Assembly: GCF_011299555.1 (NCBI RefSeq)
Contig: NZ_CP049857.1
Span: 1,612,001-1,676,000, forward strand
Source: Dysgonomonas sp. HDW5A
GTDB taxonomy: Bacteria > Bacteroidota > Bacteroidia > Bacteroidales > Dysgonomonadaceae
DNA length: 64,000 bases
Direction: 5' to 3'
Position 1 is the first letter of the stretch, and each line of letters starts with the position of its first letter. This document shows positions 1 to 64,000 of the stretch, piece by piece. Under the pieces are notes generated by a model, which saw only the letters and a list, made by a program, of their open reading frames with translations, was not told where the DNA came from and did no database searches. Position numbers and translations under genes: made by a program.

Positions 1-806
1 GAGGAGTATACGAAGGGCGTGTAGTACTTACTGCTGTGGATACCACCAAACGTCCAAGCTTTAGCCTACCTTCGATCAACGCAAACGGAGAATTCAAAAT
101 CGGAGCAGGAGGCGTAGGAATCAATAAAGTATTTTCGGGAATGGTTACACTCAGTACTCCCGATGGCGAAGTTATTACCCGTCCGTTTAAAAGCGAATAC
201 CATGTTGTTCCACGTATGACTACCATACAGGTAAGCGATGCCAATGTATTGTATCAAGGTGAAGATAATAAACTGACTATATCTGTTCCGGGATTGTCAA
301 ACGATCAGCTTCGAGTAACTGCTACCAACGGATCTATTACTAAGTCGGGTCAGAACTGGATAGCTAAGCCTACAAAAGCAGGTACTAATATGAAAATATC
401 GGTATTCAACGGAACAAATTTTGTGAGCGATCAGGAATTTAAAGTACGCCTCCTACCCGACCCTGCACCTTATATAGAATATGCTGATGGTGACGGTAAT
501 CTTAAAAGATACAAGGGCGGAAGAGTTGCCAAGGCTGTCATAGTTAATGCTACGGGCGTAAAAGCTGCTATTGACGATGGATTAATCGACAGGCAGTTTC
601 CTGTCACCAGATTTACAACTGTATTTTTCGACGGTATGGGAAATGCAATTCGTGAGGTATCTGATGGCAGTAATTTTTCGGAAAGACAAAAAGCTCAAAT
701 CAGACAATTGGCCAGAGGAAAGAGTTTCTTTATATCCGAAGTAAAAGTAAGAGGAAAAGACGGTGTGGAAAGAGACCTTACAGCTATAGAAGTAAGAATA
801 AACTAA
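1..806 (+). CDS. gldM: GldM/PorM, C-terminal part (truncated by window edge)
   Basis: The open frame runs in from the left edge (frame starting at base 3), so only about the last 267 residues are visible. A GTG at 36 lies inside the gene and is not the true start. The visible part is rich in beta strands and matches the periplasmic C-terminal domains of GldM, the shaft protein of the type IX secretion/gliding motor. GldM normally has one N-terminal transmembrane helix, binds GldL in the inner membrane, and reaches the GldK-GldN ring through its C-terminus. The identification rests mainly on gldN lying 43 bp downstream, the usual gldKLMN order. A palindromic intergenic repeat lies between the two genes. 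Confidence 0.85.
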   Translation, partial: GVYEGRVVLTAVDTTKRPSFSLPSINANGEFKIGAGGVGINKVFSGMVTLSTPDGEVITRPFKSEYHVVPRMTTIQVSDANVLYQGEDNKLTISVPGLSNDQLRVTATNGSITKSGQNWIAKPTKAGTNMKISVFNGTNFVSDQEFKVRLLPDPAPYIEYADGDGNLKRYKGGRVAKAVIVNATGVKAAIDDGLIDRQFPVTRFTTVFFDGMGNAIREVSDGSNFSERQKAQIRQLARGKSFFISEVKVRGKDGVERDLTAIEVRIN

Positions 807-829
807 TTTATAAAAAGGTCTGTGACCTT
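807..829 (-). repeat. Intergenic repeat copy Q (palindromic end)
   Basis: AAGGTC-TGT-GACCTT hairpin (815-829), 20 bp before gldN. On the minus strand it continues with TTTTTATAAA. Confidence 0.6.
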
Positions 830-849
830 CGATTAGAACAATATTATAT

Positions 850-1920
850 ATGAAAAGATTATTTCTAACAATTACAATAGGGCTATGTGGTTTGCTAATC
901 ACTCAAAATCTCTTTGCTCAACAAGATCAAGGAGAAGCTTTGCGTGAACGTCTTACCAGACGACAAAACCAACAGAACAATTCAGGTGGAGTACCTCCCT
1001 TGACTGTTAGAGCTCAAATAATGAACGAATCGCAATCGCAAACTCAGGAAATAGGTAATGCTCCCTGGATACGCGAAATATATCGTTTTATTGATTTGGA
1101 AAAAGAAAAAAATGCTACTCTATATTATCCGGTGACACCTATAGGAGATCGCACCAATCTTTTTACGTTGATATTCAGGCTTCTTCAAAACGGAGATATT
1201 ACCGTTTACAAATACCAATTAAATGATATGGAAGTCTTCAACGAAGATAATAAAGAAACCTTCAAAGATGTATTGGAGCGTTTCGATATTATGAATCGTC
1301 AGGAGAACGGAAAATATATCGTAGAAGACATAGATGTTCCAAGCAACGAGGTATTGGGCTATTATGTAAAAGAAGCATGGTACTTCGATAAAAATAATTC
1401 GGTTGTAGATATCAAAACACTGGCTCTATGCCCTGTAATTATCAGACAAGATGATTTTGGTGTGGACAGAAGCCGTTATCCGATGTTTTGGGTTCCTTAC
1501 GAAAACATACGCCCTTATACATCGCGTATGCCTATAATGATATCGAGTTTGAATAACGCTACGACAATGACTATCAACGATTATTTCGTAAAACATTTGT
1601 TTCAAGGAGATATCGAAAAAGCAACCAATGTACGCAACCTAAGTTTAGCCCAGCAATATCCGGATGAAGCTAAGCGAAAAGCAGCTCAAAAGAAAATTGA
1701 AGAACAGCTAAAGGCATTCAATGCTAATCTTTGGGTGTATAATGACTCTATTGCTGCCAATACCGGAGCAGCTCAGGCAAACAACAAAGGCAAGGGTCCG
1801 AGCATAAAGAATGCACCGACAAGCAATAGTACAAATACAACAACCAGAGCAGCAGTACAAAAAGAAGCTAAATCTCAATCGGCACCATCGCGCAGTATGA
1901 GAAACCGAAAGAGAAATTAA
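850..1920 (+). CDS. gldN: GldN/PorN, type IX secretion ring protein
   Basis: The product is 356 residues with a Sec signal peptide ending near residue 24 (LFAQQDQ). The core (about 60-290) carries the GldN pattern, including an IREIYRFIDLEKEKNATLYYP segment and a YYVKEAWYFDKN segment. GldN forms the periplasmic ring with lipoprotein GldK at the outer membrane and is needed for T9SS export. The last 50 or so residues are low in complexity (Asn, Ser, Thr, then Arg/Lys) and look like a disordered basic tail. The gene follows gldM, so it is probably the end of a gldKLMN operon. Its TAA stop shares two bases with intergenic repeat copy A. Confidence 0.9.
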   Translation: MKRLFLTITIGLCGLLITQNLFAQQDQGEALRERLTRRQNQQNNSGGVPPLTVRAQIMNESQSQTQEIGNAPWIREIYRFIDLEKEKNATLYYPVTPIGDRTNLFTLIFRLLQNGDITVYKYQLNDMEVFNEDNKETFKDVLERFDIMNRQENGKYIVEDIDVPSNEVLGYYVKEAWYFDKNNSVVDIKTLALCPVIIRQDDFGVDRSRYPMFWVPYENIRPYTSRMPIMISSLNNATTMTINDYFVKHLFQGDIEKATNVRNLSLAQQYPDEAKRKAAQKKIEEQLKAFNANLWVYNDSIAANTGAAQANNKGKGPSIKNAPTSNSTNTTTRAAVQKEAKSQSAPSRSMRNRKRN

Positions 1921-2014
1921 GGTCTCAGGCTTTTTATTGCTTTGGCAAGCATCACAACTAGGGATAGTTATACTGATAGAATATTGCATTAAATATTTAA
2001 CGCTAGTTAGGATA
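1919..2014 (+). repeat. Intergenic repeat copy A (near full length)
   Basis: Starts inside the gldN stop codon (TAA then GGTCTCAGGC), then TTTATTGCTTTGGCAAGCAT, AACTAGGGATAGTT and the tail ATTGCATTAAATATT. Confidence 0.75.
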
Positions 2015-2036
2015 ACAGACATCAATCTGCAGATTA

Positions 2037-3197
2037 ATGACGAAAAAATATATTTTCGATAATAACTCCCAAAAGGTATTACTATGCCTTTTGGGAGTTA
2101 TTAATATGTTGTTTGTCGTAAAATACTGCCCTGCCTATTCATTTTTAGCAGCAGCAATTTATGGTATTGTTCTATCTTCATCCTATTGCTATTACAAATA
2201 CTTCTTACAAGACAAACTGCAAAAGCGACACGTATACATTCTCCTTTTTGCATTAATCGTTTGCGTTACTATTTCTTTATTACTGCTGGTTGATCCATAC
2301 AGCGTTACTGTAGATCGTTGGTCTGCCTTATACAACTGGTCTGATACACTTTTTCAGGGTAAATATCCCTATGATACACTGACTCATACACATATTCCCG
2401 AAAACTACCCGTCACCATTTCCCATATGGCAAATAGTACATATCCCTTTCTACTTTCTTGGCGAAATGGGTATCGGACATTTAGTTACTCTCACATTGGT
2501 ATGCTATGTCTTATATAAATATCAGAAATCGTTTAACCTGACTCTGTTTCTATTCTTAATACTACTATCACCCTGCTACTGGTGGGAGATAACTGTTAGA
2601 AGCGATTTAATGAACAATATGTTCATCTGCCTGCTCTTTATCACCATATTCCATTTTAGCTTTAGAGAGACAAGATATATGCTTCCGTTGGGTATCATTA
2701 TAGGATTGCTGTTATGCACCCGTTTATTTACAGGAATACCTCTGGCTGTCTATTTTATACCCTATTTTATTAGAAAAAGTACAACAAATAAACTCAAGCT
2801 TATTGTGGGTTGCCTCTTAGGTTTTGTTTGCCCGTTTATACCTTTCATGATTTGGGATTTCGACAGGCTGTTTTTTTTCGAGTATAGCCCTCTTATGCTC
2901 CAAACCAAACAGGGAAGCATCTATACATTAATTGTAGGACTGATATTTATCGGGATTTTCTCTTTTTGTTGGAAAAACTACAAAGAATACCTTCTCTATA
3001 TTTCGGTTATACTCTTTAGTTTTATACTTTTGAATTTTATAAAATTCATCTATCACGATGGTTTTATGGCAACTCTTACAAACGATCTTTTCGACATATC
3101 TTATTTCAACATTACTATTCCATTTGTTGTTTTAGGTTTATGTCTCTCTAAAACAGACAACAATGAAAATGAGAAAATTAGTCTTTTCGACAAATAA
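2037..3197 (+). CDS. Multi-pass membrane glycosyltransferase-like protein (GT-C type)
   Basis: The 386-residue product has about ten hydrophobic segments and no signal peptide. After the second or third helix comes a polar periplasmic-type stretch (DRWSALYNW, then [10 protein letters not shown], then a proline-rich [11 protein letters not shown]), the layout of polyprenol-phosphate-sugar-dependent mannosyl/arabinosyl-transferase-like proteins. I cannot assign donor or acceptor. The last 35 bases overlap the start of rdgB, suggesting translational coupling. No other glycan genes are adjacent. Two further unlinked proteins of this general type lie at 10275-11744 and 48892-50580. Confidence 0.6.
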
Positions 3198-3744
3198 CGA
3201 ACATAAACTCGAAGAAGTCAGAGCCAAACTAGGCAAATACTATCAGGTCATAAGCCTAAAAGATTTAGGTGATGATACTGATGTTCCCGAAACAGGTGAT
3301 ACTCTAGAGGAAAATGCCATGATAAAAGCCGACTATTTGTGGAACACCTATCAGCTAAATTGCTTTGCGGATGATACCGGTCTCGAAGTAGAAGCTTTAG
3401 ATAATGCTCCGGGAGTATATTCGGCAAGGTATGCAGGCGAACACAAAAGTTCGGAAGATAATGTAGCCAAACTTCTTAAAGAACTCGAAGGTAAAGAGAA
3501 TCGCAGAGCCCGTTTCAGAACGGTTATCGCTCTTATTATGGGAGGAAAACGTTATCTGTTCGAAGGTAAAATCGAAGGAGTCATAACAACTTCTCCAAAA
3601 GGTACATCCGGCTTTGGATACGATCCGGTTTTTCAAGCTGACGGTTACGATAAAACATTTGCAGAATTAACTCTCGAAGATAAAAACAACATAAGCCATC
3701 GGGCAAAGGCAGTAGAACAGTTGGTACTATTCTTAAGAAAATAA
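3163..3744 (+). CDS. rdgB: XTP/dITP diphosphatase (RdgB/HAM1)
   Basis: The protein (193 residues) begins [19 protein letters not shown], the HAM1 N-terminal substrate loop, and has [12 protein letters not shown], the SARYAGEH segment and the C-terminal GYDPVF and SHRAKA motifs. It hydrolyses non-canonical purine triphosphates (dITP, XTP) to monophosphates and protects DNA from their incorporation. ATGs at 3163 and 3169 are both possible starts; the second gives the more usual N-terminus. The 5' end overlaps the upstream membrane-protein gene in another frame. The stop codon merges with repeat copy B. Confidence 0.95.
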
Positions 3745-3772
3745 GGTCTCAAACCTTTTTATTATTTATTTA
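3743..3772 (+). repeat. Intergenic repeat copy B (truncated)
   Basis: AAGGTCTCAAACCTTTTTATT starts within the rdgB stop codon; the downstream part diverges. Confidence 0.55.
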
Positions 3773-3814
3773 GAGTGCCATCCAAAACTAATTAACCGTC
3801 TAACACAAACTGGT

Positions 3815-4501
3815 ATGTGGAAATGGAAGAAGGAATTCTTTTATTTTTCGAAAGGTGATCGAATTGCCATTATTCTGCTATTAAACTTAATAGTAGTGAG
3901 TGGGGGCATCTTTATTTTCATGAATAAATTTACGTTTACGGACGCTGTTTACCGTGATCAGAACGAAGAGGTTCAGAAAGATTTTGTACAATTCGAAAAC
4001 AACCTTGAAGTTATAGAGCCTCTTAAAGAGGAATCAGCCGATAATAATGAATCGCCCGCAACTCCCCACAGATCGAAAAAAGAAAATAAGCAAAAACTGC
4101 AATTGGGTCAAACTATAGATATTAATCTGGCATCTGCCTCAACTCTAACCCGTATTCCCGGCATTGGAGATGTGTTTGCAGAGCGTATAATCGAATATCG
4201 GAATTCGCTGGGAGGATTTGCTTCGCTTGAACAATTATACGAGATAAAGGGTATTACAGTTAATAAATTCAGCAAAGTATTGCCTTATTTAGTATTACAG
4301 AAAAAACACAAGCTAATAAGAATAAATAAAGTCTCCGCAGATCAACTTATAAGTCACCCTTACTTCGAAGAAAAGCAAATTGAGGCTCTTGCTGAACTAA
4401 GAAAAGGCGTAAAAATCAATGATATTTCAGATTTATCAAATAATGAGAGCTTCACCTCAAGAGATATCGATAGGTTGGCTCCTTATTTAAGTTTCGACTA
4501 A
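3815..4501 (+). CDS. ComEA-like helix-hairpin-helix protein
   Basis: The 228-residue product has a short cytoplasmic N-terminus, one transmembrane helix (about 18-37), an acidic linker, and a helix-hairpin-helix unit at about 100-160 (INLASASTLTRIPGIGDVFA, then IIEYRNSLGGF and LYEIKGIT). A second, weaker HhH-like repeat follows. This is the ComEA architecture: a membrane-anchored periplasmic DNA-binding protein, which in competent bacteria binds incoming double-stranded DNA. No other competence genes are nearby, so a role in uptake is inference. The gene ends in TAA immediately before repeat copy C. Confidence 0.75.
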   Translation: MWKWKKEFFYFSKGDRIAIILLLNLIVVSGGIFIFMNKFTFTDAVYRDQNEEVQKDFVQFENNLEVIEPLKEESADNNESPATPHRSKKENKQKLQLGQTIDINLASASTLTRIPGIGDVFAERIIEYRNSLGGFASLEQLYEIKGITVNKFSKVLPYLVLQKKHKLIRINKVSADQLISHPYFEEKQIEALAELRKGVKINDISDLSNNESFTSRDIDRLAPYLSFD

Positions 4502-4505
4502 GGTC

Positions 4506-4542
4506 AAGGTCACAGACCTTTTTATTACTTTGGCAAGTATAT
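4506..4542 (+). repeat. Intergenic repeat copy C
   Basis: AAGGTCACAGACCTTTTTAT then TACTTTGGCAAGTATA follows the ComEA-like gene; the rest is lost before the mobile element. Confidence 0.7.
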
Positions 4543-4630
4543 GAGTAAACAAGTATACAAGCCTTGTTTACTTGTCAGCCTGTTTACTCGTTTACTTAAA
4601 AAAAGATATACCAATAAATTTTATTCTTTA

Positions 4631-4667
4631 TGCGAATCTGTAGTTGATCTGTTATGTTTAAATGTTC
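4631..4667 (+). repeat. Left terminal inverted repeat of mobile element copy 1
   Basis: This 37-bp arm is the longer form and matches the right arm of copy 2 almost base for base (57523-57562, reverse complement), including the GTTATGTTTAAATGTTC segment. Confidence 0.85.
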
Positions 4668-5117
4668 TATTTGATTGTCTTTTTATTCTACGCGCAATCG
4701 AAGATTGCTTGTATTCCTTTTGCCCAAAGCCGCAAAAGGAATCAAAAAGGCTTTGTGCTGCGTGGCTCGCCTGTCTGACTTAAGCTTGCGGGCTAAACTA
4801 AACTTATTGCCTATCGGCACGTTTAGTTTTACGCCTGCTTCGCTTGTCAGCCAACGGCTGTGCCTCTGATGCACTGGGGCTGACGCCTGCAAATGGCTTT
4901 TGTCCGTAAGGCTCCTCGACCTTGGCGTTTGCACGGGGTACCCGTAGGATGAAGAAAGCGTTAAGAAACAAAAGGATATCAACAATAAACGTTTTTCTTT
5001 TGTTTTAGCTTTCGAGTCCGTAGCGGGTCGGGCAAAGAGGCTCAGTCTTGATCTTTTGTTTCGTTTTGCATCAAGGCAAAATGAAAAACAAATCCATAAG
5101 GGTGCGTTAGAATAATT

Positions 5118-5146
5118 GAACATTAAACAGATCAACTACTGATTGA
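5118..5146 (-). repeat. Right terminal inverted repeat of mobile element copy 1
   Basis: Read on the minus strand it begins TCAATCAGTAGTTGATCTG and ends TTAATGTTC. It lacks about six bases that are present in the left arm. Confidence 0.85.
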
Positions 5147-5165
5147 TATTCTTTACTCAAATACA

Positions 5166-5201
5166 AAAACGGTTGCCCAAATTGGACAACCGTTTTCTAT
5201 T
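5166..5201 (-). terminator. Terminator of the DEAD-box helicase gene
   Basis: A 10-bp stem (AAAACGGTTG with CAACCGTTTT) lies just after the helicase stop. On the minus strand it is followed by a short T-rich stretch. Confidence 0.75.
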
Positions 5202-5222
5202 TTATAGTCTTTAAGCTTCTAG

Positions 5223-7052
5223 TTACGAAAACTTTGGTTTGCGACCACCTTTACGGTGTTCTTTTTTGTCTCCACCACCAAAAGAAGAACTGCCTCCTTC
5301 GCGTCTTTTAGGAGCTCTGTCGCCACCACCTCCGTAAGAAGATGGTCTTCTGCTGGCACCTTCACGACGTTCTGCAGGAGCACCGCCTTGAGCTTCTTCT
5401 ACTGAAATACGGCGTCCGTTTTGCTCTTGACCTTTCAGTCCGCTGATTACACGTTGAGCATCACCTTCGGGTACTTCAAAGAATGAGAAGTTAGGAAGTA
5501 AATCAATACGACCGATTCTCACTTTTCCCGGAACGAAATCGTTAATCAAGCCCATCAATGTAGCAGGATTTGCATTATCTGTACGTCCTAAATTGATGAA
5601 TAAACGGGCATATCCTTTTTCTGCTGAACGAGAACCTCCGTTACCTCTTGATTCGAAGCGGTCTTCGCCTCTTCTGCTGTTACGAGATGGCATACCTCTG
5701 TCATCACGACTGTTATATCTGTCAGATGGAGCTTCTATTTCGTCTGCTTCGCGGTAATAATCGATCAAACGATTAAATTCCATTGAAACAACACGTTTGA
5801 TGATATCTTCTTTTTCAAGCCATTCCAAACGACGGTATATCGAAGGTAAAAGACGGGCAATTTCTTCCTCGTTTACTTTTACTTTTTCTATTTTGTCTGC
5901 AAAGCTTAACAATTGTTTTTCGCAAATCTCATCTCCCGAAGGAACTGTAGCTGCTTCAAACTTTTTGTTCATTATTTTTTCGATCTCACGGATTTTACCT
6001 TTTTCTTTCACGTGTGCAATCGCAATCGAGATACCTGTTTTTCCGGCACGACCTGTACGACCACTACGGTGGTTATACGATTCGATATCGTCAGGTAAAC
6101 CGTAATTGATTACGTGAGTCAAGCTATCCACATCCAAACCACGAGCAGCAACGTCTGTTGCAATCAATAATTGGATATTGTGCATGCGGAATTTTTGCAT
6201 TACATAATCACGTTGTGATTGAGATAGATCTCCGTGTAATGAATCTGCACTATAACCGTCTTGTATCAGTTTGTCTGCAATCTCCTGAGTCTCGCGACGG
6301 GTACGACAGAAAACGATACCATATATACTTGGATTGTAGTCAGCGATACGTTTCAACGCCAGATATTTATCTTTAGCGTGCACCATGTAATACACATGCT
6401 TTACATTGCTCGAACCTTCATTTTTACGACCAATGGTAATATCTTTGGGTTCACGCATGTATTTTTTCGTAATTTTTGCAATTTCGTTAGGCATAGTAGC
6501 CGAGAAAAGCAACATAGAACGAGTATCGGGCACTTTGGAAAGAATCTCATCGATACTCTCAGTGAATCCCATATTCAACATTTCGTCAGCCTCATCCAAT
6601 ACTACGTATTTGATGTTTTCAAGATCAACTGTTCTTCTGTTGATCAAGTCGATCAGACGACCGGGAGTAGCCACAATTACTTGTACACCACGTCTCAATG
6701 TTTTAATTTGGCTGTCAATACTTGAACCTCCATATACAGGAAGCACTCTCAAGTTGTCAATATATTTAGAATAATCTGCCAGATCACCTGCTATCTGCAA
6801 ACATAGTTCGCGTGTAGGAGCTAAAATTAATGCTTGTGGTACATTTTTCTTTACATCTACTTTTTGTAGAAGAGGAAGCCCGAAAGCTGCTGTTTTACCT
6901 GTTCCTGTCTGTGCTAATGCTATAACATCTCTAACCTCGTCCAATAAATAAGGAATCACTTCCTCTTGTACGGGCATTGGACTTTCATAACCCATTTCTT
7001 CGATCGCTCTACGGATTTCCGGAGCAACACCTAATTCTTCAAATGTCTTCAT
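5223..7052 (-). CDS. deaD: DEAD-box ATP-dependent RNA helicase with DbpA-type RNA-binding domain
   Basis: The 609-residue product has all the canonical motifs: Q motif near residue 29, AQTGTGKT (47-54), PTREL (79-83), DEAD (153-156), SAT (184-186) and HRSGRTGRAG near 330. After a linker comes a DbpA/CsdA-type RNA-binding domain (about 478-555, starting GYARLFINLG) and a Gly/Arg/Lys/Ser-rich tail. Such proteins unwind short RNA duplexes in ribosome assembly and cold adaptation; this is the usual DeaD/CsdA-like helicase of Bacteroidetes. The 5' leader is about 270 nt from the -7 element at 7330-7337, which suggests post-transcriptional control as for cold-inducible helicases, though that is inference. 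Confidence 0.93.
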   Translation of the reverse strand: MKTFEELGVAPEIRRAIEEMGYESPMPVQEEVIPYLLDEVRDVIALAQTGTGKTAAFGLPLLQKVDVKKNVPQALILAPTRELCLQIAGDLADYSKYIDNLRVLPVYGGSSIDSQIKTLRRGVQVIVATPGRLIDLINRRTVDLENIKYVVLDEADEMLNMGFTESIDEILSKVPDTRSMLLFSATMPNEIAKITKKYMREPKDITIGRKNEGSSNVKHVYYMVHAKDKYLALKRIADYNPSIYGIVFCRTRRETQEIADKLIQDGYSADSLHGDLSQSQRDYVMQKFRMHNIQLLIATDVAARGLDVDSLTHVINYGLPDDIESYNHRSGRTGRAGKTGISIAIAHVKEKGKIREIEKIMNKKFEAATVPSGDEICEKQLLSFADKIEKVKVNEEEIARLLPSIYRRLEWLEKEDIIKRVVSMEFNRLIDYYREADEIEAPSDRYNSRDDRGMPSRNSRRGEDRFESRGNGGSRSAEKGYARLFINLGRTDNANPATLMGLINDFVPGKVRIGRIDLLPNFSFFEVPEGDAQRVISGLKGQEQNGRRISVEEAQGGAPAERREGASRRPSSYGGGGDRAPKRREGGSSSFGGGDKKEHRKGGRKPKFS

Positions 7053-7329
7053 TAAATATTTTTAGAAAATTTGCTGTGGAAGCAATTATTCTGTCCTCTG
7101 CCACCATTTTTACACTACGACTAAGAAAAGAGAGAAATAATTGATCCCCATGTTTTAATTCATATTCCTATCAGGAAAGCCTTCAACTCTCACAAGTTTA
7201 AAATTTTCCCTCAATTACGTTCTTAACGGAATATAGACCCTTAGCCCTGTTATCTCTGTGACAGATAATTTTGTTTTACGATTCTCTTTTGTAGTAAATT
7301 GAAAGAATCTTTATTCGTCTAAAACGCTG
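7053..7329 (-). promoter_or_regulatory. Long 5' leader of the DEAD-box helicase gene
   Basis: About 270 bases lie between the -7 element and the start codon with no convincing reading frame. A hairpin (TTATCT-GTCACAG-AGATAA on the minus strand) lies near 7250-7270. Structured leaders often control helicase synthesis by cold or autoregulation. I recognise no known riboswitch. Confidence 0.4.
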
Positions 7330-7337
7330 CAAAGATA
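7330..7337 (-). promoter_or_regulatory. -7 promoter element for the DEAD-box helicase
   Basis: The minus strand reads TATCTTTG, an exact TAnnTTTG match. A clear -33 TTTG is not seen, so the call rests on the -7 element. Confidence 0.5.
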
Positions 7338-7454
7338 GTAATTTATTTTTGATAACTGCATAACTTTGATATATAATCGTATACATACTCCTAAAAATAA
7401 ACAACAGGAGCAAAAAAACATACATCCCACAATAATAGCTCATTATCATTACTA

Positions 7455-7487
7455 CATTTAACAAAGTAACAAAAAGGTCTGTGACCT
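7455..7487 (-). repeat. Intergenic repeat copy R
   Basis: Minus strand: AGGTCACAGACCTTTTTGTT then ACTTTGTTAAATG, upstream of the ada promoter. Confidence 0.6.
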
Positions 7488-7510
7488 AAAAATAGTTGTC
7501 AATTTTTCGG

Positions 7511-7541
7511 TTGTGGTCTTCATTTTCTAATTATACTTTTG
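7511..7541 (+). promoter_or_regulatory. ada promoter (-33 TTG and -7 TACTTTTG)
   Basis: TACTTTTG at 7534-7541 fits TAnnTTTG, and TTG at 7511 lies about 20 bp upstream. Transcription would start near 7548, downstream of the TTG codon at 7496, which excludes that as the ada start. Confidence 0.65.
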
Positions 7542-7561
7542 AAGCAGAAAAAATTACAATC

Positions 7562-8605
7562 ATGAAAGACGATACTATATATTACAAGGCTTTGGTAGAG
7601 AAAGATAAATCTTTCGAAGGAATATTCATTGTCGGAGTAAAGACCACAGGGATATTCTGCCGCCCTACCTGTACAGCCCGTAAACCCAAGCAGGAGAATG
7701 TAGAATTTTTTGCAACCACCAAAGATGCCATACTGAAAGGGTATCGCCCATGTAAGGTTTGCCATCCGATGGAGAATCTCGGCGATACACCCGAATACAT
7801 TAATAAGGTGATAGAATTATTGGATAAAAACCCATCCATCAAACTAAAGGATTATGATCTGAGACAAATGGGAATCGAACCGAGTACCATTCGCCGATGG
7901 TTCCAGAAGAATCACCAGATTACTTTTCACGCTTATCAAAGATTGCATAAGTTAAATACTGCATTTAAGAAATTTCAAACGGGCACAAGTGTTACTGACA
8001 CAGCGTTTGACTCAGGCTATGAGTCCTTGAGTGGTTTTAACGATTCATTCAAGAAAGTCTTCGGGGTTTCCCCCTCAAAAAGCAAGGCTCAAAACATTGT
8101 AGACCTTATGCGACTCGAAACTCCTTTAGGTACTATGGTTGCCTGTGCTACCGACAAGGGTATTTGCCTTCTGGAATTTACCGATCGCAAAATGCTGGAA
8201 ACCGAACTTAAACATTTAGCGAAATCTTTAAATGCAACCATAGTACAAGGACACAACAAGCATTTCGATTTACTTAAAGAAGAACTCGGAAAATACTTCG
8301 AAGGGAGTCTTACTGAATTTACCGTCGCCCTTGATACAGTGGGTACTGATTTTCAGAAAAAAGTATGGGAAATGCTTTTAAAGATACCTTACGGGACAAC
8401 AGTATCCTACCAACAGCAGGCACATGCCATCAATAATCCGGCAGCGGTAAGAGCCGTTGCCAATGCAAACGGAATGAATAAAATCTCCATTATTATTCCT
8501 TGCCACAGAGTTATCGGAACAGATGGCTCTCTTACGGGATATGGTGGTGGTTTATGGCGTAAAAAACGACTATTGGATTTAGAGAAAAAGAAGTTACTAC
8601 AATAA
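7562..8605 (+). CDS. ada: Ada: methylated-DNA repair protein and AraC-type activator
   Basis: The protein starts at the ATG at 7562 (347 residues). The upstream TTG frame precedes the promoter. The N-terminal zinc domain has four cysteines at 33, 37, 64 and 67 (FCRPTC and RPCKVC), which in E. coli Ada bind zinc, with Cys38 taking methyl groups from phosphotriesters. An AraC-type helix-turn-helix follows (about 90-180). The C-terminal O6-methylguanine methyltransferase domain has the active-site PCHR with Cys314. In the known mechanism, methylation of the N-terminal Cys turns Ada into an activator of its own gene. No alkA or alkB is adjacent. Confidence 0.96.
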   Translation: MKDDTIYYKALVEKDKSFEGIFIVGVKTTGIFCRPTCTARKPKQENVEFFATTKDAILKGYRPCKVCHPMENLGDTPEYINKVIELLDKNPSIKLKDYDLRQMGIEPSTIRRWFQKNHQITFHAYQRLHKLNTAFKKFQTGTSVTDTAFDSGYESLSGFNDSFKKVFGVSPSKSKAQNIVDLMRLETPLGTMVACATDKGICLLEFTDRKMLETELKHLAKSLNATIVQGHNKHFDLLKEELGKYFEGSLTEFTVALDTVGTDFQKKVWEMLLKIPYGTTVSYQQQAHAINNPAAVRAVANANGMNKISIIIPCHRVIGTDGSLTGYGGGLWRKKRLLDLEKKKLLQ

Positions 8606-8640
8606 AAAAGAAGTGTCTCCTAAAGACACTTCTTTTTTAT
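8605..8640 (+). terminator. Terminator after ada
   Basis: A perfect stem, AAGAAGTGTCT with AGACACTTCTT around a five-base loop, is followed by T6. The A-rich left side means it could also serve the convergent gene. Confidence 0.9.
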
Positions 8641-8677
8641 TGTATAAGCCTAATGGATTTTACATTCATATCTAGTT

Positions 8678-9433
8678 TCACTTTTTGAGTATCCTTTCTA
8701 AGTAGGCAACATCCAACAAATTCACGGTCTCAAAATTCCCTTTATAAAATACTCCATAGTTGTTGAAAACACAAGGTAATTCCTTTGCTTTTTGTAGTGT
8801 ATCCACTTGAATTAAAGATGCACGAACGTCATTCGCGTCACAATACTGTTTGATCATCTCCATATTTTGATAGACAAAAGGGCATTGCATATCATAATAA
8901 ATTGTCAACTCTTTGCCTACAATTTTTGGGTTCTTTGCATTTGGCGTGAACTTTGGCGTTGTTCCATCAAAAGAAAGGGCAAGTAATTCGTAGCCATAAT
9001 CAGTACTATCCACAACTTCAAAACCGTACTTCTTCGCAAATGATTGGTCGGAGAGCCATGATTTTTGTTTTTTTGATCCAAGCATACAAATGCCCGATTT
9101 ACCTTTTTCTTTGGCATCAGCCAAACAATACTCCATCAGCGATTTCGCATACCCCTTTCCTTTGTGATCACCTAAAACCCATAAGCAATACACATACAAA
9201 TAGTTGTCACCGATTATCGGAACCCAAGCTGTTTCAAGAGGAGCATATTCAATAAAAACAGTAGCTTTTTCATTTAACTTTCTAAAGACATGACCTTCAC
9301 TGAGTCGGTCAGAAAGCCATTGTCGCTTTGCTTCAACACCGGGATGGGGCTTTTTGCTGCGGATAATGCAGCATAAATGCTCAGTGGCAAGATTTTCGGC
9401 TGTTAAGTTTATAAAATCAGTATTCATGATCAT
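8678..9433 (-). CDS. GNAT acetyltransferase with C-terminal YoaP-like domain
   Basis: The 251-residue product has a GNAT fold in its first 160 residues (VYCLWVLGDHKGKGYAKSLM is the acetyl-CoA loop; KKYGFEVVD is the fold's last strand). A C-terminal thioredoxin-like YoaP region follows (about 175-250), containing IYYDMQCPF. The family is widespread in Firmicutes and Bacteroidetes, with unknown substrate. Starts at 9433 and at the next ATG (9427) are equally possible. It converges with ada and stands alone. Confidence 0.8.
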   Translation of the reverse strand: MIMNTDFINLTAENLATEHLCCIIRSKKPHPGVEAKRQWLSDRLSEGHVFRKLNEKATVFIEYAPLETAWVPIIGDNYLYVYCLWVLGDHKGKGYAKSLMEYCLADAKEKGKSGICMLGSKKQKSWLSDQSFAKKYGFEVVDSTDYGYELLALSFDGTTPKFTPNAKNPKIVGKELTIYYDMQCPFVYQNMEMIKQYCDANDVRASLIQVDTLQKAKELPCVFNNYGVFYKGNFETVNLLDVAYLERILKK

Positions 9434-9504
9434 TGTGGATAGATTATGAAGTACAATATAGTGAATTGTTCACTTTGTTTCGTCTAAATACAGCACGGGT
9501 AAGC

Positions 9505-10143
9505 TTAATATTTCAGCTCTATACGTATAATATCGTCTTGTATTGTAAGTGAAGAATTAGGGAATCCGCTATTTAGTATTAAAGATTCTAATTCTTTTAT
9601 CGACGGATAGTCATTCTCACCATTAAATTCTCTGGCATCATCAATTAAAATGATATGCTCGTATTTTGATTTGAATATGGTATTTAATTCTTTAATTATA
9701 GGACATTCCGTAGATCCTTTTGCTGTAAAGCCGCCCGAATAATGTCCATCCAACCAGAAAATCGATTTGTTATTTAAGTTCTTTATAATAGAGTCGAGAA
9801 CCACTCCACTGTCTCCCTGCAAAATTTCTATGCTGGAATATTTTTTGAATCTTTTTACAGCTCTTTCGTGTAATTGCCTACTGAGCTCTATCGAATAAAT
9901 TTTTTTAAATACTTTTCTCTGAGCATAAACCATATCTCCCAGATAAGTACCTGTTTCGATCAATGTATCAACATGATGTGTTTTTTGATACGATTTTATA
10001 ACCAACTGCTTTACGATATGAGGGGTCGTAAGAGGGCATCCCTTACTTTTCCACGCATCCAGCTGCTTTGTATATTTGTAGTTAAGATAGCAATCGCTTA
10101 TAGGTTCCGGAAGAATTGACAGTATATGTTTTAGTGTACTCAT
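9505..10143 (-). CDS. Class I SAM-dependent methyltransferase-like protein
   Basis: The 212-residue product has a Rossmann methyltransferase pattern: motif I near residue 62 (DTLIETGTYLGD), an acidic strand end IYSIELS, ILQGDSGVV, and FWLDGHYSGG where the catalytic region lies, followed by LIDDAREF. The target is unknown. It is divergent from the GT-C-like gene at 10275, with a shared palindromic promoter region, so the two may act on the same glycan or lipid; that link is inference. Confidence 0.7.
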   Translation of the reverse strand: MSTLKHILSILPEPISDCYLNYKYTKQLDAWKSKGCPLTTPHIVKQLVIKSYQKTHHVDTLIETGTYLGDMVYAQRKVFKKIYSIELSRQLHERAVKRFKKYSSIEILQGDSGVVLDSIIKNLNNKSIFWLDGHYSGGFTAKGSTECPIIKELNTIFKSKYEHIILIDDAREFNGENDYPSIKELESLILNSGFPNSSLTIQDDIIRIELKY

Positions 10144-10180
10144 TGCTTTATATGAAAAAATTTAGTTTAACTTCCGGATT

Positions 10181-10198
10181 TTAATTTTGCAAAATTAA
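10181..10198. promoter_or_regulatory. Palindromic divergent promoter region
   Basis: TTAATTTTGCAAAATTAA is a perfect palindrome carrying TAATTTTG (fits TAnnTTTG) on both strands. It could set -7 elements for the methyltransferase (minus) and the GT-C-like gene (plus). Confidence 0.45.
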
Positions 10199-10274
10199 TT
10201 AAATTAGTCTGATTCGTAGAGTAATCGATTAAAAAATCTAATTTTCATCCTTTAATTTGAAACTATTCTGATCA

Positions 10275-11744
10275 TTGAAACAGACACACAACATCGCAAA
10301 TTATTGGCAATATATTTTGTTCTTAATTACATCATTCTTTTTTTTATGTGTATTCTCCAGTAATACCAGCCTCCTAATGAATTATTACGGAGGGGACAGT
10401 GCCGTGTTTATCTTAATGGGGAAGATGTTTAATGCAGGAAAAATTCCATATGTTGAATTTTTTGATCATAAAGGACCTAATTTGATTTTTATTGAAGCAA
10501 TAGGATTAAAACTAGTCAATAACGAACGATTAAGTATCTTTATATTGCAAGTTATAAATCTGTTTATTACACAAATCCTCATTTATAAGATTGCTAAGAC
10601 TTATTTACCGCACTTTATAAGCATAGGTATTGTGATGTTGACTTTATTAGCTTTTTCATTTACAATACAAGGAGGAAATTCTACCGAAGAGTGGAGTTTG
10701 CCTTATTTGTATCTCTGTTTATTGATAACTATCCGTTTTCAGAATTACTCCGCTAGAAAACAAAAAGTATGCTTTGTGATTATAGGAATGAGTGCCGCCA
10801 TATTATTCTGGATGCGGTTAAATAATATGGGGATTATTTGTGCTTGTCTTATATTTATAATGATTATAGCCTTACAAAATAAAAACTGGAAACTATTTAG
10901 TAATCTTATAGTTTGGTCTACAATAGGATTTTTAATCGTATCAATACCTATAATTATCTATTTCATTCACATAGGGGCATTTTCAGAGATGATTTACGCT
11001 AGTTTTATATTTAATTTCAAATATATTCGGTACAACATTGAAAACGACTCTTTTATGATAAAAGATCTTTTTAAAAGATGGCTTAGTTTATTCCTATTTA
11101 TGATAGGAGCTATTTTATATCACAAAAGATACAGAGACTACAAAATGTTAATATTATGCATTTGCTTATTATTGATTGGCTTCATCACCACTCATATTGG
11201 ACCAAAATATTTTCATTATATGACTTTAAATCTACCTTTGTATTCATTAGGTATTATACAAATTTTATCTCTATCAAAGGTTCGTTTATTAAAACAAAAT
11301 TATAATATTGTTATTTTCGTAACAAGTCTACTTCTGTTATTTGGGTATACAATATATAAAAAAAATCTAGATCAATACATTAAAGACCAAGATGAAACTC
11401 TATTCATTCAAAACTCACTTGATATTGCTGAGAATATTCCTTACAACCAAAGATCATTGGTTTTTGCATACAATGTACGCCCACAGTTCTGGTTAATAAT
11501 GGAAGAACTTCCTAACTACAAATATTTTACAACACAAGAATGGCATGGAGAGCATGACAAAAATATTTTAAAAGAAATAAACAGCTTAATTCAAACACAT
11601 AATATTCAATGGATTGTATTGCCCAATCTTGAGTTTTATGATAAATCTTACAATCCTGAGTTTTACAATATCCTTTCTAAAGATTATAATGAAAGTTACC
11701 GAAATGATGATTTAATTCTCATGCGACGAATAACCTCCAATTGA
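10275..11744 (+). CDS. Membrane glycosyltransferase-like protein (GT39/PMT type)
   Basis: The 489-residue product has about eleven hydrophobic segments. After the first helix comes NYYGGDSAVFILMGKMFNAG then PYVEFFDHKGP, the periplasmic loop with an acidic residue typical of dolichyl-phosphate-mannose-type transferases. A soluble C-terminal part follows from about residue 370. TTG at 10275 is chosen because the next in-frame ATG (codon 35) would delete the first helix. Enzymes of this kind use polyprenyl-phosphate sugars on the periplasmic face; donor and acceptor are unknown. Confidence 0.65.
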   Translation: MKQTHNIANYWQYILFLITSFFFLCVFSSNTSLLMNYYGGDSAVFILMGKMFNAGKIPYVEFFDHKGPNLIFIEAIGLKLVNNERLSIFILQVINLFITQILIYKIAKTYLPHFISIGIVMLTLLAFSFTIQGGNSTEEWSLPYLYLCLLITIRFQNYSARKQKVCFVIIGMSAAILFWMRLNNMGIICACLIFIMIIALQNKNWKLFSNLIVWSTIGFLIVSIPIIIYFIHIGAFSEMIYASFIFNFKYIRYNIENDSFMIKDLFKRWLSLFLFMIGAILYHKRYRDYKMLILCICLLLIGFITTHIGPKYFHYMTLNLPLYSLGIIQILSLSKVRLLKQNYNIVIFVTSLLLLFGYTIYKKNLDQYIKDQDETLFIQNSLDIAENIPYNQRSLVFAYNVRPQFWLIMEELPNYKYFTTQEWHGEHDKNILKEINSLIQTHNIQWIVLPNLEFYDKSYNPEFYNILSKDYNESYRNDDLILMRRITSN

Positions 11745-11926
11745 GTGATTATTTACAAAATCTAATTATAGCTGATCTTTAAAAAATCCATAATTGTAGA
11801 ATAGTTGATAAAAAATATCTATTTTTATTTTTTAATTAAAGTTAGCTCTCTCATATGTCTTTTCAGAGCAACTTGAAGCGGAAAAAATTTAACTATAACT
11901 AATTATACTTTACTTAATCATTCAAA

Positions 11927-12940
11927 ATGAAAAAGATCTTTCTATCAGCTCTACTACTAGCATCTATAAGCACTTCGGTGGTATATGCGAAAAAAAACAA
12001 AAAAGATGCAGCTCCACAAGCTAATCCTGTTTCGATACAAACTGCAAACGATTCTATCTTATATGCATATGGTGTAAGCCTTGCGGAACAAGGACTCGAA
12101 CAGTATCTCATGCAATTAAAAGTAATAGCTGATACAACAGAAGTAAGTTCGGAATACAACAACCTAATAGCAGGTGCTACTAATCCGAAAGAAAAAACAA
12201 GACTGGAAAATGAGTTGAAATCGAAGCTCGACTCAATCAACATAAGTAATGCTCAAAATATAGAGATGTTACTAAAAGGTATAAGCGAACGCCTACAGAC
12301 ATCCGACCAAAATTTTGCTTACGGTAAAGGCTTGGAAGTTGGTGACCAACTGAACAGAATGACAGTTGAATTTTCGAAACAAGTGCTTGGAAACGACGAA
12401 TCGGCAGAGCTTAATAAAGAAGCTATCCTTTTAGGACTGACCAATGCGATCAAAAAGCAACCTCTGCTTATTCCCAACAGCAACGAAATGGTTCAAGCCC
12501 GCATAAATGCTTTACAGGAAAAAGAACAGGAAGCAAAGAAAGCAGCCAGTGCCGAAGTGATTGCAAAAGGAGATAGATTCATGGCTGAAAATGCGACCAA
12601 AGATGGTGTTGTAACACTCCCAAGCGGACTTCAGTACAAAGTTATTACACAAGGAACAGGAGCTATTCCCACAGCCGGAGACCGTGTTAAAGTAAATTAT
12701 CACGGAACCTTAATAGACGGTACTGTATTTGACAGTAGTGTAGATCGCGGCGAACCAATTACATTTGGTGTTACGCAAGTAATTCCGGGATGGACAGAAG
12801 CTCTGCAAATGATGCCCGTAGGATCAAAATGGATTCTGTATGTTCCTTATAGTCTTGCTTACGGCGACAGAGACGGCGGACCTATTCCTGCATATTCGAA
12901 CCTCATATTCGAAGTAGAGCTGCTTGATATCGAGAAGTAA
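11927..12940 (+). CDS. Exported FKBP-type peptidyl-prolyl isomerase (Mip/FkpA-like)
   Basis: The product (337 residues) has a signal peptide (about 1-21), a long helical FKBP_N-type dimerisation region (about 40-215), and a C-terminal FKBP domain (about 225-337) with GDRVKVNYHGTLIDGTVFDS, the PGWTEALQMMPVGSK segment and the final FEVELLDI. It should catalyse cis-trans proline isomerisation and act as a periplasmic chaperone. The helical region is longer than in Mip, as is common in Bacteroidetes. It is a single-gene unit. Confidence 0.92.
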   Translation: MKKIFLSALLLASISTSVVYAKKNKKDAAPQANPVSIQTANDSILYAYGVSLAEQGLEQYLMQLKVIADTTEVSSEYNNLIAGATNPKEKTRLENELKSKLDSINISNAQNIEMLLKGISERLQTSDQNFAYGKGLEVGDQLNRMTVEFSKQVLGNDESAELNKEAILLGLTNAIKKQPLLIPNSNEMVQARINALQEKEQEAKKAASAEVIAKGDRFMAENATKDGVVTLPSGLQYKVITQGTGAIPTAGDRVKVNYHGTLIDGTVFDSSVDRGEPITFGVTQVIPGWTEALQMMPVGSKWILYVPYSLAYGDRDGGPIPAYSNLIFEVELLDIEK

Positions 12941-12975
12941 GGTTCTGTTTTTATAGCTTTGGCTACTTGCCGGAG
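12939..12975 (+). repeat. Possible degenerate intergenic repeat copy D
   Basis: AAGGTTCTGTTTTTATAGCT starts in the FKBP stop codon; TTTGGCTACTTGCC resembles the family. Confidence 0.35.
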
Positions 12976-13028
12976 TTTTAAATTACTTACTTTATTCTGA
13001 TACCAACTCCCATAAAAACAATCTAGAG

Positions 13029-13063
13029 AATCTGTAAGTATACGCTGGTATACTTACAGATTT
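13029..13063. terminator. Perfect 15-bp inverted repeat, possible terminator or regulator site
   Basis: AATCTGTAAGTATAC and GTATACTTACAGATT flank GCTG. The stem is AT-rich and lacks a long T run, so it may be a protein-binding palindrome or leader hairpin of the transglutaminase-like gene starting 20 bp later. Confidence 0.5.
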
Positions 13064-13082
13064 ATCCCAATATATATAATCT

Positions 13083-15743
13083 ATGAGAAAAAGAATTTTA
13101 AGTGCATTTGCATTGGGTTTTGCATTGGTATGCTCGTCTTTTGGTCAGACACACGACCATTTTCTGACCGACCCTGCATACGCCAAGCAAGTAAACAAAC
13201 AGTTTTTATCAAGAAAAGACCTTGCTACGAATCGTGAACAGGCACTATTCGGAGTATTTAATCAAAAGCTTACAACTCAAGAAAAAGAAGCTCTGGAGTT
13301 TTTATATGCCTATATGCCACTTTCGGACTTAGCCGATTATGATGGCGATTTTTTCCTGAATCAAGTACGCACTGCTTTTAAAGCCCGTGAATATTTCGAC
13401 TGGGGTAAAACAATACCCGAAGATGTATTCCGTCATTTTGTATTGGTATATCGTGTAAATAATGAGAATCTGGACAATGCTCGTGAAGTATTTTTCAATG
13501 AACTGAAAGATCGGGTAAAAGGTATGACTATGGAACAGGCTGCCTTGGAAGTAAACCACTGGTGCCACGAGAAAGTAAATTACCGTGCTACAGACGGACG
13601 TACTTCTGCCCCACTCGCCCTGATGCGTACTTCATGGGGACGTTGCGGCGAAGAGTCGACTTTCACCACTATGGCAATGCGTTCGGTAGGTATTCCCGCC
13701 CGTCAATGCTATACTCCACGCTGGGCACATACCGACGATAATCATGCTTGGGTAGAAGTATGGATTGATGGAAAGTGGAACTATCTGGGAGCTTGCGAAC
13801 CTGAACCTGAACTGAATGTCGGATGGTTTAGCGGACCTGCTAAAAGAGCCATGATGGTACATACCAATGTCTTTGGAGTATATGATGGAAAAGAAGAAAA
13901 AAACCTTCAGACTGACCTGTATTCAGTTATTAATCTTTTGTCAAACTACACAGATACACGTACGGCAAAAGTAAAAATAGTAAACAAAGACGGTAAGCCC
14001 GCTGAAGGGGCAACTGTAAAGTTCAATGTATATAACTATGCTGAATTTTATCCTATCACTACGTATACAACAAAAGCCGATGGAAAGGCATCGGTAATTA
14101 CCGGAAAAGGAGACTTGTTTGTATGGGCAACCGATGGTACTAATTATGGTTATGCACAATCGCACCCCGATAGCCCCGAACTAACTATTGTATTGGATAA
14201 AACAGCCGGAAAAACATATCAGGAAGGAATGGTAATAAATCCTCCTGTTCCTCAAAAGATAAAAGAACTCTCTCCCGAGAAAATCGCAGCCAATGCAGTT
14301 CGCCTTGCTTATGAAGATTCATTGCGAAATGCGTACATGAAAACCTTTATAAACGAAGTTGACGCTCGAAAATTTGCTTCCGATAATGGCCTAGATGGTG
14401 ATAATGCATGGAAATATCTCGAAATGTCGCAAGGAAACTGGCGTGACATAAAAGATTTCATGCTACAAGAAAAAAACAATACGTATCTGTTTCCTTATCT
14501 GGCTTCACTTACAGCTAAAGATTTACGAGATACTCCATGCGAATATCTTGTGAGCCATTTAAATTTAGGCGAAAAATCGGGCTTTGAAGCTGCTACACCT
14601 CAGGACATGATAGCAGGTTCTGTATTTTCTCCACGCATATCTATAGAACTGATAAGACCTTGGAGAGCATTTCTACAAGAGCGTATAGATGCTCAATATC
14701 CTACACAGGAAAGAGCTACGGTGGAACAAATCATCAATTTTATCAATAGTAAAGTAACACTCGATGAAGTTGCAAACTATTATAAATGCCCCATTTCGCC
14801 ACAAGGATCTGTAGAGTTAGGACGTGCAGACAAAGAGTCTCGCAACAGTTTATTTGTCGCTATATGCCGTTCGGAAGGTATTGCAGCCCGTATAGAGCCG
14901 GCAACCTCACGCCCTCAGTATTATGCGAATGGCGGATGGATCAATGTAAATCTGAATGACGAATCGGAGACTCAATATCCTAAAGGTACTATCATATTCA
15001 ATAATTCGGCTTCTAACATCGTTAAACCCGCTTACTCTACGCATTACACGATTGCGAAATTTATAGACGGAGACTTTGTTACGCTTGATTTTGAAGGTGA
15101 TGCAGCCCTAAAAACTCTTCCCGGACAAGTAACAGTTGATGCGGGATACTACCGCTTGATCGTAGGCAGCCGTGCCAATGATGGTTCGGTAACCGTAGAA
15201 ACAAAATACTTCACACTGAATGAAGGTGAAACAAAACCTTTAGACATCATTCTTCCAAAAACCGAAGGTCGTATTCAGATACAAGGTATTGTTGATATGA
15301 ACAGCCGAATAACCCTTGCCAATGGAACCGATACATCGCTGAAAGATATTGCCAACGGAAAAGGTATTATCATCTGTTTTGCAGATCCCGATAAAGAGCC
15401 TACCAAACACGTGCTTCAGGATATTCCTAACCAACAGGCTGAATTGAACGAATGGGGAGGCGGTGTCCTGTTTTTAGTACCCGATGACAAAGTCAGTACA
15501 GCATTTGACGCATCGGTATTTAAAAACCTCCCTAACCAATCGGTATGGGGTAGAGACAACAATCGTAATTTGTTAAATGCAGCAACAGATGCTTTGCAAA
15601 TCGAATTCTCAAATAACTTTCCTTTAACAATTTATCTGTCCGATATAGGAGGTATATTGTATTCATCGGAAGGGTACCAAATAGGTATCCCCGAGAATAT
15701 ATTAAAGACAATTAGAGCCGAGGCGGCAACTAAAAATCCATAA
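13083..15743 (+). CDS. Exported transglutaminase-like domain protein
   Basis: The 886-residue product has a signal peptide (about 1-22). The transglutaminase core at about 150-250 contains the presumed triad: Cys in WGRCGEEST, His in DDNHAWVEVW, and an acidic residue in LGACEPEPE. A carboxypeptidase-regulatory-like beta-sandwich follows (about 295-385), then a second, possibly degenerate transglutaminase-like segment (about 520-640) and a C-terminal beta-rich domain. Such proteins probably act as periplasmic proteases or amidases rather than cross-linkers. No partner genes are adjacent. Confidence 0.85.
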   Translation: MRKRILSAFALGFALVCSSFGQTHDHFLTDPAYAKQVNKQFLSRKDLATNREQALFGVFNQKLTTQEKEALEFLYAYMPLSDLADYDGDFFLNQVRTAFKAREYFDWGKTIPEDVFRHFVLVYRVNNENLDNAREVFFNELKDRVKGMTMEQAALEVNHWCHEKVNYRATDGRTSAPLALMRTSWGRCGEESTFTTMAMRSVGIPARQCYTPRWAHTDDNHAWVEVWIDGKWNYLGACEPEPELNVGWFSGPAKRAMMVHTNVFGVYDGKEEKNLQTDLYSVINLLSNYTDTRTAKVKIVNKDGKPAEGATVKFNVYNYAEFYPITTYTTKADGKASVITGKGDLFVWATDGTNYGYAQSHPDSPELTIVLDKTAGKTYQEGMVINPPVPQKIKELSPEKIAANAVRLAYEDSLRNAYMKTFINEVDARKFASDNGLDGDNAWKYLEMSQGNWRDIKDFMLQEKNNTYLFPYLASLTAKDLRDTPCEYLVSHLNLGEKSGFEAATPQDMIAGSVFSPRISIELIRPWRAFLQERIDAQYPTQERATVEQIINFINSKVTLDEVANYYKCPISPQGSVELGRADKESRNSLFVAICRSEGIAARIEPATSRPQYYANGGWINVNLNDESETQYPKGTIIFNNSASNIVKPAYSTHYTIAKFIDGDFVTLDFEGDAALKTLPGQVTVDAGYYRLIVGSRANDGSVTVETKYFTLNEGETKPLDIILPKTEGRIQIQGIVDMNSRITLANGTDTSLKDIANGKGIIICFADPDKEPTKHVLQDIPNQQAELNEWGGGVLFLVPDDKVSTAFDASVFKNLPNQSVWGRDNNRNLLNAATDALQIEFSNNFPLTIYLSDIGGILYSSEGYQIGIPENILKTIRAEAATKNP

Positions 15744-15787
15744 GATTTCTAGAAAAGCAGACAGTTGTTTTAAATAATCATAAAATA

Positions 15788-15831
15788 AGAAGGATGAAGG
15801 CGATTAAGCTTTCATCCTTCTCTATTTTTTA
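15788..15831 (+). terminator. Terminator after the transglutaminase-like gene
   Basis: The stem GAAGGATGAA with TTTCATCCTTC is followed by TCTATTTTTT. Confidence 0.8.
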
Positions 15832-15842
15832 ATAAATTGGTG

Positions 15843-15940
15843 GCGTAGTAAATAACAGAAAGTATTAAATATCGCTTTTCGGCACCATAACTGTCAGTCG
15901 ATTTTACACTTGGATGGATAAAAAACAGGTCACAGACCTT
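15843..15940 (-). repeat. Intergenic repeat copy S (near full length)
   Basis: Minus strand: AAGGTCTGTGACCTGTTTTT, then ATCCATCCAAGTGTAAAATC, ending with ATATTTAATACTTTCTGTTA. Lies about 20 bp before the phosphatase-like gene. Confidence 0.8.
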
Positions 15941-15960
15941 AGAGTTAGTAAACAGAAGCA

Positions 15961-17025
15961 ATGATTAAAGACATCACCTCATTTTTTATACTTAGCTCGC
16001 TGCTAATTACAACAGGATGTACCAAACATCCTGATATTTATTTCTATTGCGATAGGGATAAAGACGGGGGAAACTATGTCTTAAAATGGGAGGTATCGCC
16101 AACCAATCCGGAGGATAAAATCAAGATATATATGTCTGATAATGACTCCGTGTTTTTGGAGCCACCCACTGCTGAAACAATGGTCAGCGATTATGTGGCA
16201 CGTATACCGGTACAAGACTCAATATCCAGAAAATTCTTTCGCCTGAAAGTCAATAAAACATTCTCGGGAATTATCTCCAATCACGTTTTCAAAATGGATA
16301 ACATGCAAAATCTGCGTGATCTGGGTGGATATTTTACCAAAGAAGAAAAACAGGTAAAATGGGCAAGGGTATTTCGTTCGGGAGATCTGTCCGAAATTAC
16401 AAGCCGGGACTACAAAATAATTGAATCTCTGGGTATAAAAACAATTATAGATTTCAGGGATGTAGATGAATACGAAAATTTCCCCGATCTGTATACTGCC
16501 CCTAATATGGTTCACCTTCCCATAGCATCAGGCAACAGGGCATATATAAGGGATAAAATTTTGGATGGAACTTTTTACAGAGGCGATGCCATTTTGTTTA
16601 CACAAGATATGTATCGGTCTATGGTCGAAAATTATTCAGACGAATTTGCACGTTTCTTTGATATCCTTTGCGATCCCAATAACTATCCGATTCTTTACCA
16701 CGGATATTTGGGTAAAGACCGCACCGGTCTTGCCAGCTACTTTCTGCTAAGGGCTTTAGGGATATCCAATGAGGCTAATGAAGACGATTACCTGCTCTCA
16801 AACCTATATATCAGCGAACAAATGGTAATGGGTGAAGCGCGCTATTTACCGGAACAGATGCAAGAGGCTGCTACAGTAGTTTGCAAAGCTGACAGATCTT
16901 ATCTGAGATATGCTATATCGTGTATGGAAAATAAGAGTGGATCTGTAGATAAATATATGGAGAAGGAATTGAAGCTGACCGAGGATAAAAAGGAAAAATT
17001 AAGAAAAATACTACTCTATAAATAA
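15961..17025 (+). CDS. Lipoprotein of the tyrosine-phosphatase family with the catalytic Cys replaced
   Basis: The product has 354 residues, a lipobox (LITTGC, Cys20), an N-terminal beta domain, and a C-terminal dual-specificity/tyrosine phosphatase fold (about 115-340) with NLRDLGGYF, RVFRSGDLSEI and IIDFRDVDEY. The phosphate loop reads HGYLGKDRTG at 247-256: the catalytic Cys of the HCxxGKDRT loop is Gly248 (codon GGA, 16702-16704). The paralogue at 41084 keeps the Cys. The protein should be unable to form the cysteinyl-phosphate intermediate and may bind phosphorylated ligands; that is inference. The general Asp region looks conserved and the frame is intact. Confidence 0.85.
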   Translation: MIKDITSFFILSSLLITTGCTKHPDIYFYCDRDKDGGNYVLKWEVSPTNPEDKIKIYMSDNDSVFLEPPTAETMVSDYVARIPVQDSISRKFFRLKVNKTFSGIISNHVFKMDNMQNLRDLGGYFTKEEKQVKWARVFRSGDLSEITSRDYKIIESLGIKTIIDFRDVDEYENFPDLYTAPNMVHLPIASGNRAYIRDKILDGTFYRGDAILFTQDMYRSMVENYSDEFARFFDILCDPNNYPILYHGYLGKDRTGLASYFLLRALGISNEANEDDYLLSNLYISEQMVMGEARYLPEQMQEAATVVCKADRSYLRYAISCMENKSGSVDKYMEKELKLTEDKKEKLRKILLYK

Positions 17026-17054
17026 TGCGCAATCAGTAATTAGAAGTGCGGTTT

Positions 17055-17483
17055 TTAATCTTCTCTATTTATAACCGGAAAAATAACTTCTCCTCTTTTG
17101 ATCATCTCGATCATATTCTTATGCCCTTCAATTTCTAACTTAAGAGATTGGATATGATCTTTCAAATCTATTATATACTCATCTTTTAATTTTTCAACAA
17201 CATCTTCCGCTACCAAGGAATGGGTAGCAGCATCTTGAGGATAAGGTTTAGCAGAATCAGACATATCAATAAACATATCTCCACTACCGGTTAGTAGCCA
17301 ATGCAAATTGACATTGGGAAATTTTACCCATATTTTGTAAACATTTTTACATCCAGTATCAGTTCCTTCCTTAATTACCTTAGACAAAGTCTTTCTTGAG
17401 ACTTCAACATGATCCTCAAAAGATGTGATATTCTTAGCTCCTAAAGCAACTATCAAAGAATTTAGCCTTTCTCCAAACGTCAT
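17055..17483 (-). CDS. Helix-turn-helix repressor-like regulator
   Basis: The start is taken at the ATG at 17483 (MTFGERLNSL, 142 residues), which lies just inside the -7 element at 17511-17518. An N-terminal helix-turn-helix (about 1-60) contains SFEDHVEVSRKTLSKVI, a linker follows, and the C-terminal third is a likely coiled coil (about 95-130). It resembles CI-like regulators common in Bacteroidetes. It is divergent from a small gene, with a palindrome in the shared promoter region, so autoregulation is likely but inferred. Confidence 0.7.
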   Translation of the reverse strand: MTFGERLNSLIVALGAKNITSFEDHVEVSRKTLSKVIKEGTDTGCKNVYKIWVKFPNVNLHWLLTGSGDMFIDMSDSAKPYPQDAATHSLVAEDVVEKLKDEYIIDLKDHIQSLKLEIEGHKNMIEMIKRGEVIFPVINRED

Positions 17484-17508
17484 AAAACATTTTGTTTGTA
17501 AAATTACC

Positions 17509-17529
17509 ACCAAATGTAAGTTTTGGTGA
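17509..17529. promoter_or_regulatory. Operator-like inverted repeat between divergent genes
   Basis: CACCAAA and TTTTGGTG form an inverted repeat over the minus-strand -7 element (TACATTTG, 17511-17518). The plus-strand -7 element TATATTTG lies at 17539-17546. A bound repressor here could block both promoters. Confidence 0.6.
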
Positions 17530-17567
17530 AAATTTTACTATATTTGTATTCTCATTAACTTTACATG

Positions 17568-17581
17568 TTACAAAAGTAACT
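17568..17581. promoter_or_regulatory. GTTACAAAAGTAAC palindrome
   Basis: A 14-bp palindrome lies just upstream of the small gene at 17597. Close variants occur in the clustered motifs at 42827-42958 and 56799-56917. Confidence 0.4.
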
Positions 17582-17596
17582 AAATTCGTGAATAAT

Positions 17597-17842
17597 ATGG
17601 CGATAGAAAAGAAATACTACTCTTTTACTCCCGGATTGGAACTATTATCAAAATCTGATTATGGTAAAATTCAAGGGGAGATTATTGATTTTTTAGGTTG
17701 TTCAAAACAAGACTATTACCGAAAACGGACTTGCTATGTAAATATTCCTGCCCATATCAAAGAGGGTATCGAACTAATATTCAAAAAATACGAAATTAAT
17801 GACCTCAACTCTATTTGGGAAATTAAAGATTCCGAAAAGTAA
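17597..17842 (+). CDS. Small protein paired with the divergent repressor
   Basis: The start is taken at the ATG at 17597 (MAIEKKYYSF, 81 residues), because a longer frame would begin upstream of its own promoter. A predicted helical segment (YGKIQGEIIDFLGCSKQDYY) and a basic patch could form a helix-turn-helix. The pairing with a divergent repressor resembles a cI/cro-like switch, but no phage genes accompany it. No firm function. Confidence 0.55.
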   Translation: MAIEKKYYSFTPGLELLSKSDYGKIQGEIIDFLGCSKQDYYRKRTCYVNIPAHIKEGIELIFKKYEINDLNSIWEIKDSEK

Positions 17843-17936
17843 GATAACTGAACACTCTATTTCGATTAAAAAATAGCATCGATAGATCTTACTCCCTAAG
17901 ATTTGCAAACTAGCCTGAAACTACAAAACGTTTTTT

Positions 17937-18248
17937 ATGGAAGCTCAAATCCGTGTAGTACACAACGAAGCCTCTATTATTATAGATTCGCCTCAAACAT
18001 TCATCTCATTCGACCAACGGTATGCTCTCAAAGGATATCCTATTCCCTGCGAACTCTTTTTTAAACCCATACCCGAAGTAATGATGATGATAGAATCGTC
18101 CGGAATTGTCGAAATAGATCCCGACTTTACACGCTATTCAACCGAATCGGGGGTTTGCAGCATACTTTTGATACCTCAAACAGGGTATTCAAATGAAAAA
18201 ATGATCCGATTATTTTCAAACCTACTGGTCAAATTCAATCTCGCTTAA
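17937..18248 (+). CDS. Hypothetical protein
   Basis: The 103-residue product has no signal peptide or transmembrane segment. It looks alpha/beta, with a hydrophobic EASIIIDSPQ strand near the N-terminus. I do not recognise a family. It follows the small gene by about 95 bp and may be co-transcribed, but no promoter decides this. Confidence 0.55.
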   Translation: MEAQIRVVHNEASIIIDSPQTFISFDQRYALKGYPIPCELFFKPIPEVMMMIESSGIVEIDPDFTRYSTESGVCSILLIPQTGYSNEKMIRLFSNLLVKFNLA

Positions 18249-18344
18249 TTTTAACAACTACACTACTATTTTATATATCAATCGAGAATGAGCAAAGCTA
18301 CCAATCTTATTTTGGGAAGCTTTGCTTTCTTTATTAAGAGATCC

Positions 18345-18428
18345 CCAGTATTTAATGCTATTTTTGTTAAGTTATAACTATCTATTTTTGTTTCACTTAC
18401 TAAGGTCACCAATAGTTCTGCGAACTTA
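18345..18428 (-). repeat. Intergenic repeat copy N
   Basis: Minus strand starts TAAGTTCGCAGAACTATTGG; it contains AATAGATAGTTATAACTT and ATAGCATTAAATACT. Confidence 0.65.
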
Positions 18429-18466
18429 TTATTATCTTGGTCCTCTGTAAATCAATTTATGCCCAA

Positions 18467-19138
18467 ATGAAATTATTAATAATTGAAGACCAAACTGAGC
18501 TTCAGAATATAATGAAGCAATCGTTGGAGAAAGAAAATTATATAATAGAAATAGCATCGGATTATGTGTCGGGAATGGATAAGTGCTTCTCGTACGACTA
18601 TGACTGCATTTTGCTTGACATTATGTTGCCTGATGGCAGTGGAATTGATCTGCTGAGAGAATTAAAAAAGAATAAAGATAAAACACCTATTATAATCATT
18701 TCGGCAAAAGACTCACTCGAGGATAAAGTCGAAGGTCTCAATCTGGGAGCTGACGATTATATGACAAAACCTTTTCACCTGACTGAACTACATGCCCGCA
18801 TAAAAGCTGCTATAAGAAGACGTTCTCAGGATGGTACAAACTCCATCGTCTGGAATAATGTAGAGCTGCTTCCTTCCGAAAGATACGTGGCTGTAGATGG
18901 AGTGGAACTGCTTTTGAATCGAAAGGAATTTGATTTGTTATATTATTTTATGACCAACCCAAATCGTTTAATCAACAAAACTTCCATTGCCGAATATGTA
19001 TGGGGTGATTATACTGATCAGGCAGATAGTCTCGACTTTATCTATTCGCAAATAAAGAATCTAAGGAAAAAATTAAAAGATGCTAATGCCGAACTCGATC
19101 TTCAGTCGGTATATGGAATTGGATATAAAATGAGCTGA
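18467..19138 (+). CDS. OmpR-family response regulator
   Basis: The start is taken at the ATG at 18467 (MKLLIIEDQTEL), which gives 223 residues; the longer frame adds ten residues not typical of receivers. The receiver has the acidic pair at 7-8, phospho-acceptor Asp51 in LLDIMLPDG and Lys near 100 in TKPF. A winged-helix OmpR domain follows (about 130-223) and ends YGIGYKMS. The kinase gene begins 2 bp after the stop. Target genes are unknown, but the PepSY-like genes behind the kinase are the obvious candidates. Confidence 0.93.
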   Translation: MKLLIIEDQTELQNIMKQSLEKENYIIEIASDYVSGMDKCFSYDYDCILLDIMLPDGSGIDLLRELKKNKDKTPIIIISAKDSLEDKVEGLNLGADDYMTKPFHLTELHARIKAAIRRRSQDGTNSIVWNNVELLPSERYVAVDGVELLLNRKEFDLLYYFMTNPNRLINKTSIAEYVWGDYTDQADSLDFIYSQIKNLRKKLKDANAELDLQSVYGIGYKMS

Positions 19139-19140
19139 AA

Positions 19141-20409
19141 ATGAAATTACAACATTACACACTCCGCTATTTAGCAATTGCTATATTATTTATTATTGCA
19201 GTGTGGGCAGGCCTCTTCTATGCCTATATTACCGAAGAAGTTTATGATAACATTGATGATGGTCTTAAAAATCTTAAATTACATATTATACGAGAAGCTC
19301 AGGTAAATCCCGAAATACTCAATACGCATGAATACGGTATCAACCAGTTCAAGATAACTCATCTTCCAAAAGGCAACTACGTCCTCACAAACACGTTCGA
19401 AACCAGCAAAATGTTTATGGAGTATGACGATGATTATGAGCCAATCCGTAAATTAACCTGTGTATTTAATTATAATAACGGGGAAAGCTATCAGTTGGAA
19501 ATTATAACATCCATGATAGAAGAGGACGAATTGCTCCAAAATATGCTTGTGGGTTTACTTGTCTTGTACATAATGCTTGTAAGCAGTATTATATTACTAA
19601 ATCATGTTTTACTGAAAAAGATATGGAGATCGTTCTTCGAATTGCTTGATAAATTAAAAAACTACCAAATTACCTCCAATCAATCGTTTGACATTACCCA
19701 AAGTCCTATCGAAGAATTCAATAATTTAGGAAGGGAGATGCAGAGCATGATCGTACGTACCGAAAAAACGTTTAAAAGTCAAAAGCTATTTATCGAAAAT
19801 GCCTCACATGAGCTGCAAACCCCTTTGTCTATTGTTAGAAATAAACTGGAGTTACTGGCCGAAAACAGTAACTCGGAACAACAACTAGCCGAAATATCAA
19901 CCATTATTGATGCTGTGAACAGAATGATCCAACTCAACAAGTCGCTGCTAACTCTATCGCGTGTCGAAAATCAGCAATATAATAATACTCGGAAAATCGA
20001 CTTATGCGAAATTACAGATGAATTACTTATCGAATATGATGACCTGATAACCTATAAAAAAGTAAACATTACAAAATCATATACCCAGCATTTCTTTATT
20101 GATATTAATGAGACTCTGGCCAGGATGCTTATCAATAATTTAATCAGAAATGCAATTATTCACAACTATCCTAATGGAGATATTATAATATCTTCAGAAA
20201 GCAATAAAATTATATTCAAGAATACAGGAATTAACGAACCTCTCGACAAAGACAGTATTTTTAACCGATTTTATAAAGGTACTACAAACGAACAGTCTAC
20301 AGGTTTAGGACTTGCAATAATTAAATCGATTATAGATAGTTATCCCCATATAGAGATTAATTATTATTACGAAAATGGTCATTGTTTCGAGATCATTTCC
20401 AAACAGTAA
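19141..20409 (+). CDS. Membrane sensor histidine kinase
   Basis: The 422-residue kinase has transmembrane helices at about 8-28 and 137-158 around a short periplasmic sensor. The H box is ENASHELQTPLS with His223. The N box (LINNLIRNAIIHNY) and G box (GLGLAIIKSI) are present, so the catalytic domain is intact. It should phosphorylate the regulator encoded 2 bp upstream. The small periplasmic domain and the two PepSY-like exported genes downstream suggest an envelope or metal/antibiotic stress signal, by analogy with similar loci in Bacteroidales. Confidence 0.93.
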   Translation: MKLQHYTLRYLAIAILFIIAVWAGLFYAYITEEVYDNIDDGLKNLKLHIIREAQVNPEILNTHEYGINQFKITHLPKGNYVLTNTFETSKMFMEYDDDYEPIRKLTCVFNYNNGESYQLEIITSMIEEDELLQNMLVGLLVLYIMLVSSIILLNHVLLKKIWRSFFELLDKLKNYQITSNQSFDITQSPIEEFNNLGREMQSMIVRTEKTFKSQKLFIENASHELQTPLSIVRNKLELLAENSNSEQQLAEISTIIDAVNRMIQLNKSLLTLSRVENQQYNNTRKIDLCEITDELLIEYDDLITYKKVNITKSYTQHFFIDINETLARMLINNLIRNAIIHNYPNGDIIISSESNKIIFKNTGINEPLDKDSIFNRFYKGTTNEQSTGLGLAIIKSIIDSYPHIEINYYYENGHCFEIISKQ

Positions 20410-20466
20410 ACAGATATTCCCAATTGTTTCCAGAAAGTGTTCTTTCCTTTGTTTCATAATACGATT

Positions 20467-20560
20467 AAGGTGTCTGACTTTATTATTGCTTTTATAAGCA
20501 AAACTATAGTAAAGGACAACCGGAGAATACAATATAAATATTCATTTTCAATCAATTAGA
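20467..20560 (+). repeat. Intergenic repeat copy Z
   Basis: AAGGTGTCTGACTTTATTAT then TGCTTTTATAAGCAAAACTA, tail GAATACAATATAAATATTC. Confidence 0.55.
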
Positions 20561-20566
20561 ACAGTT

Positions 20567-21004
20567 ATGAAACAATTAAAAAAAATTACACTTGCACTTT
20601 TATTTATAATAAGTGTAACTCAACTACAAGCCAAAGATGTACCGGTAACTTTCCAAGAATTACCCAATAAAGCACAAACATTCTTGAAAACGTATTTTCC
20701 TTCGTTACAAACTTCTTATGTAATTCAGGACAAAGGTTTCTTTAGTACCGAGTACGAAGTAACCTTGGAGGATGGGACTCAATTAGAATTTGACGAGAAC
20801 GGCGATTGGAAAGGTGTAGACGGACAACACAGATCGATCCCTACAGCCTTTATTCCTGCCAAGATAATAAAGTATGTAAAAGCAAAATTTCCGAATATGA
20901 CTATTTCTAAAATTGAAAAAGATTCGCGAAAATACGATATTGAATTAAATGGTGATCTGGATCTGGAATTTAATTTAAAGGGAGATTTTTTAAGAATGGA
21001 TTAA
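20567..21004 (+). CDS. PepSY-like exported protein (first of pair)
   Basis: The 145-residue product has a signal peptide (about 1-22). Two repeats of the PepSY-like/BLIP-like domain follow, each with an LEFDENGDWKGVDG or DLEFNLKGDF signature (about 70-88 and 130-145). The family is often found next to two-component systems in Bacteroidetes, apparently as periplasmic ligand-binding or inhibitory proteins. Its role is not proven. It lies about 157 bp after the kinase, with repeat copy Z in between. Confidence 0.75.
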   Translation: MKQLKKITLALLFIISVTQLQAKDVPVTFQELPNKAQTFLKTYFPSLQTSYVIQDKGFFSTEYEVTLEDGTQLEFDENGDWKGVDGQHRSIPTAFIPAKIIKYVKAKFPNMTISKIEKDSRKYDIELNGDLDLEFNLKGDFLRMD

Positions 21005-21058
21005 GCTGTTGGGCTTACTGAATACAAATTAAACAACACTAATTAAATACTTTCAATA

Positions 21059-21526
21059 ATGAAAAAAATACCTTTAAGCAGTTTACTACTAGTTCTATCA
21101 ATGTCTTTATTCATTTCATGTAGTGATGACGACGATGACGACATAATCATACAATCATCCGAATTGCCTCAAGCGGCACAGAACTTTGTAACTACTCATT
21201 TCAATGGAGCAACTTACCTGCGTATCGAGAAAGATAAGAAGCCCGATGCCGATGGTTCACTTTATGAAGTCTATCTGTCTAATGGATTCAAAGCCGAATT
21301 TGATACCAATGGCTTATGGGTAGAGGTAGACGGCGAAATGCAACCTGTACCGTCATCAATTATAAAATTACTTCCTGAAGCTATTCCTAATTATGTTAAA
21401 ACAACATACCCTGCTCAATATATAGTTAGCATAGACAAGAAAATATATGGTTTTAATATAGAATTAAATTACGATCTGGATTTAGTATTTAACCACGAAG
21501 GAAACTTCATTGGTATTGACAGATAA
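21059..21526 (+). CDS. PepSY-like lipoprotein (second of pair)
   Basis: The 155-residue product has a lipobox (LFISCSDDDDDD, Cys21) followed by an acidic run, typical of Bacteroidetes lipoproteins kept at or exported to the outer membrane. The rest repeats the PepSY-like pattern of its neighbour (EFDTNGLWVEVDG, then LDLVFNHEGNFIGID). The two are probably tandem paralogues with the same regulator, the upstream two-component system, though this is inference. Confidence 0.75.
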   Translation: MKKIPLSSLLLVLSMSLFISCSDDDDDDIIIQSSELPQAAQNFVTTHFNGATYLRIEKDKKPDADGSLYEVYLSNGFKAEFDTNGLWVEVDGEMQPVPSSIIKLLPEAIPNYVKTTYPAQYIVSIDKKIYGFNIELNYDLDLVFNHEGNFIGIDR

Positions 21527-21544
21527 TAATGCATCTGATATAAA

Positions 21545-21580
21545 AATAGCCAAAGATTAAGAAAGTCTTTGGTTATTTTA
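21545..21580. terminator. Terminator after the PepSY pair
   Basis: AATAGCCAAAGA and TCTTTGGTTATT form a 12-bp stem with one mismatch, flanked by A/T on both sides. It could serve either strand. Confidence 0.75.
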
Positions 21581-21609
21581 AGTTCGTAGAACTATTTATT
21601 GCTTTGGCT
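21580..21609 (+). repeat. Intergenic repeat copy E
   Basis: AAGTTCGTAGAACTATTTAT then TGCTTTGGC, a GTTC/GAAC stem variant leading into the long hairpin. Confidence 0.65.
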
Positions 21610-21673
21610 ATAGGGGTGAGCCTGTGTGTTCACCTATTTCGGTTAGACACATAGGTCTGCCCCTAGCAATAAA
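21596..21673. repeat. Long imperfect hairpin between convergent genes
   Basis: TTATTGC, then GCTATAGGGGTGAGCCTGTG, pairs with CACATAGGTCTGCCCCTAGC and then GCAATAA, leaving about a 17-base loop. The stem is roughly 28 bp with few mismatches. It starts at the tail of repeat copy E. It may be a structured RNA or decayed mobile element. Confidence 0.6.
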
Positions 21674-21710
21674 AATATATCATTACATATTTCTTTTAAT
21701 TATTTATACT

Positions 21711-23210
21711 CTATTTCTTTTTTCCTTTAAATAACGACTTCACTAATTCGCGGGCAACAGGAATCAGAAATGTGGTTGCTATCGCACCCCAGAATTTAGT
21801 ACGTTGCTTAGATGCTTGCTGATCGGCTTTCTCCTGAGCTCGTTCCTGTTTTTCTTGCTCTTTGCGGGCTTTTTCATCTGTTTTTGCCTGCTCTGCATTG
21901 TCTTTTTCTTGTTGAATACTATTCAGTCGAGCCATCAAAATTTCATAGGCAGATTCTCTGTCTATTGCTTCACCGTAATGGCGATATAATAAAGACCCTT
22001 CTATCATCAATTTCCGTTCATCTACAGTAATAGGTCCTATCTGTCCTTCAGGAGGTAAAATAAAAGACCTTTCAACAGGTTGTGGAGCGCCTTTTTCATC
22101 CAAAAACGAAACGAGAGCTTCGCCCGTTTCCAATTCCGAAATAGCTTTCTCTGTATCGAAAGCTGGATTAGCACGGAAACTTTGGGCTGCGACCTTCAGT
22201 GCTTTCTGATCTTTAGGTGTATATGCTCTCAAAGCATGTTGAATACGATTTCCCAATTGAGCCAATACTGAATCAGGTATATCAGCTGGACTCTGGGTTA
22301 CAAAGTAGACCCCTACCCCTTTAGAGCGAATCAGCCTCACTACTTGTTCCACTTTATCGACTAATGCTTTGGGTGCATCACTGAAAAGCAAATGTGCCTC
22401 ATCAAAAAAGAAAACCAGCTTGGGTTTTTCGGGATCTCCTACTTCGGGAAGCACGTCAAATAATTTGGTCATCATCCACAACAGAAAAGTCGAATATACC
22501 TTGGGCGAATTCATCAGCTTATCTGCTGCAAGTATATTAATAATACCTTTATTGCCATTGGTTTGAATCAGGTCATCCAGATTAAGGTTAGGTTCACCGA
22601 AAAAATGATCGGCACCATCTTGCTCCAATTGAAGCAACCCTCTCTGAATAGCTCCTATACTGGCTGTAGATATATTTCCGTAATTGGTAGTAAACGAATT
22701 ACTGTTGTTGCCAACATACTCTATTATCTTTTGTAAATCTTTCAAGTCAACTAATTCCAAAGATTCGTCCTTTGCTACCTTAAAAATGATAGATAAGACT
22801 GCACTTTGCGTATCATTGAGAGCCAATAAGCGACTGAATAAAAGTGCTCCCATATCGGCTACAGTAGCACGAACAGGCACACCCTGTTGTCCGAATACAT
22901 CCCAAAACTGAACAGGGAATTCCTGAAATTCAAATCCTTTATCATTCAAGTGGTACGACTCTACCCTCTTTACCACACTTTCTTTATTTCCTCCCGATTT
23001 AGCCACTCCTGACAAATCGCCTTTAATATCGGCAGCAAAAACAGGAACTCCCATTTTACTGAAAGTTTCGGCCAGATTTTGCAGCGTCACAGTTTTTCCT
23101 GTACCGGTTGCACCCGTTATTAAACCATGACGATTAGCCATTTTAGAGTTTAAGATTATTTCTTTATCTCCCGAAATCGCCACAAACGCTTTTTTATCAT
23201 TATCAAACAT
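21711..23210 (-). CDS. HerA-like ATPase, DUF853 family
   Basis: The 499-residue product has a Walker A GATGTGKT (33-40), ADIKGDLSG near 60, Walker B with [10 protein letters not shown], and a C-terminal arginine-finger region ([13 protein letters not shown]). The last 80 residues are a charged Lys/Gln/Glu-rich coil ending in a hydrophobic helix and a basic end. The family is the DUF853/HerA-FtsK branch, hexameric NTPases with unclear roles in DNA metabolism. A -7 element (TATTTTTG) lies at 23249-23256 on the minus strand. It shares its 5' region with a divergent acetyltransferase gene. Confidence 0.85.
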
Positions 23211-23248
23211 AATTTTTGTGCCTTTTTGTAATAAAATTCGTAACTATA

Positions 23249-23256
23249 CAAAAATA
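23249..23256 (-). promoter_or_regulatory. -7 promoter element for the HerA-like ATPase gene
   Basis: The minus strand reads TATTTTTG, an exact TAnnTTTG match, about 40 bp before the start. Confidence 0.55.
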
Positions 23257-23294
23257 AACATTTAATCTATCTCACCTTATTTTAATATAACTTT

Positions 23295-23756
23295 ATGAAT
23301 GACCTAGTTATAAAAGTTCTTACCAGTTACAAAGAAGATGCTTTCGAATTATTTCTTCTTGCTGATCCATCTTATAATCAGATCAATAGTTACATTATGG
23401 AATCGGTTATATACGGTGCATACTTAGACGACATTTTGATAGCTACCTATGCCCTGCTACCTGTTGATGAACTCACTATCGAGATTAAAAACATTGCTGT
23501 CGCGGAAAATGTTCAGAGAAAAGGCGTAGGCACATTATTATTGGATCATGCAAAAGAAACTGCCATATCAATGGGATTTAAACAAATAACAATTGGTACC
23601 GCCAATAGCAGCATATACCAATTGTTATTTTATCAGAAATGTGGATTCGAAATTTTTGAATTGAGAAAAAACTTCTTTACAGATAATTACCATCAGCCTA
23701 TTTTTGAAAATGGCATTCAGGCTAAACATATGATTGTATTATCTTATTCTCTATAA
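23295..23756 (+). CDS. GNAT family N-acetyltransferase
   Basis: The 153-residue product is a single GNAT domain. VAENVQRKGVGTLLLDHA (about 75-92) is the acetyl-CoA-binding loop and KCGFEIFE the following strand. Its substrate is unknown. It is divergent from the HerA-like gene and ends 4 bp before the convergent outer-membrane-protein gene, so no terminator separates them. Confidence 0.85.
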   Translation: MNDLVIKVLTSYKEDAFELFLLADPSYNQINSYIMESVIYGAYLDDILIATYALLPVDELTIEIKNIAVAENVQRKGVGTLLLDHAKETAISMGFKQITIGTANSSIYQLLFYQKCGFEIFELRKNFFTDNYHQPIFENGIQAKHMIVLSYSL

Positions 23757-23760
23757 GAAT

Positions 23761-24951
23761 TTAGAAAGTGTAGCCTAATCTCACTTGAATGGTTTTCAAT
23801 TGATCACCGTTTCTTTTTGCATTATCATATACAACACGGACAAAAACAAATTGTTTCTTATTCACACTCATATCAAGTCCTAGGGCTGCATAATAACCCA
23901 AAAAAGAAGTTTCAGGCAAAATATAATTATTCTTTTCAAATGGAGTTACTTGTACTGTTGTTTCATAATAATAAGTACTTGATTTACTAAACAAAGAAGA
24001 TAGAGTTGCCCCTCCCTCAACTGTAGGCCTATATTTTCCTTTGGGGTAGGTATACTTCATTCCCAATCTTGCGACGAAAGTCAACGCATCAAAATTGAAT
24101 TTCACTTTAGAAGTATATCCTTCATTACTCTTATAGTTTTTTTCTTCATCTGCTTTTACACTAGATAATGAAAGATCAACTAATAAACTAAAAGATTCGG
24201 ATGACTGGGGAAGATAAAAATTGACTTGTCCTCCAATAGTTGGCGAAATATACTTGAATGGATTTATAAGTGCCAATCTTTCGTCATAAAATGAATAGCT
24301 CTGAAAACCTAAACCTGCATATATTGAATACTTAAGAGCTATAAACTTTTTTTCTTTTTTTGCTTCAAATTCAATACATTGCTCTCCGCTGGGACACATC
24401 TCTTCGTGATATTTTTTGGTAAGTTTTTTTATTGACTCACGATTAAATGGAGTTTTATATGCTTCTTGGGCTACCGGATAAGTATCCTTAAATAAATAGA
24501 ACATAATACCTTTATATTTCTCATCTCCTCGATCCGTTGTTTTGTCATCCGGCTTCTTTGTAATATACGTCTGCTTACCTTTTTCATCCTCGAAAAAATA
24601 ATATTCCAAATCATCTGCATAAAAATATAAATTCATTGTTCCCTGAAGTAGGTACTCTATAAATACCTTATGTGGAATACTATCTATTTTTATATCTTTA
24701 GTCACATAATAACGTCCTTCATCTATAAATCTATAGCCTGCAATTTCTCCCGGAAAATATATTTTACTATTATCAGCCTCTGTCTCTTTAAAGTCACAAG
24801 ATTTAGCATTCTTTTTATCTGTTCTTAAATTTATTAAGCCTCTGATTGTATCATTTTCATTGGTAATCAAATAACCCTGCTTGTAATTGTTTTGTGCATC
24901 AAGCATTGTGGAAAAAAAGAACAAAAACGAAAAAAAGAAAATTGTACGCAT
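23761..24951 (-). CDS. Exported outer-membrane beta-barrel-like protein
   Basis: The 396-residue product has a signal peptide (about 1-19) and an N-terminal soluble part (about 20-190) with KGYLITNEND-type beta strands. The C-terminal 200 residues alternate hydrophobic and polar residues and end in an aromatic strand (IQVRLGYTF), as expected for a barrel whose last residue is Phe. A -7 element TATATTTG lies at 24996-25003 (minus). I can give no transported substrate. Confidence 0.7.
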   Translation of the reverse strand: MRTIFFFSFLFFFSTMLDAQNNYKQGYLITNENDTIRGLINLRTDKKNAKSCDFKETEADNSKIYFPGEIAGYRFIDEGRYYVTKDIKIDSIPHKVFIEYLLQGTMNLYFYADDLEYYFFEDEKGKQTYITKKPDDKTTDRGDEKYKGIMFYLFKDTYPVAQEAYKTPFNRESIKKLTKKYHEEMCPSGEQCIEFEAKKEKKFIALKYSIYAGLGFQSYSFYDERLALINPFKYISPTIGGQVNFYLPQSSESFSLLVDLSLSSVKADEEKNYKSNEGYTSKVKFNFDALTFVARLGMKYTYPKGKYRPTVEGGATLSSLFSKSSTYYYETTVQVTPFEKNNYILPETSFLGYYAALGLDMSVNKKQFVFVRVVYDNAKRNGDQLKTIQVRLGYTF

Positions 24952-24995
24952 GTTTATTAAAATAAAAGATAATTATCTATTGTCTATTTGGGCTG

Positions 24996-25003
24996 CAAAT
25001 ATA
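24996..25003 (-). promoter_or_regulatory. -7 promoter element for the outer-membrane protein gene
   Basis: The minus strand reads TATATTTG, an exact TAnnTTTG match, about 45 bp upstream of the start. Confidence 0.6.
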
Positions 25004-25093
25004 AATCATTAAAAACAAATTTTATATGTTTTTTACATTCTACAAGTGCAACAATTGAGAAACTTCTGCATCTAAAATATAAAGAATAAAAAA

Positions 25094-25102
25094 GAGGAGG
25101 AG
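25094..25102 (+). promoter_or_regulatory. Strong Shine-Dalgarno sequence (unusual here)
   Basis: GAGGAGGAG ends about 8 bases before the ATG at 25110. Most starts in this window have only A/T-rich leaders, so this is a clear exception. Confidence 0.65.
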
Positions 25103-25109
25103 TTTTACA

Positions 25110-25802
25110 ATGAAAAAAATAAGATACAGCCTAATTTTGGTAATTAGCTTGATCGCAATTTTCACATTCAATTCATGTAATAATGATGACGGCTATAGCC
25201 TTGGAAACTATAGGCTGGATATAGCTACTGTAAATGCAATAGACAGCACTTCGGGTACTTTCTATTTAACATTAGACAATGGCAGTACTTTATTACCGGT
25301 AGCATCCGACTCGTATTACAAACCTCAGTTTAATAAAAGGGTAATCGTAAACTATACGTTACTATCCGATAAAACAGGCGTATACGATCATGCTATAAAA
25401 ATAAATGCGATACAGGATATATTAACCAAAGAGGTAATTGATCTGACTTCCGAAAATGAGAAAGAAATAGGTAAAGATCCCATCAAAATTCTTGATTTAT
25501 GGACAGGCGACCATTTTCTTAATATTCATTTCGGATACAATACTGGAGGAGAAAAAATACATGTTATCAATCTGGTAAGAAATAAACTGGATAAAGTAAC
25601 CACTACTCCTAATGGTACGATTGCATTAGAATTCAGACACAACGCTAATGGTGATCCACAAAGATACGGTACTAAAAATTATGTTGCTTTTGATTTGCGA
25701 CCTTTTCAAACAGAGAATAGAGACTCTATCAATTTTATCATTAAAGTTTTCGATTTCAATGATGAAACCAAAGAGTATCCAATAACGTATAAATACAAAT
25801 AA
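25110..25802 (+). CDS. NigD-like lipoprotein
   Basis: The 230-residue product has a lipobox (FNSCNNDDG, Cys23) and the NigD-like architecture: an N-terminal OB-like half (about 35-110) and a C-terminal half with FLNIHFGYNTG and ending in YKYK. NigD proteins are common in Bacteroidales and are named for a bacteriocin/secretion cluster. Here there is no cluster, so the role is open. The strong SD upstream suggests tight translational control or efficient initiation. Confidence 0.85.
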   Translation: MKKIRYSLILVISLIAIFTFNSCNNDDGYSLGNYRLDIATVNAIDSTSGTFYLTLDNGSTLLPVASDSYYKPQFNKRVIVNYTLLSDKTGVYDHAIKINAIQDILTKEVIDLTSENEKEIGKDPIKILDLWTGDHFLNIHFGYNTGGEKIHVINLVRNKLDKVTTTPNGTIALEFRHNANGDPQRYGTKNYVAFDLRPFQTENRDSINFIIKVFDFNDETKEYPITYKYK

Positions 25803-25881
25803 CGATACAAATTGCAAATTTACCTGTACTATGTATTTTTAATGCAACAGGTATTTTGATAATTACTTTTTGATTTTCCTG

Positions 25882-25916
25882 GAAAAGAGATCCCTGTGAA
25901 GAGGTCTCTTTTTTGT
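25882..25916 (+). terminator. Terminator after the NigD-like gene
   Basis: AAAGAGATCC and GAGGTCTCTTT pair with one mismatch and are followed by TTTTG. Confidence 0.75.
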
Positions 25917-26041
25917 TTTAATGACGAAAAGTATTCAATAGGGCATCTTGTGGCTATTTTTGTGTAAATACAACAGGCTATTTACTTCACATGCCAAGGC
26001 AATAAAAAGACTTGAGACATTAAAATTACAAACCAACTTAT

Positions 26042-26049
26042 TATATTTG
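26042..26049 (+). promoter_or_regulatory. -7 promoter element for the lipoprotein gene at 26070
   Basis: TATATTTG lies 21 bp before the ATG, leaving a very short leader. Confidence 0.6.
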
Positions 26050-26069
26050 CAGATAATAAATATCTCAAT

Positions 26070-26681
26070 ATGAAAAAGATTATTATCTCACTGGCTATAC
26101 TATCCACAGGTTTTGCATGCAATAGTGCACCAACTAAAGAGGTATCAAAAGCCGGTTCTGATAACAAGGATACTGTTTCTATAATAGAAGAAAAGCAGGA
26201 TACAACAACAGAAAATATACCATCAAAAGAGTCTTTGGATCAATATTTCACCAAAGACGGAGAATGGATTCAGATCAAAAATGCATTATCGGCAGATCAG
26301 ACAGGTATATATGTCTACTTTCAGGCACCTGATGATGTGGCAAAAAATCTAAGAATGCGTATTCAATATGGAGGCGAAAGCGCTTATAAATATACTATTG
26401 ACGGTGAATCGTTTACCTACAAAGCTAACCGGTCACAAGGTTCTGATAACAGATTTGTCGAAGGATCGTCATTTAGTTGGTACGATAATGATGTGAAAAA
26501 TAAGGACTATAAATTCCTGCAAGCTCTTAGTAATTCTAAAAATGCCAAAGTAATATTAAGCGACGGCAGTTCTTTTACTATAAGTGACGAAACAAAAGCA
26601 GGAATCAAAAGAACTTTGGATTATTTTGAAGCTCTGGATGGATTACTTCCCAAAACCAATATGGTAAACATCAGAAGATAA
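26070..26681 (+). CDS. Hypothetical lipoprotein
   Basis: The 203-residue product has a signal sequence and lipobox-like FACNSAP, then an acidic Ser/Thr-rich linker (about 20-60). The folded part (about 65-200) contains QIKNALSADQTG and FSWYDND. I do not recognise the family. It is followed 49 bp later by argB and may be co-transcribed with it, though their functions appear unrelated. Confidence 0.65.
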   Translation: MKKIIISLAILSTGFACNSAPTKEVSKAGSDNKDTVSIIEEKQDTTTENIPSKESLDQYFTKDGEWIQIKNALSADQTGIYVYFQAPDDVAKNLRMRIQYGGESAYKYTIDGESFTYKANRSQGSDNRFVEGSSFSWYDNDVKNKDYKFLQALSNSKNAKVILSDGSSFTISDETKAGIKRTLDYFEALDGLLPKTNMVNIRR

Positions 26682-26730
26682 TAAACTGATACCTATTTTA
26701 CTTAATTAGATACATTTACAATATACATAT

Positions 26731-27504
26731 ATGCCATTAAATAAACTTACAATCATAAAAGTAGGAGGTAAAATTGTTGAAGAAGAAGACTCTTTAAAAC
26801 AATTGCTACACGATTTCTCAAAAATAGACGGTTTTAAAATACTGGTACATGGCGGAGGCAGATCAGCCACCAAAATAGCCGAACGCTTGGGTATAGAAAG
26901 TAAAATGGTAGACGGCAGACGTATTACCGACAGCGAAACATTGCAAGTAGTTACGATGGTATACGGCGGACTTGTGAATAAAAATATTGTTGCCGGATTA
27001 CAATCTCTGGGTGTAAACGCTTTGGGATTAACAGGTGCCGATATGGATATTATACGATCGGATAAACGCCCTGTTAAAGATATTGATTATGGCTTTGTAG
27101 GCGATGTAAAAAAGGTAAAAGGCGATGTTTTAAAACTTTTGATCGACCAGAATATTGTACCTATTATAGCTCCGCTTTCACATGACGGACAAGGTAATAT
27201 GCTAAATACCAATGCCGATACTATGGCTGCGGAAACGGCTCAGGCAATGTCTCAATATTATGATGTAAGTCTGGTATACTGTTTCGAAAAGAAAGGGGTA
27301 TTGATGAATGAACATGACGATGACAGTGTAATTCCTCAATTAGATAAGGCCAGCTATCAGAAATATGTACAAGAGGGTATTATTCAGGGAGGAATGCTTC
27401 CTAAGCTCGAAAATGCTTTTAAATCAATAGAAAAAGGAGTCAGTGAGGTAGTCATCACCAAAGCTTCTGAAATAGGAAAAGGCAAAGGAACAGTAATTAT
27501 ATAA
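26731..27504 (+). CDS. argB: N-acetylglutamate (or N-succinylglutamate) kinase
   Basis: The 257-residue product has the amino-acid-kinase signatures: KVGGKIV at the N-terminus, LVHGGGRSATKIAERLG, NTNADTMAAETAQA and GGMLPKLENA. It phosphorylates the acylated glutamate in arginine synthesis; in Bacteroides the pathway uses succinylated intermediates. No other arg gene is here. The peptide deformylase gene follows after 50 bp. Confidence 0.93.
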   Translation: MPLNKLTIIKVGGKIVEEEDSLKQLLHDFSKIDGFKILVHGGGRSATKIAERLGIESKMVDGRRITDSETLQVVTMVYGGLVNKNIVAGLQSLGVNALGLTGADMDIIRSDKRPVKDIDYGFVGDVKKVKGDVLKLLIDQNIVPIIAPLSHDGQGNMLNTNADTMAAETAQAMSQYYDVSLVYCFEKKGVLMNEHDDDSVIPQLDKASYQKYVQEGIIQGGMLPKLENAFKSIEKGVSEVVITKASEIGKGKGTVII

Positions 27505-27554
27505 ACATCAATTTAAAGAGCAATATCAAGTATTTTTTACTTAAAATATAGTAT

Positions 27555-28166
27555 ATGAAACTCTCTTTAGTATTACTAATAGTTTTAACTCTCTTTTCAG
27601 TAAAAAGTATGGCACAATTTACCCAAGACGAGAAAGATTTGATAAATAGCGGAACGACAGAAACTCCATTTAGAGTACTGAAGGTTACAGACCAACAAGA
27701 TTCTATCTTTCTGAGACAAAAATGTTCTGATATTGAAAATATAAACGAGTCGGAAGATCTTCAGTTATTAATAGATCGACTTAAGGCAACTATGGCGGCC
27801 GAATCGGGAGTCGGCATTGCTGCACCTCAGGTTGGTATAGCCAGAAACGTATTCTTATTTACTCGCATCGATAAGGCAAATTATCCGGTAATAGTGGCCA
27901 TTAATCCCAAAATAGTAAATCATCCGGAAGAAACTATATGCTTCGAACGCGACGGTTGCTTATCTATACCCGGAATCAGTGGAAATTCTATCCGTTATCC
28001 TTGGGTTGATGTGGAATATACTGACGAAAACGGAAATCTGGTTCAAGAAAGATTGGAGGGATATTCACGCGAAAGTGATTTTACGGGTATTATATTCCAG
28101 CACGAATTTGACCATCTGCAAGGGGTACTATTTATAGACAAACTTTGCCCTGAAATAAACGAGTAA
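27555..28166 (+). CDS. Exported peptide deformylase
   Basis: The 203-residue product has a clear Sec signal (hydrophobic 2-16, then SMAQ), unlike cytosolic Def. The catalytic domain keeps all three motifs: GVGIAAPQ (85-92), DGCLS (133-137, normally EGCLS) with metal ligand Cys135, and HEFDH (183-187) with ligands His183 and His187 and base Glu184. An active periplasmic enzyme is therefore plausible, but formyl-methionine should mostly be removed in the cytosol. The target may be formylated signal-peptide fragments or another formyl amide; this is open. Confidence 0.85.
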   Translation: MKLSLVLLIVLTLFSVKSMAQFTQDEKDLINSGTTETPFRVLKVTDQQDSIFLRQKCSDIENINESEDLQLLIDRLKATMAAESGVGIAAPQVGIARNVFLFTRIDKANYPVIVAINPKIVNHPEETICFERDGCLSIPGISGNSIRYPWVDVEYTDENGNLVQERLEGYSRESDFTGIIFQHEFDHLQGVLFIDKLCPEINE

Positions 28167-28222
28167 TCTTATTTTTCGTAACAAAACAGATTCGAAATAT
28201 TGCTTAAAAACAAGAATTAATT

Positions 28223-28230
28223 TATTTTTG
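28223..28230 (+). promoter_or_regulatory. Promoter of tRNA-Pro
   Basis: TATTTTTG fits TAnnTTTG and lies 14 bp before the tRNA; TTG near 28200 is the likely -33. Confidence 0.65.
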
Positions 28231-28243
28231 TAAGGCAATATTT

Positions 28244-28316
28244 CGGGATGTAGCACAGTTGGTAGCGCGCCACGTTCGGGACGTGGAGGTCGGACGTTCG
28301 AGTCGTCTCATCCCGA
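28244..28316 (+). tRNA. tRNA-Pro (anticodon CGG)
   Basis: The acceptor stem is CGGGATG with CATCCCG. The anticodon stem CCACG/CGTGG encloses TTCGGGA (anticodon CGG). A TTCGAGT T-loop is present. CCA is not encoded. Bases downstream (28317-28494) look non-coding. Confidence 0.93.
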
Positions 28317-28494
28317 CAGGTTACAAGTATATTTATCCATTTTTCAGTACTTGTACAAAACAAATTAGGGTATCCTAAAGGGTATTATCCAAATCAATAC
28401 TTGGATTTTCATATCCCAAATATCATTTTTCGTTAACATATGCGGTATTGTTATCGAATAATTCTTATTTTTGTAATGTTGACACACTATATTA

Positions 28495-28590
28495 AAGTCT
28501 CAGAGCTATTTATTGTCCATACAAGTATAACACCCATTGGTAGTTATAGCTTTAAAATACGACATTAAATACTTTTTGTAACTTAATAAG
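28495..28590 (+). repeat. Intergenic repeat copy F (near full length)
   Basis: AAGTCTCAGAGCTATTTATT then GTCCATACAAGTATAACACC, then GTAGTTATAGCTTTAAAATA and the ATTAAATACTTTTTG tail. Confidence 0.8.
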
Positions 28591-28627
28591 CAATAACATT
28601 TGATGCTATGCCATAGAGGCATAACAA

Positions 28628-28671
28628 AGTATACTTATTTCCCAAATAAGCATTAATAGGTCTGAGACCTT
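28628..28671 (-). repeat. Intergenic repeat copy O, facing copy F
   Basis: Minus strand: AAGGTCTCAGACCTATTAAT then GCTTATTTGGGAAATAAGTA. The hairpin lies 15 bp before the TetR start. Confidence 0.65.
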
Positions 28672-28686
28672 AATAATAATTGATAA

Positions 28687-29301
28687 ATGAATCCCTCGAA
28701 GAAAAAAATACTGGAAAACGCATTTAATTTATTCCTCACCGAAAGTTACAGTTCCGTTTCTATGCAAAAAATACAAAATGCCTCCGGGGTTTCGCGGGGA
28801 GCTATTTATCATCACTTCAAAAGTAAGGAAGAGATTTTCGAAGAAGTGGTGAATGAGTATTTAATGCCTGCCTTTTCGAGTTATTCTATGATTCAGGAAG
28901 ATGAAAAATCTTCGTTACAGAATATGATATATGCTTCTATTAAATGCCGTCAGAGCCATATTAACCTGCTGAAAGAGGTAACTTCTTTTAAACTTACTGA
29001 TTTTTATTTTTTCAAATTCATCTTTCAGGCATCCGAACACTGCAAAGATTTTACGGAGCAAGTGAATGTATTATCCGAAAAAGAGTTTAACGGATGGAGA
29101 AACATTATTCAACTGGCTATGAGAACGGGTGAGATAAGATCAGATATCGAACTCGATTATGTGGCACAATCTTTTATGACCATTCCTCTAGGCTTGGGTA
29201 TATTCTCGGCTTTCAGTAATTATATAAATATAAATACCAAAGATATACGATCGTCTTACCTTCGTTTCTATACCTTGCTTAAGAAACCCGGATTCATGTA
29301 A
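28687..29301 (+). CDS. TetR/AcrR-family transcriptional regulator
   Basis: The 204-residue product has an N-terminal TetR helix-turn-helix (about 5-55) with SVSMQKIQNASGVSRGAIY then HHFKSKEEI. The C-terminal ligand-binding part has no recognisable signature. There is no efflux pump or adjacent divergent gene. The next gene (VWA lipoprotein) is convergent. Its leader contains repeat copies F and O in opposite orientation, which may affect expression. Confidence 0.9.
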   Translation: MNPSKKKILENAFNLFLTESYSSVSMQKIQNASGVSRGAIYHHFKSKEEIFEEVVNEYLMPAFSSYSMIQEDEKSSLQNMIYASIKCRQSHINLLKEVTSFKLTDFYFFKFIFQASEHCKDFTEQVNVLSEKEFNGWRNIIQLAMRTGEIRSDIELDYVAQSFMTIPLGLGIFSAFSNYININTKDIRSSYLRFYTLLKKPGFM

Positions 29302-29337
29302 AAAGAGCCAAAGAATAATGCTTATCCTCTGACTCTT

Positions 29338-29362
29338 TTATAATAAATAGGTCTGAGACCTT
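29338..29362 (-). repeat. Intergenic repeat copy P
   Basis: Minus strand: AAGGTCTCAGACCTATTTAT; the AA belongs to the VWA gene stop codon. Confidence 0.65.
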
Positions 29363-30527
29363 AATTCTCGACAGTGTACCCTTTTACTTTGGCAAATGCC
29401 AGAAGAGATTCGCTTATCGCTTTCCCTAAATCTTCACCATCCGGATCGTTTTGAGATTGGTTATCAATATATTCCTGACGCTTCTTGGCTAAATCGGCTA
29501 TTTCCTTTTGAATATCATTCCTTTCTTTTTCTTTTTGAGTAACCAGCTGTTTAATTTCATCTTTCGATTTGCCCTGTAGTCCAGCAGGAAGTTCTTCTTC
29601 TTTTATTTTATCCAAAGCTGCACCATCATCTTTCACCATATCCACCAAATCCCATGAGCTGTTTTTGTACACCGATTTTGATTTACTTACGATACGTTCG
29701 GCAGAATTAGCCTTAGAGATCGATGCTGCATTTCTATCTTGAGTGACCTGATTCGCCTGTTTTTCATATCCTAATTGTCCATAACTGATATAAGTATCAT
29801 TCAACCGTTGATTACAACTACTTATACGATCATCGTAAGGAGTTTCTATGTAACGTACTCTGGCATTCGAATCTATATTGAAGAATTTACCTTTTCCTCT
29901 GACTGAGGCATCTTTCCACAAATCACGTATGCCCGTTTCGGGGTCTCCGCAATGAATCGTATTTACGTATATATCTTTTCTGAGAGCCTGAGGTATAGAT
30001 GTTTTATAGGATATTCTGCCTTGTTCAAATATTTCGTTTCCTGCAATATAGATTAGTTTCATATCCGACTCGTTACTCCCCCACTCCAACTCTTTTGTTG
30101 CTCGGCTTATGGCAGTTCCGCAATACTCTTCGCTACCGCTCGTTCTAAGTGCAAAGAGTTTTTCTGAGATTAAATCCAGATCGGTTGTCAAAGGAGTTAT
30201 CTGATACATATAATCTCCTTCATACCTATTACCAGTTCCATAGGCATAGAGGGCAATTTCTATCTGTGGAGACTCTCCTCTATACTTTAGTGTCGTAAGT
30301 GTATTAACAATATTCCATAAGCGCGATTTGGCTTGCTCGATCAACCCATCCATACTACCCGACACATCTAAAAGAATGGCTACCTGAATTTTTGTAGCAT
30401 TGGCAGATTTAACGGGTGCAGCAATTTCCTTCTCTTCCACTATATTTCGTGGAGCTGCCTGTGTACAACTTAAAGCCATAAAAGCAAAGGAAAATAACAT
30501 TGAACATGACAATAATAACTTTTTCAT
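29361..30527 (-). CDS. VWA-domain lipoprotein
   Basis: The 388-residue product has a lipobox (MALSCTQ, Cys21) and a von Willebrand A domain (about 45-225) with an intact MIDAS motif (LLDVSGSMD: Asp54, Ser56, Ser58). The C-terminal 150 residues are charged, with a likely coiled coil (about 320-370) that includes KEKERNDIQKEIADLAKK. Such proteins are presumed extracellular or periplasmic metal-ion-dependent adhesion or scaffolding proteins. The stop codon is fused to repeat copy P. Confidence 0.85.
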   Translation of the reverse strand: MKKLLLSCSMLFSFAFMALSCTQAAPRNIVEEKEIAAPVKSANATKIQVAILLDVSGSMDGLIEQAKSRLWNIVNTLTTLKYRGESPQIEIALYAYGTGNRYEGDYMYQITPLTTDLDLISEKLFALRTSGSEEYCGTAISRATKELEWGSNESDMKLIYIAGNEIFEQGRISYKTSIPQALRKDIYVNTIHCGDPETGIRDLWKDASVRGKGKFFNIDSNARVRYIETPYDDRISSCNQRLNDTYISYGQLGYEKQANQVTQDRNAASISKANSAERIVSKSKSVYKNSSWDLVDMVKDDGAALDKIKEEELPAGLQGKSKDEIKQLVTQKEKERNDIQKEIADLAKKRQEYIDNQSQNDPDGEDLGKAISESLLAFAKVKGYTVEN

Positions 30528-30680
30528 ATCGTAATTAATTTATGTGTTTCTGGTTCAAATGTATATCTTCGGAAAATAATATTTGGATTAGAATGGGTGA
30601 ACCCCCTCTTTGAATAGGTGAAACATAGAATGTAACTGTTTTAAAAGTATTTACTTTACATTCTAAATCGTACAAAATAT

Positions 30681-32474
30681 ATGTATACAAGATATTTAAT
30701 ATACCTGGTCATTACTTTTTTACTGTCACAAGGCTCAATTGAAGCTCAGGATAGCAAAGGGCGTAAGTCGCAAAGCAAAGCCATATTCGACTTAAGTAAG
30801 TCGTTGGAAGATGGTGAACCGGACGAAAAGGTTGCATTAGAATACGAAAAGACGGCGAAAGAACAAATTGCTCAGGGAGAATATGCCAAAGCCGAAGATT
30901 ACCTTAATCGGGCTAAGAAGCTATATGAGAAACTGAAAAATAAGGAAAAGATAGCCTATATAGATAGAGAAATAGCTAAAGTACAAGAGCAGCAAAACAA
31001 ATTGTCAGAGGCCATATCGAGTTATAATCTGGCAGGTAAAGTATCGGAAGATAAGATTCAACAGGCAATAAATACAAACGATGCCCAACGATTGATAAAC
31101 AATTCGAACCCGAAAGCAAAATCATCTTATATACAGAGGAATATAAATCTTTTGGAGAAATCTGCCAATACGGAGGATCGTTCCAATGCTTATCAGCAAA
31201 TGGCAGAGGTGAATCTTGAAATGGATAATAAGGTAGAAGCCATCAATAATCTGGAATACGCTCTGAAGGATGCCAAAAAGCCTGTAGAGATTATAAAGAT
31301 AAACAAAGACATTGCCAACATATATGCTGCCGAGAATAACCACGACAAGGTTATCGATATCAATAAAAAATTGGTAAAAGAGGCTGAAAAAACACAAGAT
31401 ACCAAGATTCAGGTAGAACAATTACAATCGTTATCGAATGCTTATTTTGAGGGACACGATACAGCTCAGGGAATTTCGTCATTACAGGATGCTTATAATT
31501 TAGCCATGGAGGAAGGTCATACTATGGAGGCTAAAAAAAGTGTTGAACTACTTATCGATCAATACAAAAAAGAAAAGAATACGCAAAAAGCCTTAGAATT
31601 ATATGGTGATTTTATGAATCGGTTAGAAACCACAATTAAATCAGACAGCTCATTCATGGATGCCCGTCTACTGCAATTAAACGAAGATAAAATAAAACAA
31701 CTGGAGAGAGAACGGTCTTTGAATGAACAGCTTATAAAGAAAAAGAATATTCTGAACTATGCCCTTATCGCTCTGATTGTATTGATTCTTATATTTCTTA
31801 TTTTCACCATCAAAGCATTGTATTCTATTAAAATAAAGAATAAAAAGATTGCTTTACAATCGTTACGCCGCGAGATGAATCCTCATTTTATCTTCAATAG
31901 TTTGAATAGTATCAATCATTTTATTGCACAAAATAACGAATTGGAAGCTAATAAGTACCTTTCCTCGTATTCTAAACTAATGCGTAATATCATGGAGAAT
32001 TCGAATAAGGATTTCATTACCTTAGCTACCGAAATAGAGCAATTGCAGGAATATCTTGATCTGGAGCATATGCGTTTCCAAGATAAATTTTCATACCAGA
32101 TACAGATAGATAATTCTTTGGATACAGATAGTATTCTGGTTCCTAATATGCTTATACAACCTCAACTTGAGAATGCTATTTGGCATGGATTAAGGTATAA
32201 AGAAAGTAACGGACTACTTATACTCTCCGTAAAACAGCACGAAGGCTATTTACAAGTCATTGTAGACGATAACGGGATAGGACTGAGTAAGAGCAAGGAA
32301 CTTAAAACAAAGCACCAGAAAATCCATCAATCAAGGGGACTGAACAATACACTCGAACGGATCGGGTTATTAAATAACTTGTATAAAAGTAAAATAACGA
32401 TTGACATCAGCGAAAAAACAAAGAATGAAACAGGGGTTATTGTTATCATAACTTTTCCTCTAACCTTAAAGTAA
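30681..32474 (+). CDS. TPR-containing LytS-type sensor histidine kinase
   Basis: The 597-residue product has a signal peptide, a periplasmic TPR region (about 50-330), one transmembrane helix (about 357-379), a short coil and a His_kinase domain with RREMNPHFIFNSLNSI (His402). The C-terminal ATPase part includes QPQLENAIWHGLRY and VDDNGIGLS. It belongs to the LytS/YehU branch, common in Bacteroidetes. The response-regulator gene follows after 26 bp, with the small repeat G between them. Confidence 0.92.
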   Translation: MYTRYLIYLVITFLLSQGSIEAQDSKGRKSQSKAIFDLSKSLEDGEPDEKVALEYEKTAKEQIAQGEYAKAEDYLNRAKKLYEKLKNKEKIAYIDREIAKVQEQQNKLSEAISSYNLAGKVSEDKIQQAINTNDAQRLINNSNPKAKSSYIQRNINLLEKSANTEDRSNAYQQMAEVNLEMDNKVEAINNLEYALKDAKKPVEIIKINKDIANIYAAENNHDKVIDINKKLVKEAEKTQDTKIQVEQLQSLSNAYFEGHDTAQGISSLQDAYNLAMEEGHTMEAKKSVELLIDQYKKEKNTQKALELYGDFMNRLETTIKSDSSFMDARLLQLNEDKIKQLERERSLNEQLIKKKNILNYALIALIVLILIFLIFTIKALYSIKIKNKKIALQSLRREMNPHFIFNSLNSINHFIAQNNELEANKYLSSYSKLMRNIMENSNKDFITLATEIEQLQEYLDLEHMRFQDKFSYQIQIDNSLDTDSILVPNMLIQPQLENAIWHGLRYKESNGLLILSVKQHEGYLQVIVDDNGIGLSKSKELKTKHQKIHQSRGLNNTLERIGLLNNLYKSKITIDISEKTKNETGVIVIITFPLTLK

Positions 32475-32496
32475 GTTTTCAGAACTATTTATTTAA
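32473..32496 (+). repeat. Intergenic repeat copy G (short)
   Basis: AAGTTTTCAGAACTATTTAT starts in the kinase stop codon and separates kinase and regulator genes. Confidence 0.55.
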
Positions 32497-32500
32497 AAAT

Positions 32501-33250
32501 ATGCTACAAAAAATAAGAAGTGTAATAGTAGAAGACGAATCGGCAGCTCGTGAAGCTCTCAAAAGTTACTTGGCAAAATATTGTCCGCAAATAGAAGTCG
32601 TAGGCGAAGCACACAACAGCAAAGAGGCTATTTCGATACTCCATGAACTACAACCCCAACTGGTTTTTCTGGATGTGGAGATGCCTTTCGGAAATGCTTT
32701 TGATGTGTTGGATGAATGTAAAGACCTGTATTTCGAAACTATATTTGTAACCGCCTTTTCTGAATACTCGCTTCGGGCCTTAAACCAAAGTGCAGCCTAT
32801 TATCTGCTTAAACCTTTAAGCATCGAAGAACTTATTCTGGCAGTCAACAAAGTACAAAAGCACATTATCAATAACGAAATCTTTAATCGCAATAAAATTA
32901 TTGTAGAAAATTTCAGGGAACCTAAACCCGAAAAGCAACAGGTAATATTACCTACTTTGGAAGGTTTTGAAGTCATCAAAATGGAGAATATAATCAGGCT
33001 CCAAGGCAATGGCAATTTTACCGATATTTATTTATCCGACAAAAGTAAAAAGATGGTATGCCGTTTTCTGAAGCATTTTACAGAGATACTTCCCTACCCT
33101 TTTATACGGGTTCACAAATCGCATATTATAAATATCCACTTTGTAAAATCGTATCATAAAGGTTCGGGCGGATATGTTGTTTTGGATGATAATACCGAAA
33201 TAGAAATATCGCCAAGTTATAAAGACGAATTTTTACAAGTATTCAAATAA
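32501..33250 (+). CDS. LytTR-family response regulator
   Basis: The 249-residue product has an N-terminal receiver with Asp58 (VFLDVEMPFG) and Lys near 108 (LLKPLS). A LytTR DNA-binding domain (about 150-245) has IIRLQGNGNFTDIYLS and FIRVHKSHIIN. It is the partner of the upstream LytS-type kinase. Its targets are not evident from this window. Confidence 0.93.
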   Translation: MLQKIRSVIVEDESAAREALKSYLAKYCPQIEVVGEAHNSKEAISILHELQPQLVFLDVEMPFGNAFDVLDECKDLYFETIFVTAFSEYSLRALNQSAAYYLLKPLSIEELILAVNKVQKHIINNEIFNRNKIIVENFREPKPEKQQVILPTLEGFEVIKMENIIRLQGNGNFTDIYLSDKSKKMVCRFLKHFTEILPYPFIRVHKSHIINIHFVKSYHKGSGGYVVLDDNTEIEISPSYKDEFLQVFK

Positions 33251-33264
33251 GTGTGCATTCTTTT

Positions 33265-33292
33265 AAGTTCTCAGAACTATTTGCAGCTATAA
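33265..33292 (+). repeat. Intergenic repeat copy H (short)
   Basis: AAGTTCTCAGAACTATTTGC, a perfect GTTCT/AGAAC stem, just before a terminator. Confidence 0.55.
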
Positions 33293-33296
33293 AAAT

Positions 33297-33332
33297 AAAA
33301 GGCTGTAGATTACTTAATCTACAGCCTTTTTA
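33297..33332. terminator. Bidirectional terminator between convergent genes
   Basis: AAAGGCTGTAGATTA and TAATCTACAGCCTTT form a perfect 15-bp stem with a CT loop, with A/T runs on both sides. Confidence 0.9.
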
Positions 33333-33361
33333 ATACAAACCTTTTGTTTTCCTATAACTAA

Positions 33362-34669
33362 TTAATCATCTTCATCATCTAATATAGCCGCTATTTCGGC
33401 TTCTATATCTTTATATTCGGCGGCCATCGCCAGCAATTGATCTTTTATTCTTCGATACTTCTCTTTTTGAAGTTTTATTTCTTCTTTATCTCTCTTATGT
33501 ATCTTGAATATACTTGCTGCAAATACTAATAAAATGATACAAATAACTATTCCAACCAAGAGATATAGATATGCATACTTACGTAACTGATCGACTTGTT
33601 TATCTTTCTGATCCAAATGAAAATTTTTATCGGCAGTTAAAAGGGATAATGGACGCTCATTTTTTGTGATCACATTTTTAATCGAATCTCCTAGTTCTTT
33701 ATAATATAAGGCTTGTTTGTAGTCACCTATTTGTTTACAATAATCAACAAAAGAATTATATAAAACTTTTAAAGTTTGGTTATCTCCTATTTCAGCTAAA
33801 CTTTTTTCTGAAAGATCAATGTAATACCTAGCTGAATCAGGCTGATTTTTAGCATTATATAAATCAGATAAAATAAGATATGTTTTAGCATAAATTTTGG
33901 CATCTGAAGTTTGTTTTAGGACATTATTTAGATAATTTAAAGACTTATCATAATCTTTCATACGAAAATAAATATATCCTAAATTATTCGATATAGCAAC
34001 TTTAAATTCCTTATCACCCAGTGTATCAGCATATTTTTCAGCTTTCTGAAAATAAACATAAGCACTATCTACATCTTTAATTTCATCATAAGCACGACCT
34101 ATTTCATTTACAACTTGCATCTTATATTTATCTGTATCTTTTTCTTTCTCATAATAACTCAAAGCTTTTTTATAAAGTACAATAGCTGTATCCGTAATTC
34201 CTTGCTCATAATACAAATTTCCCATAATATGCACGCCTTTACCTGCCAATACATTGTTACGAGATTGTATTGCATATGGTTCCGACTGCAAAAAAGACTC
34301 CAAGGCTTCATCGGACATATTTTTAGCACGGTATACTCTACCCGCAAAATAGTGTGCCAATGCAGCTTGTTCAGCATTATTTTTTTTATCAAAATACCGC
34401 TGTGCTTCAAAAATCAGAGTATCGTTTGTAATATCTTGTTTTGATCTTTGTTTTGCTTGTACCTGTATTACAATATATTGCATATAATTATCCTTATCCA
34501 TATTTTCAGGATTCGAAATAGAATCCAAAAGAGTTAAAGCATAATCAGGGTTGCTTTCAGCTATATTTTGAGCTTGTTTTAATAAATCAATGGAGGTATT
34601 ATCTTTTTTACAAGAAAAAAATAAACATATAAAAAACAGTAGTAGAAAGTTTGTTAAAGTCCTCATCAC
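33362..34669 (-). CDS. TPR lipoprotein with a C-terminal transmembrane helix
   Basis: The 435-residue product starts with a lipobox (FFSCKKDN), followed by six or more TPR-like repeats (about 30-330, for example YYEKEKDTDKYKMQV), then a transmembrane helix (about 367-389) and a basic/acidic coiled-coil tail ending IAAILDDEDD. It resembles Bacteroidetes TPR sensors but has no kinase domain. It is followed upstream (in gene order) by a tiny lipoprotein gene 33 bp away, likely one operon. Confidence 0.75.
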   Translation of the reverse strand: MMRTLTNFLLLFFICLFFSCKKDNTSIDLLKQAQNIAESNPDYALTLLDSISNPENMDKDNYMQYIVIQVQAKQRSKQDITNDTLIFEAQRYFDKKNNAEQAALAHYFAGRVYRAKNMSDEALESFLQSEPYAIQSRNNVLAGKGVHIMGNLYYEQGITDTAIVLYKKALSYYEKEKDTDKYKMQVVNEIGRAYDEIKDVDSAYVYFQKAEKYADTLGDKEFKVAISNNLGYIYFRMKDYDKSLNYLNNVLKQTSDAKIYAKTYLILSDLYNAKNQPDSARYYIDLSEKSLAEIGDNQTLKVLYNSFVDYCKQIGDYKQALYYKELGDSIKNVITKNERPLSLLTADKNFHLDQKDKQVDQLRKYAYLYLLVGIVICIILLVFAASIFKIHKRDKEEIKLQKEKYRRIKDQLLAMAAEYKDIEAEIAAILDDEDD

Positions 34670-34702
34670 AAAAAAGTTTGGTTATAAATAGACTAAACGA
34701 TA

Positions 34703-34894
34703 TCAGTCGTTTTCAAAAATAGGTGTAGTAATAAATATAGTATCATTTACTTCATTCTGGGTAGATCTATTCATACTATCCGGATCTTTACCACCTACAG
34801 TATGCCCCGAATCCATTTCATCTTCACAAGAAGTCAAAAAAAGTCCGCAACAACCAATAAATGCAATGCCTAATAATAAATGCTTAAGTTTCAT
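34703..34894 (-). CDS. Small lipoprotein
   Basis: The start is taken at the ATG at 34894 (MKLKHLLLGIAFIG, 63 residues); the longer frame has no signal peptide at its N-terminus. The lipobox is LTSCEDEMD, followed by about 40 polar residues. It resembles the small lipoproteins paired with TPR proteins in Bacteroidetes. Function is not known. Confidence 0.6.
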   Translation of the reverse strand: MKLKHLLLGIAFIGCCGLFLTSCEDEMDSGHTVGGKDPDSMNRSTQNEVNDTIFITTPIFEND

Positions 34895-35161
34895 AGTTTC
34901 TAAAATTTTATGATTGGGTGTATTTATAAGCTGAAAATACAAGATAATTACTAATATTCTTCATAGTTTATGTGTATTAGATTCAATATCAAATAGATAA
35001 TATTTAATGACAGTATTAGCTATTATTTGAATCACAAAGTAAATTTAATTTTTCATTCTCTTATTTACCAAATAATCATTTAACAAAAACAATAGAAAAT
35101 AATTATAAAAAAAATTATTATTCGTTCCATTGCTTGTAAAATATTCAGATTTATTAATAAA
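34895..35161. other. AT-rich gene-free stretch
   Basis: I see no gene or clear element here. It is very AT-rich. Repeat copy U occupies the rest of the interval up to 35216. Confidence 0.4.
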
Positions 35162-35216
35162 TGGTCATCTGTAATAATTTATTATATTTACCAAAACAAT
35201 AAAAGGTTTAAAACCT
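35162..35216 (-). repeat. Intergenic repeat copy U
   Basis: Minus strand: AGGTTTTAAACCTTTTATTG then TTTTGGTAAATATA. It lies 10 bp before the GT2 start. Confidence 0.5.
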
Positions 35217-35226
35217 GACTATCATA

Positions 35227-36303
35227 ATGGATAATCTTCCTCATATATCAGTTATACTTCCGGTTTATAATGCTGAAAAGACACTATCGAAGTGTATTGA
35301 AAGCATTTTAAACCAAGAATTTCTTGATTTTGAATTGATCATAATAAATGATGGCAGTAACGATTTTAGTTTGTCAATTTGTGAAAATTATGCTGCACAA
35401 GATAGCAGGATAAAAATAATTAATAAACAAAACAACGGGGTATCAAGTGCACGCAATCTTGGTTTAGAGAATGTCAGAGGAAAATACATTTGCTTCGTAG
35501 ATGCCGACGATTGGGTTGAAAAGGAATATCTATCGGCTTTTTTCAGAACCAACAAAAACCCTGATAAAGAAATAGTTATTCAAAGCTGTTTTGAAGATAC
35601 GCAAATAGAATCGGCTATAAAATGTTTACTTCCTGACAAACAATATAATCGGGAAAAATTTGCTCGTGCTTTTCTTCAATTACGCATCTTGGGTTATGGT
35701 TATCCTTTTGCAAAACTGTATCAAACGGATGTGATAAATGAGCATAATTTACGGTTTGATACGCATATCCATTTTATAGAAGATCTTCTCTTTTTTCTTA
35801 ATTACATGCAATACATGCAATCGTTGCGTACAGTTTCGGAAGCTCGATATCACTATACAATTCATTCATCCGATGTATCACTCTCCTATTCTCATAATCC
35901 GTATGAATCCGAAATAAAAGCTTATTATGCTGAAAAAGAAATATTAGAAACACTTACTGAAAAATTTAATTTTAGCATTCTCAGTATTTATTATTGGAAA
36001 GCTAATAATGGATTTTTATTTTACAGGGCAATACGGACTATTTATCGTCCGCAGTGGAAAAAACCTTTTTCGGAAAGAATATCTATACTAAAAGAGCAGT
36101 GGAACAGAGAAAATATTTATTGTTTAAAGGCGTATAGCCGGCAATCGCTCAATGAGCAATTGAATAAAATAGCAGTAATGCTATATGTGAAAAAGCATAT
36201 TTATCTGTATGATATGTATATGAACTTTTTTGTTTTTATCAGATACAATCTCCCATTTGTCTGGAAATTATTCAGAAAGAGTATAAAGGCTAAAAAGCAT
36301 TAA
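35227..36303 (+). CDS. Family 2 glycosyltransferase
   Basis: The 358-residue product has the GT-A fold of family 2: ISVILPVYNAEKTLSKCIES at the N-terminus, LIIINDGSNDFS, NNGVSSARNLGLENVRG and the DxD-like FVDADDWVE near 96. The C-terminal half is less conserved. It should transfer a sugar from a nucleotide donor, probably to a surface glycan. Its TAA stop (36301-36303) overlaps the convergent flippase stop (36300-36302). Confidence 0.9.
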   Translation: MDNLPHISVILPVYNAEKTLSKCIESILNQEFLDFELIIINDGSNDFSLSICENYAAQDSRIKIINKQNNGVSSARNLGLENVRGKYICFVDADDWVEKEYLSAFFRTNKNPDKEIVIQSCFEDTQIESAIKCLLPDKQYNREKFARAFLQLRILGYGYPFAKLYQTDVINEHNLRFDTHIHFIEDLLFFLNYMQYMQSLRTVSEARYHYTIHSSDVSLSYSHNPYESEIKAYYAEKEILETLTEKFNFSILSIYYWKANNGFLFYRAIRTIYRPQWKKPFSERISILKEQWNRENIYCLKAYSRQSLNEQLNKIAVMLYVKKHIYLYDMYMNFFVFIRYNLPFVWKLFRKSIKAKKH

Positions 36304-37733
36304 GCAGATTGCCCTGAAATATTCCTACATTTTTGCAACAATGAATTATATCCTATTTTATAAATTTGCAGATAAGACACACCTAAATCTCTTGATACTA
36401 CCAAAGGCCATTTCCAGTTGTGATATACTAATTGCACCATACCCGTCGCCAAAATAATACCATATATTCCCCAATGGAAAACACCCATAAAGAGTGGCGA
36501 AAGTAAGGCTATACTAAATCCCGAAAATAACGACGCGTACAGATAAGGTATTCTGTTTTTGGTAGTTAAAAGTAATAAAGGCAGCACATGATTGACATCG
36601 AGATAATAAACCACAAATAATAGAACCAAAGGAAGTGTGGGTAAAAAATAGGTTTGACTATGAATGAGTTCTAAAATACGATTGCCAAACAACACTATAA
36701 TTAATGCAGCGGAAAGATAAGTAAAAGTCATAATAAAGACACTTTCGCTGAATATTTTGCGAATGTCGTTCTTGCGGTTCTCAATCTGAAATTGAGTAAA
36801 AAGAGGCATATGTGTCTGAAAGTAAAGTTGCGATATACGGCTTATAAACAATATCAATTGCATGGTTAACCCGTATTGACCGACCACCGATAATGGAAGA
36901 AACAGCGAAGCAAAAAAGATATTGCCACGTGTAGTAAAGAATATTGCCAATTCGGCCAATCCCACCTTAGAGGCATTGTATCGTATAATAGGGAGTATGT
37001 TTTGTGAATAGTAGGAGCTTTCTCTCAACAGCGTTTTCAATCCGTTTTTAAAAAAGAAACGATGGGCAAAAATTCTATTTACGATGACAGACAGGCATGT
37101 GGCAATCGAAACCGAAATAATACCATATCCACACATCAAACCAATAACAGTCACAGCAATATATACCGATTTGGTAATAATAATGAGTATATTATTCTCC
37201 TTTATCAGTCCTCTACCCAAAAGTAAAGAGTTATAATAAAGATAGAAAAACTCGATAGATACCGCCACCGAATAAATAAACCAGGCAGTGAGTATATCGT
37301 CAGAATTATTAAGAGATGAAGATATATGCAGAATATAAATTGATCCTAAAACGGTAAGCAAACCCAATATGACAAGTGATGCTGCTCCATAAAAAAGTTT
37401 CATCCCTTTTATTATACTTTTGAGCAAAGCATAATTAGGTCGATCCATTACAGGTGCCGAAGGGTCGATCCCCTCTTTAAGCAGCGTGGTTGCACCGCCA
37501 AAAGCATAAGCTACATTACGGGTAAAGGCACTCTGAAAGCCAAAATCGAGCAGTGCGACAAATGTACCGATAGTGAGGAAAATATACCATATGCCTAAAA
37601 CATCTTGTGGAAGTGTTTTGAGAATAACAGGTAAAATAATAATACCTGCTCCCATATTAAAAAACTGGGCTACATAGCTCCAGATAATATCGGCTTTGGT
37701 TATTATTATTTTATTATGGTTATTTCCGGACAT
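36300..37733 (-). CDS. Polysaccharide flippase (Wzx/MOP-type)
   Basis: The 477-residue product has about twelve hydrophobic segments with the MOP-superfamily pattern: a first cytosolic end then IIWSYVAQFFNMGAGIIILP, a polar loop and paired helices. Such proteins flip lipid-linked oligosaccharides across the inner membrane. It converges with the GT2 gene and is preceded by a methyltransferase gene in the same orientation (45 bp), suggesting a small surface-glycan locus. Confidence 0.85.
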   Translation of the reverse strand: MSGNNHNKIIITKADIIWSYVAQFFNMGAGIIILPVILKTLPQDVLGIWYIFLTIGTFVALLDFGFQSAFTRNVAYAFGGATTLLKEGIDPSAPVMDRPNYALLKSIIKGMKLFYGAASLVILGLLTVLGSIYILHISSSLNNSDDILTAWFIYSVAVSIEFFYLYYNSLLLGRGLIKENNILIIITKSVYIAVTVIGLMCGYGIISVSIATCLSVIVNRIFAHRFFFKNGLKTLLRESSYYSQNILPIIRYNASKVGLAELAIFFTTRGNIFFASLFLPLSVVGQYGLTMQLILFISRISQLYFQTHMPLFTQFQIENRKNDIRKIFSESVFIMTFTYLSAALIIVLFGNRILELIHSQTYFLPTLPLVLLFVVYYLDVNHVLPLLLLTTKNRIPYLYASLFSGFSIALLSPLFMGVFHWGIYGIILATGMVQLVYHNWKWPLVVSRDLGVSYLQIYKIGYNSLLQKCRNISGQSA

Positions 37734-37777
37734 TTTAAATTAAGTAAAAGAGAATATTTAATGATAGTTTTGTAAAC

Positions 37778-38614
37778 TTAAATTTTCTCACTGTCAATAA
37801 CAGCAAAAGGTATGCTTAGTTTAAAGAAACCTTGATCTTCTGCTATCTTATTCATTTTGTTTTCAATGATTTCGAAAATTTCAGCTTGTTTATCTTCGGA
37901 TACAATATTTTTCCAGCTATCTAAAAAAGCAAGTCTTATAAAATAGTACTGCAAGACGGTCGATCCATCGGCAAAAGTATAATTAAATTGATCTTTTATG
38001 ACCTTTTTTACCGAAAATCCGTTTTGTTCGACCAAGCTTACAAGTTCTTCGAGAGGTTTACGCATCCTATAAATGTGATTCCACATAGCATCGATTTCCG
38101 TTTGCATGCCGTATTCTTTCAACACTTCTTCCATTATATCATAAAACTCAATCATGGTTTCACTAAGATTCATGGTTTGAATGAATTGTCCCACACTCTT
38201 CATTATACGTGAACATTCACTCAGTGTTTTATTCAGATCCGAAACGTTATTTAATCCGTTATTGCTCGTTATTAAATCAACCGATCTATCTCCAAGGGGT
38301 ATATTTTCGGCTACACCTCTGATAATTTCTACATTGTCGATTCCATAAAAAGCTATTTTCTTTTCAGCTCTTTTAATAGCTGCTTCCCACGGATCTATCC
38401 CATATACTTTACTCGATTTACCGAATCTCATAGCCAATTCGGTAAGTGGAAAACCTGCTCCGAATCCGATATCAAGAACAGTGCTGTTTTTTCTCATCCT
38501 TACATTTTCGAGTAGTTTCAAACCAAAAGGAGCAGCCCAAAAGGGTAATTCATCGAATAACTCAATTAATTCATCGGAATTAAAATCAAAAGCGGTGACT
38601 AAGTGATCGTTCAT
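37778..38614 (-). CDS. Class I SAM-dependent methyltransferase
   Basis: The 278-residue product has motif I VLDIGFGAGFP (about 45-55), an acidic strand end YGIDPWEAA, and VDLITSNNGLNNV around motif IV. It resembles UbiE/Methyltransf_11 enzymes. The substrate is unknown. It lies 45 bp from the flippase gene, so a role in modifying a glycan or lipid carrier is possible but unproven. Confidence 0.8.
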   Translation of the reverse strand: MNDHLVTAFDFNSDELIELFDELPFWAAPFGLKLLENVRMRKNSTVLDIGFGAGFPLTELAMRFGKSSKVYGIDPWEAAIKRAEKKIAFYGIDNVEIIRGVAENIPLGDRSVDLITSNNGLNNVSDLNKTLSECSRIMKSVGQFIQTMNLSETMIEFYDIMEEVLKEYGMQTEIDAMWNHIYRMRKPLEELVSLVEQNGFSVKKVIKDQFNYTFADGSTVLQYYFIRLAFLDSWKNIVSEDKQAEIFEIIENKMNKIAEDQGFFKLSIPFAVIDSEKI

Positions 38615-38692
38615 AATCTGTGAAGTTTAGTAAATATTTATTGTTGTATTTTTCATTTACAAACCAAAAAAATAACAAATCTCAACTATTTT

Positions 38693-38790
38693 ACGGTCTC
38701 AGACGTATTTATTGTCCATCCAAGTATAAAAACAATTGGTAATTATAGCTTTAAAATGCAATATTAAATACTTTCTGCTACTTGAAATAT
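38693..38790 (+). repeat. Intergenic repeat copy I (near full length)
   Basis: ACGGTCTCAGACGTATTTAT, then TGTCCATCCAAGTATAAAAA, then TAGCTTTAAAATGCAATATT and AAATACTTTCTGCTACTTG. Confidence 0.8.
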
Positions 38791-38827
38791 GAGTCTTTTC
38801 AAAAGTAGATAAATATTACAAATATCG

Positions 38828-38835
38828 TATCTTTG
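38828..38835 (+). promoter_or_regulatory. -7 promoter element for the gene at 38931
   Basis: TATCTTTG fits TAnnTTTG about 95 bp before the ATG. Confidence 0.5.
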
Positions 38836-38930
38836 CCTTGATATTAAGTACTATGTACTATCTATTTATTGCATTTTAGATTCAGTTTTAAATGCTGTAC
38901 TTAGATATTTTACTAAAAAAACTCCACTTT

Positions 38931-39830
38931 ATGCTTCTTTTAGAACCTCAGCACTGGACAGATTATGAGTTAATAGATTCGGGTAATTATGAAAAACTCG
39001 AACGATTCGGAAAACACATCCTGGTACGACCCGAACCTCAGGCAGTATGGCAAAAATCGCTGCCGGAAAAAGAATGGGAAGACATGGCTGATGCTATTTT
39101 CAGACGCGAAAAGGGAAAATCGTCACAGGATGGTAGCGAAAGGGGAGAATGGATTCAGAAAAAAGGAATGCCCGATCAGTGGTTTATTAACTATGATTAT
39201 AAGGATATGCACCTTAAATTTCGTTTAGGCCTTACTTCTTTTAAACATGTAGGTATATTTCCCGAACAAGCCGAAAACTGGAATTTTATTTATGATACCA
39301 TCAAAAGCTTCGATGTAAGTGAACCCAAAGTATTGAACCTCTTTGCTTATACAGGAGGTGCTTCTATTGCTGCGAAAAGTGCAGGAGCTGATGTTACCCA
39401 TGTAGATTCTGTTAAACAGGTTATTACATGGTCACGCGAAAATATGGAGGCTTCGAATCTCGATAATATCAGATGGATTGTCGAAGATGCTCTCAAATTT
39501 TGCAGACGTGAAATAAAACGAGGCAAAAAATACAACGGTATTATTCTCGATCCTCCTGCTTATGGTCGTGGTCCTGATGGCGAACGATGGATTCTGGAAG
39601 AAAACATAGCAGAACTGATGTCGATCTGCCATGAATTACTAGAGAACGAAAATTCATTTCTTATACTTAATCTCTATTCGATGGGATTTTCGCCGGTCAT
39701 AGCTGAAAACTTAATTAAAAATTACTTTCCTGCTATCAAATCATATCAATATGGAGAACTTTTAATACCCGAAAAATCGGGGAAAAGATTACCTCTAAGC
39801 ATTTTTATTAGATTCAATAAAATAAAATAA
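38931..39830 (+). CDS. Class I SAM-dependent RNA methyltransferase (RlmI/RlmK-like)
   Basis: The start is taken at 38931 (MLLLEPQHWTDYELIDSGNY, 299 residues); the upstream extension from 38892 is not typical. It contains VLNLFAYTGGASIAAKSAGA (motif I), DSVKQVITWSREN and ILDPPAYGRGPDG (catalytic motif), as in 23S rRNA cytosine methyltransferases. It lacks the N-terminal PUA domain usual in RlmI, having instead an N-terminal beta region. Which base it modifies is not visible. Confidence 0.8.
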   Translation: MLLLEPQHWTDYELIDSGNYEKLERFGKHILVRPEPQAVWQKSLPEKEWEDMADAIFRREKGKSSQDGSERGEWIQKKGMPDQWFINYDYKDMHLKFRLGLTSFKHVGIFPEQAENWNFIYDTIKSFDVSEPKVLNLFAYTGGASIAAKSAGADVTHVDSVKQVITWSRENMEASNLDNIRWIVEDALKFCRREIKRGKKYNGIILDPPAYGRGPDGERWILEENIAELMSICHELLENENSFLILNLYSMGFSPVIAENLIKNYFPAIKSYQYGELLIPEKSGKRLPLSIFIRFNKIK

Positions 39831-39833
39831 AAT

Positions 39834-39930
39834 AAGTTAGCAGAATTATTTATTATTCAGGTAAGCAAAACAGCTATAAATTGTTATAGTCTTAAAACGC
39901 TCATTAAATACGTTCTTTTACTTAAAATAA
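39834..39930 (+). repeat. Intergenic repeat copy J
   Basis: AAGTTAGCAGAATTATTTAT with a worn stem, then GTTATAGTCTTAAAACGCTC and ATTAAATACGTTCTTTTACT. Confidence 0.65.
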
Positions 39931-39935
39931 ACATT

Positions 39936-40460
39936 ATGAAAAAGTCTGTTTTTATATTCACATTTATATTTGTGTTTGTGATGGGATTTGCACAAACAAA
40001 TACTACTCCTAAATACAATGTTCCTGAAGAATACTCTTTTTTGTTACGGGAAGACTACAATAAGTATGAACCTGAAATAAAGGAAGCTATAGACTGGTAT
40101 TTATGGCGTTCGATGGGTATGGACAATGATAAAAGGCAAAATGCTGCAACTTTTTTCATGCAATGGCTTGTCGGCAGTCCGGCTGTGACAGTAGAAGTAG
40201 ATACTAAAGTGGTGAATTTCGTAGATACTAATCCACAATTATTGATACCGTTTAGTATGGGATGGAGTAAGTATGCCATAGAAAATGAGAATGCAGACCG
40301 TATTAAGGCTTCTGCAGCAGGAATAGAAGCTGCTGTTGCTTATTATAATAAAAACAGAGCCTTTATGAACAAAGATGCTAATATAGAAAAGTACGAAAAA
40401 ATGATAAAGAATAAGAAGCTTGAAAACTATATAAGTAAAAACCTTCCTCCTAAAAAATAA
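39936..40460 (+). CDS. Hypothetical exported protein
   Basis: The 174-residue product has a signal peptide (about 1-20, GFAQTN). The mature part is mostly helical, with AIDWYLWRSMG and FFMQWLVGSPA. I do not recognise a family. It lies immediately left of the proposed origin and begins right after repeat copy J. Confidence 0.65.
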   Translation: MKKSVFIFTFIFVFVMGFAQTNTTPKYNVPEEYSFLLREDYNKYEPEIKEAIDWYLWRSMGMDNDKRQNAATFFMQWLVGSPAVTVEVDTKVVNFVDTNPQLLIPFSMGWSKYAIENENADRIKASAAGIEAAVAYYNKNRAFMNKDANIEKYEKMIKNKKLENYISKNLPPKK

Positions 40461-40934
40461 AAGAGAAAAAGAATGCTTGTCAATAAAGTGTTGATAACTG
40501 TTGATAATTTTCTGAAAAATAAAGTTGCAAAGTTGATAGCTCTAATAGTATATAAGATATTCATGAAATACAAAATTATTAAGCATAAATCTTTGTTTTT
40601 AATATCATACAGTTATCAACAACTATTAACAATGTGAATAAATAAAACTTTTAAACACTCATAGTTATCAACACCCGTTTAATAAAGTCTATAACAGTCA
40701 GAAAACCATACTATATGAGTATGCTAAAAAATGTTGATAAATGTATATAAGTCTGCATAAATTTAATAGTAACTTAAAAAGCAAGAAAAATACGAAATAC
40801 TAATAAACAGTTTCAACAGGCTATTATTACTACCATATTAGTTTTTAGTTTAAAGAAGAATAAATAATACATAATACAATTGTTGATAACCCATTTTTGG
40901 ATAACTGTAGATTTTTAAGTAAATTCATCTATTT
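40461..40934. other. Candidate replication origin (oriC)
   Basis: A very AT-rich, gene-free region holds six exact TGTTGATAA 9-mers: + at 40489-40497, 40499-40507, 40732-40740 and 40881-40889; - at 40613-40621 and 40665-40673. Each is one mismatch from the DnaA box TGTGGATAA. A near match TTTGGATAA lies at 40896-40904. The first two are spaced 10 bp apart, in helical phase. AT-rich runs between boxes could be the unwinding element. GC-skew change and parS sites at 61 kb support the call. Confidence 0.6.
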
Positions 40935-41040
40935 AAGTTTTCAGAACTATTTATTACTTGGATATGCAAAATAGTCGTAGATAGTTATACCTTTATAAAA
41001 GGTGTCGTACATAAATTTTCTTTTACTTATTATTACTTGT
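40935..41040 (+). repeat. Intergenic repeat copy K
   Basis: AAGTTTTCAGAACTATTTAT, then TACTTGGATATGC, then GATAGTTATACCTTTATAAA and the TTTTCTTTTACTTA tail. It borders the oriC candidate. Confidence 0.7.
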
Positions 41041-41072
41041 ATTTATTCAATGAATAAAAGGTCTCGGACCTT
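41041..41072 (-). repeat. Intergenic repeat copy T, facing copy K
   Basis: Minus strand: AAGGTCCGAGACCTTTTATT; hairpin 12-25 bp before the phosphatase start. Confidence 0.6.
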
Positions 41073-41083
41073 ACTATATAATT

Positions 41084-42133
41084 ATGAAAAAAATTATTTT
41101 AAGTTTATTAGTTATGGGATCGGTTATGATCTCATGTAAAGATTCAAATATGAAAATAGATAAAGCTCAGTATTCGGGTAAAGATGTATCGGGTGAAGCA
41201 TCTATCATAAGAAATAAAGAAACTAAATCTGCCGAATTGCATATACAATCGTCAGGTAAATGGATATTGTATGCCGGAAGTTCGGTAGAAGATATAGATT
41301 TTTCGAAACCTGTAGCAGAAGGGGAGGGTAGCGGTACTTTTTCTTTGAATGTACCTGATAGTATCCGGACTTATTTTCAATTGGTAACTCCCGAAGGTAA
41401 AGCCATTCTGGCCGAACGCCATCTACCTATGACAGGAGGATATAATTTCAGGGACTTGGGAGGTATTAAAACTTCAGACGGAAAATATATAAAGTGGGGT
41501 AAGATATTCAGGTCAGATGATCTACATACCTTGACAGATGATGATCTTAACTATTTGTCAAGTATTTCTTTGGTTTCGATAGTAGACTTCAGATCGCCTG
41601 ACGAAATTAAACGTTCTCCCGATAGATTGCCTGCTTCTGTTAAAACGGATTATGCTTATTCTATTACACCCGGTAATTTATTAGCAGCTAAAAGTTTAAC
41701 CGATCTTAAAGAATCGCAAATGGATAGTGCTATGATGGAAATGAATGTATTGTTGGTAAGCGATACATCTTGTGTAAACAAATATAAAGATTTTTTCACC
41801 TTGTTACAAGAGGAAAAAGATGTTCCTTTGATGTTTCATTGTTCGGCGGGTAAAGACAGAACCGGAATGGGAGCTGCTCTGGTATTATTTGCTCTGGGGG
41901 TAGATGAAAATACGATTATTGATGATTATTTGTCTTCTAATACTTATCTTGGCGACAAATATGCTCAATACATAGCTCAGAATCCTAATTTGAAACCTTT
42001 GTTTCAAGTTAAAAAGGATTTTTTGATGGCAGGTATAGATCAGATAAAAAAAGATCATGGTTCAGTCGAAAATTATTTGACTGATGTTTTAGGAGTAGAT
42101 ATCCAAAAATTCAGAGAAAAGTATCTCTATTAG
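41084..42133 (+). CDS. Tyrosine-protein phosphatase-family lipoprotein (intact active site)
   Basis: The 349-residue product has a lipobox (VMISCKDS, Cys18), an N-terminal beta domain and a phosphatase domain (about 125-340) with NFRDLGGIKT, IFRSDDLHTL and VDFRSPDEI. The P-loop FHCSAGKDRTG is intact with Cys253 and Arg259. It should dephosphorylate phosphotyrosine or another phosphate ester in the envelope. It is a paralogue of the gene at 15961, whose catalytic Cys is Gly. Confidence 0.9.
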   Translation: MKKIILSLLVMGSVMISCKDSNMKIDKAQYSGKDVSGEASIIRNKETKSAELHIQSSGKWILYAGSSVEDIDFSKPVAEGEGSGTFSLNVPDSIRTYFQLVTPEGKAILAERHLPMTGGYNFRDLGGIKTSDGKYIKWGKIFRSDDLHTLTDDDLNYLSSISLVSIVDFRSPDEIKRSPDRLPASVKTDYAYSITPGNLLAAKSLTDLKESQMDSAMMEMNVLLVSDTSCVNKYKDFFTLLQEEKDVPLMFHCSAGKDRTGMGAALVLFALGVDENTIIDDYLSSNTYLGDKYAQYIAQNPNLKPLFQVKKDFLMAGIDQIKKDHGSVENYLTDVLGVDIQKFREKYLY

Positions 42134-42149
42134 AATTTTCTATTGTATT

Positions 42150-42228
42150 GGCTTAAACCTCTAAATTTTAAATTAGATATTTTGTTGACTGTTGTTTTAG
42201 GTAATCAGCAACAAAGGTTTGCGGTCTT
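42150..42228 (-). repeat. Possible degenerate intergenic repeat copy V
   Basis: Minus strand: AAGACCGCAAACCTTTGTTG, followed by sequence only partly like the family. Confidence 0.35.
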
Positions 42229-42255
42229 TATTTAAGGGTAAAAGATTTTTTAATA

Positions 42256-42750
42256 ATGTTATCTATGAATTTTTATAAAAGAATTGTTACTTTAAGTATA
42301 GTACTTATTGTATATGTCAATTTTGCTTACTGTCAGTCTAAGAGCGAAATTGAAGATTTATTGATAGAGGTTTCTAAGGTACCGGATTCTAAAGATATAA
42401 TTAAAAATCAGTCTGCCTTGAAAATTTCTGATTATCACGATGAAGCATTGAATATATTGCCTGATTTTTTTACGGATGATACAAAAACCAATGTTTATTC
42501 GAAATGCTTAAAACGAAAGTTAACAAAGGGTGAATTGGCTATTATTTTATGTGATAGAATAGAAATTATACCTTATTTCGAACTGATAAATATGCAAAAT
42601 TTTACTCTTTTGTTTTGTAAAGACAACCCCAATTTTGTAGAACCTTATTTAGATATTATAAAGAAACAATCTCCTGCAAAATTCAGGGATAAATATGTAC
42701 AATGGCTTCACAGTGATAAGCGCAGCAGCACCAAAATTTATAATTACTGA
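42256..42750 (+). CDS. Hypothetical exported protein
   Basis: The 164-residue product has a hydrophobic N-terminus (about 8-26) ending AYCQSK, probably a signal peptide. The rest looks helical and polar, with LSDYHDEALNI-like segments. I do not recognise a family. Starts at 42256 or the ATG three codons later (42265) are both possible. Confidence 0.6.
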   Translation: MLSMNFYKRIVTLSIVLIVYVNFAYCQSKSEIEDLLIEVSKVPDSKDIIKNQSALKISDYHDEALNILPDFFTDDTKTNVYSKCLKRKLTKGELAIILCDRIEIIPYFELINMQNFTLLFCKDNPNFVEPYLDIIKKQSPAKFRDKYVQWLHSDKRSSTKIYNY

Positions 42751-43064
42751 ATTGGTTTGAAAGAGGTCTGTTTTATCTATAAAGTAAAAGGCCGGAACAG
42801 TATGATTGAAGACATAAAAAGTGTGTGTAACTTTTGTCACTTTTGTAATCTTTTTATATCTTAACTATTGATAATCAACTGTTTTTGAAAGTGACAAAAA
42901 ATGTACAGAAAGTACAAGAAAGTGTGAGTTTTTTGTACTGTTTTGTCACCTTTGTAAAGTAGAATGTAAGTTTATTGAAGGAAAGTAAGTAAAAGTACAC
43001 ATTATTAGTTTGTATAATTTGACTATCTTTGCATCCTTGAAAATTAAAAAATTAAAATAAAATA
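42751..43064. other. Gene-free region with clustered 10-bp-phased TTTTGT/ACAAAA motifs
   Basis: GTAACTTTTGTCAC (42827-42840) is followed at once by a second ACTTTTGT. At 42888-42958 inverted arms (GTGACAAAAAATGTACAG versus TTTTGTACTGTTTTGTCAC) recur at about 10-bp spacing. The ychF -7 element (TATCTTTG, 43024-43031) follows. Confidence 0.5.
43024..43031 (+). promoter_or_regulatory. -7 promoter element for ychF
   Basis: TATCTTTG fits TAnnTTTG 34 bp before the ATG. Confidence 0.6.
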
Positions 43065-44168
43065 ATGGCTCTACAATGTGGTATAGTGGGACTTCCTAAT
43101 GTAGGAAAATCGACCCTTTTCAATTGTTTATCGAACGCAAAAGCCCAATCGGCTAATTTTCCTTTTTGTACAATCGAACCTAATGTGGGAGTGATTACTG
43201 TTCCTGATGAACGTTTGAACAAATTAGCAGAATTGGTTAAACCAAACCGTATTTTACCCACAACTGTAGAAATTGTAGATATTGCAGGATTAGTTAAAGG
43301 AGCCAGTAAAGGTGAAGGACTTGGAAACAAGTTTTTGGCGAATATACGTGAAACAGATGCCATACTTCATGTATTGCGTTGTTTTGATGATGATAATATT
43401 ACTCACGTAGACGGAACTGTAAATCCTGTTCGTGATAAAGAAATAATTGATACCGAATTGCAGTTGAAAGATTTGGAAACTGTGACAGCTCGTATTCAAA
43501 AAGTAGAAAAACAAGCTAAAACGGGCGGTGATAAGGATGCTAAACGCATGTATGACATTCTTATCCAGTTCAAAGAAGCTTTGGAACAAGGAAAATCAGC
43601 TCGTACCGTTCAGTTTGATAATAAAGAAGACGAAAAGGCTGCTAAAGAATTATACTTGCTTACTTACAAACCTGTAATGTATGTTTGTAATGTGGATGAA
43701 GCAAGTGCAGTTTCGGGAAATAAATATGTAGAACAAGTACGCGATTCGATACAAGAAGAGAATGCACAAATACTTGTGGTAGCTGCTAAGATAGAATCTG
43801 AAATAGCTGAATTTGAATCGTACGAAGAGCGTGAAATGTTTCTTTCTGAAATTGGTCTCGAAGAATCGGGGGTTGCACGTCTTATAAAGGCCGCTTATCA
43901 ACTTTTAGGTCTTCAGACTTACTTCACCTGCGGAGTGCAGGAAGTTCGTGCCTGGACGTTTATTAAAGGTTATAAAGCACCGCAATGTGCTGGTGTTATA
44001 CATACCGATTTCGAAAAAGGTTTTATCCGTGCCGAAGTTATCAAATACGAAGATTTTATTGCTTTGGGTTCTGAGTCTGCCGTTAAAGAAGCAGGTAAAA
44101 TGAGCGTAGAGGGTAAAGAATATGTGGCTCAGGATGGCGATATTATGCATTTTAGATTTAATGTATAA
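43065..44168 (+). CDS. ychF: YchF/OLA1-type ATPase
   Basis: The 367-residue product has GLPNVGKSTLFN (P-loop), DIAGLVKGAS and a TGS-like C-terminal domain ending AQDGDIMHFRFNV. The guanine-specificity motif NKxD is replaced by NVDE, as in YchF, which prefers ATP. It binds ribosomes and modulates stress responses. Codon choice and strong promoter suggest high expression. Confidence 0.96.
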   Translation: MALQCGIVGLPNVGKSTLFNCLSNAKAQSANFPFCTIEPNVGVITVPDERLNKLAELVKPNRILPTTVEIVDIAGLVKGASKGEGLGNKFLANIRETDAILHVLRCFDDDNITHVDGTVNPVRDKEIIDTELQLKDLETVTARIQKVEKQAKTGGDKDAKRMYDILIQFKEALEQGKSARTVQFDNKEDEKAAKELYLLTYKPVMYVCNVDEASAVSGNKYVEQVRDSIQEENAQILVVAAKIESEIAEFESYEEREMFLSEIGLEESGVARLIKAAYQLLGLQTYFTCGVQEVRAWTFIKGYKAPQCAGVIHTDFEKGFIRAEVIKYEDFIALGSESAVKEAGKMSVEGKEYVAQDGDIMHFRFNV

Positions 44169-44229
44169 AAAATCTATGCTTATTTCAAATCTTATTATAT
44201 ATTAGCATGAAATTTAAATCGTTCATGCT

Positions 44230-44643
44230 ATGAAAGTAATATTTGTATTGGCTGTATTTTGTTTATTATTAACAGGTTGTGATTATACTTATGATTATAC
44301 CTATGAGATAACGAATTTTACCAACGAAGTGATTACTGTCAAAACCGTTAAAAGAAACAATAGTTGGTCGTTGTATATAAAAGATTCTATATTTGAGATA
44401 AAACCGAATGAAACAAAGATTATTATAACCGATGATGGTGGGATATGTGGTAGAAATTATACTCCGCCTTGTGAATATAAATCTACGGATTCTATACCAC
44501 CGTCTTATATAAAGTTTGATATTTTGGTAGGTGAAAATATACTTTCAAAGAAGTTTAGATTGTTTGAATACTGGACTTACAAGACAGATGAACGTAGCGG
44601 CACATATAACTTACAGATTAATAATTCTTTGTTAACAGAATAA
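44230..44643 (+). CDS. Hypothetical lipoprotein
   Basis: The 137-residue product has a lipobox (LLTGCDYTY, Cys17) and a single beta-rich domain (about 25-135), with ITNFTNEVITV and KPNETKIIIT. I do not recognise a family. It lies 61 bp after ychF and 77 bp before the M48 gene. Confidence 0.6.
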   Translation: MKVIFVLAVFCLLLTGCDYTYDYTYEITNFTNEVITVKTVKRNNSWSLYIKDSIFEIKPNETKIIITDDGGICGRNYTPPCEYKSTDSIPPSYIKFDILVGENILSKKFRLFEYWTYKTDERSGTYNLQINNSLLTE

Positions 44644-44720
44644 ATAAATATTAATGAATAAAAAAAGTTTCATTTAGTTTTAGTTACACACTAAAGAATA
44701 TCACTAATTAAAATAAATGT

Positions 44721-45512
44721 ATGAAAAAGTATTTCTTAGCATTGGCTTTATTGGCCACTTTTAGTTTTGCTGCTAATGCACAATTTGGAAAAATAAATGT
44801 AGGTAAAGTAACTGATGCTGCAACAAAAGGAGTGAAGGCTATGACTTTGAGTGATGCTGAAATTTCTCAGTATGCTCAGGAATATATCGATTGGATAGAT
44901 GCTCACAATCCTGTATGCAGTGTGACAGATACAGACCCAGGTAAAAGAGAAACTGCAGAGCGTTTGGCTAAAATTGCAGCCATGTTTCCTATAGATAATG
45001 TTAATGGTAAAAAACTAGATATCAAAGCTCTTTATGTTGTTGATGTAAATGCTTTTGCATGTGCTAACGGTAGTATCCGTGTATTTGCTGGTTTGATGGA
45101 TATCATGACTGATGATGAAATTCTTGCAGTAATGGGACACGAAATAGGTCATGTGGTAAATAACGATTCTAAAGATGCTTTTAAAACAGCTCTGCTTACT
45201 TCGGCTCTTAAAGATGCAGTAGGTTCTACCGGAAATACTGCAGCTGCTTTAACAGACTCTCAATTGGGTTCTTTAGGTGAGGCTTTGGCTAGTGCTCAAT
45301 TCTCTCAAAAACAAGAATCGGCTGCCGATGATTATGGTTATAATTTATTGAAACAAGCTAATCAGGATCCTAAAGCAATGGCTCAATCGTTAGGTGTGCT
45401 ATTGAAATTGGAACAAGAAGCGGGTGCCGGTAAAACAAGTAAAGCTACTCAATTATTTTCGAGCCATCCGGGTCTTGAAAAACGTATAGCTAATTTAGAG
45501 AAGAAAAAATAA
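44721..45512 (+). CDS. Exported M48-family metalloprotease
   Basis: The 263-residue product has a signal peptide (about 1-20) and an M48 domain with HEIGH at 140-144 (zinc ligands His140 and His144, base Glu141). The third ligand is probably in QESAADDYG near 197. Unlike HtpX it lacks transmembrane segments, as in BepA/LoiP-like envelope proteases that process outer-membrane proteins. It also contains SHPGLEKRIANL, the usual M48 end motif. Followed by a strong terminator. Confidence 0.92.
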   Translation: MKKYFLALALLATFSFAANAQFGKINVGKVTDAATKGVKAMTLSDAEISQYAQEYIDWIDAHNPVCSVTDTDPGKRETAERLAKIAAMFPIDNVNGKKLDIKALYVVDVNAFACANGSIRVFAGLMDIMTDDEILAVMGHEIGHVVNNDSKDAFKTALLTSALKDAVGSTGNTAAALTDSQLGSLGEALASAQFSQKQESAADDYGYNLLKQANQDPKAMAQSLGVLLKLEQEAGAGKTSKATQLFSSHPGLEKRIANLEKKK

Positions 45513-45546
45513 TACACTATAAGTGTTTGATAATAAGATTATAATA

Positions 45547-45582
45547 AAACAACCTGATAGTTTACTATCAGGTTGTTTTATT
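45547..45582. terminator. Terminator after the M48 gene
   Basis: AAAACAACCTGATAG and CTATCAGGTTGTTTT form a perfect 15-bp stem with a TTTA loop, flanked by A and T runs. It serves the convergent nitroreductase gene as well. Confidence 0.9.
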
Positions 45583-45611
45583 ATTTAGAGGTATCTTAAA
45601 GGAAGGATATT

Positions 45612-46244
45612 TTACTTTAAATATCCTACAGGATGATTAAGCATCAATGTTTGGCTATCACTCAACTTAAGAGCCTTTTTTAGTTCCGCGTGATTCATCT
45701 GTGCCCGTGGTTTAGTGCCTAATCCCATTCCTGAACAGAATATAGATATGTTTTGAGATACAATGCCTGCATCTACTTTATTCATATCGGTAATATGTTC
45801 TATTGAGTTGTAGGCGGATGGTTTGTATGTTGAAGCATCTGCTACAATATAAAGAATAGAAGGGGGTAGGGGATTATCCTTTTTTCCACCTGCTAATCCT
45901 CGGTAATCACCTTCCGATATTAGTATTAAATTGTTTGCTTGAGCATCAAATTTATATACTGCGTTAGGTAAGGCAACGTATACATCGATATCTTGGCTAT
46001 TTTGAGCCGATGGAGCGGTCTTTTTACCATTCTCGCGGTTAATACCATTGGCAGCCCAAAGTAAGTTCGACAGATCTTGTATACTGAGTTCTTTGTCTGA
46101 AAATTCGGATGAAGATTGTCTTTTAGCAAATGCCTCCATTACGCTAATTCCACCTGTTTTTACCGGCTCATTCAGTTTTATGTCTTGAGCATTGATATTT
46201 ACAAGTGAAGCAAAAGCTAATGCAGCTATTAGAATATATTTCAT
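45612..46244 (-). CDS. Exported nitroreductase-family protein (SagB-like)
   Basis: The 210-residue product has a signal peptide (about 1-19, VNINAQ). The nitroreductase fold follows (about 35-210), with RQSSSEFSDKELSIQDLSNL, the WAANGIN FMN-binding segment and a C-terminal LMLNHPVGYL. Export is unusual for an FMN flavoenzyme, but such proteins are common in Bacteroidetes. It overlaps no other gene and is 21 bp from the oxidoreductase at 46266. Confidence 0.8.
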   Translation of the reverse strand: MKYILIAALAFASLVNINAQDIKLNEPVKTGGISVMEAFAKRQSSSEFSDKELSIQDLSNLLWAANGINRENGKKTAPSAQNSQDIDVYVALPNAVYKFDAQANNLILISEGDYRGLAGGKKDNPLPPSILYIVADASTYKPSAYNSIEHITDMNKVDAGIVSQNISIFCSGMGLGTKPRAQMNHAELKKALKLSDSQTLMLNHPVGYLK

Positions 46245-46265
46245 GTCTTTATGAAGTAGGATTTG

Positions 46266-46829
46266 TTATGATTTAAAATGGTTCTCTATTTTGTCCAGAA
46301 ATGCTTTTCTATGCTCATCACTTCCCGATGTAATGTGATCGCAATTGAACCATGTTGCATTCTTTATTCCTACAGAATACAGGCAGTTTTTATTGATGTC
46401 ATTAACAGGATCACCCGATTCGCTGAAATTCTCTGTAGCTTGTTCTGATGTAGTTATTACAGTAGATTTTTCGATATTGAGAAGTGGATTCCAGCCTTTT
46501 TCATAATTATATGCAAATCCATAAAGAAGTACTTTATCAAAGAATCCTTTTAAAATAGCCGGCATATTCATCCACCATATGGGGTATATAAATACTACAT
46601 GGTCGCTATTTTTGAGTAAGTTTTGATATTTCTCTACTAATGGATCCGAAAATCCACCTTTTGAATATAAAGCTAATTCTGACTCTGTCAGAACAGGGTT
46701 AAAATTGTCTTTATGCAGATCTATAACATGATAAGGACGATTATCTGTATCTAATTTGTCAGTAATTGTATCTAAAATCACTTTATTAAAACTACCATGC
46801 CAGGGATGTGCTAAAACTATTGTTACCAT
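46266..46829 (-). CDS. NAD(P)H oxidoreductase, flavodoxin-like fold
   Basis: The 187-residue product starts VTIVLAHPWHGSFNKVILDT, the FMN phosphate loop of the NQO/MdaB family, and has VFIYPIWWMNMPAILKGFFD. Such enzymes reduce quinones with two electrons. It is upstream of the nitroreductase gene in the same orientation, so the pair may be one redox operon. Confidence 0.88.
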   Translation of the reverse strand: MVTIVLAHPWHGSFNKVILDTITDKLDTDNRPYHVIDLHKDNFNPVLTESELALYSKGGFSDPLVEKYQNLLKNSDHVVFIYPIWWMNMPAILKGFFDKVLLYGFAYNYEKGWNPLLNIEKSTVITTSEQATENFSESGDPVNDINKNCLYSVGIKNATWFNCDHITSGSDEHRKAFLDKIENHFKS

Positions 46830-46917
46830 CTTTTTCTTTTTTTGATTAGTTCTATAAATTTACGCATTTCTTTTTATAGTCTTTTCCGGACTCATTTTTA
46901 TAAACATTATTTAATAT

Positions 46918-46952
46918 AAAAGAGCTGTAGTTTTAATACTACAGCTCTTTTT
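46918..46952 (-). terminator. Terminator of the scramblase-like gene
   Basis: AAAGAGCTGTAG and CTACAGCTCTTT form a perfect 12-bp stem. The minus strand continues with T-rich sequence. Confidence 0.85.
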
Positions 46953-46973
46953 ATACTAGTTTTGAATTATTTC

Positions 46974-47570
46974 TTATTTAGATTCTTTCAATACCATATC
47001 GATAGTAATTGCAGTAGATACTACAACGATTTTATCTGTATTTTCTTTGTATTCTTCTCTGATAGAAACATTGTATTTATCGGCAGTAGTGAAAATTTCT
47101 TTCATTGCACCTGCCCATTTTTTGCTGATTGTTCCGATAGGTTGTCCATTAGCTTCTGATATAGCAAAATTCCATCCTTTCCAGTCTCCTTTTATTTCGG
47201 CTATCTTGGTTTTGTTAGCAGCCATAATATGGAAGGTAGGTTTAAGAAATGCCCATTTTTGTTTAATGAATCCAAGAATTTCATGGTGTCCGTTTAATAT
47301 AGCTATTTCTGACATGAAAAAAGTCCATCCTCTCTTTATTACTGCAAGAGTATTACCTTCTGTATCTACAATTTCCAATAAGAAAGGCATCATTGCTTTA
47401 CCCAAAAATAATCGAAGGATTTTATGACCTGTAGATATTCGTTGTTTAATAAGGCCTATTTGGTTACCATCTTGACCAAATACTTTATATTCTGCTTCGA
47501 ATTTAAAGTAATTTACTTTTTGATCTATGAAATACTCATTGGTTTCGAAGAACTTAGGAAAATTATTCAT
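46974..47570 (-). CDS. LURP-one/phospholipid-scramblase-related protein
   Basis: The 198-residue product is almost all beta strands, with repeated strand-turn patterns such as EAEYKVFGQDGNQIGLIKQR and IVDTEGNTLAVIKRGW, as in the tubby/LURP-one/scramblase fold. It has no signal peptide, although the fold usually binds membranes. The biochemical role is unknown; similar genes occur in Bacteroidetes. Confidence 0.75.
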   Translation of the reverse strand: MNNFPKFFETNEYFIDQKVNYFKFEAEYKVFGQDGNQIGLIKQRISTGHKILRLFLGKAMMPFLLEIVDTEGNTLAVIKRGWTFFMSEIAILNGHHEILGFIKQKWAFLKPTFHIMAANKTKIAEIKGDWKGWNFAISEANGQPIGTISKKWAGAMKEIFTTADKYNVSIREEYKENTDKIVVVSTAITIDMVLKESK

Positions 47571-47635
47571 AATACAATATTATAGTTTAGTTATTAGTTA
47601 GAGTACAAAAGTAATCCATTATGAGCTAAAAGCAA

Positions 47636-48415
47636 TCAACCTGCTATGTTAATTTTTATTCCGAGTTCTTCAACTCTTTTTCCAATGGTTTTGAGTTCTT
47701 CCAAAGGAACTTTTTCCAGATTTTTCTCGGGTGTCTCTCTATCTATAGTGTAAATCATTACTTCTTTTGGATGGGTGGCTTTTATAATGTTCAGCCATCC
47801 TTCTATCTCTTTTTCGGTAGTATTATCAACCGTTTTTCCGTTATGGCTACCTCTTACAAACATGGTTTGCAGAATAAAATCGCCTTTAAATTTTTTAAAT
47901 AACTCAACTTGTTTCTCTATATTATAAGTGGGAGAATTGGGTTGATCTATTAAATTGACTGTATCAATATATGCCGAATCGAGTTTAAGTATATTATTCT
48001 CAATCTTTTTAAGAGCATTAAACACACTTTCCTTACCGATATGCATTGCATTGGAAAGAACACTTATTTTAGCTTCCGGAGCGTATTTGTTTCGTAATTC
48101 TATGGTGTCATCAATTATTTCTGCAAAATGAGGGTGTAGGGTAGGTTCTCCATTACCGGCAAAAGTAATGACATCTATCTTTACATTTTCTTCTCTTAAT
48201 TTCAATAATTTGTGTTCCAGAGCAGCCTCGACATTCTTACGATCGGGTAAAGCTGTTTTGGTTCTACCATCCTCATTATATCCGCATTCACAATAGATGC
48301 AATTGAATGAGCATACTTTTCCATCGTATGGTAAAAGATTCATTCCTAATGAAGTACCTAATCTTCGACTGTGGATAGGTCCAAAAACTATTTCATCAAA
48401 TAATAGTGTTGACAT
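47636..48415 (-). CDS. Radical SAM protein
   Basis: The 259-residue product has a CxxxCxxC cluster: Cys35, Cys39 and Cys42 (VCSFNCIYCECG), which ligate the 4Fe-4S centre that cleaves SAM. The TIM-barrel continues with FAGNGEPTLHPHFAEI and SYID-type strands. The GxxP-like segment places it near the wybutosine-synthesis-like/anaerobic-sulfatase-independent group with no decided substrate. Followed immediately (17 bp) by the YqaA-like gene. Confidence 0.85.
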   Translation of the reverse strand: MSTLLFDEIVFGPIHSRRLGTSLGMNLLPYDGKVCSFNCIYCECGYNEDGRTKTALPDRKNVEAALEHKLLKLREENVKIDVITFAGNGEPTLHPHFAEIIDDTIELRNKYAPEAKISVLSNAMHIGKESVFNALKKIENNILKLDSAYIDTVNLIDQPNSPTYNIEKQVELFKKFKGDFILQTMFVRGSHNGKTVDNTTEKEIEGWLNIIKATHPKEVMIYTIDRETPEKNLEKVPLEELKTIGKRVEELGIKINIAG

Positions 48416-48432
48416 GATTTATTTATTACATT

Positions 48433-48888
48433 TTATCTTAACCATTCAATTCCGTATATAATTCCATATGCAAGAAGTACATAGCGTGCAAATTTACCTG
48501 CAAACATACTGATATTTACAATATATACATTGGCTCTCATATAGCCGAGTGCAACTGCAATAACATCTCCCACTATGGGTAAGAAACTGAAAAAAGCCAT
48601 AATAGCACCTTTACCGGTAAGCCAAAGATGTATTTTTTCAATTTTCTCTTTTTTTATTTTCAAGTACTTTTCTATCCATTCCAGTTTGCCTAATTTACCT
48701 AAGTAATAATTGGTCATTCCTCCCATCCAATTACCCACGGATGCTATGATTATACATGTCCAAATATCAAAACCTGCTGCTATAAGAGCAGCAAATACAA
48801 ATTCGGAGCCAAATGGTAATATTGTGGCTGCAAGAAATGAGGCTAAAAAAAGCCCTATGTATCCGTATTCGGCAAATCCGTCAAGCAT
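48433..48888 (-). CDS. YqaA-family small membrane protein (DedA-like)
   Basis: The 151-residue product has about four hydrophobic segments, including FLASFLAATILPFGSEF at the N-terminus and FFSFLPIVGDVIAVALGYMR in the middle, the SNARE-associated/YqaA pattern. DedA relatives act in lipid-carrier translocation. It lies 3 bp after the larger membrane protein, so co-transcription is likely. Confidence 0.8.
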   Translation of the reverse strand: MLDGFAEYGYIGLFLASFLAATILPFGSEFVFAALIAAGFDIWTCIIIASVGNWMGGMTNYYLGKLGKLEWIEKYLKIKKEKIEKIHLWLTGKGAIMAFFSFLPIVGDVIAVALGYMRANVYIVNISMFAGKFARYVLLAYGIIYGIEWLR

Positions 48889-48891
48889 ATT

Positions 48892-50580
48892 TTAAGATTG
48901 TATTTTATTAAATATCTTTTTTCTAAATGCATAAATTGTTAGAGTAAGAAATGCTACTAACGTAATATATAAGCTATTTTTTTGAATAAAAGTACCTTCA
49001 AATTTTACTTTAACAGATCCAGATGTATTAATTGGAATCTCTATGAGACCGTTTTTACTTTTCTGAATATCTATTGTTTCTTTATTATTGTAGGCATAAT
49101 AACCCTTGTAATAGGTCAAAGGAAGCTCTATGATTTCGTTATGTATTGTATTTATTTCGAATACAATTTCACTTCTCGATCTTTTTATATTATATATTTC
49201 AGTATCAGCATGTTTTTTTAATATAACATTACCTCTTTCCACTAAATTATTTACAGTTGCCGGGATAGGGAGGTATTCTATATTATCAGCAAAACCTAGG
49301 AAGAAATTATTGGAAGTTCCTCTTTCCGGTAGATTTGTTATTCCCCATTTTGCATGTTTATAGGGCATACTATTTAAGTAAATAGAAGCAAATAATAGGA
49401 ATATTATTCCCGAGAGAAAGAAGAAAGATTTAGTATTCCCTTTTAAATAATTAGTCACATAATACCCACAAGATAAAGCTAATAGAAAGCTCGAAAATTC
49501 AAATAGTCTCCATATAAACTGAGTTCTTCCAAAGATATAGTTAGGATATAAAAAGAGAGGAAGAAGATCCGAAGTATATATAATTATAAGAAAAGCGGCT
49601 ATAGAAAACAGGTCGATGCTTCTTATCATTTTATCCTTTCTGGATATAAAAAATCGGGCAATTAAAGGTAAAATAAGCGTTATACCAATGCTTGGTAAAA
49701 AGCTATAACTTAAAAGAGCCTTTGGTAATTCTTTAGCAGCTATTCTAACAAAAGGGTAATTGCTAAAAGTTTCGTAATTAAAAGAGTCGGATATGGTTTG
49801 TTCAAAGAAAGGAAATAAAAAAATTGCAGAACATAATACCGTGAAGCATCCGGCTAAAATTAAATATAGAATTCTCTTTGGTTCTTTTATAAAATCTTTT
49901 ACAAAGATTAGTAGCGTAACTGTCACAATAATAGATAATAACAAAGTCGAAAGTAAATGCGTCAATATAAATAAACTATATCCAATAGTCAAAATATACC
50001 ATTTTCTACAATCGCCTTTGATAACCTCATACAATCCCCAAAATACTATGGGAAGAAAAGTAAATGTTATAGCCTCTGCAATAGCAGCTCTTTCGAAATA
50101 ATCTTGTAATCTATAGAGACAGAAAGTGTATAAAATAGCGCTTATATATGCCGTATATTTATTTTTAAATACTTTGTAAACAGATAGATAAGTAAGTAGT
50201 CCTGTTAATAAAGTAAAAACAAAATACATCAATTGGTAGGCTCTGAAAACTCCGATAAGATTACCAATTAAGGTAAAAGGGATAAAAGTGAAGTTTGGAT
50301 AAAATAAATTTGAAGCATACCCGTAATTATCAATTGCTTGGCTGTCTATATACGTAGGGAATGTCCCGTTTTTCAAAGCTTCCATAAGTATAAGAAATCT
50401 ATTATAATGGAAGGCTGCATCATGTCCTACGCTTACTAAAGTAAACATAGAATAACGAAACATTGTAAATACTGTCAAGCAGACGAGTAGGACTAAAAAT
50501 ATCCAAAAATGACTCTTTTCATTTTTCAATTTTTCTTTAAATTGAGATAATATATTCATATAACGGGTGTAAAATATCAA
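48892..50580 (-). CDS. Large membrane protein (PTPS-related/GT-C-like)
   Basis: The 562-residue product has about eleven hydrophobic segments. After the first comes VSVGHDAAFHYNRFLILMEA, an acidic periplasmic loop like that of GT-C glycosyltransferases and the 6-pyruvoyl-tetrahydropterin-synthase-related membrane family. A beta-rich soluble end follows (about 430-540). The ATG at 50580 is one base from the polA stop; a second ATG at 50559 would leave 22 bp. The location after polA suggests an operon. Confidence 0.65.
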   Translation of the reverse strand: MIFYTRYMNILSQFKEKLKNEKSHFWIFLVLLVCLTVFTMFRYSMFTLVSVGHDAAFHYNRFLILMEALKNGTFPTYIDSQAIDNYGYASNLFYPNFTFIPFTLIGNLIGVFRAYQLMYFVFTLLTGLLTYLSVYKVFKNKYTAYISAILYTFCLYRLQDYFERAAIAEAITFTFLPIVFWGLYEVIKGDCRKWYILTIGYSLFILTHLLSTLLLSIIVTVTLLIFVKDFIKEPKRILYLILAGCFTVLCSAIFLFPFFEQTISDSFNYETFSNYPFVRIAAKELPKALLSYSFLPSIGITLILPLIARFFISRKDKMIRSIDLFSIAAFLIIIYTSDLLPLFLYPNYIFGRTQFIWRLFEFSSFLLALSCGYYVTNYLKGNTKSFFFLSGIIFLLFASIYLNSMPYKHAKWGITNLPERGTSNNFFLGFADNIEYLPIPATVNNLVERGNVILKKHADTEIYNIKRSRSEIVFEINTIHNEIIELPLTYYKGYYAYNNKETIDIQKSKNGLIEIPINTSGSVKVKFEGTFIQKNSLYITLVAFLTLTIYAFRKKIFNKIQS

Positions 50581-50581
50581 A

Positions 50582-53350
50582 TTAATGTGCTTCTAACCAG
50601 TTGTTACCTGTGCCGGAGTCAGCTTTAATAGGAACTATTAGTTTATAGGCCTTTTCCATCTCCTCAATAACTATTTGTTCCACGTGCGACAATTCATCAT
50701 TGAAGGTGTTAAAGTTCAGTTCATCATGTACTTGCAAAATCATCTTAGAACGAATATTTTCATTTCTGAAGCGTTCGAAGATAGTATTCATGGCTATTTT
50801 TATGATGTCAGCAGCACTTCCCTGGATGGGTGCATTTATAGCATTTCGCTCAGCATATCCACGTACAGTGGCATTTCTGGAGTTAATATCTGGAAGGTAT
50901 CGTTTACGTCCTAGAATAGTTTCTACATACCCTTTTTCTTTGGCTGTATTAATGATATTATCCATGTACTCTTTTACCTTTGGATAAGTTTCAAAGTATC
51001 CGTCAATCAGCTCTTTAGCTTCTCCCCGAGGTATAGAAAGCCTTTCTGCAAGTCCAAAAACAGATATACCGTATATAATACCGAAGTTAGCCGTTTTTGC
51101 TTTGCGGCGCATATCGCTTGTTACATCTTTAATTGCGATTTTATATATTTTGGCAGCCGTTGCAGCGTGAATATCTTCTCCACTGTTAAAAGCATCTATC
51201 ATATTTGGATCTTGGCTAAGATGTGCCATAATCCTTAACTCAATTTGTGAGTAGTCAGCCGAATAAAAAGTACATCCCGGATCGGCTATAAAAGCTTTTC
51301 GTATATCCTTTCCATGTCCCTCCCTGATAGGAATATTTTGTAAATTGGGATTGCTCGAACTTAATCTTCCTGTAGCCGTAACTGTTTGATTATATGATGT
51401 ATGTATTTTATCATCTCTTTTATTTATCAATAAAGGGAGTGCATCAATATATGTACTTAATAATTTTTTAAGACTGCGATATTCTAATATTTTTCCGATA
51501 ACGGGATGAGTATCCCTTAGACTTTCCAGTACTTCTTCACTGGTTGTATACTGACCGGTTTTAGTCTTTTTGGGTTTTTCGATGACCTTTAATTTGTCGA
51601 AAAGAATTTCACCTACTTGTTTGGTCGAGTTTACATTAAATTCTACTCCTGCAAGTTCAAATATCTCGGCCTCAATATTTAACATTTCTTTGGTCAGATT
51701 TTCTGATGACTCTTTCAGAGCCTTGGTATCGAGTCTTACACCTGTATATTCCATATCGGCAAGCACATATACCAATGGAAACTCTATATCATATAGTAAA
51801 TGGCTTATACCGTTTTTTTCTATTTCTTTTTCAAGAATATTTTTTAGTTTGAGAGTTACATCTGCATCTTCACAAGCGTAGTTGCAAATATCTTTAGGAA
51901 ATAGATCTCTCATGTTTAATTGGTTCTTTCCACGAGATCCGATTAATTCATCTATATGAATAGTTTTATAATTGAGATAGGTTTCGGCCATATAATCCAT
52001 ATTATGTCTCAATTCCGGATTTATTAAGTAATGGGCAATCATTGTATCGAATAATTTGCCTTTTACTTCTATCCCATATTTTTTGAGGACAATAATGTCA
52101 TATTTTATATTTTGACCAATTTTAAGAATATTTTCGTTTTCCAGAATTTCTCTGAAAATTTCTACCTGACTTTTCGCTTTATCGAAATCTGCGGAGATAG
52201 GTACATAATATGCCTCGCCTTCTTCAACAGAGAATGACATTCCGACTAATTCGGCATCAATAGGGTCAACAGATGTAGTTTCGGTGTCAAATGAACAAAA
52301 ATCTTTACCTAATAATTTGTCTTTTAATTTGACCATTTCTTCTTCATTATCAATTAAATGATAAGAGTAGACCATGTCTTTTAACTCCATGAGAGTCGAA
52401 TATTTTTTTTCTTCTGGAGAATCTTCCTTGAATTCTTCAAAGAGAACTCCTTGAGCTTCCTCTTTTTTAGGAACAAATTTTGTCTCTCGTTTTAAAACTC
52501 GATTAATGAGTGTTCGAAATTCTAATTCTTCAAAAAGGAGTTCTATTTTTTCGTCATCGATATTTCTTCTTTCAAATTCTTCTTTTTTAAATTCTATAGG
52601 AACATCAATTTTTATAGTTGCCAAAAATTTGGAGAAAAGAATTTGCTCTTTGTTATTTTCGAGTTTGTCTTTTAGTGTTCCTTTTATGTTAGCAGTATTT
52701 TCAAGAATATTTTCGATAGTCCCAAATTCGGCAATTAATTTTTCGGCAGTTTTTGCTCCGACTCCCGGACATCCCGGTATATTATCAGAAGAGTCTCCCA
52801 TCAAACCGAGTAAGTCGATCATGAGTAGGGGAGAGGCAATGTTGTATTTTTCCATGACAGCTTTGTCATCTAATACATCGAAACCATTTCCGGCAAATTT
52901 TGGTTTGTACATGAAAATCCGATCACTGGTCAATTGACCATAGTCTTTATCGGGTGTCATCATGAATACATCCATATTTTCTTTTTCAGCCTTTTTTGCA
53001 ATTGTTCCAATTACATCATCAGCTTCATACATAGGTACTTCTACTATTTTTATATTGTATGCTTCTATTATTTGTTTTATAATAGGCACTGCCAATTTGA
53101 TATCTTCGGGAGTTTCGAGACGTTGTGCCTTATAATGCTCATAGGCTTCGTGTCGGAAAGTTGGTCCTGCCGGATCAAATGCCACTGCAATATGGGTTGG
53201 ATTTTCTTTCTTTAGAACTTCTTCTAAAGTATTGACAAAACCAAAGATTGCCGAAGTATTCAGACCTTTTGAGTTGACTCTCGGATTTTTTATAAATGCA
53301 TAATATGACCGATATATAAGTGCGTAGGCGTCTAAGAGAAAGAGTTTCAT
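50582..53350 (-). CDS. polA: DNA polymerase I
   Basis: The 922-residue product has the full PolA layout: 5'-3' flap nuclease (about 1-290, LLDAYALIYRSYYAF and GDSSDNIPGCPGVG), a 3'-5' exonuclease domain (about 325-515, SFDTETTSVDP with the DxE motif intact) and polymerase (about 540-922, YSQIELRIMAHLS, RRKAKTANFGIIYG and the QVHDELNF motif). It acts in Okazaki-fragment processing and repair. An origin-like box at 50676-50691 lies inside the gene. Its position about 10 kb right of the proposed origin is consistent with an origin-proximal gene. Confidence 0.97.
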   Translation of the reverse strand: MKLFLLDAYALIYRSYYAFIKNPRVNSKGLNTSAIFGFVNTLEEVLKKENPTHIAVAFDPAGPTFRHEAYEHYKAQRLETPEDIKLAVPIIKQIIEAYNIKIVEVPMYEADDVIGTIAKKAEKENMDVFMMTPDKDYGQLTSDRIFMYKPKFAGNGFDVLDDKAVMEKYNIASPLLMIDLLGLMGDSSDNIPGCPGVGAKTAEKLIAEFGTIENILENTANIKGTLKDKLENNKEQILFSKFLATIKIDVPIEFKKEEFERRNIDDEKIELLFEELEFRTLINRVLKRETKFVPKKEEAQGVLFEEFKEDSPEEKKYSTLMELKDMVYSYHLIDNEEEMVKLKDKLLGKDFCSFDTETTSVDPIDAELVGMSFSVEEGEAYYVPISADFDKAKSQVEIFREILENENILKIGQNIKYDIIVLKKYGIEVKGKLFDTMIAHYLINPELRHNMDYMAETYLNYKTIHIDELIGSRGKNQLNMRDLFPKDICNYACEDADVTLKLKNILEKEIEKNGISHLLYDIEFPLVYVLADMEYTGVRLDTKALKESSENLTKEMLNIEAEIFELAGVEFNVNSTKQVGEILFDKLKVIEKPKKTKTGQYTTSEEVLESLRDTHPVIGKILEYRSLKKLLSTYIDALPLLINKRDDKIHTSYNQTVTATGRLSSSNPNLQNIPIREGHGKDIRKAFIADPGCTFYSADYSQIELRIMAHLSQDPNMIDAFNSGEDIHAATAAKIYKIAIKDVTSDMRRKAKTANFGIIYGISVFGLAERLSIPRGEAKELIDGYFETYPKVKEYMDNIINTAKEKGYVETILGRKRYLPDINSRNATVRGYAERNAINAPIQGSAADIIKIAMNTIFERFRNENIRSKMILQVHDELNFNTFNDELSHVEQIVIEEMEKAYKLIVPIKADSGTGNNWLEAH

Positions 53351-53424
53351 ACCAAAATATTAGTTAAATAGTTCTATTTCTCAGTAAAGTTACAAATAAA
53401 TGCCTCTAAAAGCTGAATTATTTA

Positions 53425-53432
53425 TAAATTTG
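53425..53432 (+). promoter_or_regulatory. -7 promoter element for the polyprenyl synthase gene
   Basis: TAAATTTG fits TAnnTTTG 20 bp before the ATG. Confidence 0.6.
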
Positions 53433-53451
53433 CAATTCAACTAATTTTAGT

Positions 53452-54423
53452 ATGGATAAAAAGCTTTTGATAGCTAAGCCAATAGCTTCAGAACTCGAAC
53501 GTTTTACTTCTTATTTTAGAGAGTCAATATTTTGTAATAATCCTAGAATTCAGGAGATTATAGATTACATAATGAAATCAGACGGAAAGCATATTCGTCC
53601 GATTTTGTTATTGTTGGCAGCTAAAGCTTGTGGAGAAATAACAGAGACAACCTACCATTCTGCCGTAACGGTCGAATTGTTACATACTGCATCATTGATA
53701 CATGATGATGTTGTGGATGAATCGAAGATGAGAAGAGGGATACCTTCTACTAATGCTATTTATGATAATAAAATGGCAGTTTTAGCAGGTGATTACTTCT
53801 TGTCAACCGCATTGATCAAGAGTGTATTAACTGGTGATATGGAGATTATTTCAGCTATTTCCGGATTAGGTCGTAGTTTGGCCGAAGGTGAGCTGAATCA
53901 GCTATCTTTGGCTAAGGAAATAATTCTGGATGAAGCAGAATATTTCGAAGTCATCAAGAAAAAAACAGCTTCTCTTCTGTCGGTATGCATGAAAATAGGT
54001 GCTCAGTCTGTTGGTGCAAGCTCTGATCAGGTTGGTCGTTTTGAAAAACTAGGAGAATATTTAGGTGTTTGTTTCCAATTGAGAGACGATATTTTCGACT
54101 ATTTTTCGAATAATGTGGGTAAACCTACGGGTAATGATATACGTGAAGGAAAAGTGACTTTGCCTTTATTATATGCTTTAAAAAATACTGATTCCGAAGA
54201 ATCCCGGAAGATGATGCATATTATTGAGGAAGCAAATTTTTCTGATGCAGATATCTCTGCTCTTATTTCTTTTGCCAAAGAAAATGGAGGGATAGATTAT
54301 GCCTACAATAAAATAGAAGTATTTAGGAAAAAGGCTATTGAAATAATTGATACATTGGAAAATGGCGAAGTTAAAGATGCCTTGATAAATGCTGTAGAAT
54401 ATGTTGTGGAACGTGTCTATTAA
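53452..54423 (+). CDS. Polyprenyl diphosphate synthase (trans type)
   Basis: The 323-residue product has both aspartate-rich motifs: LIHDDVVDESKMRRG (first, DDxxD) and QLRDDIFDYFS (second), plus GGKHIRP-like DGKHIRPILLLL. It condenses isopentenyl diphosphate to a long all-trans chain, probably octaprenyl or similar for menaquinone. A small bulky pattern before the first Asp motif (LLHTASL) favours a long product. Confidence 0.92.
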   Translation: MDKKLLIAKPIASELERFTSYFRESIFCNNPRIQEIIDYIMKSDGKHIRPILLLLAAKACGEITETTYHSAVTVELLHTASLIHDDVVDESKMRRGIPSTNAIYDNKMAVLAGDYFLSTALIKSVLTGDMEIISAISGLGRSLAEGELNQLSLAKEIILDEAEYFEVIKKKTASLLSVCMKIGAQSVGASSDQVGRFEKLGEYLGVCFQLRDDIFDYFSNNVGKPTGNDIREGKVTLPLLYALKNTDSEESRKMMHIIEEANFSDADISALISFAKENGGIDYAYNKIEVFRKKAIEIIDTLENGEVKDALINAVEYVVERVY

Positions 54424-54454
54424 AGATACGGATATGCTGCAATAATAGAAAGTG

Positions 54455-54551
54455 CTTAATAAGTAAATAAAAGTATTCAATAATATGTTTTAAGAATCCG
54501 GCAGTTTGTAATTGTTGTGATGTTCAGAGCGATAATAAGTCTAAGGCTTTA
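54455..54551 (-). repeat. Intergenic repeat copy Y
   Basis: Minus strand: AAAGCCTTAGACTTATTATC then GCTCTGAACATCACAACAAT, tail ATTGAATACTTTTATTTACT. Confidence 0.6.
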
Positions 54552-54563
54552 CGATATTATTTT

Positions 54564-55007
54564 ATGAAAAAAATACTCTTGCTTTTAGGTTTTGTAGCAT
54601 TCTTCCATCTTATTTCCACTAATGGGGTATATGCAGCACAGGTCACTTTGGGAGCCCATGATAAGGTTATAAAAATTTGTGATTTGCCTGATACGGAAGA
54701 TTATACTTCCAGTGACGGTAAATTATTTGATTTTGGTTATAAGTACACTGTATTTGAAGTTATATTTTTACCTATTTTTCAAAAAGGCGAGGGGCAAATT
54801 GTAGGCTATATCGATGATGATAATTATGTAGTTTTATCTGAAAGTGATATTCAAAATATTGCTAAAACGAATAAAATTCAGAATCTGGCCGGCTTAGTTA
54901 ACATTCCGTTTTGGGATGTTTGGGGTGGAAAATTAGTGGCTATTGCGGTTATTCTTCTTCTTGTTTTTTCGATAATCAGAGATAGATATAAGAAAATTGA
55001 CGAATAA
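54564..55007 (+). CDS. Hypothetical exported membrane protein
   Basis: The 147-residue product has a signal peptide (about 1-24) and one transmembrane helix near the C-terminus (about 116-135), followed by a short basic cytoplasmic tail. The periplasmic part has few conserved patterns. I do not recognise a family. Confidence 0.6.
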   Translation: MKKILLLLGFVAFFHLISTNGVYAAQVTLGAHDKVIKICDLPDTEDYTSSDGKLFDFGYKYTVFEVIFLPIFQKGEGQIVGYIDDDNYVVLSESDIQNIAKTNKIQNLAGLVNIPFWDVWGGKLVAIAVILLLVFSIIRDRYKKIDE

Positions 55008-55009
55008 AA

Positions 55010-55050
55010 TAAAGGGTTATAATTTACAGATTATAACCCTTTTATTTTTA
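55010..55050. terminator. Terminator after the hypothetical gene
   Basis: AAAGGGTTATAAT and ATTATAACCCTTTT form a perfect 13-bp stem, followed by TATTTTT. It also faces deoC on the minus strand. Confidence 0.9.
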
Positions 55051-55077
55051 TATAGTGTAGTAGAACTTGAGCAGTGA

Positions 55078-55950
55078 TTACGCTTTTATTGTATCGAGTA
55101 AATTATTTGCCAAGCGACTTGCTCCAAGTCTGAAATATTCGTTATTACACCATTCATCTCCTAGAACCTCTTTCACTACTGTATAGTATTTCACAGCATC
55201 TTCGGTGGTAACAATGCCTCCAGAGGCTTTAAAACCGACTTTACGACCTGTTTTCTTGGTATATTCTTTAATTGCTGTACACATTACATAAGTAGCCTCC
55301 AGACTTGCACCCTCATATACCTTTCCGGTAGATGTTTTCAGGAAATCGGCTCCTGAGTACAATGACAATACAGATGCTTTCATGATATTAGAAGCTGTTT
55401 TTAATGCGCCTGTTTCCAATATAACTTTCAAGTGTGCATCACGGCAAGCATGTTTAATCTCGTCTATTTCCTCGCATAATTCTTCGTAGTTTTCATCTAA
55501 GAATAAGCCTAGATTTAAAACTATATCTATCTCATCCGCACCATTGGCTACGGCAAGTGCTGTTTCTGCTATCTTCACTTCCGTAAATGTTTGTGACGAT
55601 GGAAATCCACCCGATACACAGGCTATTTTTACACCTTGTGCAGTAAGAGCTTCTTTTACCACTTCTGCAAAGTTTGGATATACACAGATAGCCGCAACAT
55701 TATTTACATCGGGGTATGTTCCATCAAAGTCATTTACTTTTTCGGTAAATTTCCATACATCTTCTTTGGTATCTGTTGTATTAAGCGTAGTCAAATCAAT
55801 ACATGAATAAAGGGTTTTGTATACTTCAACTGTATTGTTTTCTGCAAATTTTTTAGATATAATTTCCTTTACTTTTGCTGCTATATCTTCGTCTTTTATA
55901 GCAGTTTTATATTGATTCAGAATATCAATATACTTGTTTGTACTAGTCAT
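55078..55950 (-). CDS. deoC: Deoxyribose-phosphate aldolase
   Basis: The 290-residue product has the DeoC signatures EIDIVLNLG (an Asp of the active site), LKVILETGAL and DFLKTSTGKV, with the Schiff-base lysine in the latter. It splits 2-deoxyribose-5-phosphate into acetaldehyde and glyceraldehyde-3-phosphate in nucleoside salvage. It is longer than E. coli DeoC because of its N-terminal part. Its start overlaps the mazG stop by 4 bp. Confidence 0.95.
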   Translation of the reverse strand: MTSTNKYIDILNQYKTAIKDEDIAAKVKEIISKKFAENNTVEVYKTLYSCIDLTTLNTTDTKEDVWKFTEKVNDFDGTYPDVNNVAAICVYPNFAEVVKEALTAQGVKIACVSGGFPSSQTFTEVKIAETALAVANGADEIDIVLNLGLFLDENYEELCEEIDEIKHACRDAHLKVILETGALKTASNIMKASVLSLYSGADFLKTSTGKVYEGASLEATYVMCTAIKEYTKKTGRKVGFKASGGIVTTEDAVKYYTVVKEVLGDEWCNNEYFRLGASRLANNLLDTIKA

Positions 55951-56279
55951 GATTGAGTCAGTTTATCGTTATTTATATGTCGGTTTTTATCCCTGTTTGT
56001 TTTCTTTTCCATGTTCTTGTTAAAAGCTTCCGTGAGGTCTACTCCGGTCTGGTTTGCCAAACACATAAGTACCCACATTATATCGGCCATTTCATCTGCC
56101 AGATTTTTGTCCAGATCAGCCTTTTTAAACGACTGATCGCCATAGGTTCGTGCCATGATGCGTGCCAACTCTCCAACTTCTTCGGTAAGAATGGTCATAT
56201 TGGTTAATTCGGAGAAATATCTGACTCCGTATGTTTTTATCCATTCGTCTACTTTGTTCTGTGCTTCCTGTATAGTCAT
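55947..56279 (-). CDS. MazG-like nucleotide pyrophosphohydrolase
   Basis: The 110-residue product is a single MazG-type helical domain with the metal-binding ExxE...ExxD pattern (LTEEVGELARIM, then NLADEMADIMWVLMC). It hydrolyses nucleoside triphosphates to monophosphates. It overlaps deoC by 4 bp and follows dtd by 15 bp, so all three are probably one operon. Confidence 0.88.
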   Translation of the reverse strand: MTIQEAQNKVDEWIKTYGVRYFSELTNMTILTEEVGELARIMARTYGDQSFKKADLDKNLADEMADIMWVLMCLANQTGVDLTEAFNKNMEKKTNRDKNRHINNDKLTQS

Positions 56280-56294
56280 ATTTCGCGTTTTAAG

Positions 56295-56747
56295 CTATTC
56301 TTTTTCCTTTGAATCAATCCAGATAGTTACTGGCCCGTCGTTGATTAATTCGACCTCCATATGGGCTCCAAAAACGCCCGTTTGGACTTTGTTATCTATT
56401 GTTTTTTCTAATTCTTTACAGAACTTCTCATACATGGGTATTGCAATATCCGGTTTCGAGGCTCTGAGATATGAAGGTCTGTTCCCCTTTTTAGTAGAAG
56501 CGAAAAGTGTAAATTGAGACACTACAATGACTTCTGCACTTATGTCTTTTAATGAGAGATTCATTATACCTTCCTTATCATCAAAAATGCGCAGATTAGC
56601 TATTTTATTACATAGCCAGGCGATATCTTCGGCTGAGTCTGAATCCTCTATGCCTAGAAGCACTAACAAACCTCTATCTATTTTTGATTTTATGCTACCT
56701 TCTACGGTTACAGATGCTTGTTTTACCCTTTGTATTATTACACGCAT
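56295..56747 (-). CDS. dtd: D-aminoacyl-tRNA deacylase
   Basis: The 150-residue product has the Dtd signature VVSQFTLFASTKKGNRPSY and begins MRVIIQRVKQASVTV. It removes D-amino acids (and glycine from tRNA-Ala) mischarged on tRNAs. First gene of the dtd-mazG-deoC group. Its upstream region carries the clustered TTTTGT motifs. Confidence 0.95.
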   Translation of the reverse strand: MRVIIQRVKQASVTVEGSIKSKIDRGLLVLLGIEDSDSAEDIAWLCNKIANLRIFDDKEGIMNLSLKDISAEVIVVSQFTLFASTKKGNRPSYLRASKPDIAIPMYEKFCKELEKTIDNKVQTGVFGAHMEVELINDGPVTIWIDSKEKE

Positions 56748-56944
56748 GGTTATTTTTGTTACTTTTTCTTATTTGAAAATCAGCAGTTTAATGATCAGGT
56801 GTACTACTTTTGTTACTTTTGTCCCTTATGTGTGTACTTTTATCACTTTCTTAAAATGCTGTATTTCAGATTGTAATGAATAAAAAGGTTACAAAGGTTA
56901 CAAAAGTGACACTTTTTAACCCCGTTTTTTTATTGTCTCTTATT
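56748..56944. other. Gene-free region with clustered phased TTTTGT/ACAAAA motifs
   Basis: TACTTTTGTTACTTTTGTCC (56805-56824) and later GGTTACAAAGGTTACAAAAG (56887-56906) then TGACAC show direct repeats at about 9-11 bp. They resemble the cluster at 42827-42958. No gene is seen here. Confidence 0.5.
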
Positions 56945-57041
56945 TTACCTAGTATCGTTATTTATTGATAGATAAACTTGCTGAGATATAACTAGGGTTG
57001 TACTTCTTATTAAGTACAAGTAATAAATAGTTCTGCGAACT
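56945..57041 (-). repeat. Intergenic repeat copy M
   Basis: Minus strand: AAGTTCGCAGAACTATTTAT then TACTTGTACTTAATAAG and AACCCTAGTTATA. Mobile element copy 2 is inserted just beside its palindromic end. Confidence 0.6.
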
Positions 57042-57053
57042 TTTATTACTTAT

Positions 57054-57085
57054 GTCAATCAGTAGTTGGGATAATATGTTCAATT
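57054..57085 (+). repeat. Left terminal inverted repeat of mobile element copy 2
   Basis: Reads GTCAATCAGTAGTT, then a shortened middle, then ATGTTCAATT. Confidence 0.75.
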
Positions 57086-57522
57086 AAATTGTCTTTTACT
57101 ACGCGCAATCACAGATTGCTTGTATTCCTTTTGCCCAAATCCGCAAAAGGAATCAAAAAGTCTTTGTGCTGCGTGGCTCGCCTGTCTGACTAAAGCATGC
57201 AGGCTAAACTAAACCTACTGCCTTTCGGCACGTTTAGTTTTACGCCCGCTTCGCTTATCAGCCAACGGCTGCACCACTGATGCACTGATGCTGACGCACG
57301 CAATGGCTTGTCATCCGTTAGGTTACCGACCTTGCCACTTGCACGGGGTACCCGCAGGATGAAGAAAGCGTTAAGAAACAAAAGGATATCTTTCGTTAAA
57401 CGTTTTTCTTTTGTTTTAGTTTTCGAGTCCGTAGCGGGTCGGGCAAAAGGCACAGTCTTGATCTTTTGTTTCGTTTTGCATCAAGGCAAAATGAAAAACA
57501 AACCCATAGGGTGCGTTAGAAT

Positions 57523-57562
57523 AATTGAACATTTAAACATAACAGATTAACTACTGATTCGC
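57523..57562 (-). repeat. Right terminal inverted repeat of mobile element copy 2
   Basis: The full-length arm (40 bp), nearly identical to the left arm of copy 1. Confidence 0.85.
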
Positions 57563-57620
57563 ATTACTTATAATCGATTTTATTTTATACAAAAGTAGGA
57601 ATAAATTTGGGTATGTAGGC

Positions 57621-57653
57621 AATAAAAAAACAGCACATTGGTCAATGTGCTGT
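57621..57653 (-). terminator. Terminator of the HdeD-like gene
   Basis: AACAGCACATTG and CAATGTGCTGTT enclose a GT loop; on the minus strand TTTTTTATTG follows. Confidence 0.85.
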
Positions 57654-57678
57654 TAGTTGATTTCTATTATTTTTTATC

Positions 57679-58278
57679 TCATTCTCCTAGACGATGTTCG
57701 TCATGATCTTTCGGTAAATATTTAACCAAAGTTTTCAGTTTGAATGCCAGGAATATTCTTAGTATTCCATAGAAAATAAATGCAAAAGAGATAATGTATG
57801 CTGCAAACAAACCTGCTATAGCGGGTTGAAACAATAGGATGATAGAGGCAAATACACTAAGTATTGATAATGCCAATACCCATCCCCAACCGCTATTTCT
57901 TACTGATTGAAGGTCAAAAGCCATACCTATTCCCCAGATGGATTGAATAAGTATCCAGAAGGCGATAAAATAGCAAAGCATAAGAGGTGCAATATCTAAA
58001 TTGGCTAATAAGAATACGGCAAATAGCAAATCGATAATACCCATTGCAAGTGTCCATCCCCAATTATGTATTACATTCTTGTTGGAAAGTGCAAATACGA
58101 TTTCTGAAATTCCTCCAACGAAAAATGAGAAAACGAATAGGAGTGTGATTGCTGCAAATGTGGCAAATGGTGTAAACATACATATAAAGCCAACTACAAC
58201 GGCTACAATACCGACTAATAGTGATATCCACCAATTTTTAACTGCTCTTTTGAATGTAGAAAGTAAATGATTTTCCAT
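57679..58278 (-). CDS. DUF308/HdeD-family membrane protein
   Basis: The 199-residue product has six hydrophobic segments in three pairs, with glycine-rich helices (for example VGIVAVVVGFICMFTPFA), the DUF308/HdeD pattern. In E. coli HdeD is linked to acid resistance; here no acid genes are near. A short cytoplasmic tail ends HDEHRLGE. It is a single-gene unit. Confidence 0.85.
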   Translation of the reverse strand: MENHLLSTFKRAVKNWWISLLVGIVAVVVGFICMFTPFATFAAITLLFVFSFFVGGISEIVFALSNKNVIHNWGWTLAMGIIDLLFAVFLLANLDIAPLMLCYFIAFWILIQSIWGIGMAFDLQSVRNSGWGWVLALSILSVFASIILLFQPAIAGLFAAYIISFAFIFYGILRIFLAFKLKTLVKYLPKDHDEHRLGE

Positions 58279-58442
58279 AATGATATAATTTTATATTTTC
58301 TACTTATTATAACAAATGAATAGTTAATTATGTTTTGGGAAATTTCTATTTGTTCTTGCCTGCTTATTGTTTAAGTGCTTATTACGTGTTTTTGTGTCAA
58401 TTTGATACTTTTTGTATCTTATTGCTCTGCTTAACCATTAAT

Positions 58443-60257
58443 TTAGATGTCTGTGTCTTTTTTGTCTTTATTGAAATGTTCACCGATAAGTTTGGCTTTG
58501 TGTTTGCCCACAACTTCTTCTATTTCTTCCGATGTGCTTGATTTTATGCGTTTTATGCTTTTGAAATGCTTTAATAACATTTTCTTTGTTTCTTCTCCGA
58601 TTCCTTTAATACTATCAAGTTCAGATACAATTTGTCCTTTACTTCTTAGGTTTCTGTGAAAAGTAATACCAAAGCGATGGGCTTCATCTCTAAGGTGTTG
58701 GATAACTTTTAGAGTATCAGAATTTTTATCTAAATAGAGAGGAATAGAGTCTTCCGGATAATATATTTCTTCTAACCTTTTGGCTATGCCTACGATGGCT
58801 ATTTTTCCATACAATTCGAGTTCCTTTAAAGATTCGCAAGCCGCACTTAATTGTCCTTTACCACCGTCAATAACAATGAGTTGGGGTAGGGGGGCCTTCT
58901 CTTCCTTGAGTCTGTGATAGCGCCTGAATACAACTTCTTTCATGGTCGAAAAATCATCAGGGCCTTCTACAGTTTTTACCATAAAGTGACGGTAGTCTTG
59001 TTTGGATGGTTTTGCCATTTTGAATACTACACATGCAGATACAGGGTTTGTTCCTTGAATATTCGAGTTATCGAAACATTCGATATGTATAGGAAGTTCT
59101 TTTAAGTGTAAGTCGTTCTGGATCCCTTTTACAATTCTTATAGAGCGTTGTTCGGGATTCAAGCTTTCGGCCTTTTTGAGCTTGTCTATTTTATATTGTT
59201 TTACATTCTGAATAGACAGTTTAAGTAGCTTCAGTTTATCCCCTCTTTGAGGTATAGTAAATTCGGTATCCTGAAGAATAAGATCAGGGAGGAAAGGCAC
59301 TACTATCTCTTTAGCGAGTTTTAGGAATCGGTCTTTCATTTCGAGGATGGCGAGTCCCAATAGCTCTTCTTTTTGCTCATCTAGCTTTTTCTTGTATTCG
59401 AAAGTATATGCCCGTATGACCGATCCATTATGCACGCTTAGGAAATTGATGTAGGCTGCCGAACTATCTTCGTCGTAGCCGAAAATATCAATATTGTACA
59501 TAATGCTCGAAACAACGGTCGATCGCTGTTTGAAGTTTTCTATTAATATATATTTCTCTTTCAATTTCTGAGCTTCTTCAAATTTAAAATCCGCAGCCAG
59601 ATTTTGCATTTCTTCATAGATTGCTTTACTTGCAATATTTATATTTCCCTTTAGTATCTCGCGTACACTTTCTACATTCTTATTATATTCTTCTAAAGAT
59701 TGTAAACCTTCACATGGACCTAGGCATCTTTTGATATGATACTCGAGACATACTTTAAACTTTCCGTTTTTTATATTCTCGGGAGTTAAACTTAGGCTGC
59801 ATGTGCGAATAGGGTAGAGCTTATGAATTGTTTCGAGTAACGCTTTTATACTTCCTCCACTGGCATACGGACCAAAATACTGTGATCCGTCTTTTACTAT
59901 ATTGCGGGTTTGAATTATTCGTGGAAAAAATTCATTTCTGATGACAATAGAAGCATATGTTTTGTCATCTTTTAACATTACATTGTAGCGAGGTTGGTAT
60001 TCCTTTATCAGATTGTTCTCTAATAAAAAAGTATCCTCTTCGGTATCTACAACAATATATTTTATATCTTTTATTTTACTAACCAGTATACGCGTTTTAG
60101 GGCTGTCGTGATGAGTCTTTGTAAAATAAGAAGATACTCTTTTTTTTAGATTCTTAGCCTTTCCTACATATATAATACTTCCTTTGTCATCAAAATATTG
60201 ATAACATCCAGGTTTATCCGGTATATTCTGTATTATATTTCTTAAGACATCATTCAT
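58443..60257 (-). CDS. uvrC: Excinuclease ABC subunit C
   Basis: The 604-residue product has an N-terminal GIY-YIG nuclease domain (about 12-90, IYVGKAKNLKKRVSSYF), a UVR motif region (about 200-240), the RNase-H-like C-terminal nuclease (about 385-540, HIECFDNSNIQGTNPV and VIDGGKGQLSAA) and tandem helix-hairpin-helix (about 555-600). It makes both incisions in nucleotide excision repair. Preceded by a long hairpin (60307-60360). Confidence 0.96.
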   Translation of the reverse strand: MNDVLRNIIQNIPDKPGCYQYFDDKGSIIYVGKAKNLKKRVSSYFTKTHHDSPKTRILVSKIKDIKYIVVDTEEDTFLLENNLIKEYQPRYNVMLKDDKTYASIVIRNEFFPRIIQTRNIVKDGSQYFGPYASGGSIKALLETIHKLYPIRTCSLSLTPENIKNGKFKVCLEYHIKRCLGPCEGLQSLEEYNKNVESVREILKGNINIASKAIYEEMQNLAADFKFEEAQKLKEKYILIENFKQRSTVVSSIMYNIDIFGYDEDSSAAYINFLSVHNGSVIRAYTFEYKKKLDEQKEELLGLAILEMKDRFLKLAKEIVVPFLPDLILQDTEFTIPQRGDKLKLLKLSIQNVKQYKIDKLKKAESLNPEQRSIRIVKGIQNDLHLKELPIHIECFDNSNIQGTNPVSACVVFKMAKPSKQDYRHFMVKTVEGPDDFSTMKEVVFRRYHRLKEEKAPLPQLIVIDGGKGQLSAACESLKELELYGKIAIVGIAKRLEEIYYPEDSIPLYLDKNSDTLKVIQHLRDEAHRFGITFHRNLRSKGQIVSELDSIKGIGEETKKMLLKHFKSIKRIKSSTSEEIEEVVGKHKAKLIGEHFNKDKKDTDI

Positions 60258-60306
60258 CTATGTAAGATTTAGTTTCTGTTAATTCGTTATCTCTGTATTC
60301 TAATTG

Positions 60307-60360
60307 GTAGTGGTAGATTTTTGGTTAATCATCGACGAGTAACACAAAATCTACCACTGC
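60307..60360. repeat. Long-loop inverted repeat between apt and uvrC
   Basis: GTAGTGGTAGATTTT and AAAATCTACCACTGC form about a 13-bp stem around a 24-base loop. It lacks a T-run on the minus strand, so it may act as a processing or regulatory hairpin rather than a terminator. Confidence 0.5.
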
Positions 60361-60389
60361 TATACTAAGGTAATAAAAAATTCGGGATA

Positions 60390-60929
60390 TTAAATATCGT
60401 ATTTTATAATTGCTTCCACTTCTACATCATCAGGGAATAGTTTTCGACCCTGAAGTTGTTCTAATTCGATAATGAAGTTTACATATATTTTTTTTACACC
60501 CATTCTTTTGATTAATTTATATGCAGCAAGCATTGTTCCTCCTGTTGCAAGTAAATCATCATGAATTAGTACTACATCATCTGGTTCTAGCGAATCTTTG
60601 TGTATTTGTATTGTATCTACACCATATTCTTTTTCGTAGCTTTCTTCGTATGTATCTGCAGGAAGCTTTCCGGGTTTTCTGATTGGAATAAATCCGGCAT
60701 TCATATTTAAAGCTAAAATAGGGCCCATTATAAATCCTCTTGATTCAATTCCTACAACTTTGGTTATGCCCTTGTTTTTATACAAGTCTGTTAAAACTTC
60801 TGTCAGGTCTTTCAAGTTTTGAGGAGATTGAAATAATGTGGTTACATCTTTAAACTGGATTCCCGGTATTGGAAAGTCTGGAATATTTCTTACGGATGAT
60901 CTTAGACTTTCAATTTTTTTGTGTGGCAT
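60390..60929 (-). CDS. apt: Adenine phosphoribosyltransferase
   Basis: The start is taken at the ATG at 60929 (MPHKKIESLRSSVRNIP, 179 residues), the usual Apt length. A longer frame from 60986 would run through parS site 1. The product has FPIPGIQFKDVT, VVGIESRGFIMGP and the PRPP-binding LIHDDLLATGGTMLAA. It converts adenine and PRPP to AMP. It lies between uvrC and the parS-mnmG region. Confidence 0.93.
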   Translation of the reverse strand: MPHKKIESLRSSVRNIPDFPIPGIQFKDVTTLFQSPQNLKDLTEVLTDLYKNKGITKVVGIESRGFIMGPILALNMNAGFIPIRKPGKLPADTYEESYEKEYGVDTIQIHKDSLEPDDVVLIHDDLLATGGTMLAAYKLIKRMGVKKIYVNFIIELEQLQGRKLFPDDVEVEAIIKYDI

Positions 60930-60978
60930 GATTTTATAAATAACTGTTTTAATGTGCTGTGACGCGTATTTTTGAAAT

Positions 60979-60994
60979 TGTTCCACGTGAAACC
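60979..60994. promoter_or_regulatory. parS-like site 1 (ParB-binding)
   Basis: TGTTCCACGTGAAACC is a near-perfect palindrome, matching the widely conserved parS consensus except for the last base. It lies upstream of apt. Confidence 0.85.
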
Positions 60995-61000
60995 GAAATT

Positions 61001-61016
61001 TGTTCCACGTGAAACC
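61001..61016. promoter_or_regulatory. parS-like site 2 (ParB-binding)
   Basis: Identical to site 1 (TGTTCCACGTGAAACC), 22 bp away, so the two sites are about two helical turns apart. It lies 10 bp from the mnmG stop. Confidence 0.85.
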
Positions 61017-61025
61017 GGTTTCTTT

Positions 61026-62900
61026 TTATCTTCCCAAAAGTACAAGGAGAATCGAAATGTCATTCGGTGAAACTCCGGGGATTCGACTTGCTTGTCCGAT
61101 TGTTTCCGGATTTATTTTGGCGAGCTTTTGGCGAGCCTCCGTCGAAAGAGATAAAATGCTTTCGTAATCGATTTTGTCTTTTATCAGAATGTTTTCTAAT
61201 CTGGTTATCTTTTCAGCGATCAATTGTTCGCGTTTGATGTAACCGTCATATTTGATTCTTATTTCTGTTGCTTCGATGATTTCCTCTTTTCTATTCGGGA
61301 TTTTATCAATCTCTGCTTTAAATGCAGGAATCGAATCCAGAATGTTTTCGATACTTATTTGTGGACGGGTCAACAAGTCTTTTAATTTGACTCTTTGTTT
61401 TAAAGGACTTGTTCCTAATTTCTCCAATGATGAATTTATATATTCCGGTTTCAAAGGATAGTTTGCCGTGAATTCAATCAGTTTGTTTATTTCTTCTTTC
61501 TTTTCATTCAGAAGATTTATGCGGTCTTCTTTTACAATACCCAGATCATATCCCAATTGAGTGAGGCGTACGTCAGCATCGTCTTGTCTTAATAAGATTC
61601 TATATTCGGCACGAGAAGTAAACATTCTGTACGGTTCATCCACGCCTTTTGTTACCAGATCATCGATCAATACACCTATATATGCTTGGTCTCGTCTTAA
61701 GATAAATTCTTTATCACTGTGGCAATTCAAGTGAGCATTTATACCTGCAATCAGTCCTTGTCCCGCAGCTTCTTCATATCCTGTAGTTCCGTTTATTTGA
61801 CCGGCAAAGAATAAGTTTTTCATTAATTTCGTTTCCAACGTATGTTTTAATTGCGTAGGATCGAAGAAATCGTACTCAATAGCATATCCCGGTCTGTAGA
61901 TATGAATGTTTCTGAAAGCCGGTATTTTTTCAAGAGCCTCAATTTGGTTGTGGAGTGGGAGAGACGAGGAAAAACCATTTAAGTAATATTCCTGAGTGTT
62001 TTCACCTTCGGGTTCTAAGAACAATTGGTGTGAATTTTTCTCCGAAAAAGTTACTATTTTAGTTTCGATGCTTGGACAGTATCTTGGTCCTATACTCTTG
62101 ATTTGTCCGTTGTAAAGGGGTGAATATTCAAGACCTTCTCTTAGTTTGTCATGAACTTCTTCATTTGTATTGCATATCCAGCAACTAAGTTGTTTAAGGG
62201 TTCTAGGTTTGAAATCTAAGTAAGAAAATTTGTGGAAATCTTCTTCACCTTTTTGTTCTTCCATCAGTGAAAAGTCAACGCTTCTACCGTCAATTCTGGC
62301 AGGAGTTCCCGTTTTCATTCTGTCTGTAGTAAATCCCGCCTCTCTTAATTGTTCGGTGATTCCGTATGAAGCAGGTTCTGCAACCCTTCCTCCTGTAAGT
62401 TGAGTCGATCCGATATGCATCAATCCGTTCAAAAAAGTACCGTTTGTAAGCACTACCGATTGTGCGGAAAATGTTACACCGAGACTTGTTTTTACACCTT
62501 TTACTGTTTTATTTTCGATAACCAGGGATGTAACCGCATCTTGCCAGATGAATAAGTTATTGGTGTTTTCGACAATTTCTCTCCATTTTAAAATGAATTG
62601 AGCCCTGTCGCTTTGTGCCCGAGGACTCCACATCGCAGGTCCTTTCGACTTGTTTAGCATTCTGAATTGGATGGCAGTTTTATCTGTAACAATCGCCATT
62701 TGTCCGCCTAAAGCGTCGATCTCTCTTACTATTTGTCCTTTTGCGATTCCACCCACTGCAGGATTACAGCTCATCTGGGCGATCTTATTCATATCCATCG
62801 TTATTAACAGGGTTTTTGAGCCTAAGTTAGCTGCTGCTGTAGCGGCTTCACAGCCGGCATGTCCTGCGCCTACGACTATTACGTCATATTTAAAATCCAT
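61026..62900 (-). CDS. mnmG: tRNA uridine-5-carboxymethylaminomethyl modification enzyme MnmG/GidA
   Basis: The 624-residue product has an N-terminal FAD-binding VVGAGHAGCEAA (about 9-20), SCNPAVGGIAKGQIVREIDA, the GxxTG-like GTTGYEEAAGQG segment and a C-terminal helical domain. With MnmE it modifies U34 of several tRNAs. The gene is often near the origin, as here. The leader carries repeat copy L between the -7 element (63016-63023) and the start. Confidence 0.97.
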   Translation of the reverse strand: MDFKYDVIVVGAGHAGCEAATAAANLGSKTLLITMDMNKIAQMSCNPAVGGIAKGQIVREIDALGGQMAIVTDKTAIQFRMLNKSKGPAMWSPRAQSDRAQFILKWREIVENTNNLFIWQDAVTSLVIENKTVKGVKTSLGVTFSAQSVVLTNGTFLNGLMHIGSTQLTGGRVAEPASYGITEQLREAGFTTDRMKTGTPARIDGRSVDFSLMEEQKGEEDFHKFSYLDFKPRTLKQLSCWICNTNEEVHDKLREGLEYSPLYNGQIKSIGPRYCPSIETKIVTFSEKNSHQLFLEPEGENTQEYYLNGFSSSLPLHNQIEALEKIPAFRNIHIYRPGYAIEYDFFDPTQLKHTLETKLMKNLFFAGQINGTTGYEEAAGQGLIAGINAHLNCHSDKEFILRRDQAYIGVLIDDLVTKGVDEPYRMFTSRAEYRILLRQDDADVRLTQLGYDLGIVKEDRINLLNEKKEEINKLIEFTANYPLKPEYINSSLEKLGTSPLKQRVKLKDLLTRPQISIENILDSIPAFKAEIDKIPNRKEEIIEATEIRIKYDGYIKREQLIAEKITRLENILIKDKIDYESILSLSTEARQKLAKINPETIGQASRIPGVSPNDISILLVLLGR

Positions 62901-62914
62901 TGTTATTTACTTTA

Positions 62915-63008
62915 AAGTCTCCGACTTATTTGTTTTATTCGAGCAAGTATAAGTGCAACTATCTGTTGTAATTAGAGATATTGCGTTAAATATTTGCTGC
63001 TATTTAAT
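62915..63008 (+). repeat. Intergenic repeat copy L in the mnmG leader
   Basis: AAGTCTCCGACTTATTTGTT then CGAGCAAGTATAAGTGCAAC and TTGCGTTAAATATTTGCTGC, between the mnmG promoter and start. Confidence 0.7.
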
Positions 63009-63015
63009 TATTGTG

Positions 63016-63023
63016 CAAAGTTA
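63016..63023 (-). promoter_or_regulatory. -7 promoter element for mnmG
   Basis: The minus strand reads TAACTTTG (fits TAnnTTTG), about 115 bp upstream of the start. Confidence 0.55.
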
Positions 63024-63135
63024 CTATTTTTATATCAGTTCATAACTTGTTTCTTTCCGTCTAAGTTTTCCGATTTCTTCTTTTTTGTCTTATTTTTACT
63101 TAAAATATAAACTATACCGAATAATATATTGAAAT

Positions 63136-63885
63136 ATGGTAACTGTAGAAGTATGTGCTAACTCCGTTCAATCGGCTATTGAAGCTCAAAAGGGTGGGGC
63201 AGTAAGAGTCGAATTGTGTGGTAATTTGTCTGATGGGGGAACTACTCCTGCTAAGTCTCAGATAGAGCTTTCCCGGAATCATATCGAGATTGACCTGAAT
63301 GTAATTATTCGTCCTCGAGGGGGGGATTTTTTATATGATAATCTTGATTTCGAATCGATGAAAAGTGATATTGAGCTGTGTGGCGAACTCAAATGTGATG
63401 GTGTTGTGATTGGTATTTTAGATAAAAAAGGGAATGTTGATATTGAAAGAAATGGTAAGCTGGTAGAACTAGCTAAAAAGCATGGTATGTCAGTTACCTT
63501 TCATCGGGCATTTGATCGCGTTCATGACCTATATTCGGCGCTTGAAGATGTCATTCGTTTAGGTTGTGACCGTATTCTAACTTCGGGAGGCTATCAAACA
63601 GCGTTTGGAGGTCGAGAAGTTCTTCGGAAATTAGTCGATTTGTCGAATAATAGGATCATTATTATGGCCGGATCAGGTGTGAATGAAACTAATGTTACGG
63701 AGTTGGTTCATTCTACAGGTGTGAAAGAAGTGCATGGAACATTTCAAAAGCCAATACAGGGGGGGATGAAATACAATAGTCCTAATTTTCCTGATAATTA
63801 TAACAATTCGGGTTATTCCGAATATTCTTTTCTTTTATCTGATGCTAACAGGGTGAAAGAAATAGTTAAAAATGCTAATTTATAA
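63136..63885 (+). CDS. cutC: CutC family protein
   Basis: The 249-residue product is a TIM-barrel with the CutC signatures: VEVCANSVQSAIEAQKGGA at the N-terminus, VRVELCGNLSDGGTTPA, IIRPRGGDFLYD and ILTSGGYQTAFGG. It was first linked to copper tolerance; its activity remains unclear. No copper genes are adjacent. Confidence 0.93.
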   Translation: MVTVEVCANSVQSAIEAQKGGAVRVELCGNLSDGGTTPAKSQIELSRNHIEIDLNVIIRPRGGDFLYDNLDFESMKSDIELCGELKCDGVVIGILDKKGNVDIERNGKLVELAKKHGMSVTFHRAFDRVHDLYSALEDVIRLGCDRILTSGGYQTAFGGREVLRKLVDLSNNRIIIMAGSGVNETNVTELVHSTGVKEVHGTFQKPIQGGMKYNSPNFPDNYNNSGYSEYSFLLSDANRVKEIVKNANL

Positions 63886-63953
63886 TCTCTTTATTTAAGG
63901 GCTAAATTTGTTGATTTAGTATAGCTGTTTAATCAGATTATTTGATTTTAGAT

Positions 63954-63998
63954 AAGAGCAGGTTTAAAGATTTATCTTTTTTCCTGCTCTTCTTTTTT
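63954..63998 (+). terminator. Terminator after cutC
   Basis: AAGAGCAGG and CCTGCTCTT pair around a roughly 20-base loop and are followed by CTTTTTT. It lies about 70 bp after the stop. Confidence 0.7.
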
Positions 63999-64000
63999 GA

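Follow-up and report, generated by a model that had tools for sequence, protein, structure and literature searches.

A TA-flanked, MITE-like intergenic repeat family with a hairpin at one end in Dysgonomonas

The window analysed here, a 64,000-nt stretch of the Dysgonomonas sp. HDW5A genome, contains a dense intergenic repeat family whose existence is confirmed. It fits best among the TA-flanked, MITE-like intergenic repeats of which RUP, ERIC and Correia are examples, and its members, about 93 bp long, are very probably non-autonomous mobile elements inserting at TA dinucleotides between genes. The hairpin at the left end of the element may in addition have been put to use at the edges of mRNAs, which is considered possible rather than probable. 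The initial annotation had described a family of repeats with a covarying terminal hairpin; the dense, real family, the terminal hairpin and one compensating base pair all stand, but the covariation was over-read.

Anatomy and copy number of the element

The repeat unit is an element of about 93 bp with sharp ends, TA-AG...CT-TA. The length is exactly 93 bp in 75 of 120 full-length copies; TA is retained on both sides in 86 of these 120, and for 35 there is a relative at 90% identity or more. In 48 full-length copies, the flanking T and A occur at frequencies of 0.92 and 0.96 on the left and 0.92 and 0.94 on the right, and outside TAAG...CTTA the flanks are A+T-rich background only. A unit bounded by TA at both ends replaces the open-ended series of motifs first proposed. 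The hairpin, TATTTATTGCTTTGGCAAG, ATTAAATAYTT and the TTTACTTA tail of that layout were recovered, but the AACTA..TAGTT helix, in the register originally given, was formed in 68.4% of cells compared with 70.2% after shuffling.

Terminal inverted repeats of 4–5 bp, TAAG(T)/(A)CTTA, are clear. A longer similarity between the two arms is also clear in the GTTC subfamily, where 0 of 500 shuffles reach it with or without the last 5 bp, and is weaker in the other subfamilies (4–5 of 500 shuffles; 21–49 of 500 without the last 5 bp). The ends are asymmetric. The left end alone forms a hairpin, with a stem of 5–6 bp and a conserved TAAG foot, followed by T-rich sequence (a T-run behind the GGTC stem), and the right end is non-hairpin. 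Only 2 of 164 copies are located inside ORFs as defined by a simple ORF caller.

A sequence-only model run with filters off on the 64-kb window gave 19 matches with E ≤ 0.0048. Four further hairpin-only remnants were identified (Table 1), three of which score just E 0.038 to 0.25 with the same model. The early count of about two dozen copies, in both orientations, is therefore sustained. So is the statement that they are far beyond chance, since the 20-mer TATTTATTGCTTTGGCAAGT, at up to 3 mismatches, occurs 4 times in the window (0.05 expected) and 124 times genome-wide, compared with once for the reversed pattern. Several of the copies in the window are truncated or composite, or consist of the hairpin alone. 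A systematic 400-kb sample of the same genome contained about one copy per 10 kb, which extrapolates to roughly 400 copies per genome; the window is about 2.8 times denser (17 matches in 64 kb versus 38 in 400 kb, two of the 38 being both ends of one composite copy). The 400-kb set is the only systematic sample among the stretches of this genome that were examined, which together make up 26% of it and were chosen in part because copies were present.

Table 1. Copies of the repeat family in the window (G001 and G005 are other genomes in the comparison)
Position	Strand	Copy	Context
809..830	-	hairpin-only, beyond the 19 matches	19 nt before ATG 850; same hairpin in G001 at 18 nt; G005 hairpin 30 nt before ATG
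1918..2009	+	full-length	62 bits; first TAA is stop codon of ORF 850-1920; at same stop codon in G001, hairpin retained and tail eroded
3742..3763	+	hairpin-only, beyond the 19 matches	own TAA is stop codon of ORF ending 3744; hairpin also in G005
4506..4630	+	with about 32 nt extra sequence	3-4 nt past stop codon of ORF 3815-4501
7418..7487	-	without right end	conserved in part in G001 and G005
15849..15941	-	full-length	19 nt before start of ORF 15961; site empty in G001; orthologous copy in G005 with A-T to G-C stem change
18337..18428	-	near full-length	model match
20466..20552	+	diverged	model match
21579..21702	+	composite	GTAG-REP-like palindrome between family ends
25924..26010	-	diverged	model match
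28493..28585	+	full-length	tail to tail with 28586..28672; site empty in G005
28586..28672	-	inverted neighbour of 28493..28585, middle diverged	hairpin 14 nt before ATG 28687
29342..29363	-	hairpin-only	at stop codon of minus-strand ORF 29361-30527
32472..32493	+	hairpin-only, beyond the 19 matches	own TAA is stop codon of ORF ending 32474
33264..33336	+	left end, then unrelated sequence including terminator-like hairpin	model match
37741..37794	-	right half	model match
38695..38783	+	near full-length	model match
39833..39924	+	full-length	2 nt past stop codon of ORF 38892-39830
40934..41029	+	full-length	model match
41058..41073	-	hairpin-only, beyond the 19 matches	10 nt before ATG 41084
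54460..54539	-	diverged	model match
56959..57042	-	diverged, left end intact	model match
62914..63006	+	diverged full-length	12 nt from start codon of minus-strand ORF 61026-62900

Empty sites, distribution and search for a mover

Twenty-three copies from this genome (the window and stretch L082) were compared with relatives, and an orthologous region was found for 15 of them. Six sites, corresponding to seven copies, are empty in a related Dysgonomonas species, with flanks that align. Inspection by eye showed a single TA at two of these six sites; the other four are one base off. Together with the sharp TA-flanked ends, these empty sites indicate that the family spread as mobile DNA. The asymmetric left end, with its hairpin and T-rich sequence, would then be a transposition end. 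Spread as mobile DNA was not part of the initial proposal.

That proposal had included a search of the genome and its relatives for further copies, and these were found in both: in addition to the extrapolated genomic number given above, matches are present in 9 of 61 genomes, the source genome included. The family was seen in one genus, with lower numbers in two related genera, and none of 24 genomes from other families of the order has matches. A phage or plasmid origin was considered and rejected, as viral contigs contained no exact match to one 21-nt pattern, and blastn with one copy queried in each gave no match in plasmids or phages.

Three transposase families, Y1_Tnp, DDE_3 and DDE_Tnp_1, were sought in the source genome. 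Pfam DDE_3 and DDE_Tnp_1 gave no match, Y1_Tnp gave one match over the cut-off, in a RAYT-like gene (ORF L061:1258-1797), and no autonomous partner with matching ends was found among the three families. Long left-right pairs in 1.75 Mb likewise contained no convincing long element: the 31 pairs listed have 29 distinct right ends, of which 24 are in ordinary short copies and 5 are weak. The best of these pairs (L122) was rejected as an autonomous parent, since the sequence between its two copies, one of them at a stop codon, holds ordinary genes. A single-strand (HUH/Y1, RAYT-like) mechanism, as for REPs, instead of a DDE transposase appears improbable. It would account for the hairpin at an element end, the GTAG-REP-like middles of composite copies, Y1_Tnp being the sole matching family, and a lagging-strand bias that is robust to the choice of origin and terminus (93 of 150 listed copies, P 0.004; 103 of 164 in an overlapping set). 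However, the element begins with TAAG rather than GTAG or CGTC, the GTAG palindromes seen by eye in the RAYT gene fit GTAG repeats as its substrate, and TA on both sides suits a 2-bp duplication.

No earlier description of this family was found in literature searches. RUP of Streptococcus pneumoniae, ERIC of enterobacteria and Correia of Neisseria are alike in being about 100–150 bp long, multicopy and intergenic, with terminal inverted repeats (short in the Dysgonomonas element) and TA at both termini (PMC2229807). In the portion of that account considered here, RUP alone among these repeats has a proposed autonomous relative, its proposed mover being IS630-Spn1 (PMC2229807); none was found for the Dysgonomonas element. 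As compared by description and Rfam scans, the latter differs from all three in its asymmetric ends, its hairpin at a single end and the persistence of solo ends. REP/REPIN sequences with RAYT are also short, multicopy, extragenic hairpins, as far as the cited excerpts describe them (PMC3733652, PMC2817692, PMC3116915). In contrast, the Dysgonomonas element lacks the GTAG/CGTC tag, its foot being TAAG, and has a 93-bp unit, a defined non-hairpin right end, TA flanks and no inverted-pair preference among adjacent hairpins (18 within 300 nt: 6 +-, 2 -+ and 10 same-strand). Another candidate for comparison is BrickBuilt of Porphyromonas gingivalis, which is taken here to be a MITE from the same order as Dysgonomonas. 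It is strictly intergenic, like the Dysgonomonas element, and is set apart by description, as it holds a minisatellite that the Dysgonomonas element does not (PMC4596501, PMC10969869, in part). The present family is a large addition to the limited number of mobile intergenic repeats known from bacteria.

Covariation and folding of the stem

The change between GGTC/GACC and GTTC/GAAC, on which the claim of stem covariation was based, is confined to a single base pair (model positions 5:13) and is tied to subfamilies. This pair covaries strongly (93% paired versus 52% after shuffling), with an APC-MI of 0.554 compared with 0.272 for the next pair (sd 0.03). Because it follows the subfamilies, it reflects few events inherited by many copies. 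The claim therefore holds for one of the five stem pairs but not for the other four, in which changes are mostly one-sided: 85 one-sided changes, some of them still G-U pairs, versus 4 compensating doubles in 150 family left ends, and 79 versus 11 in 126 solo left ends. The whole-element folds are unexceptional, with z from -1.45 to +0.33 in seven of eight copies and -3.29 in one.

A structured RNA with several covarying helices was rejected, since one pair carries most of the compensating changes and AACTA..TAGTT does not exceed its shuffled level. No Rfam family matched the element at its gathering score, and a single tRNA was the only match above that score. The matches to Rfam found at E ≤ 1 in the surroundings of two copies were all far below gathering scores (best E 6e-6, a microRNA family); many fall wholly outside the element, and they were taken as chance. 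Selection on the folded molecule, which the initial annotation had derived from the covariation, is not supported on that ground; it is suggested by the persistence of left-end hairpins as solos and by their positions. As this family illustrates, mobile DNA that ends in a hairpin can pass for a structured RNA family.

Solo hairpins and gene edges

Solo left ends outside family matches number 80 at a threshold of 18 of 22 (reversed control 0) and 126 at a threshold of 17 (control 10). Five other 22-nt segments of the element occur as solos 15, 3, 7, 16 and 26 times (controls 1, 1, 7, 9 and 5). A looser threshold gave 106 hairpins outside and 130 inside full copies, with 2 in 344 kb for the reversed control. 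The tails of the solos resemble background, 3 of 79 being above its 95th percentile. In 65 weak matches found by the 3' part alone, the hairpin arms are kept better than the tail (P 1e-6) and barely better than columns 17–33 (P 0.06). The divergence of tails may come from diverse source elements and not from decay.

Placement was compared with a null of TA insertion built for each intergenic region, for full copies and solos, on which the conclusions about gene edges rest; with a simple TA null enrichment is 5- to 6-fold, and with the matched null it is 2- to 3-fold (full copies) or 3- to 4-fold (solos). The tests covered the 109 of 164 copies with both ends and both neighbours, and 74 of the 80 solos (105 of 106 hairpins were classified at the looser threshold). 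In the full copies, 14 left ends coincide exactly with a stop codon (6.5 expected, P 0.002), compared with 6 right ends. The left end is 11–23 nt before a start codon 24 times (8.7 expected, 0 of 20000 simulations), and the right end 16 times (8.7 expected, P 0.01). Solo hairpins are on stop codons 13 times (3.2 expected) and before starts 20 times (6.0 expected), both with 0 of 20000 simulations, with no excess at +0..3 of the stop (0 versus 1.6 expected).

A role of the hairpin as an mRNA 3'- or 5'-end element is plausible. After insertion, the element would decay, leaving the left-end hairpin alone far oftener than its other parts, and selection for a hairpin at mRNA edges would best explain the solos. 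Sense copies at a stop codon would donate the TAA and could act as a weak terminator or 3' stabiliser; antisense copies, 11–23 nt before the start, could form a 5'-leader hairpin just upstream of the ribosome-binding region. The fuller proposal, that a transposable element sowed the hairpin at both edges of hundreds of genes and that the solo hairpin was kept for setting mRNA ends, stability or translation, is tentative and somewhat doubtful; it gains slightly from the excess of solos at both edges relative to the intergenic TA null. The GTTC stem is weak for a terminator.

A purely selfish or neutral MITE, for which the edges are harmless TA insertion sites (the element rebuilds the stop codon, and the 5' leader tolerates inserts) and the solos are decayed copies or divergent members, is a serious possibility, short of being probable. 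Because right ends, too, exceed expectation before starts, insertion tolerance explains part of the pattern. Orthologous edges seldom have a hairpin in common. At stop edges 3 are shared and 22 present in one only (1.6 shared expected), and at start edges 3 are shared and 15 present in one only (0.9 shared expected); this speaks against strong selection over the long term. The mainly one-sided stem changes beyond pair 5:13 and a special-site fraction that rises only from 0.35 in high-scoring to 0.50 in low-scoring copies point the same way. However, solo right ends are far fewer than solo left ends (26, control 5, versus 80, control 0), the stop-codon enrichment is specific to the left end, and the concentration at edges is no lower in solos than in full copies.

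The hairpin could instead be primary, as a dispersed intrinsic terminator or mRNA-end hairpin of which the 93-bp element is just one carrier. This is unlikely, even though hairpins outside full copies are numerous at the looser threshold, no other 6-bp stem with a 3-nt loop comes near AAGGTC in number (51, next 9), the GGTC stem is backed by its T-run, and 2 of 15 terminator-like sites in the 19.9 kb scanned (9.0 expected in all) are family hairpins. On the start side the T-run is directed away from the gene, which it therefore does not terminate; convergent gene pairs show no excess (10 of 158 copies); and the Rfam result offers no such family. An outward promoter at the hairpin end, driving genes 11–23 nt away, is very unlikely. 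The Bacteroidetes -7 box is TAnnTTTG. The CTA subfamilies in reverse sense read TAGGTCTG/TAGTTCTG near many starts, but in at least 10 of the 33 start-side copies the sequence is CTT and the TA is lost, and TCTG differs from TTTG.

As copies of the element provide genes with stop codons and solo hairpins remain at gene edges, Dysgonomonas offers hundreds of natural replicates for testing whether mobile repeats are recruited as mRNA-end elements. BOX copies of S. pneumoniae likewise supply gene stop codons, with 36 such cases in that paper (PMC3049150). SPRITE repeats, also from S. pneumoniae, lie near gene 3' ends and combine a terminator-like stem with a T-rich tail. Their duplex measures 18 bp, and they are enriched between convergent genes (PMC3049150), whereas the Dysgonomonas stem is 5–6 bp without such enrichment. 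Start-side placement in Dysgonomonas is about as common as stop-side placement (33 and 31 of the 154 copies, out of 164, with a usable left end).

Identity, distribution and architecture of the repeats

The intergenic repeats constitute a new TA-flanked, MITE-like family of Dysgonomonas, which is similar in length, termini and genomic context to the RUP, ERIC and Correia repeats (PMC2229807). The dense repeat family recognized in the initial annotation is real: R1, a sequence-only model trained on 20 copies located outside the window, identified 19 matches within it (E ≤ 0.0048, filters off) in addition to four hairpin-only copies. At least 151 R1 matches were found in the whole genome (contig of 4.30 Mb; 150 of 5580 candidates scored). 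At E ≤ 0.05, systematic sampling of the genome (20 × 20 kb) gave 38 matches versus 17 in the window, corresponding to an estimated 400 or so copies per genome and a density in the window 2.8 times the genome average.

Matches at E ≤ 1e-5 were present in 9 of 61 genomes, including HDW5A itself: five of six in the same genus (the one without a match is 62% complete), three of four in genus g6 (3–9 matches each) and the sole genome of genus g15 (19 matches). No match at this threshold came from the family's 26 remaining genomes or from the 24 genomes representing other families of the order. Match counts in this survey were capped at 69. An exact search with a degenerate 25-nt pattern, using one genome per species over 84,980 species, returned only Dysgonomonas (40 stretches), and querying viral contigs, plasmids and phages once each gave no match.

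The aligned copies define a 93-bp unit, TAAGKTCNCAGAMCTWTTTATTGCTTTGGYAAG...ATTAAATAYTT...TTTACTTA, with a short hairpin at its left end; beyond the terminal TA...TA, the flanks of 48 copies have the base frequencies of the A+T-rich background. The full-length set comprises 120 copies, of which 75 measure 93 bp exactly and 86 retain TA at both ends. Pairs of these copies are on average 66% identical, and for 35 copies a neighbour reaches ≥90% identity, indicating subfamilies with both younger and older copies. In composite copies, the family ends surround a GGGG...CCCC palindrome, in several cases with GTAG (see table), and these GTAG-bearing middles resemble the REPs of RAYT systems. A similar composite occurs in D. 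alginatilytica (G001, L102:17656-17768) at the site orthologous to window 28493. Stretches of ~68–85 bp between two inverted left-end hairpins, resembling REPIN-like doublets, were also observed, as was a short one in G001 (L107) at the site orthologous to window 806; one of these has a different stem, AGGGTC/GACCCT.

The two sides of the hairpin stem had been proposed to change together. This holds for pair 5:13, at which the GGTC and GTTC subfamilies differ and which covaries more strongly than any other pair in the element (APC-MI 0.554, next 0.272; both sides changed in 48 cells), but not for the other four pairs, where changes are mostly one-sided (4 compensating versus 85 one-sided in the family; 11 versus 79 in solo hairpins, i.e. 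left-end hairpins outside family copies). The stem changes thus partially support a constraint on the hairpin, as DNA or RNA. The AACTA..TAGTT inverted repeat shows no covariation, with 68.4% pairing versus 70.2% after shuffling.

Features of the repeats (L042–L082, numbered stretches of the HDW5A genome)
Feature	Location	Remark
Composite copy	window 21579-21702	GTAG-REP-like palindrome after family left end
Composite copy	L043:10707-10831	same
Composite copy	L049:9491	same
Composite copy	L042:8483	same
Composite copy	L071:8616	same
Composite copy	L055:7223	same
Composite copy	L054:13185	same
Inverted-hairpin stretch	L065:15457-15533	
Inverted-hairpin stretch	L070 about 7160-7227	
Copy, site empty in relative	L082:5029	empty in G001
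Copy, site empty in relative	L082:1479	empty in G001
Copy, site empty in relative	L082:12548	empty in G001
Copy, site empty in relative	window:15849	empty in G001
Copy, site empty in relative	L082:14877	empty in G005
Copies, site empty in relative	window:28493/28586	empty in G005; double insertion
RAYT-like gene (Y1_Tnp)	L061:1258-1797	G000:C1 about 418 kb
Diverged 93-bp copy	L061:2433-2525	
~500-bp repeat	window 4618-5160	150-aa ORF, minus strand, 4683-5135
~500-bp repeat	window 57094-57573	
~500-bp repeat	L082:3734-4266	

Insertion sites and candidate movers

Twenty-three copies (window and L082) were compared with stretches of four relatives (G001, G003, G004 and G005, the last being Dysgonomonas sp. 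HGC4), and the orthologous intergenic region was located for 15. At six sites, which account for seven copies, a relative has alignable flanks but no element; judged by reading, two of these (L082:1479 and L082:14877) have the TA and the other four are one base off. The copy at window:15849 has a diverged ortholog in G005. At the remaining sites, the relative either lacks the copy in flanks that are not closely alignable or also carries one, as at window 1918 and 7422. Opposite-orientation copies lie about 10-12 nt upstream of the same ATG at L082:5029 and in G005, and different subfamilies occupy the same stop codon at L082:9043 and in G001; these sequence comparisons suggest that both sites may have been used repeatedly.

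The genome contains no match to PF13358 (IS630-type) or PF01609, and one Y1/RAYT-like gene. By eye, GTAG-type palindromes lie within the coding sequence of this gene, which adjoins two genes labelled VWA-like by reading; in one of the two, the stop codon is where a diverged family copy starts. A scan of 1.75 Mb for long left-right pairs, as candidate autonomous parents, listed 31 pairs, the best of which encloses ordinary genes. The pairs have 29 distinct right ends; 24 are part of ordinary short copies and five are weak. Across the genome, 93 of 150 listed copies have the lagging-strand orientation (P 0.004; origin and terminus as estimated from the GC skew in the stretches sampled), a hint that insertion may be linked to the replication fork.

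Association of the hairpin end with gene edges

What makes the family interesting is that its hairpin appears to persist at gene edges. Genes were defined by a simple ORF caller made for this analysis, and 154 copies whose left end is reliable were considered: in 24 the first TAA serves as the upstream gene's stop codon, and 33 lie antisense, 11–23 nt upstream of a start codon. Donated stop codons have a precedent in BOX repeats and terminator-like repeats in SPRITE (PMC3049150). When the element was placed at random TA sites within each ancestral intergenic region (109 copies), left ends were over-represented both on stop codons (14 versus 6.5 expected, P 0.002) and before starts (24 versus 8.7, 0/20000 simulations). 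Right ends are also enriched before starts (16, P 0.01), so tolerance of insertion accounts for part of the start-side effect; on stop codons they are not over-represented (6), and the stop-side effect is thus a property of the hairpin end.

Searches with 22-nt words (threshold 18) outside family copies, controlled with reversed sequence, returned 80 matches to the left end (control 0), 26 to the right end (control 5), and 15, 3, 7 and 16 to four inner segments (controls 1, 1, 7 and 9). All but 3 of 79 solo tails score as intergenic background; a GTAG-REP-like middle was seen by eye in 7 of 45 listed solos. Seventy-four solos were classified: 13 coincide exactly with a stop codon, where 3.2 were expected, and 20 precede a start, where the expectation was 6.0. 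Neither count was attained in 20000 simulations. No solo lies at +0..3 of a stop (1.6 expected). In 65 weak matches detected by columns 36-93 of the alignment alone, the hairpin arms exceed those columns in conservation (0.81 versus 0.65, P 1e-6) but columns 17-33 only narrowly (P 0.06), a signal that either decay or diversity of source elements could give. Among orthologous edges, the hairpin is common to both genomes at 3 of 25 stops and 3 of 18 starts, indicating high turnover. At window 1918 the tail has been lost from the G001 ortholog but the hairpin remains, the start-side hairpin at window 809 is identical in G001, and in the G005 copy at window 15849 stem pair 3:15 has changed from A-T to G-C.

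A distinct ~500-bp repeat is also present, its two window copies being 84–98% identical by segment; its listed matches number 33 in G001 and one in G005.
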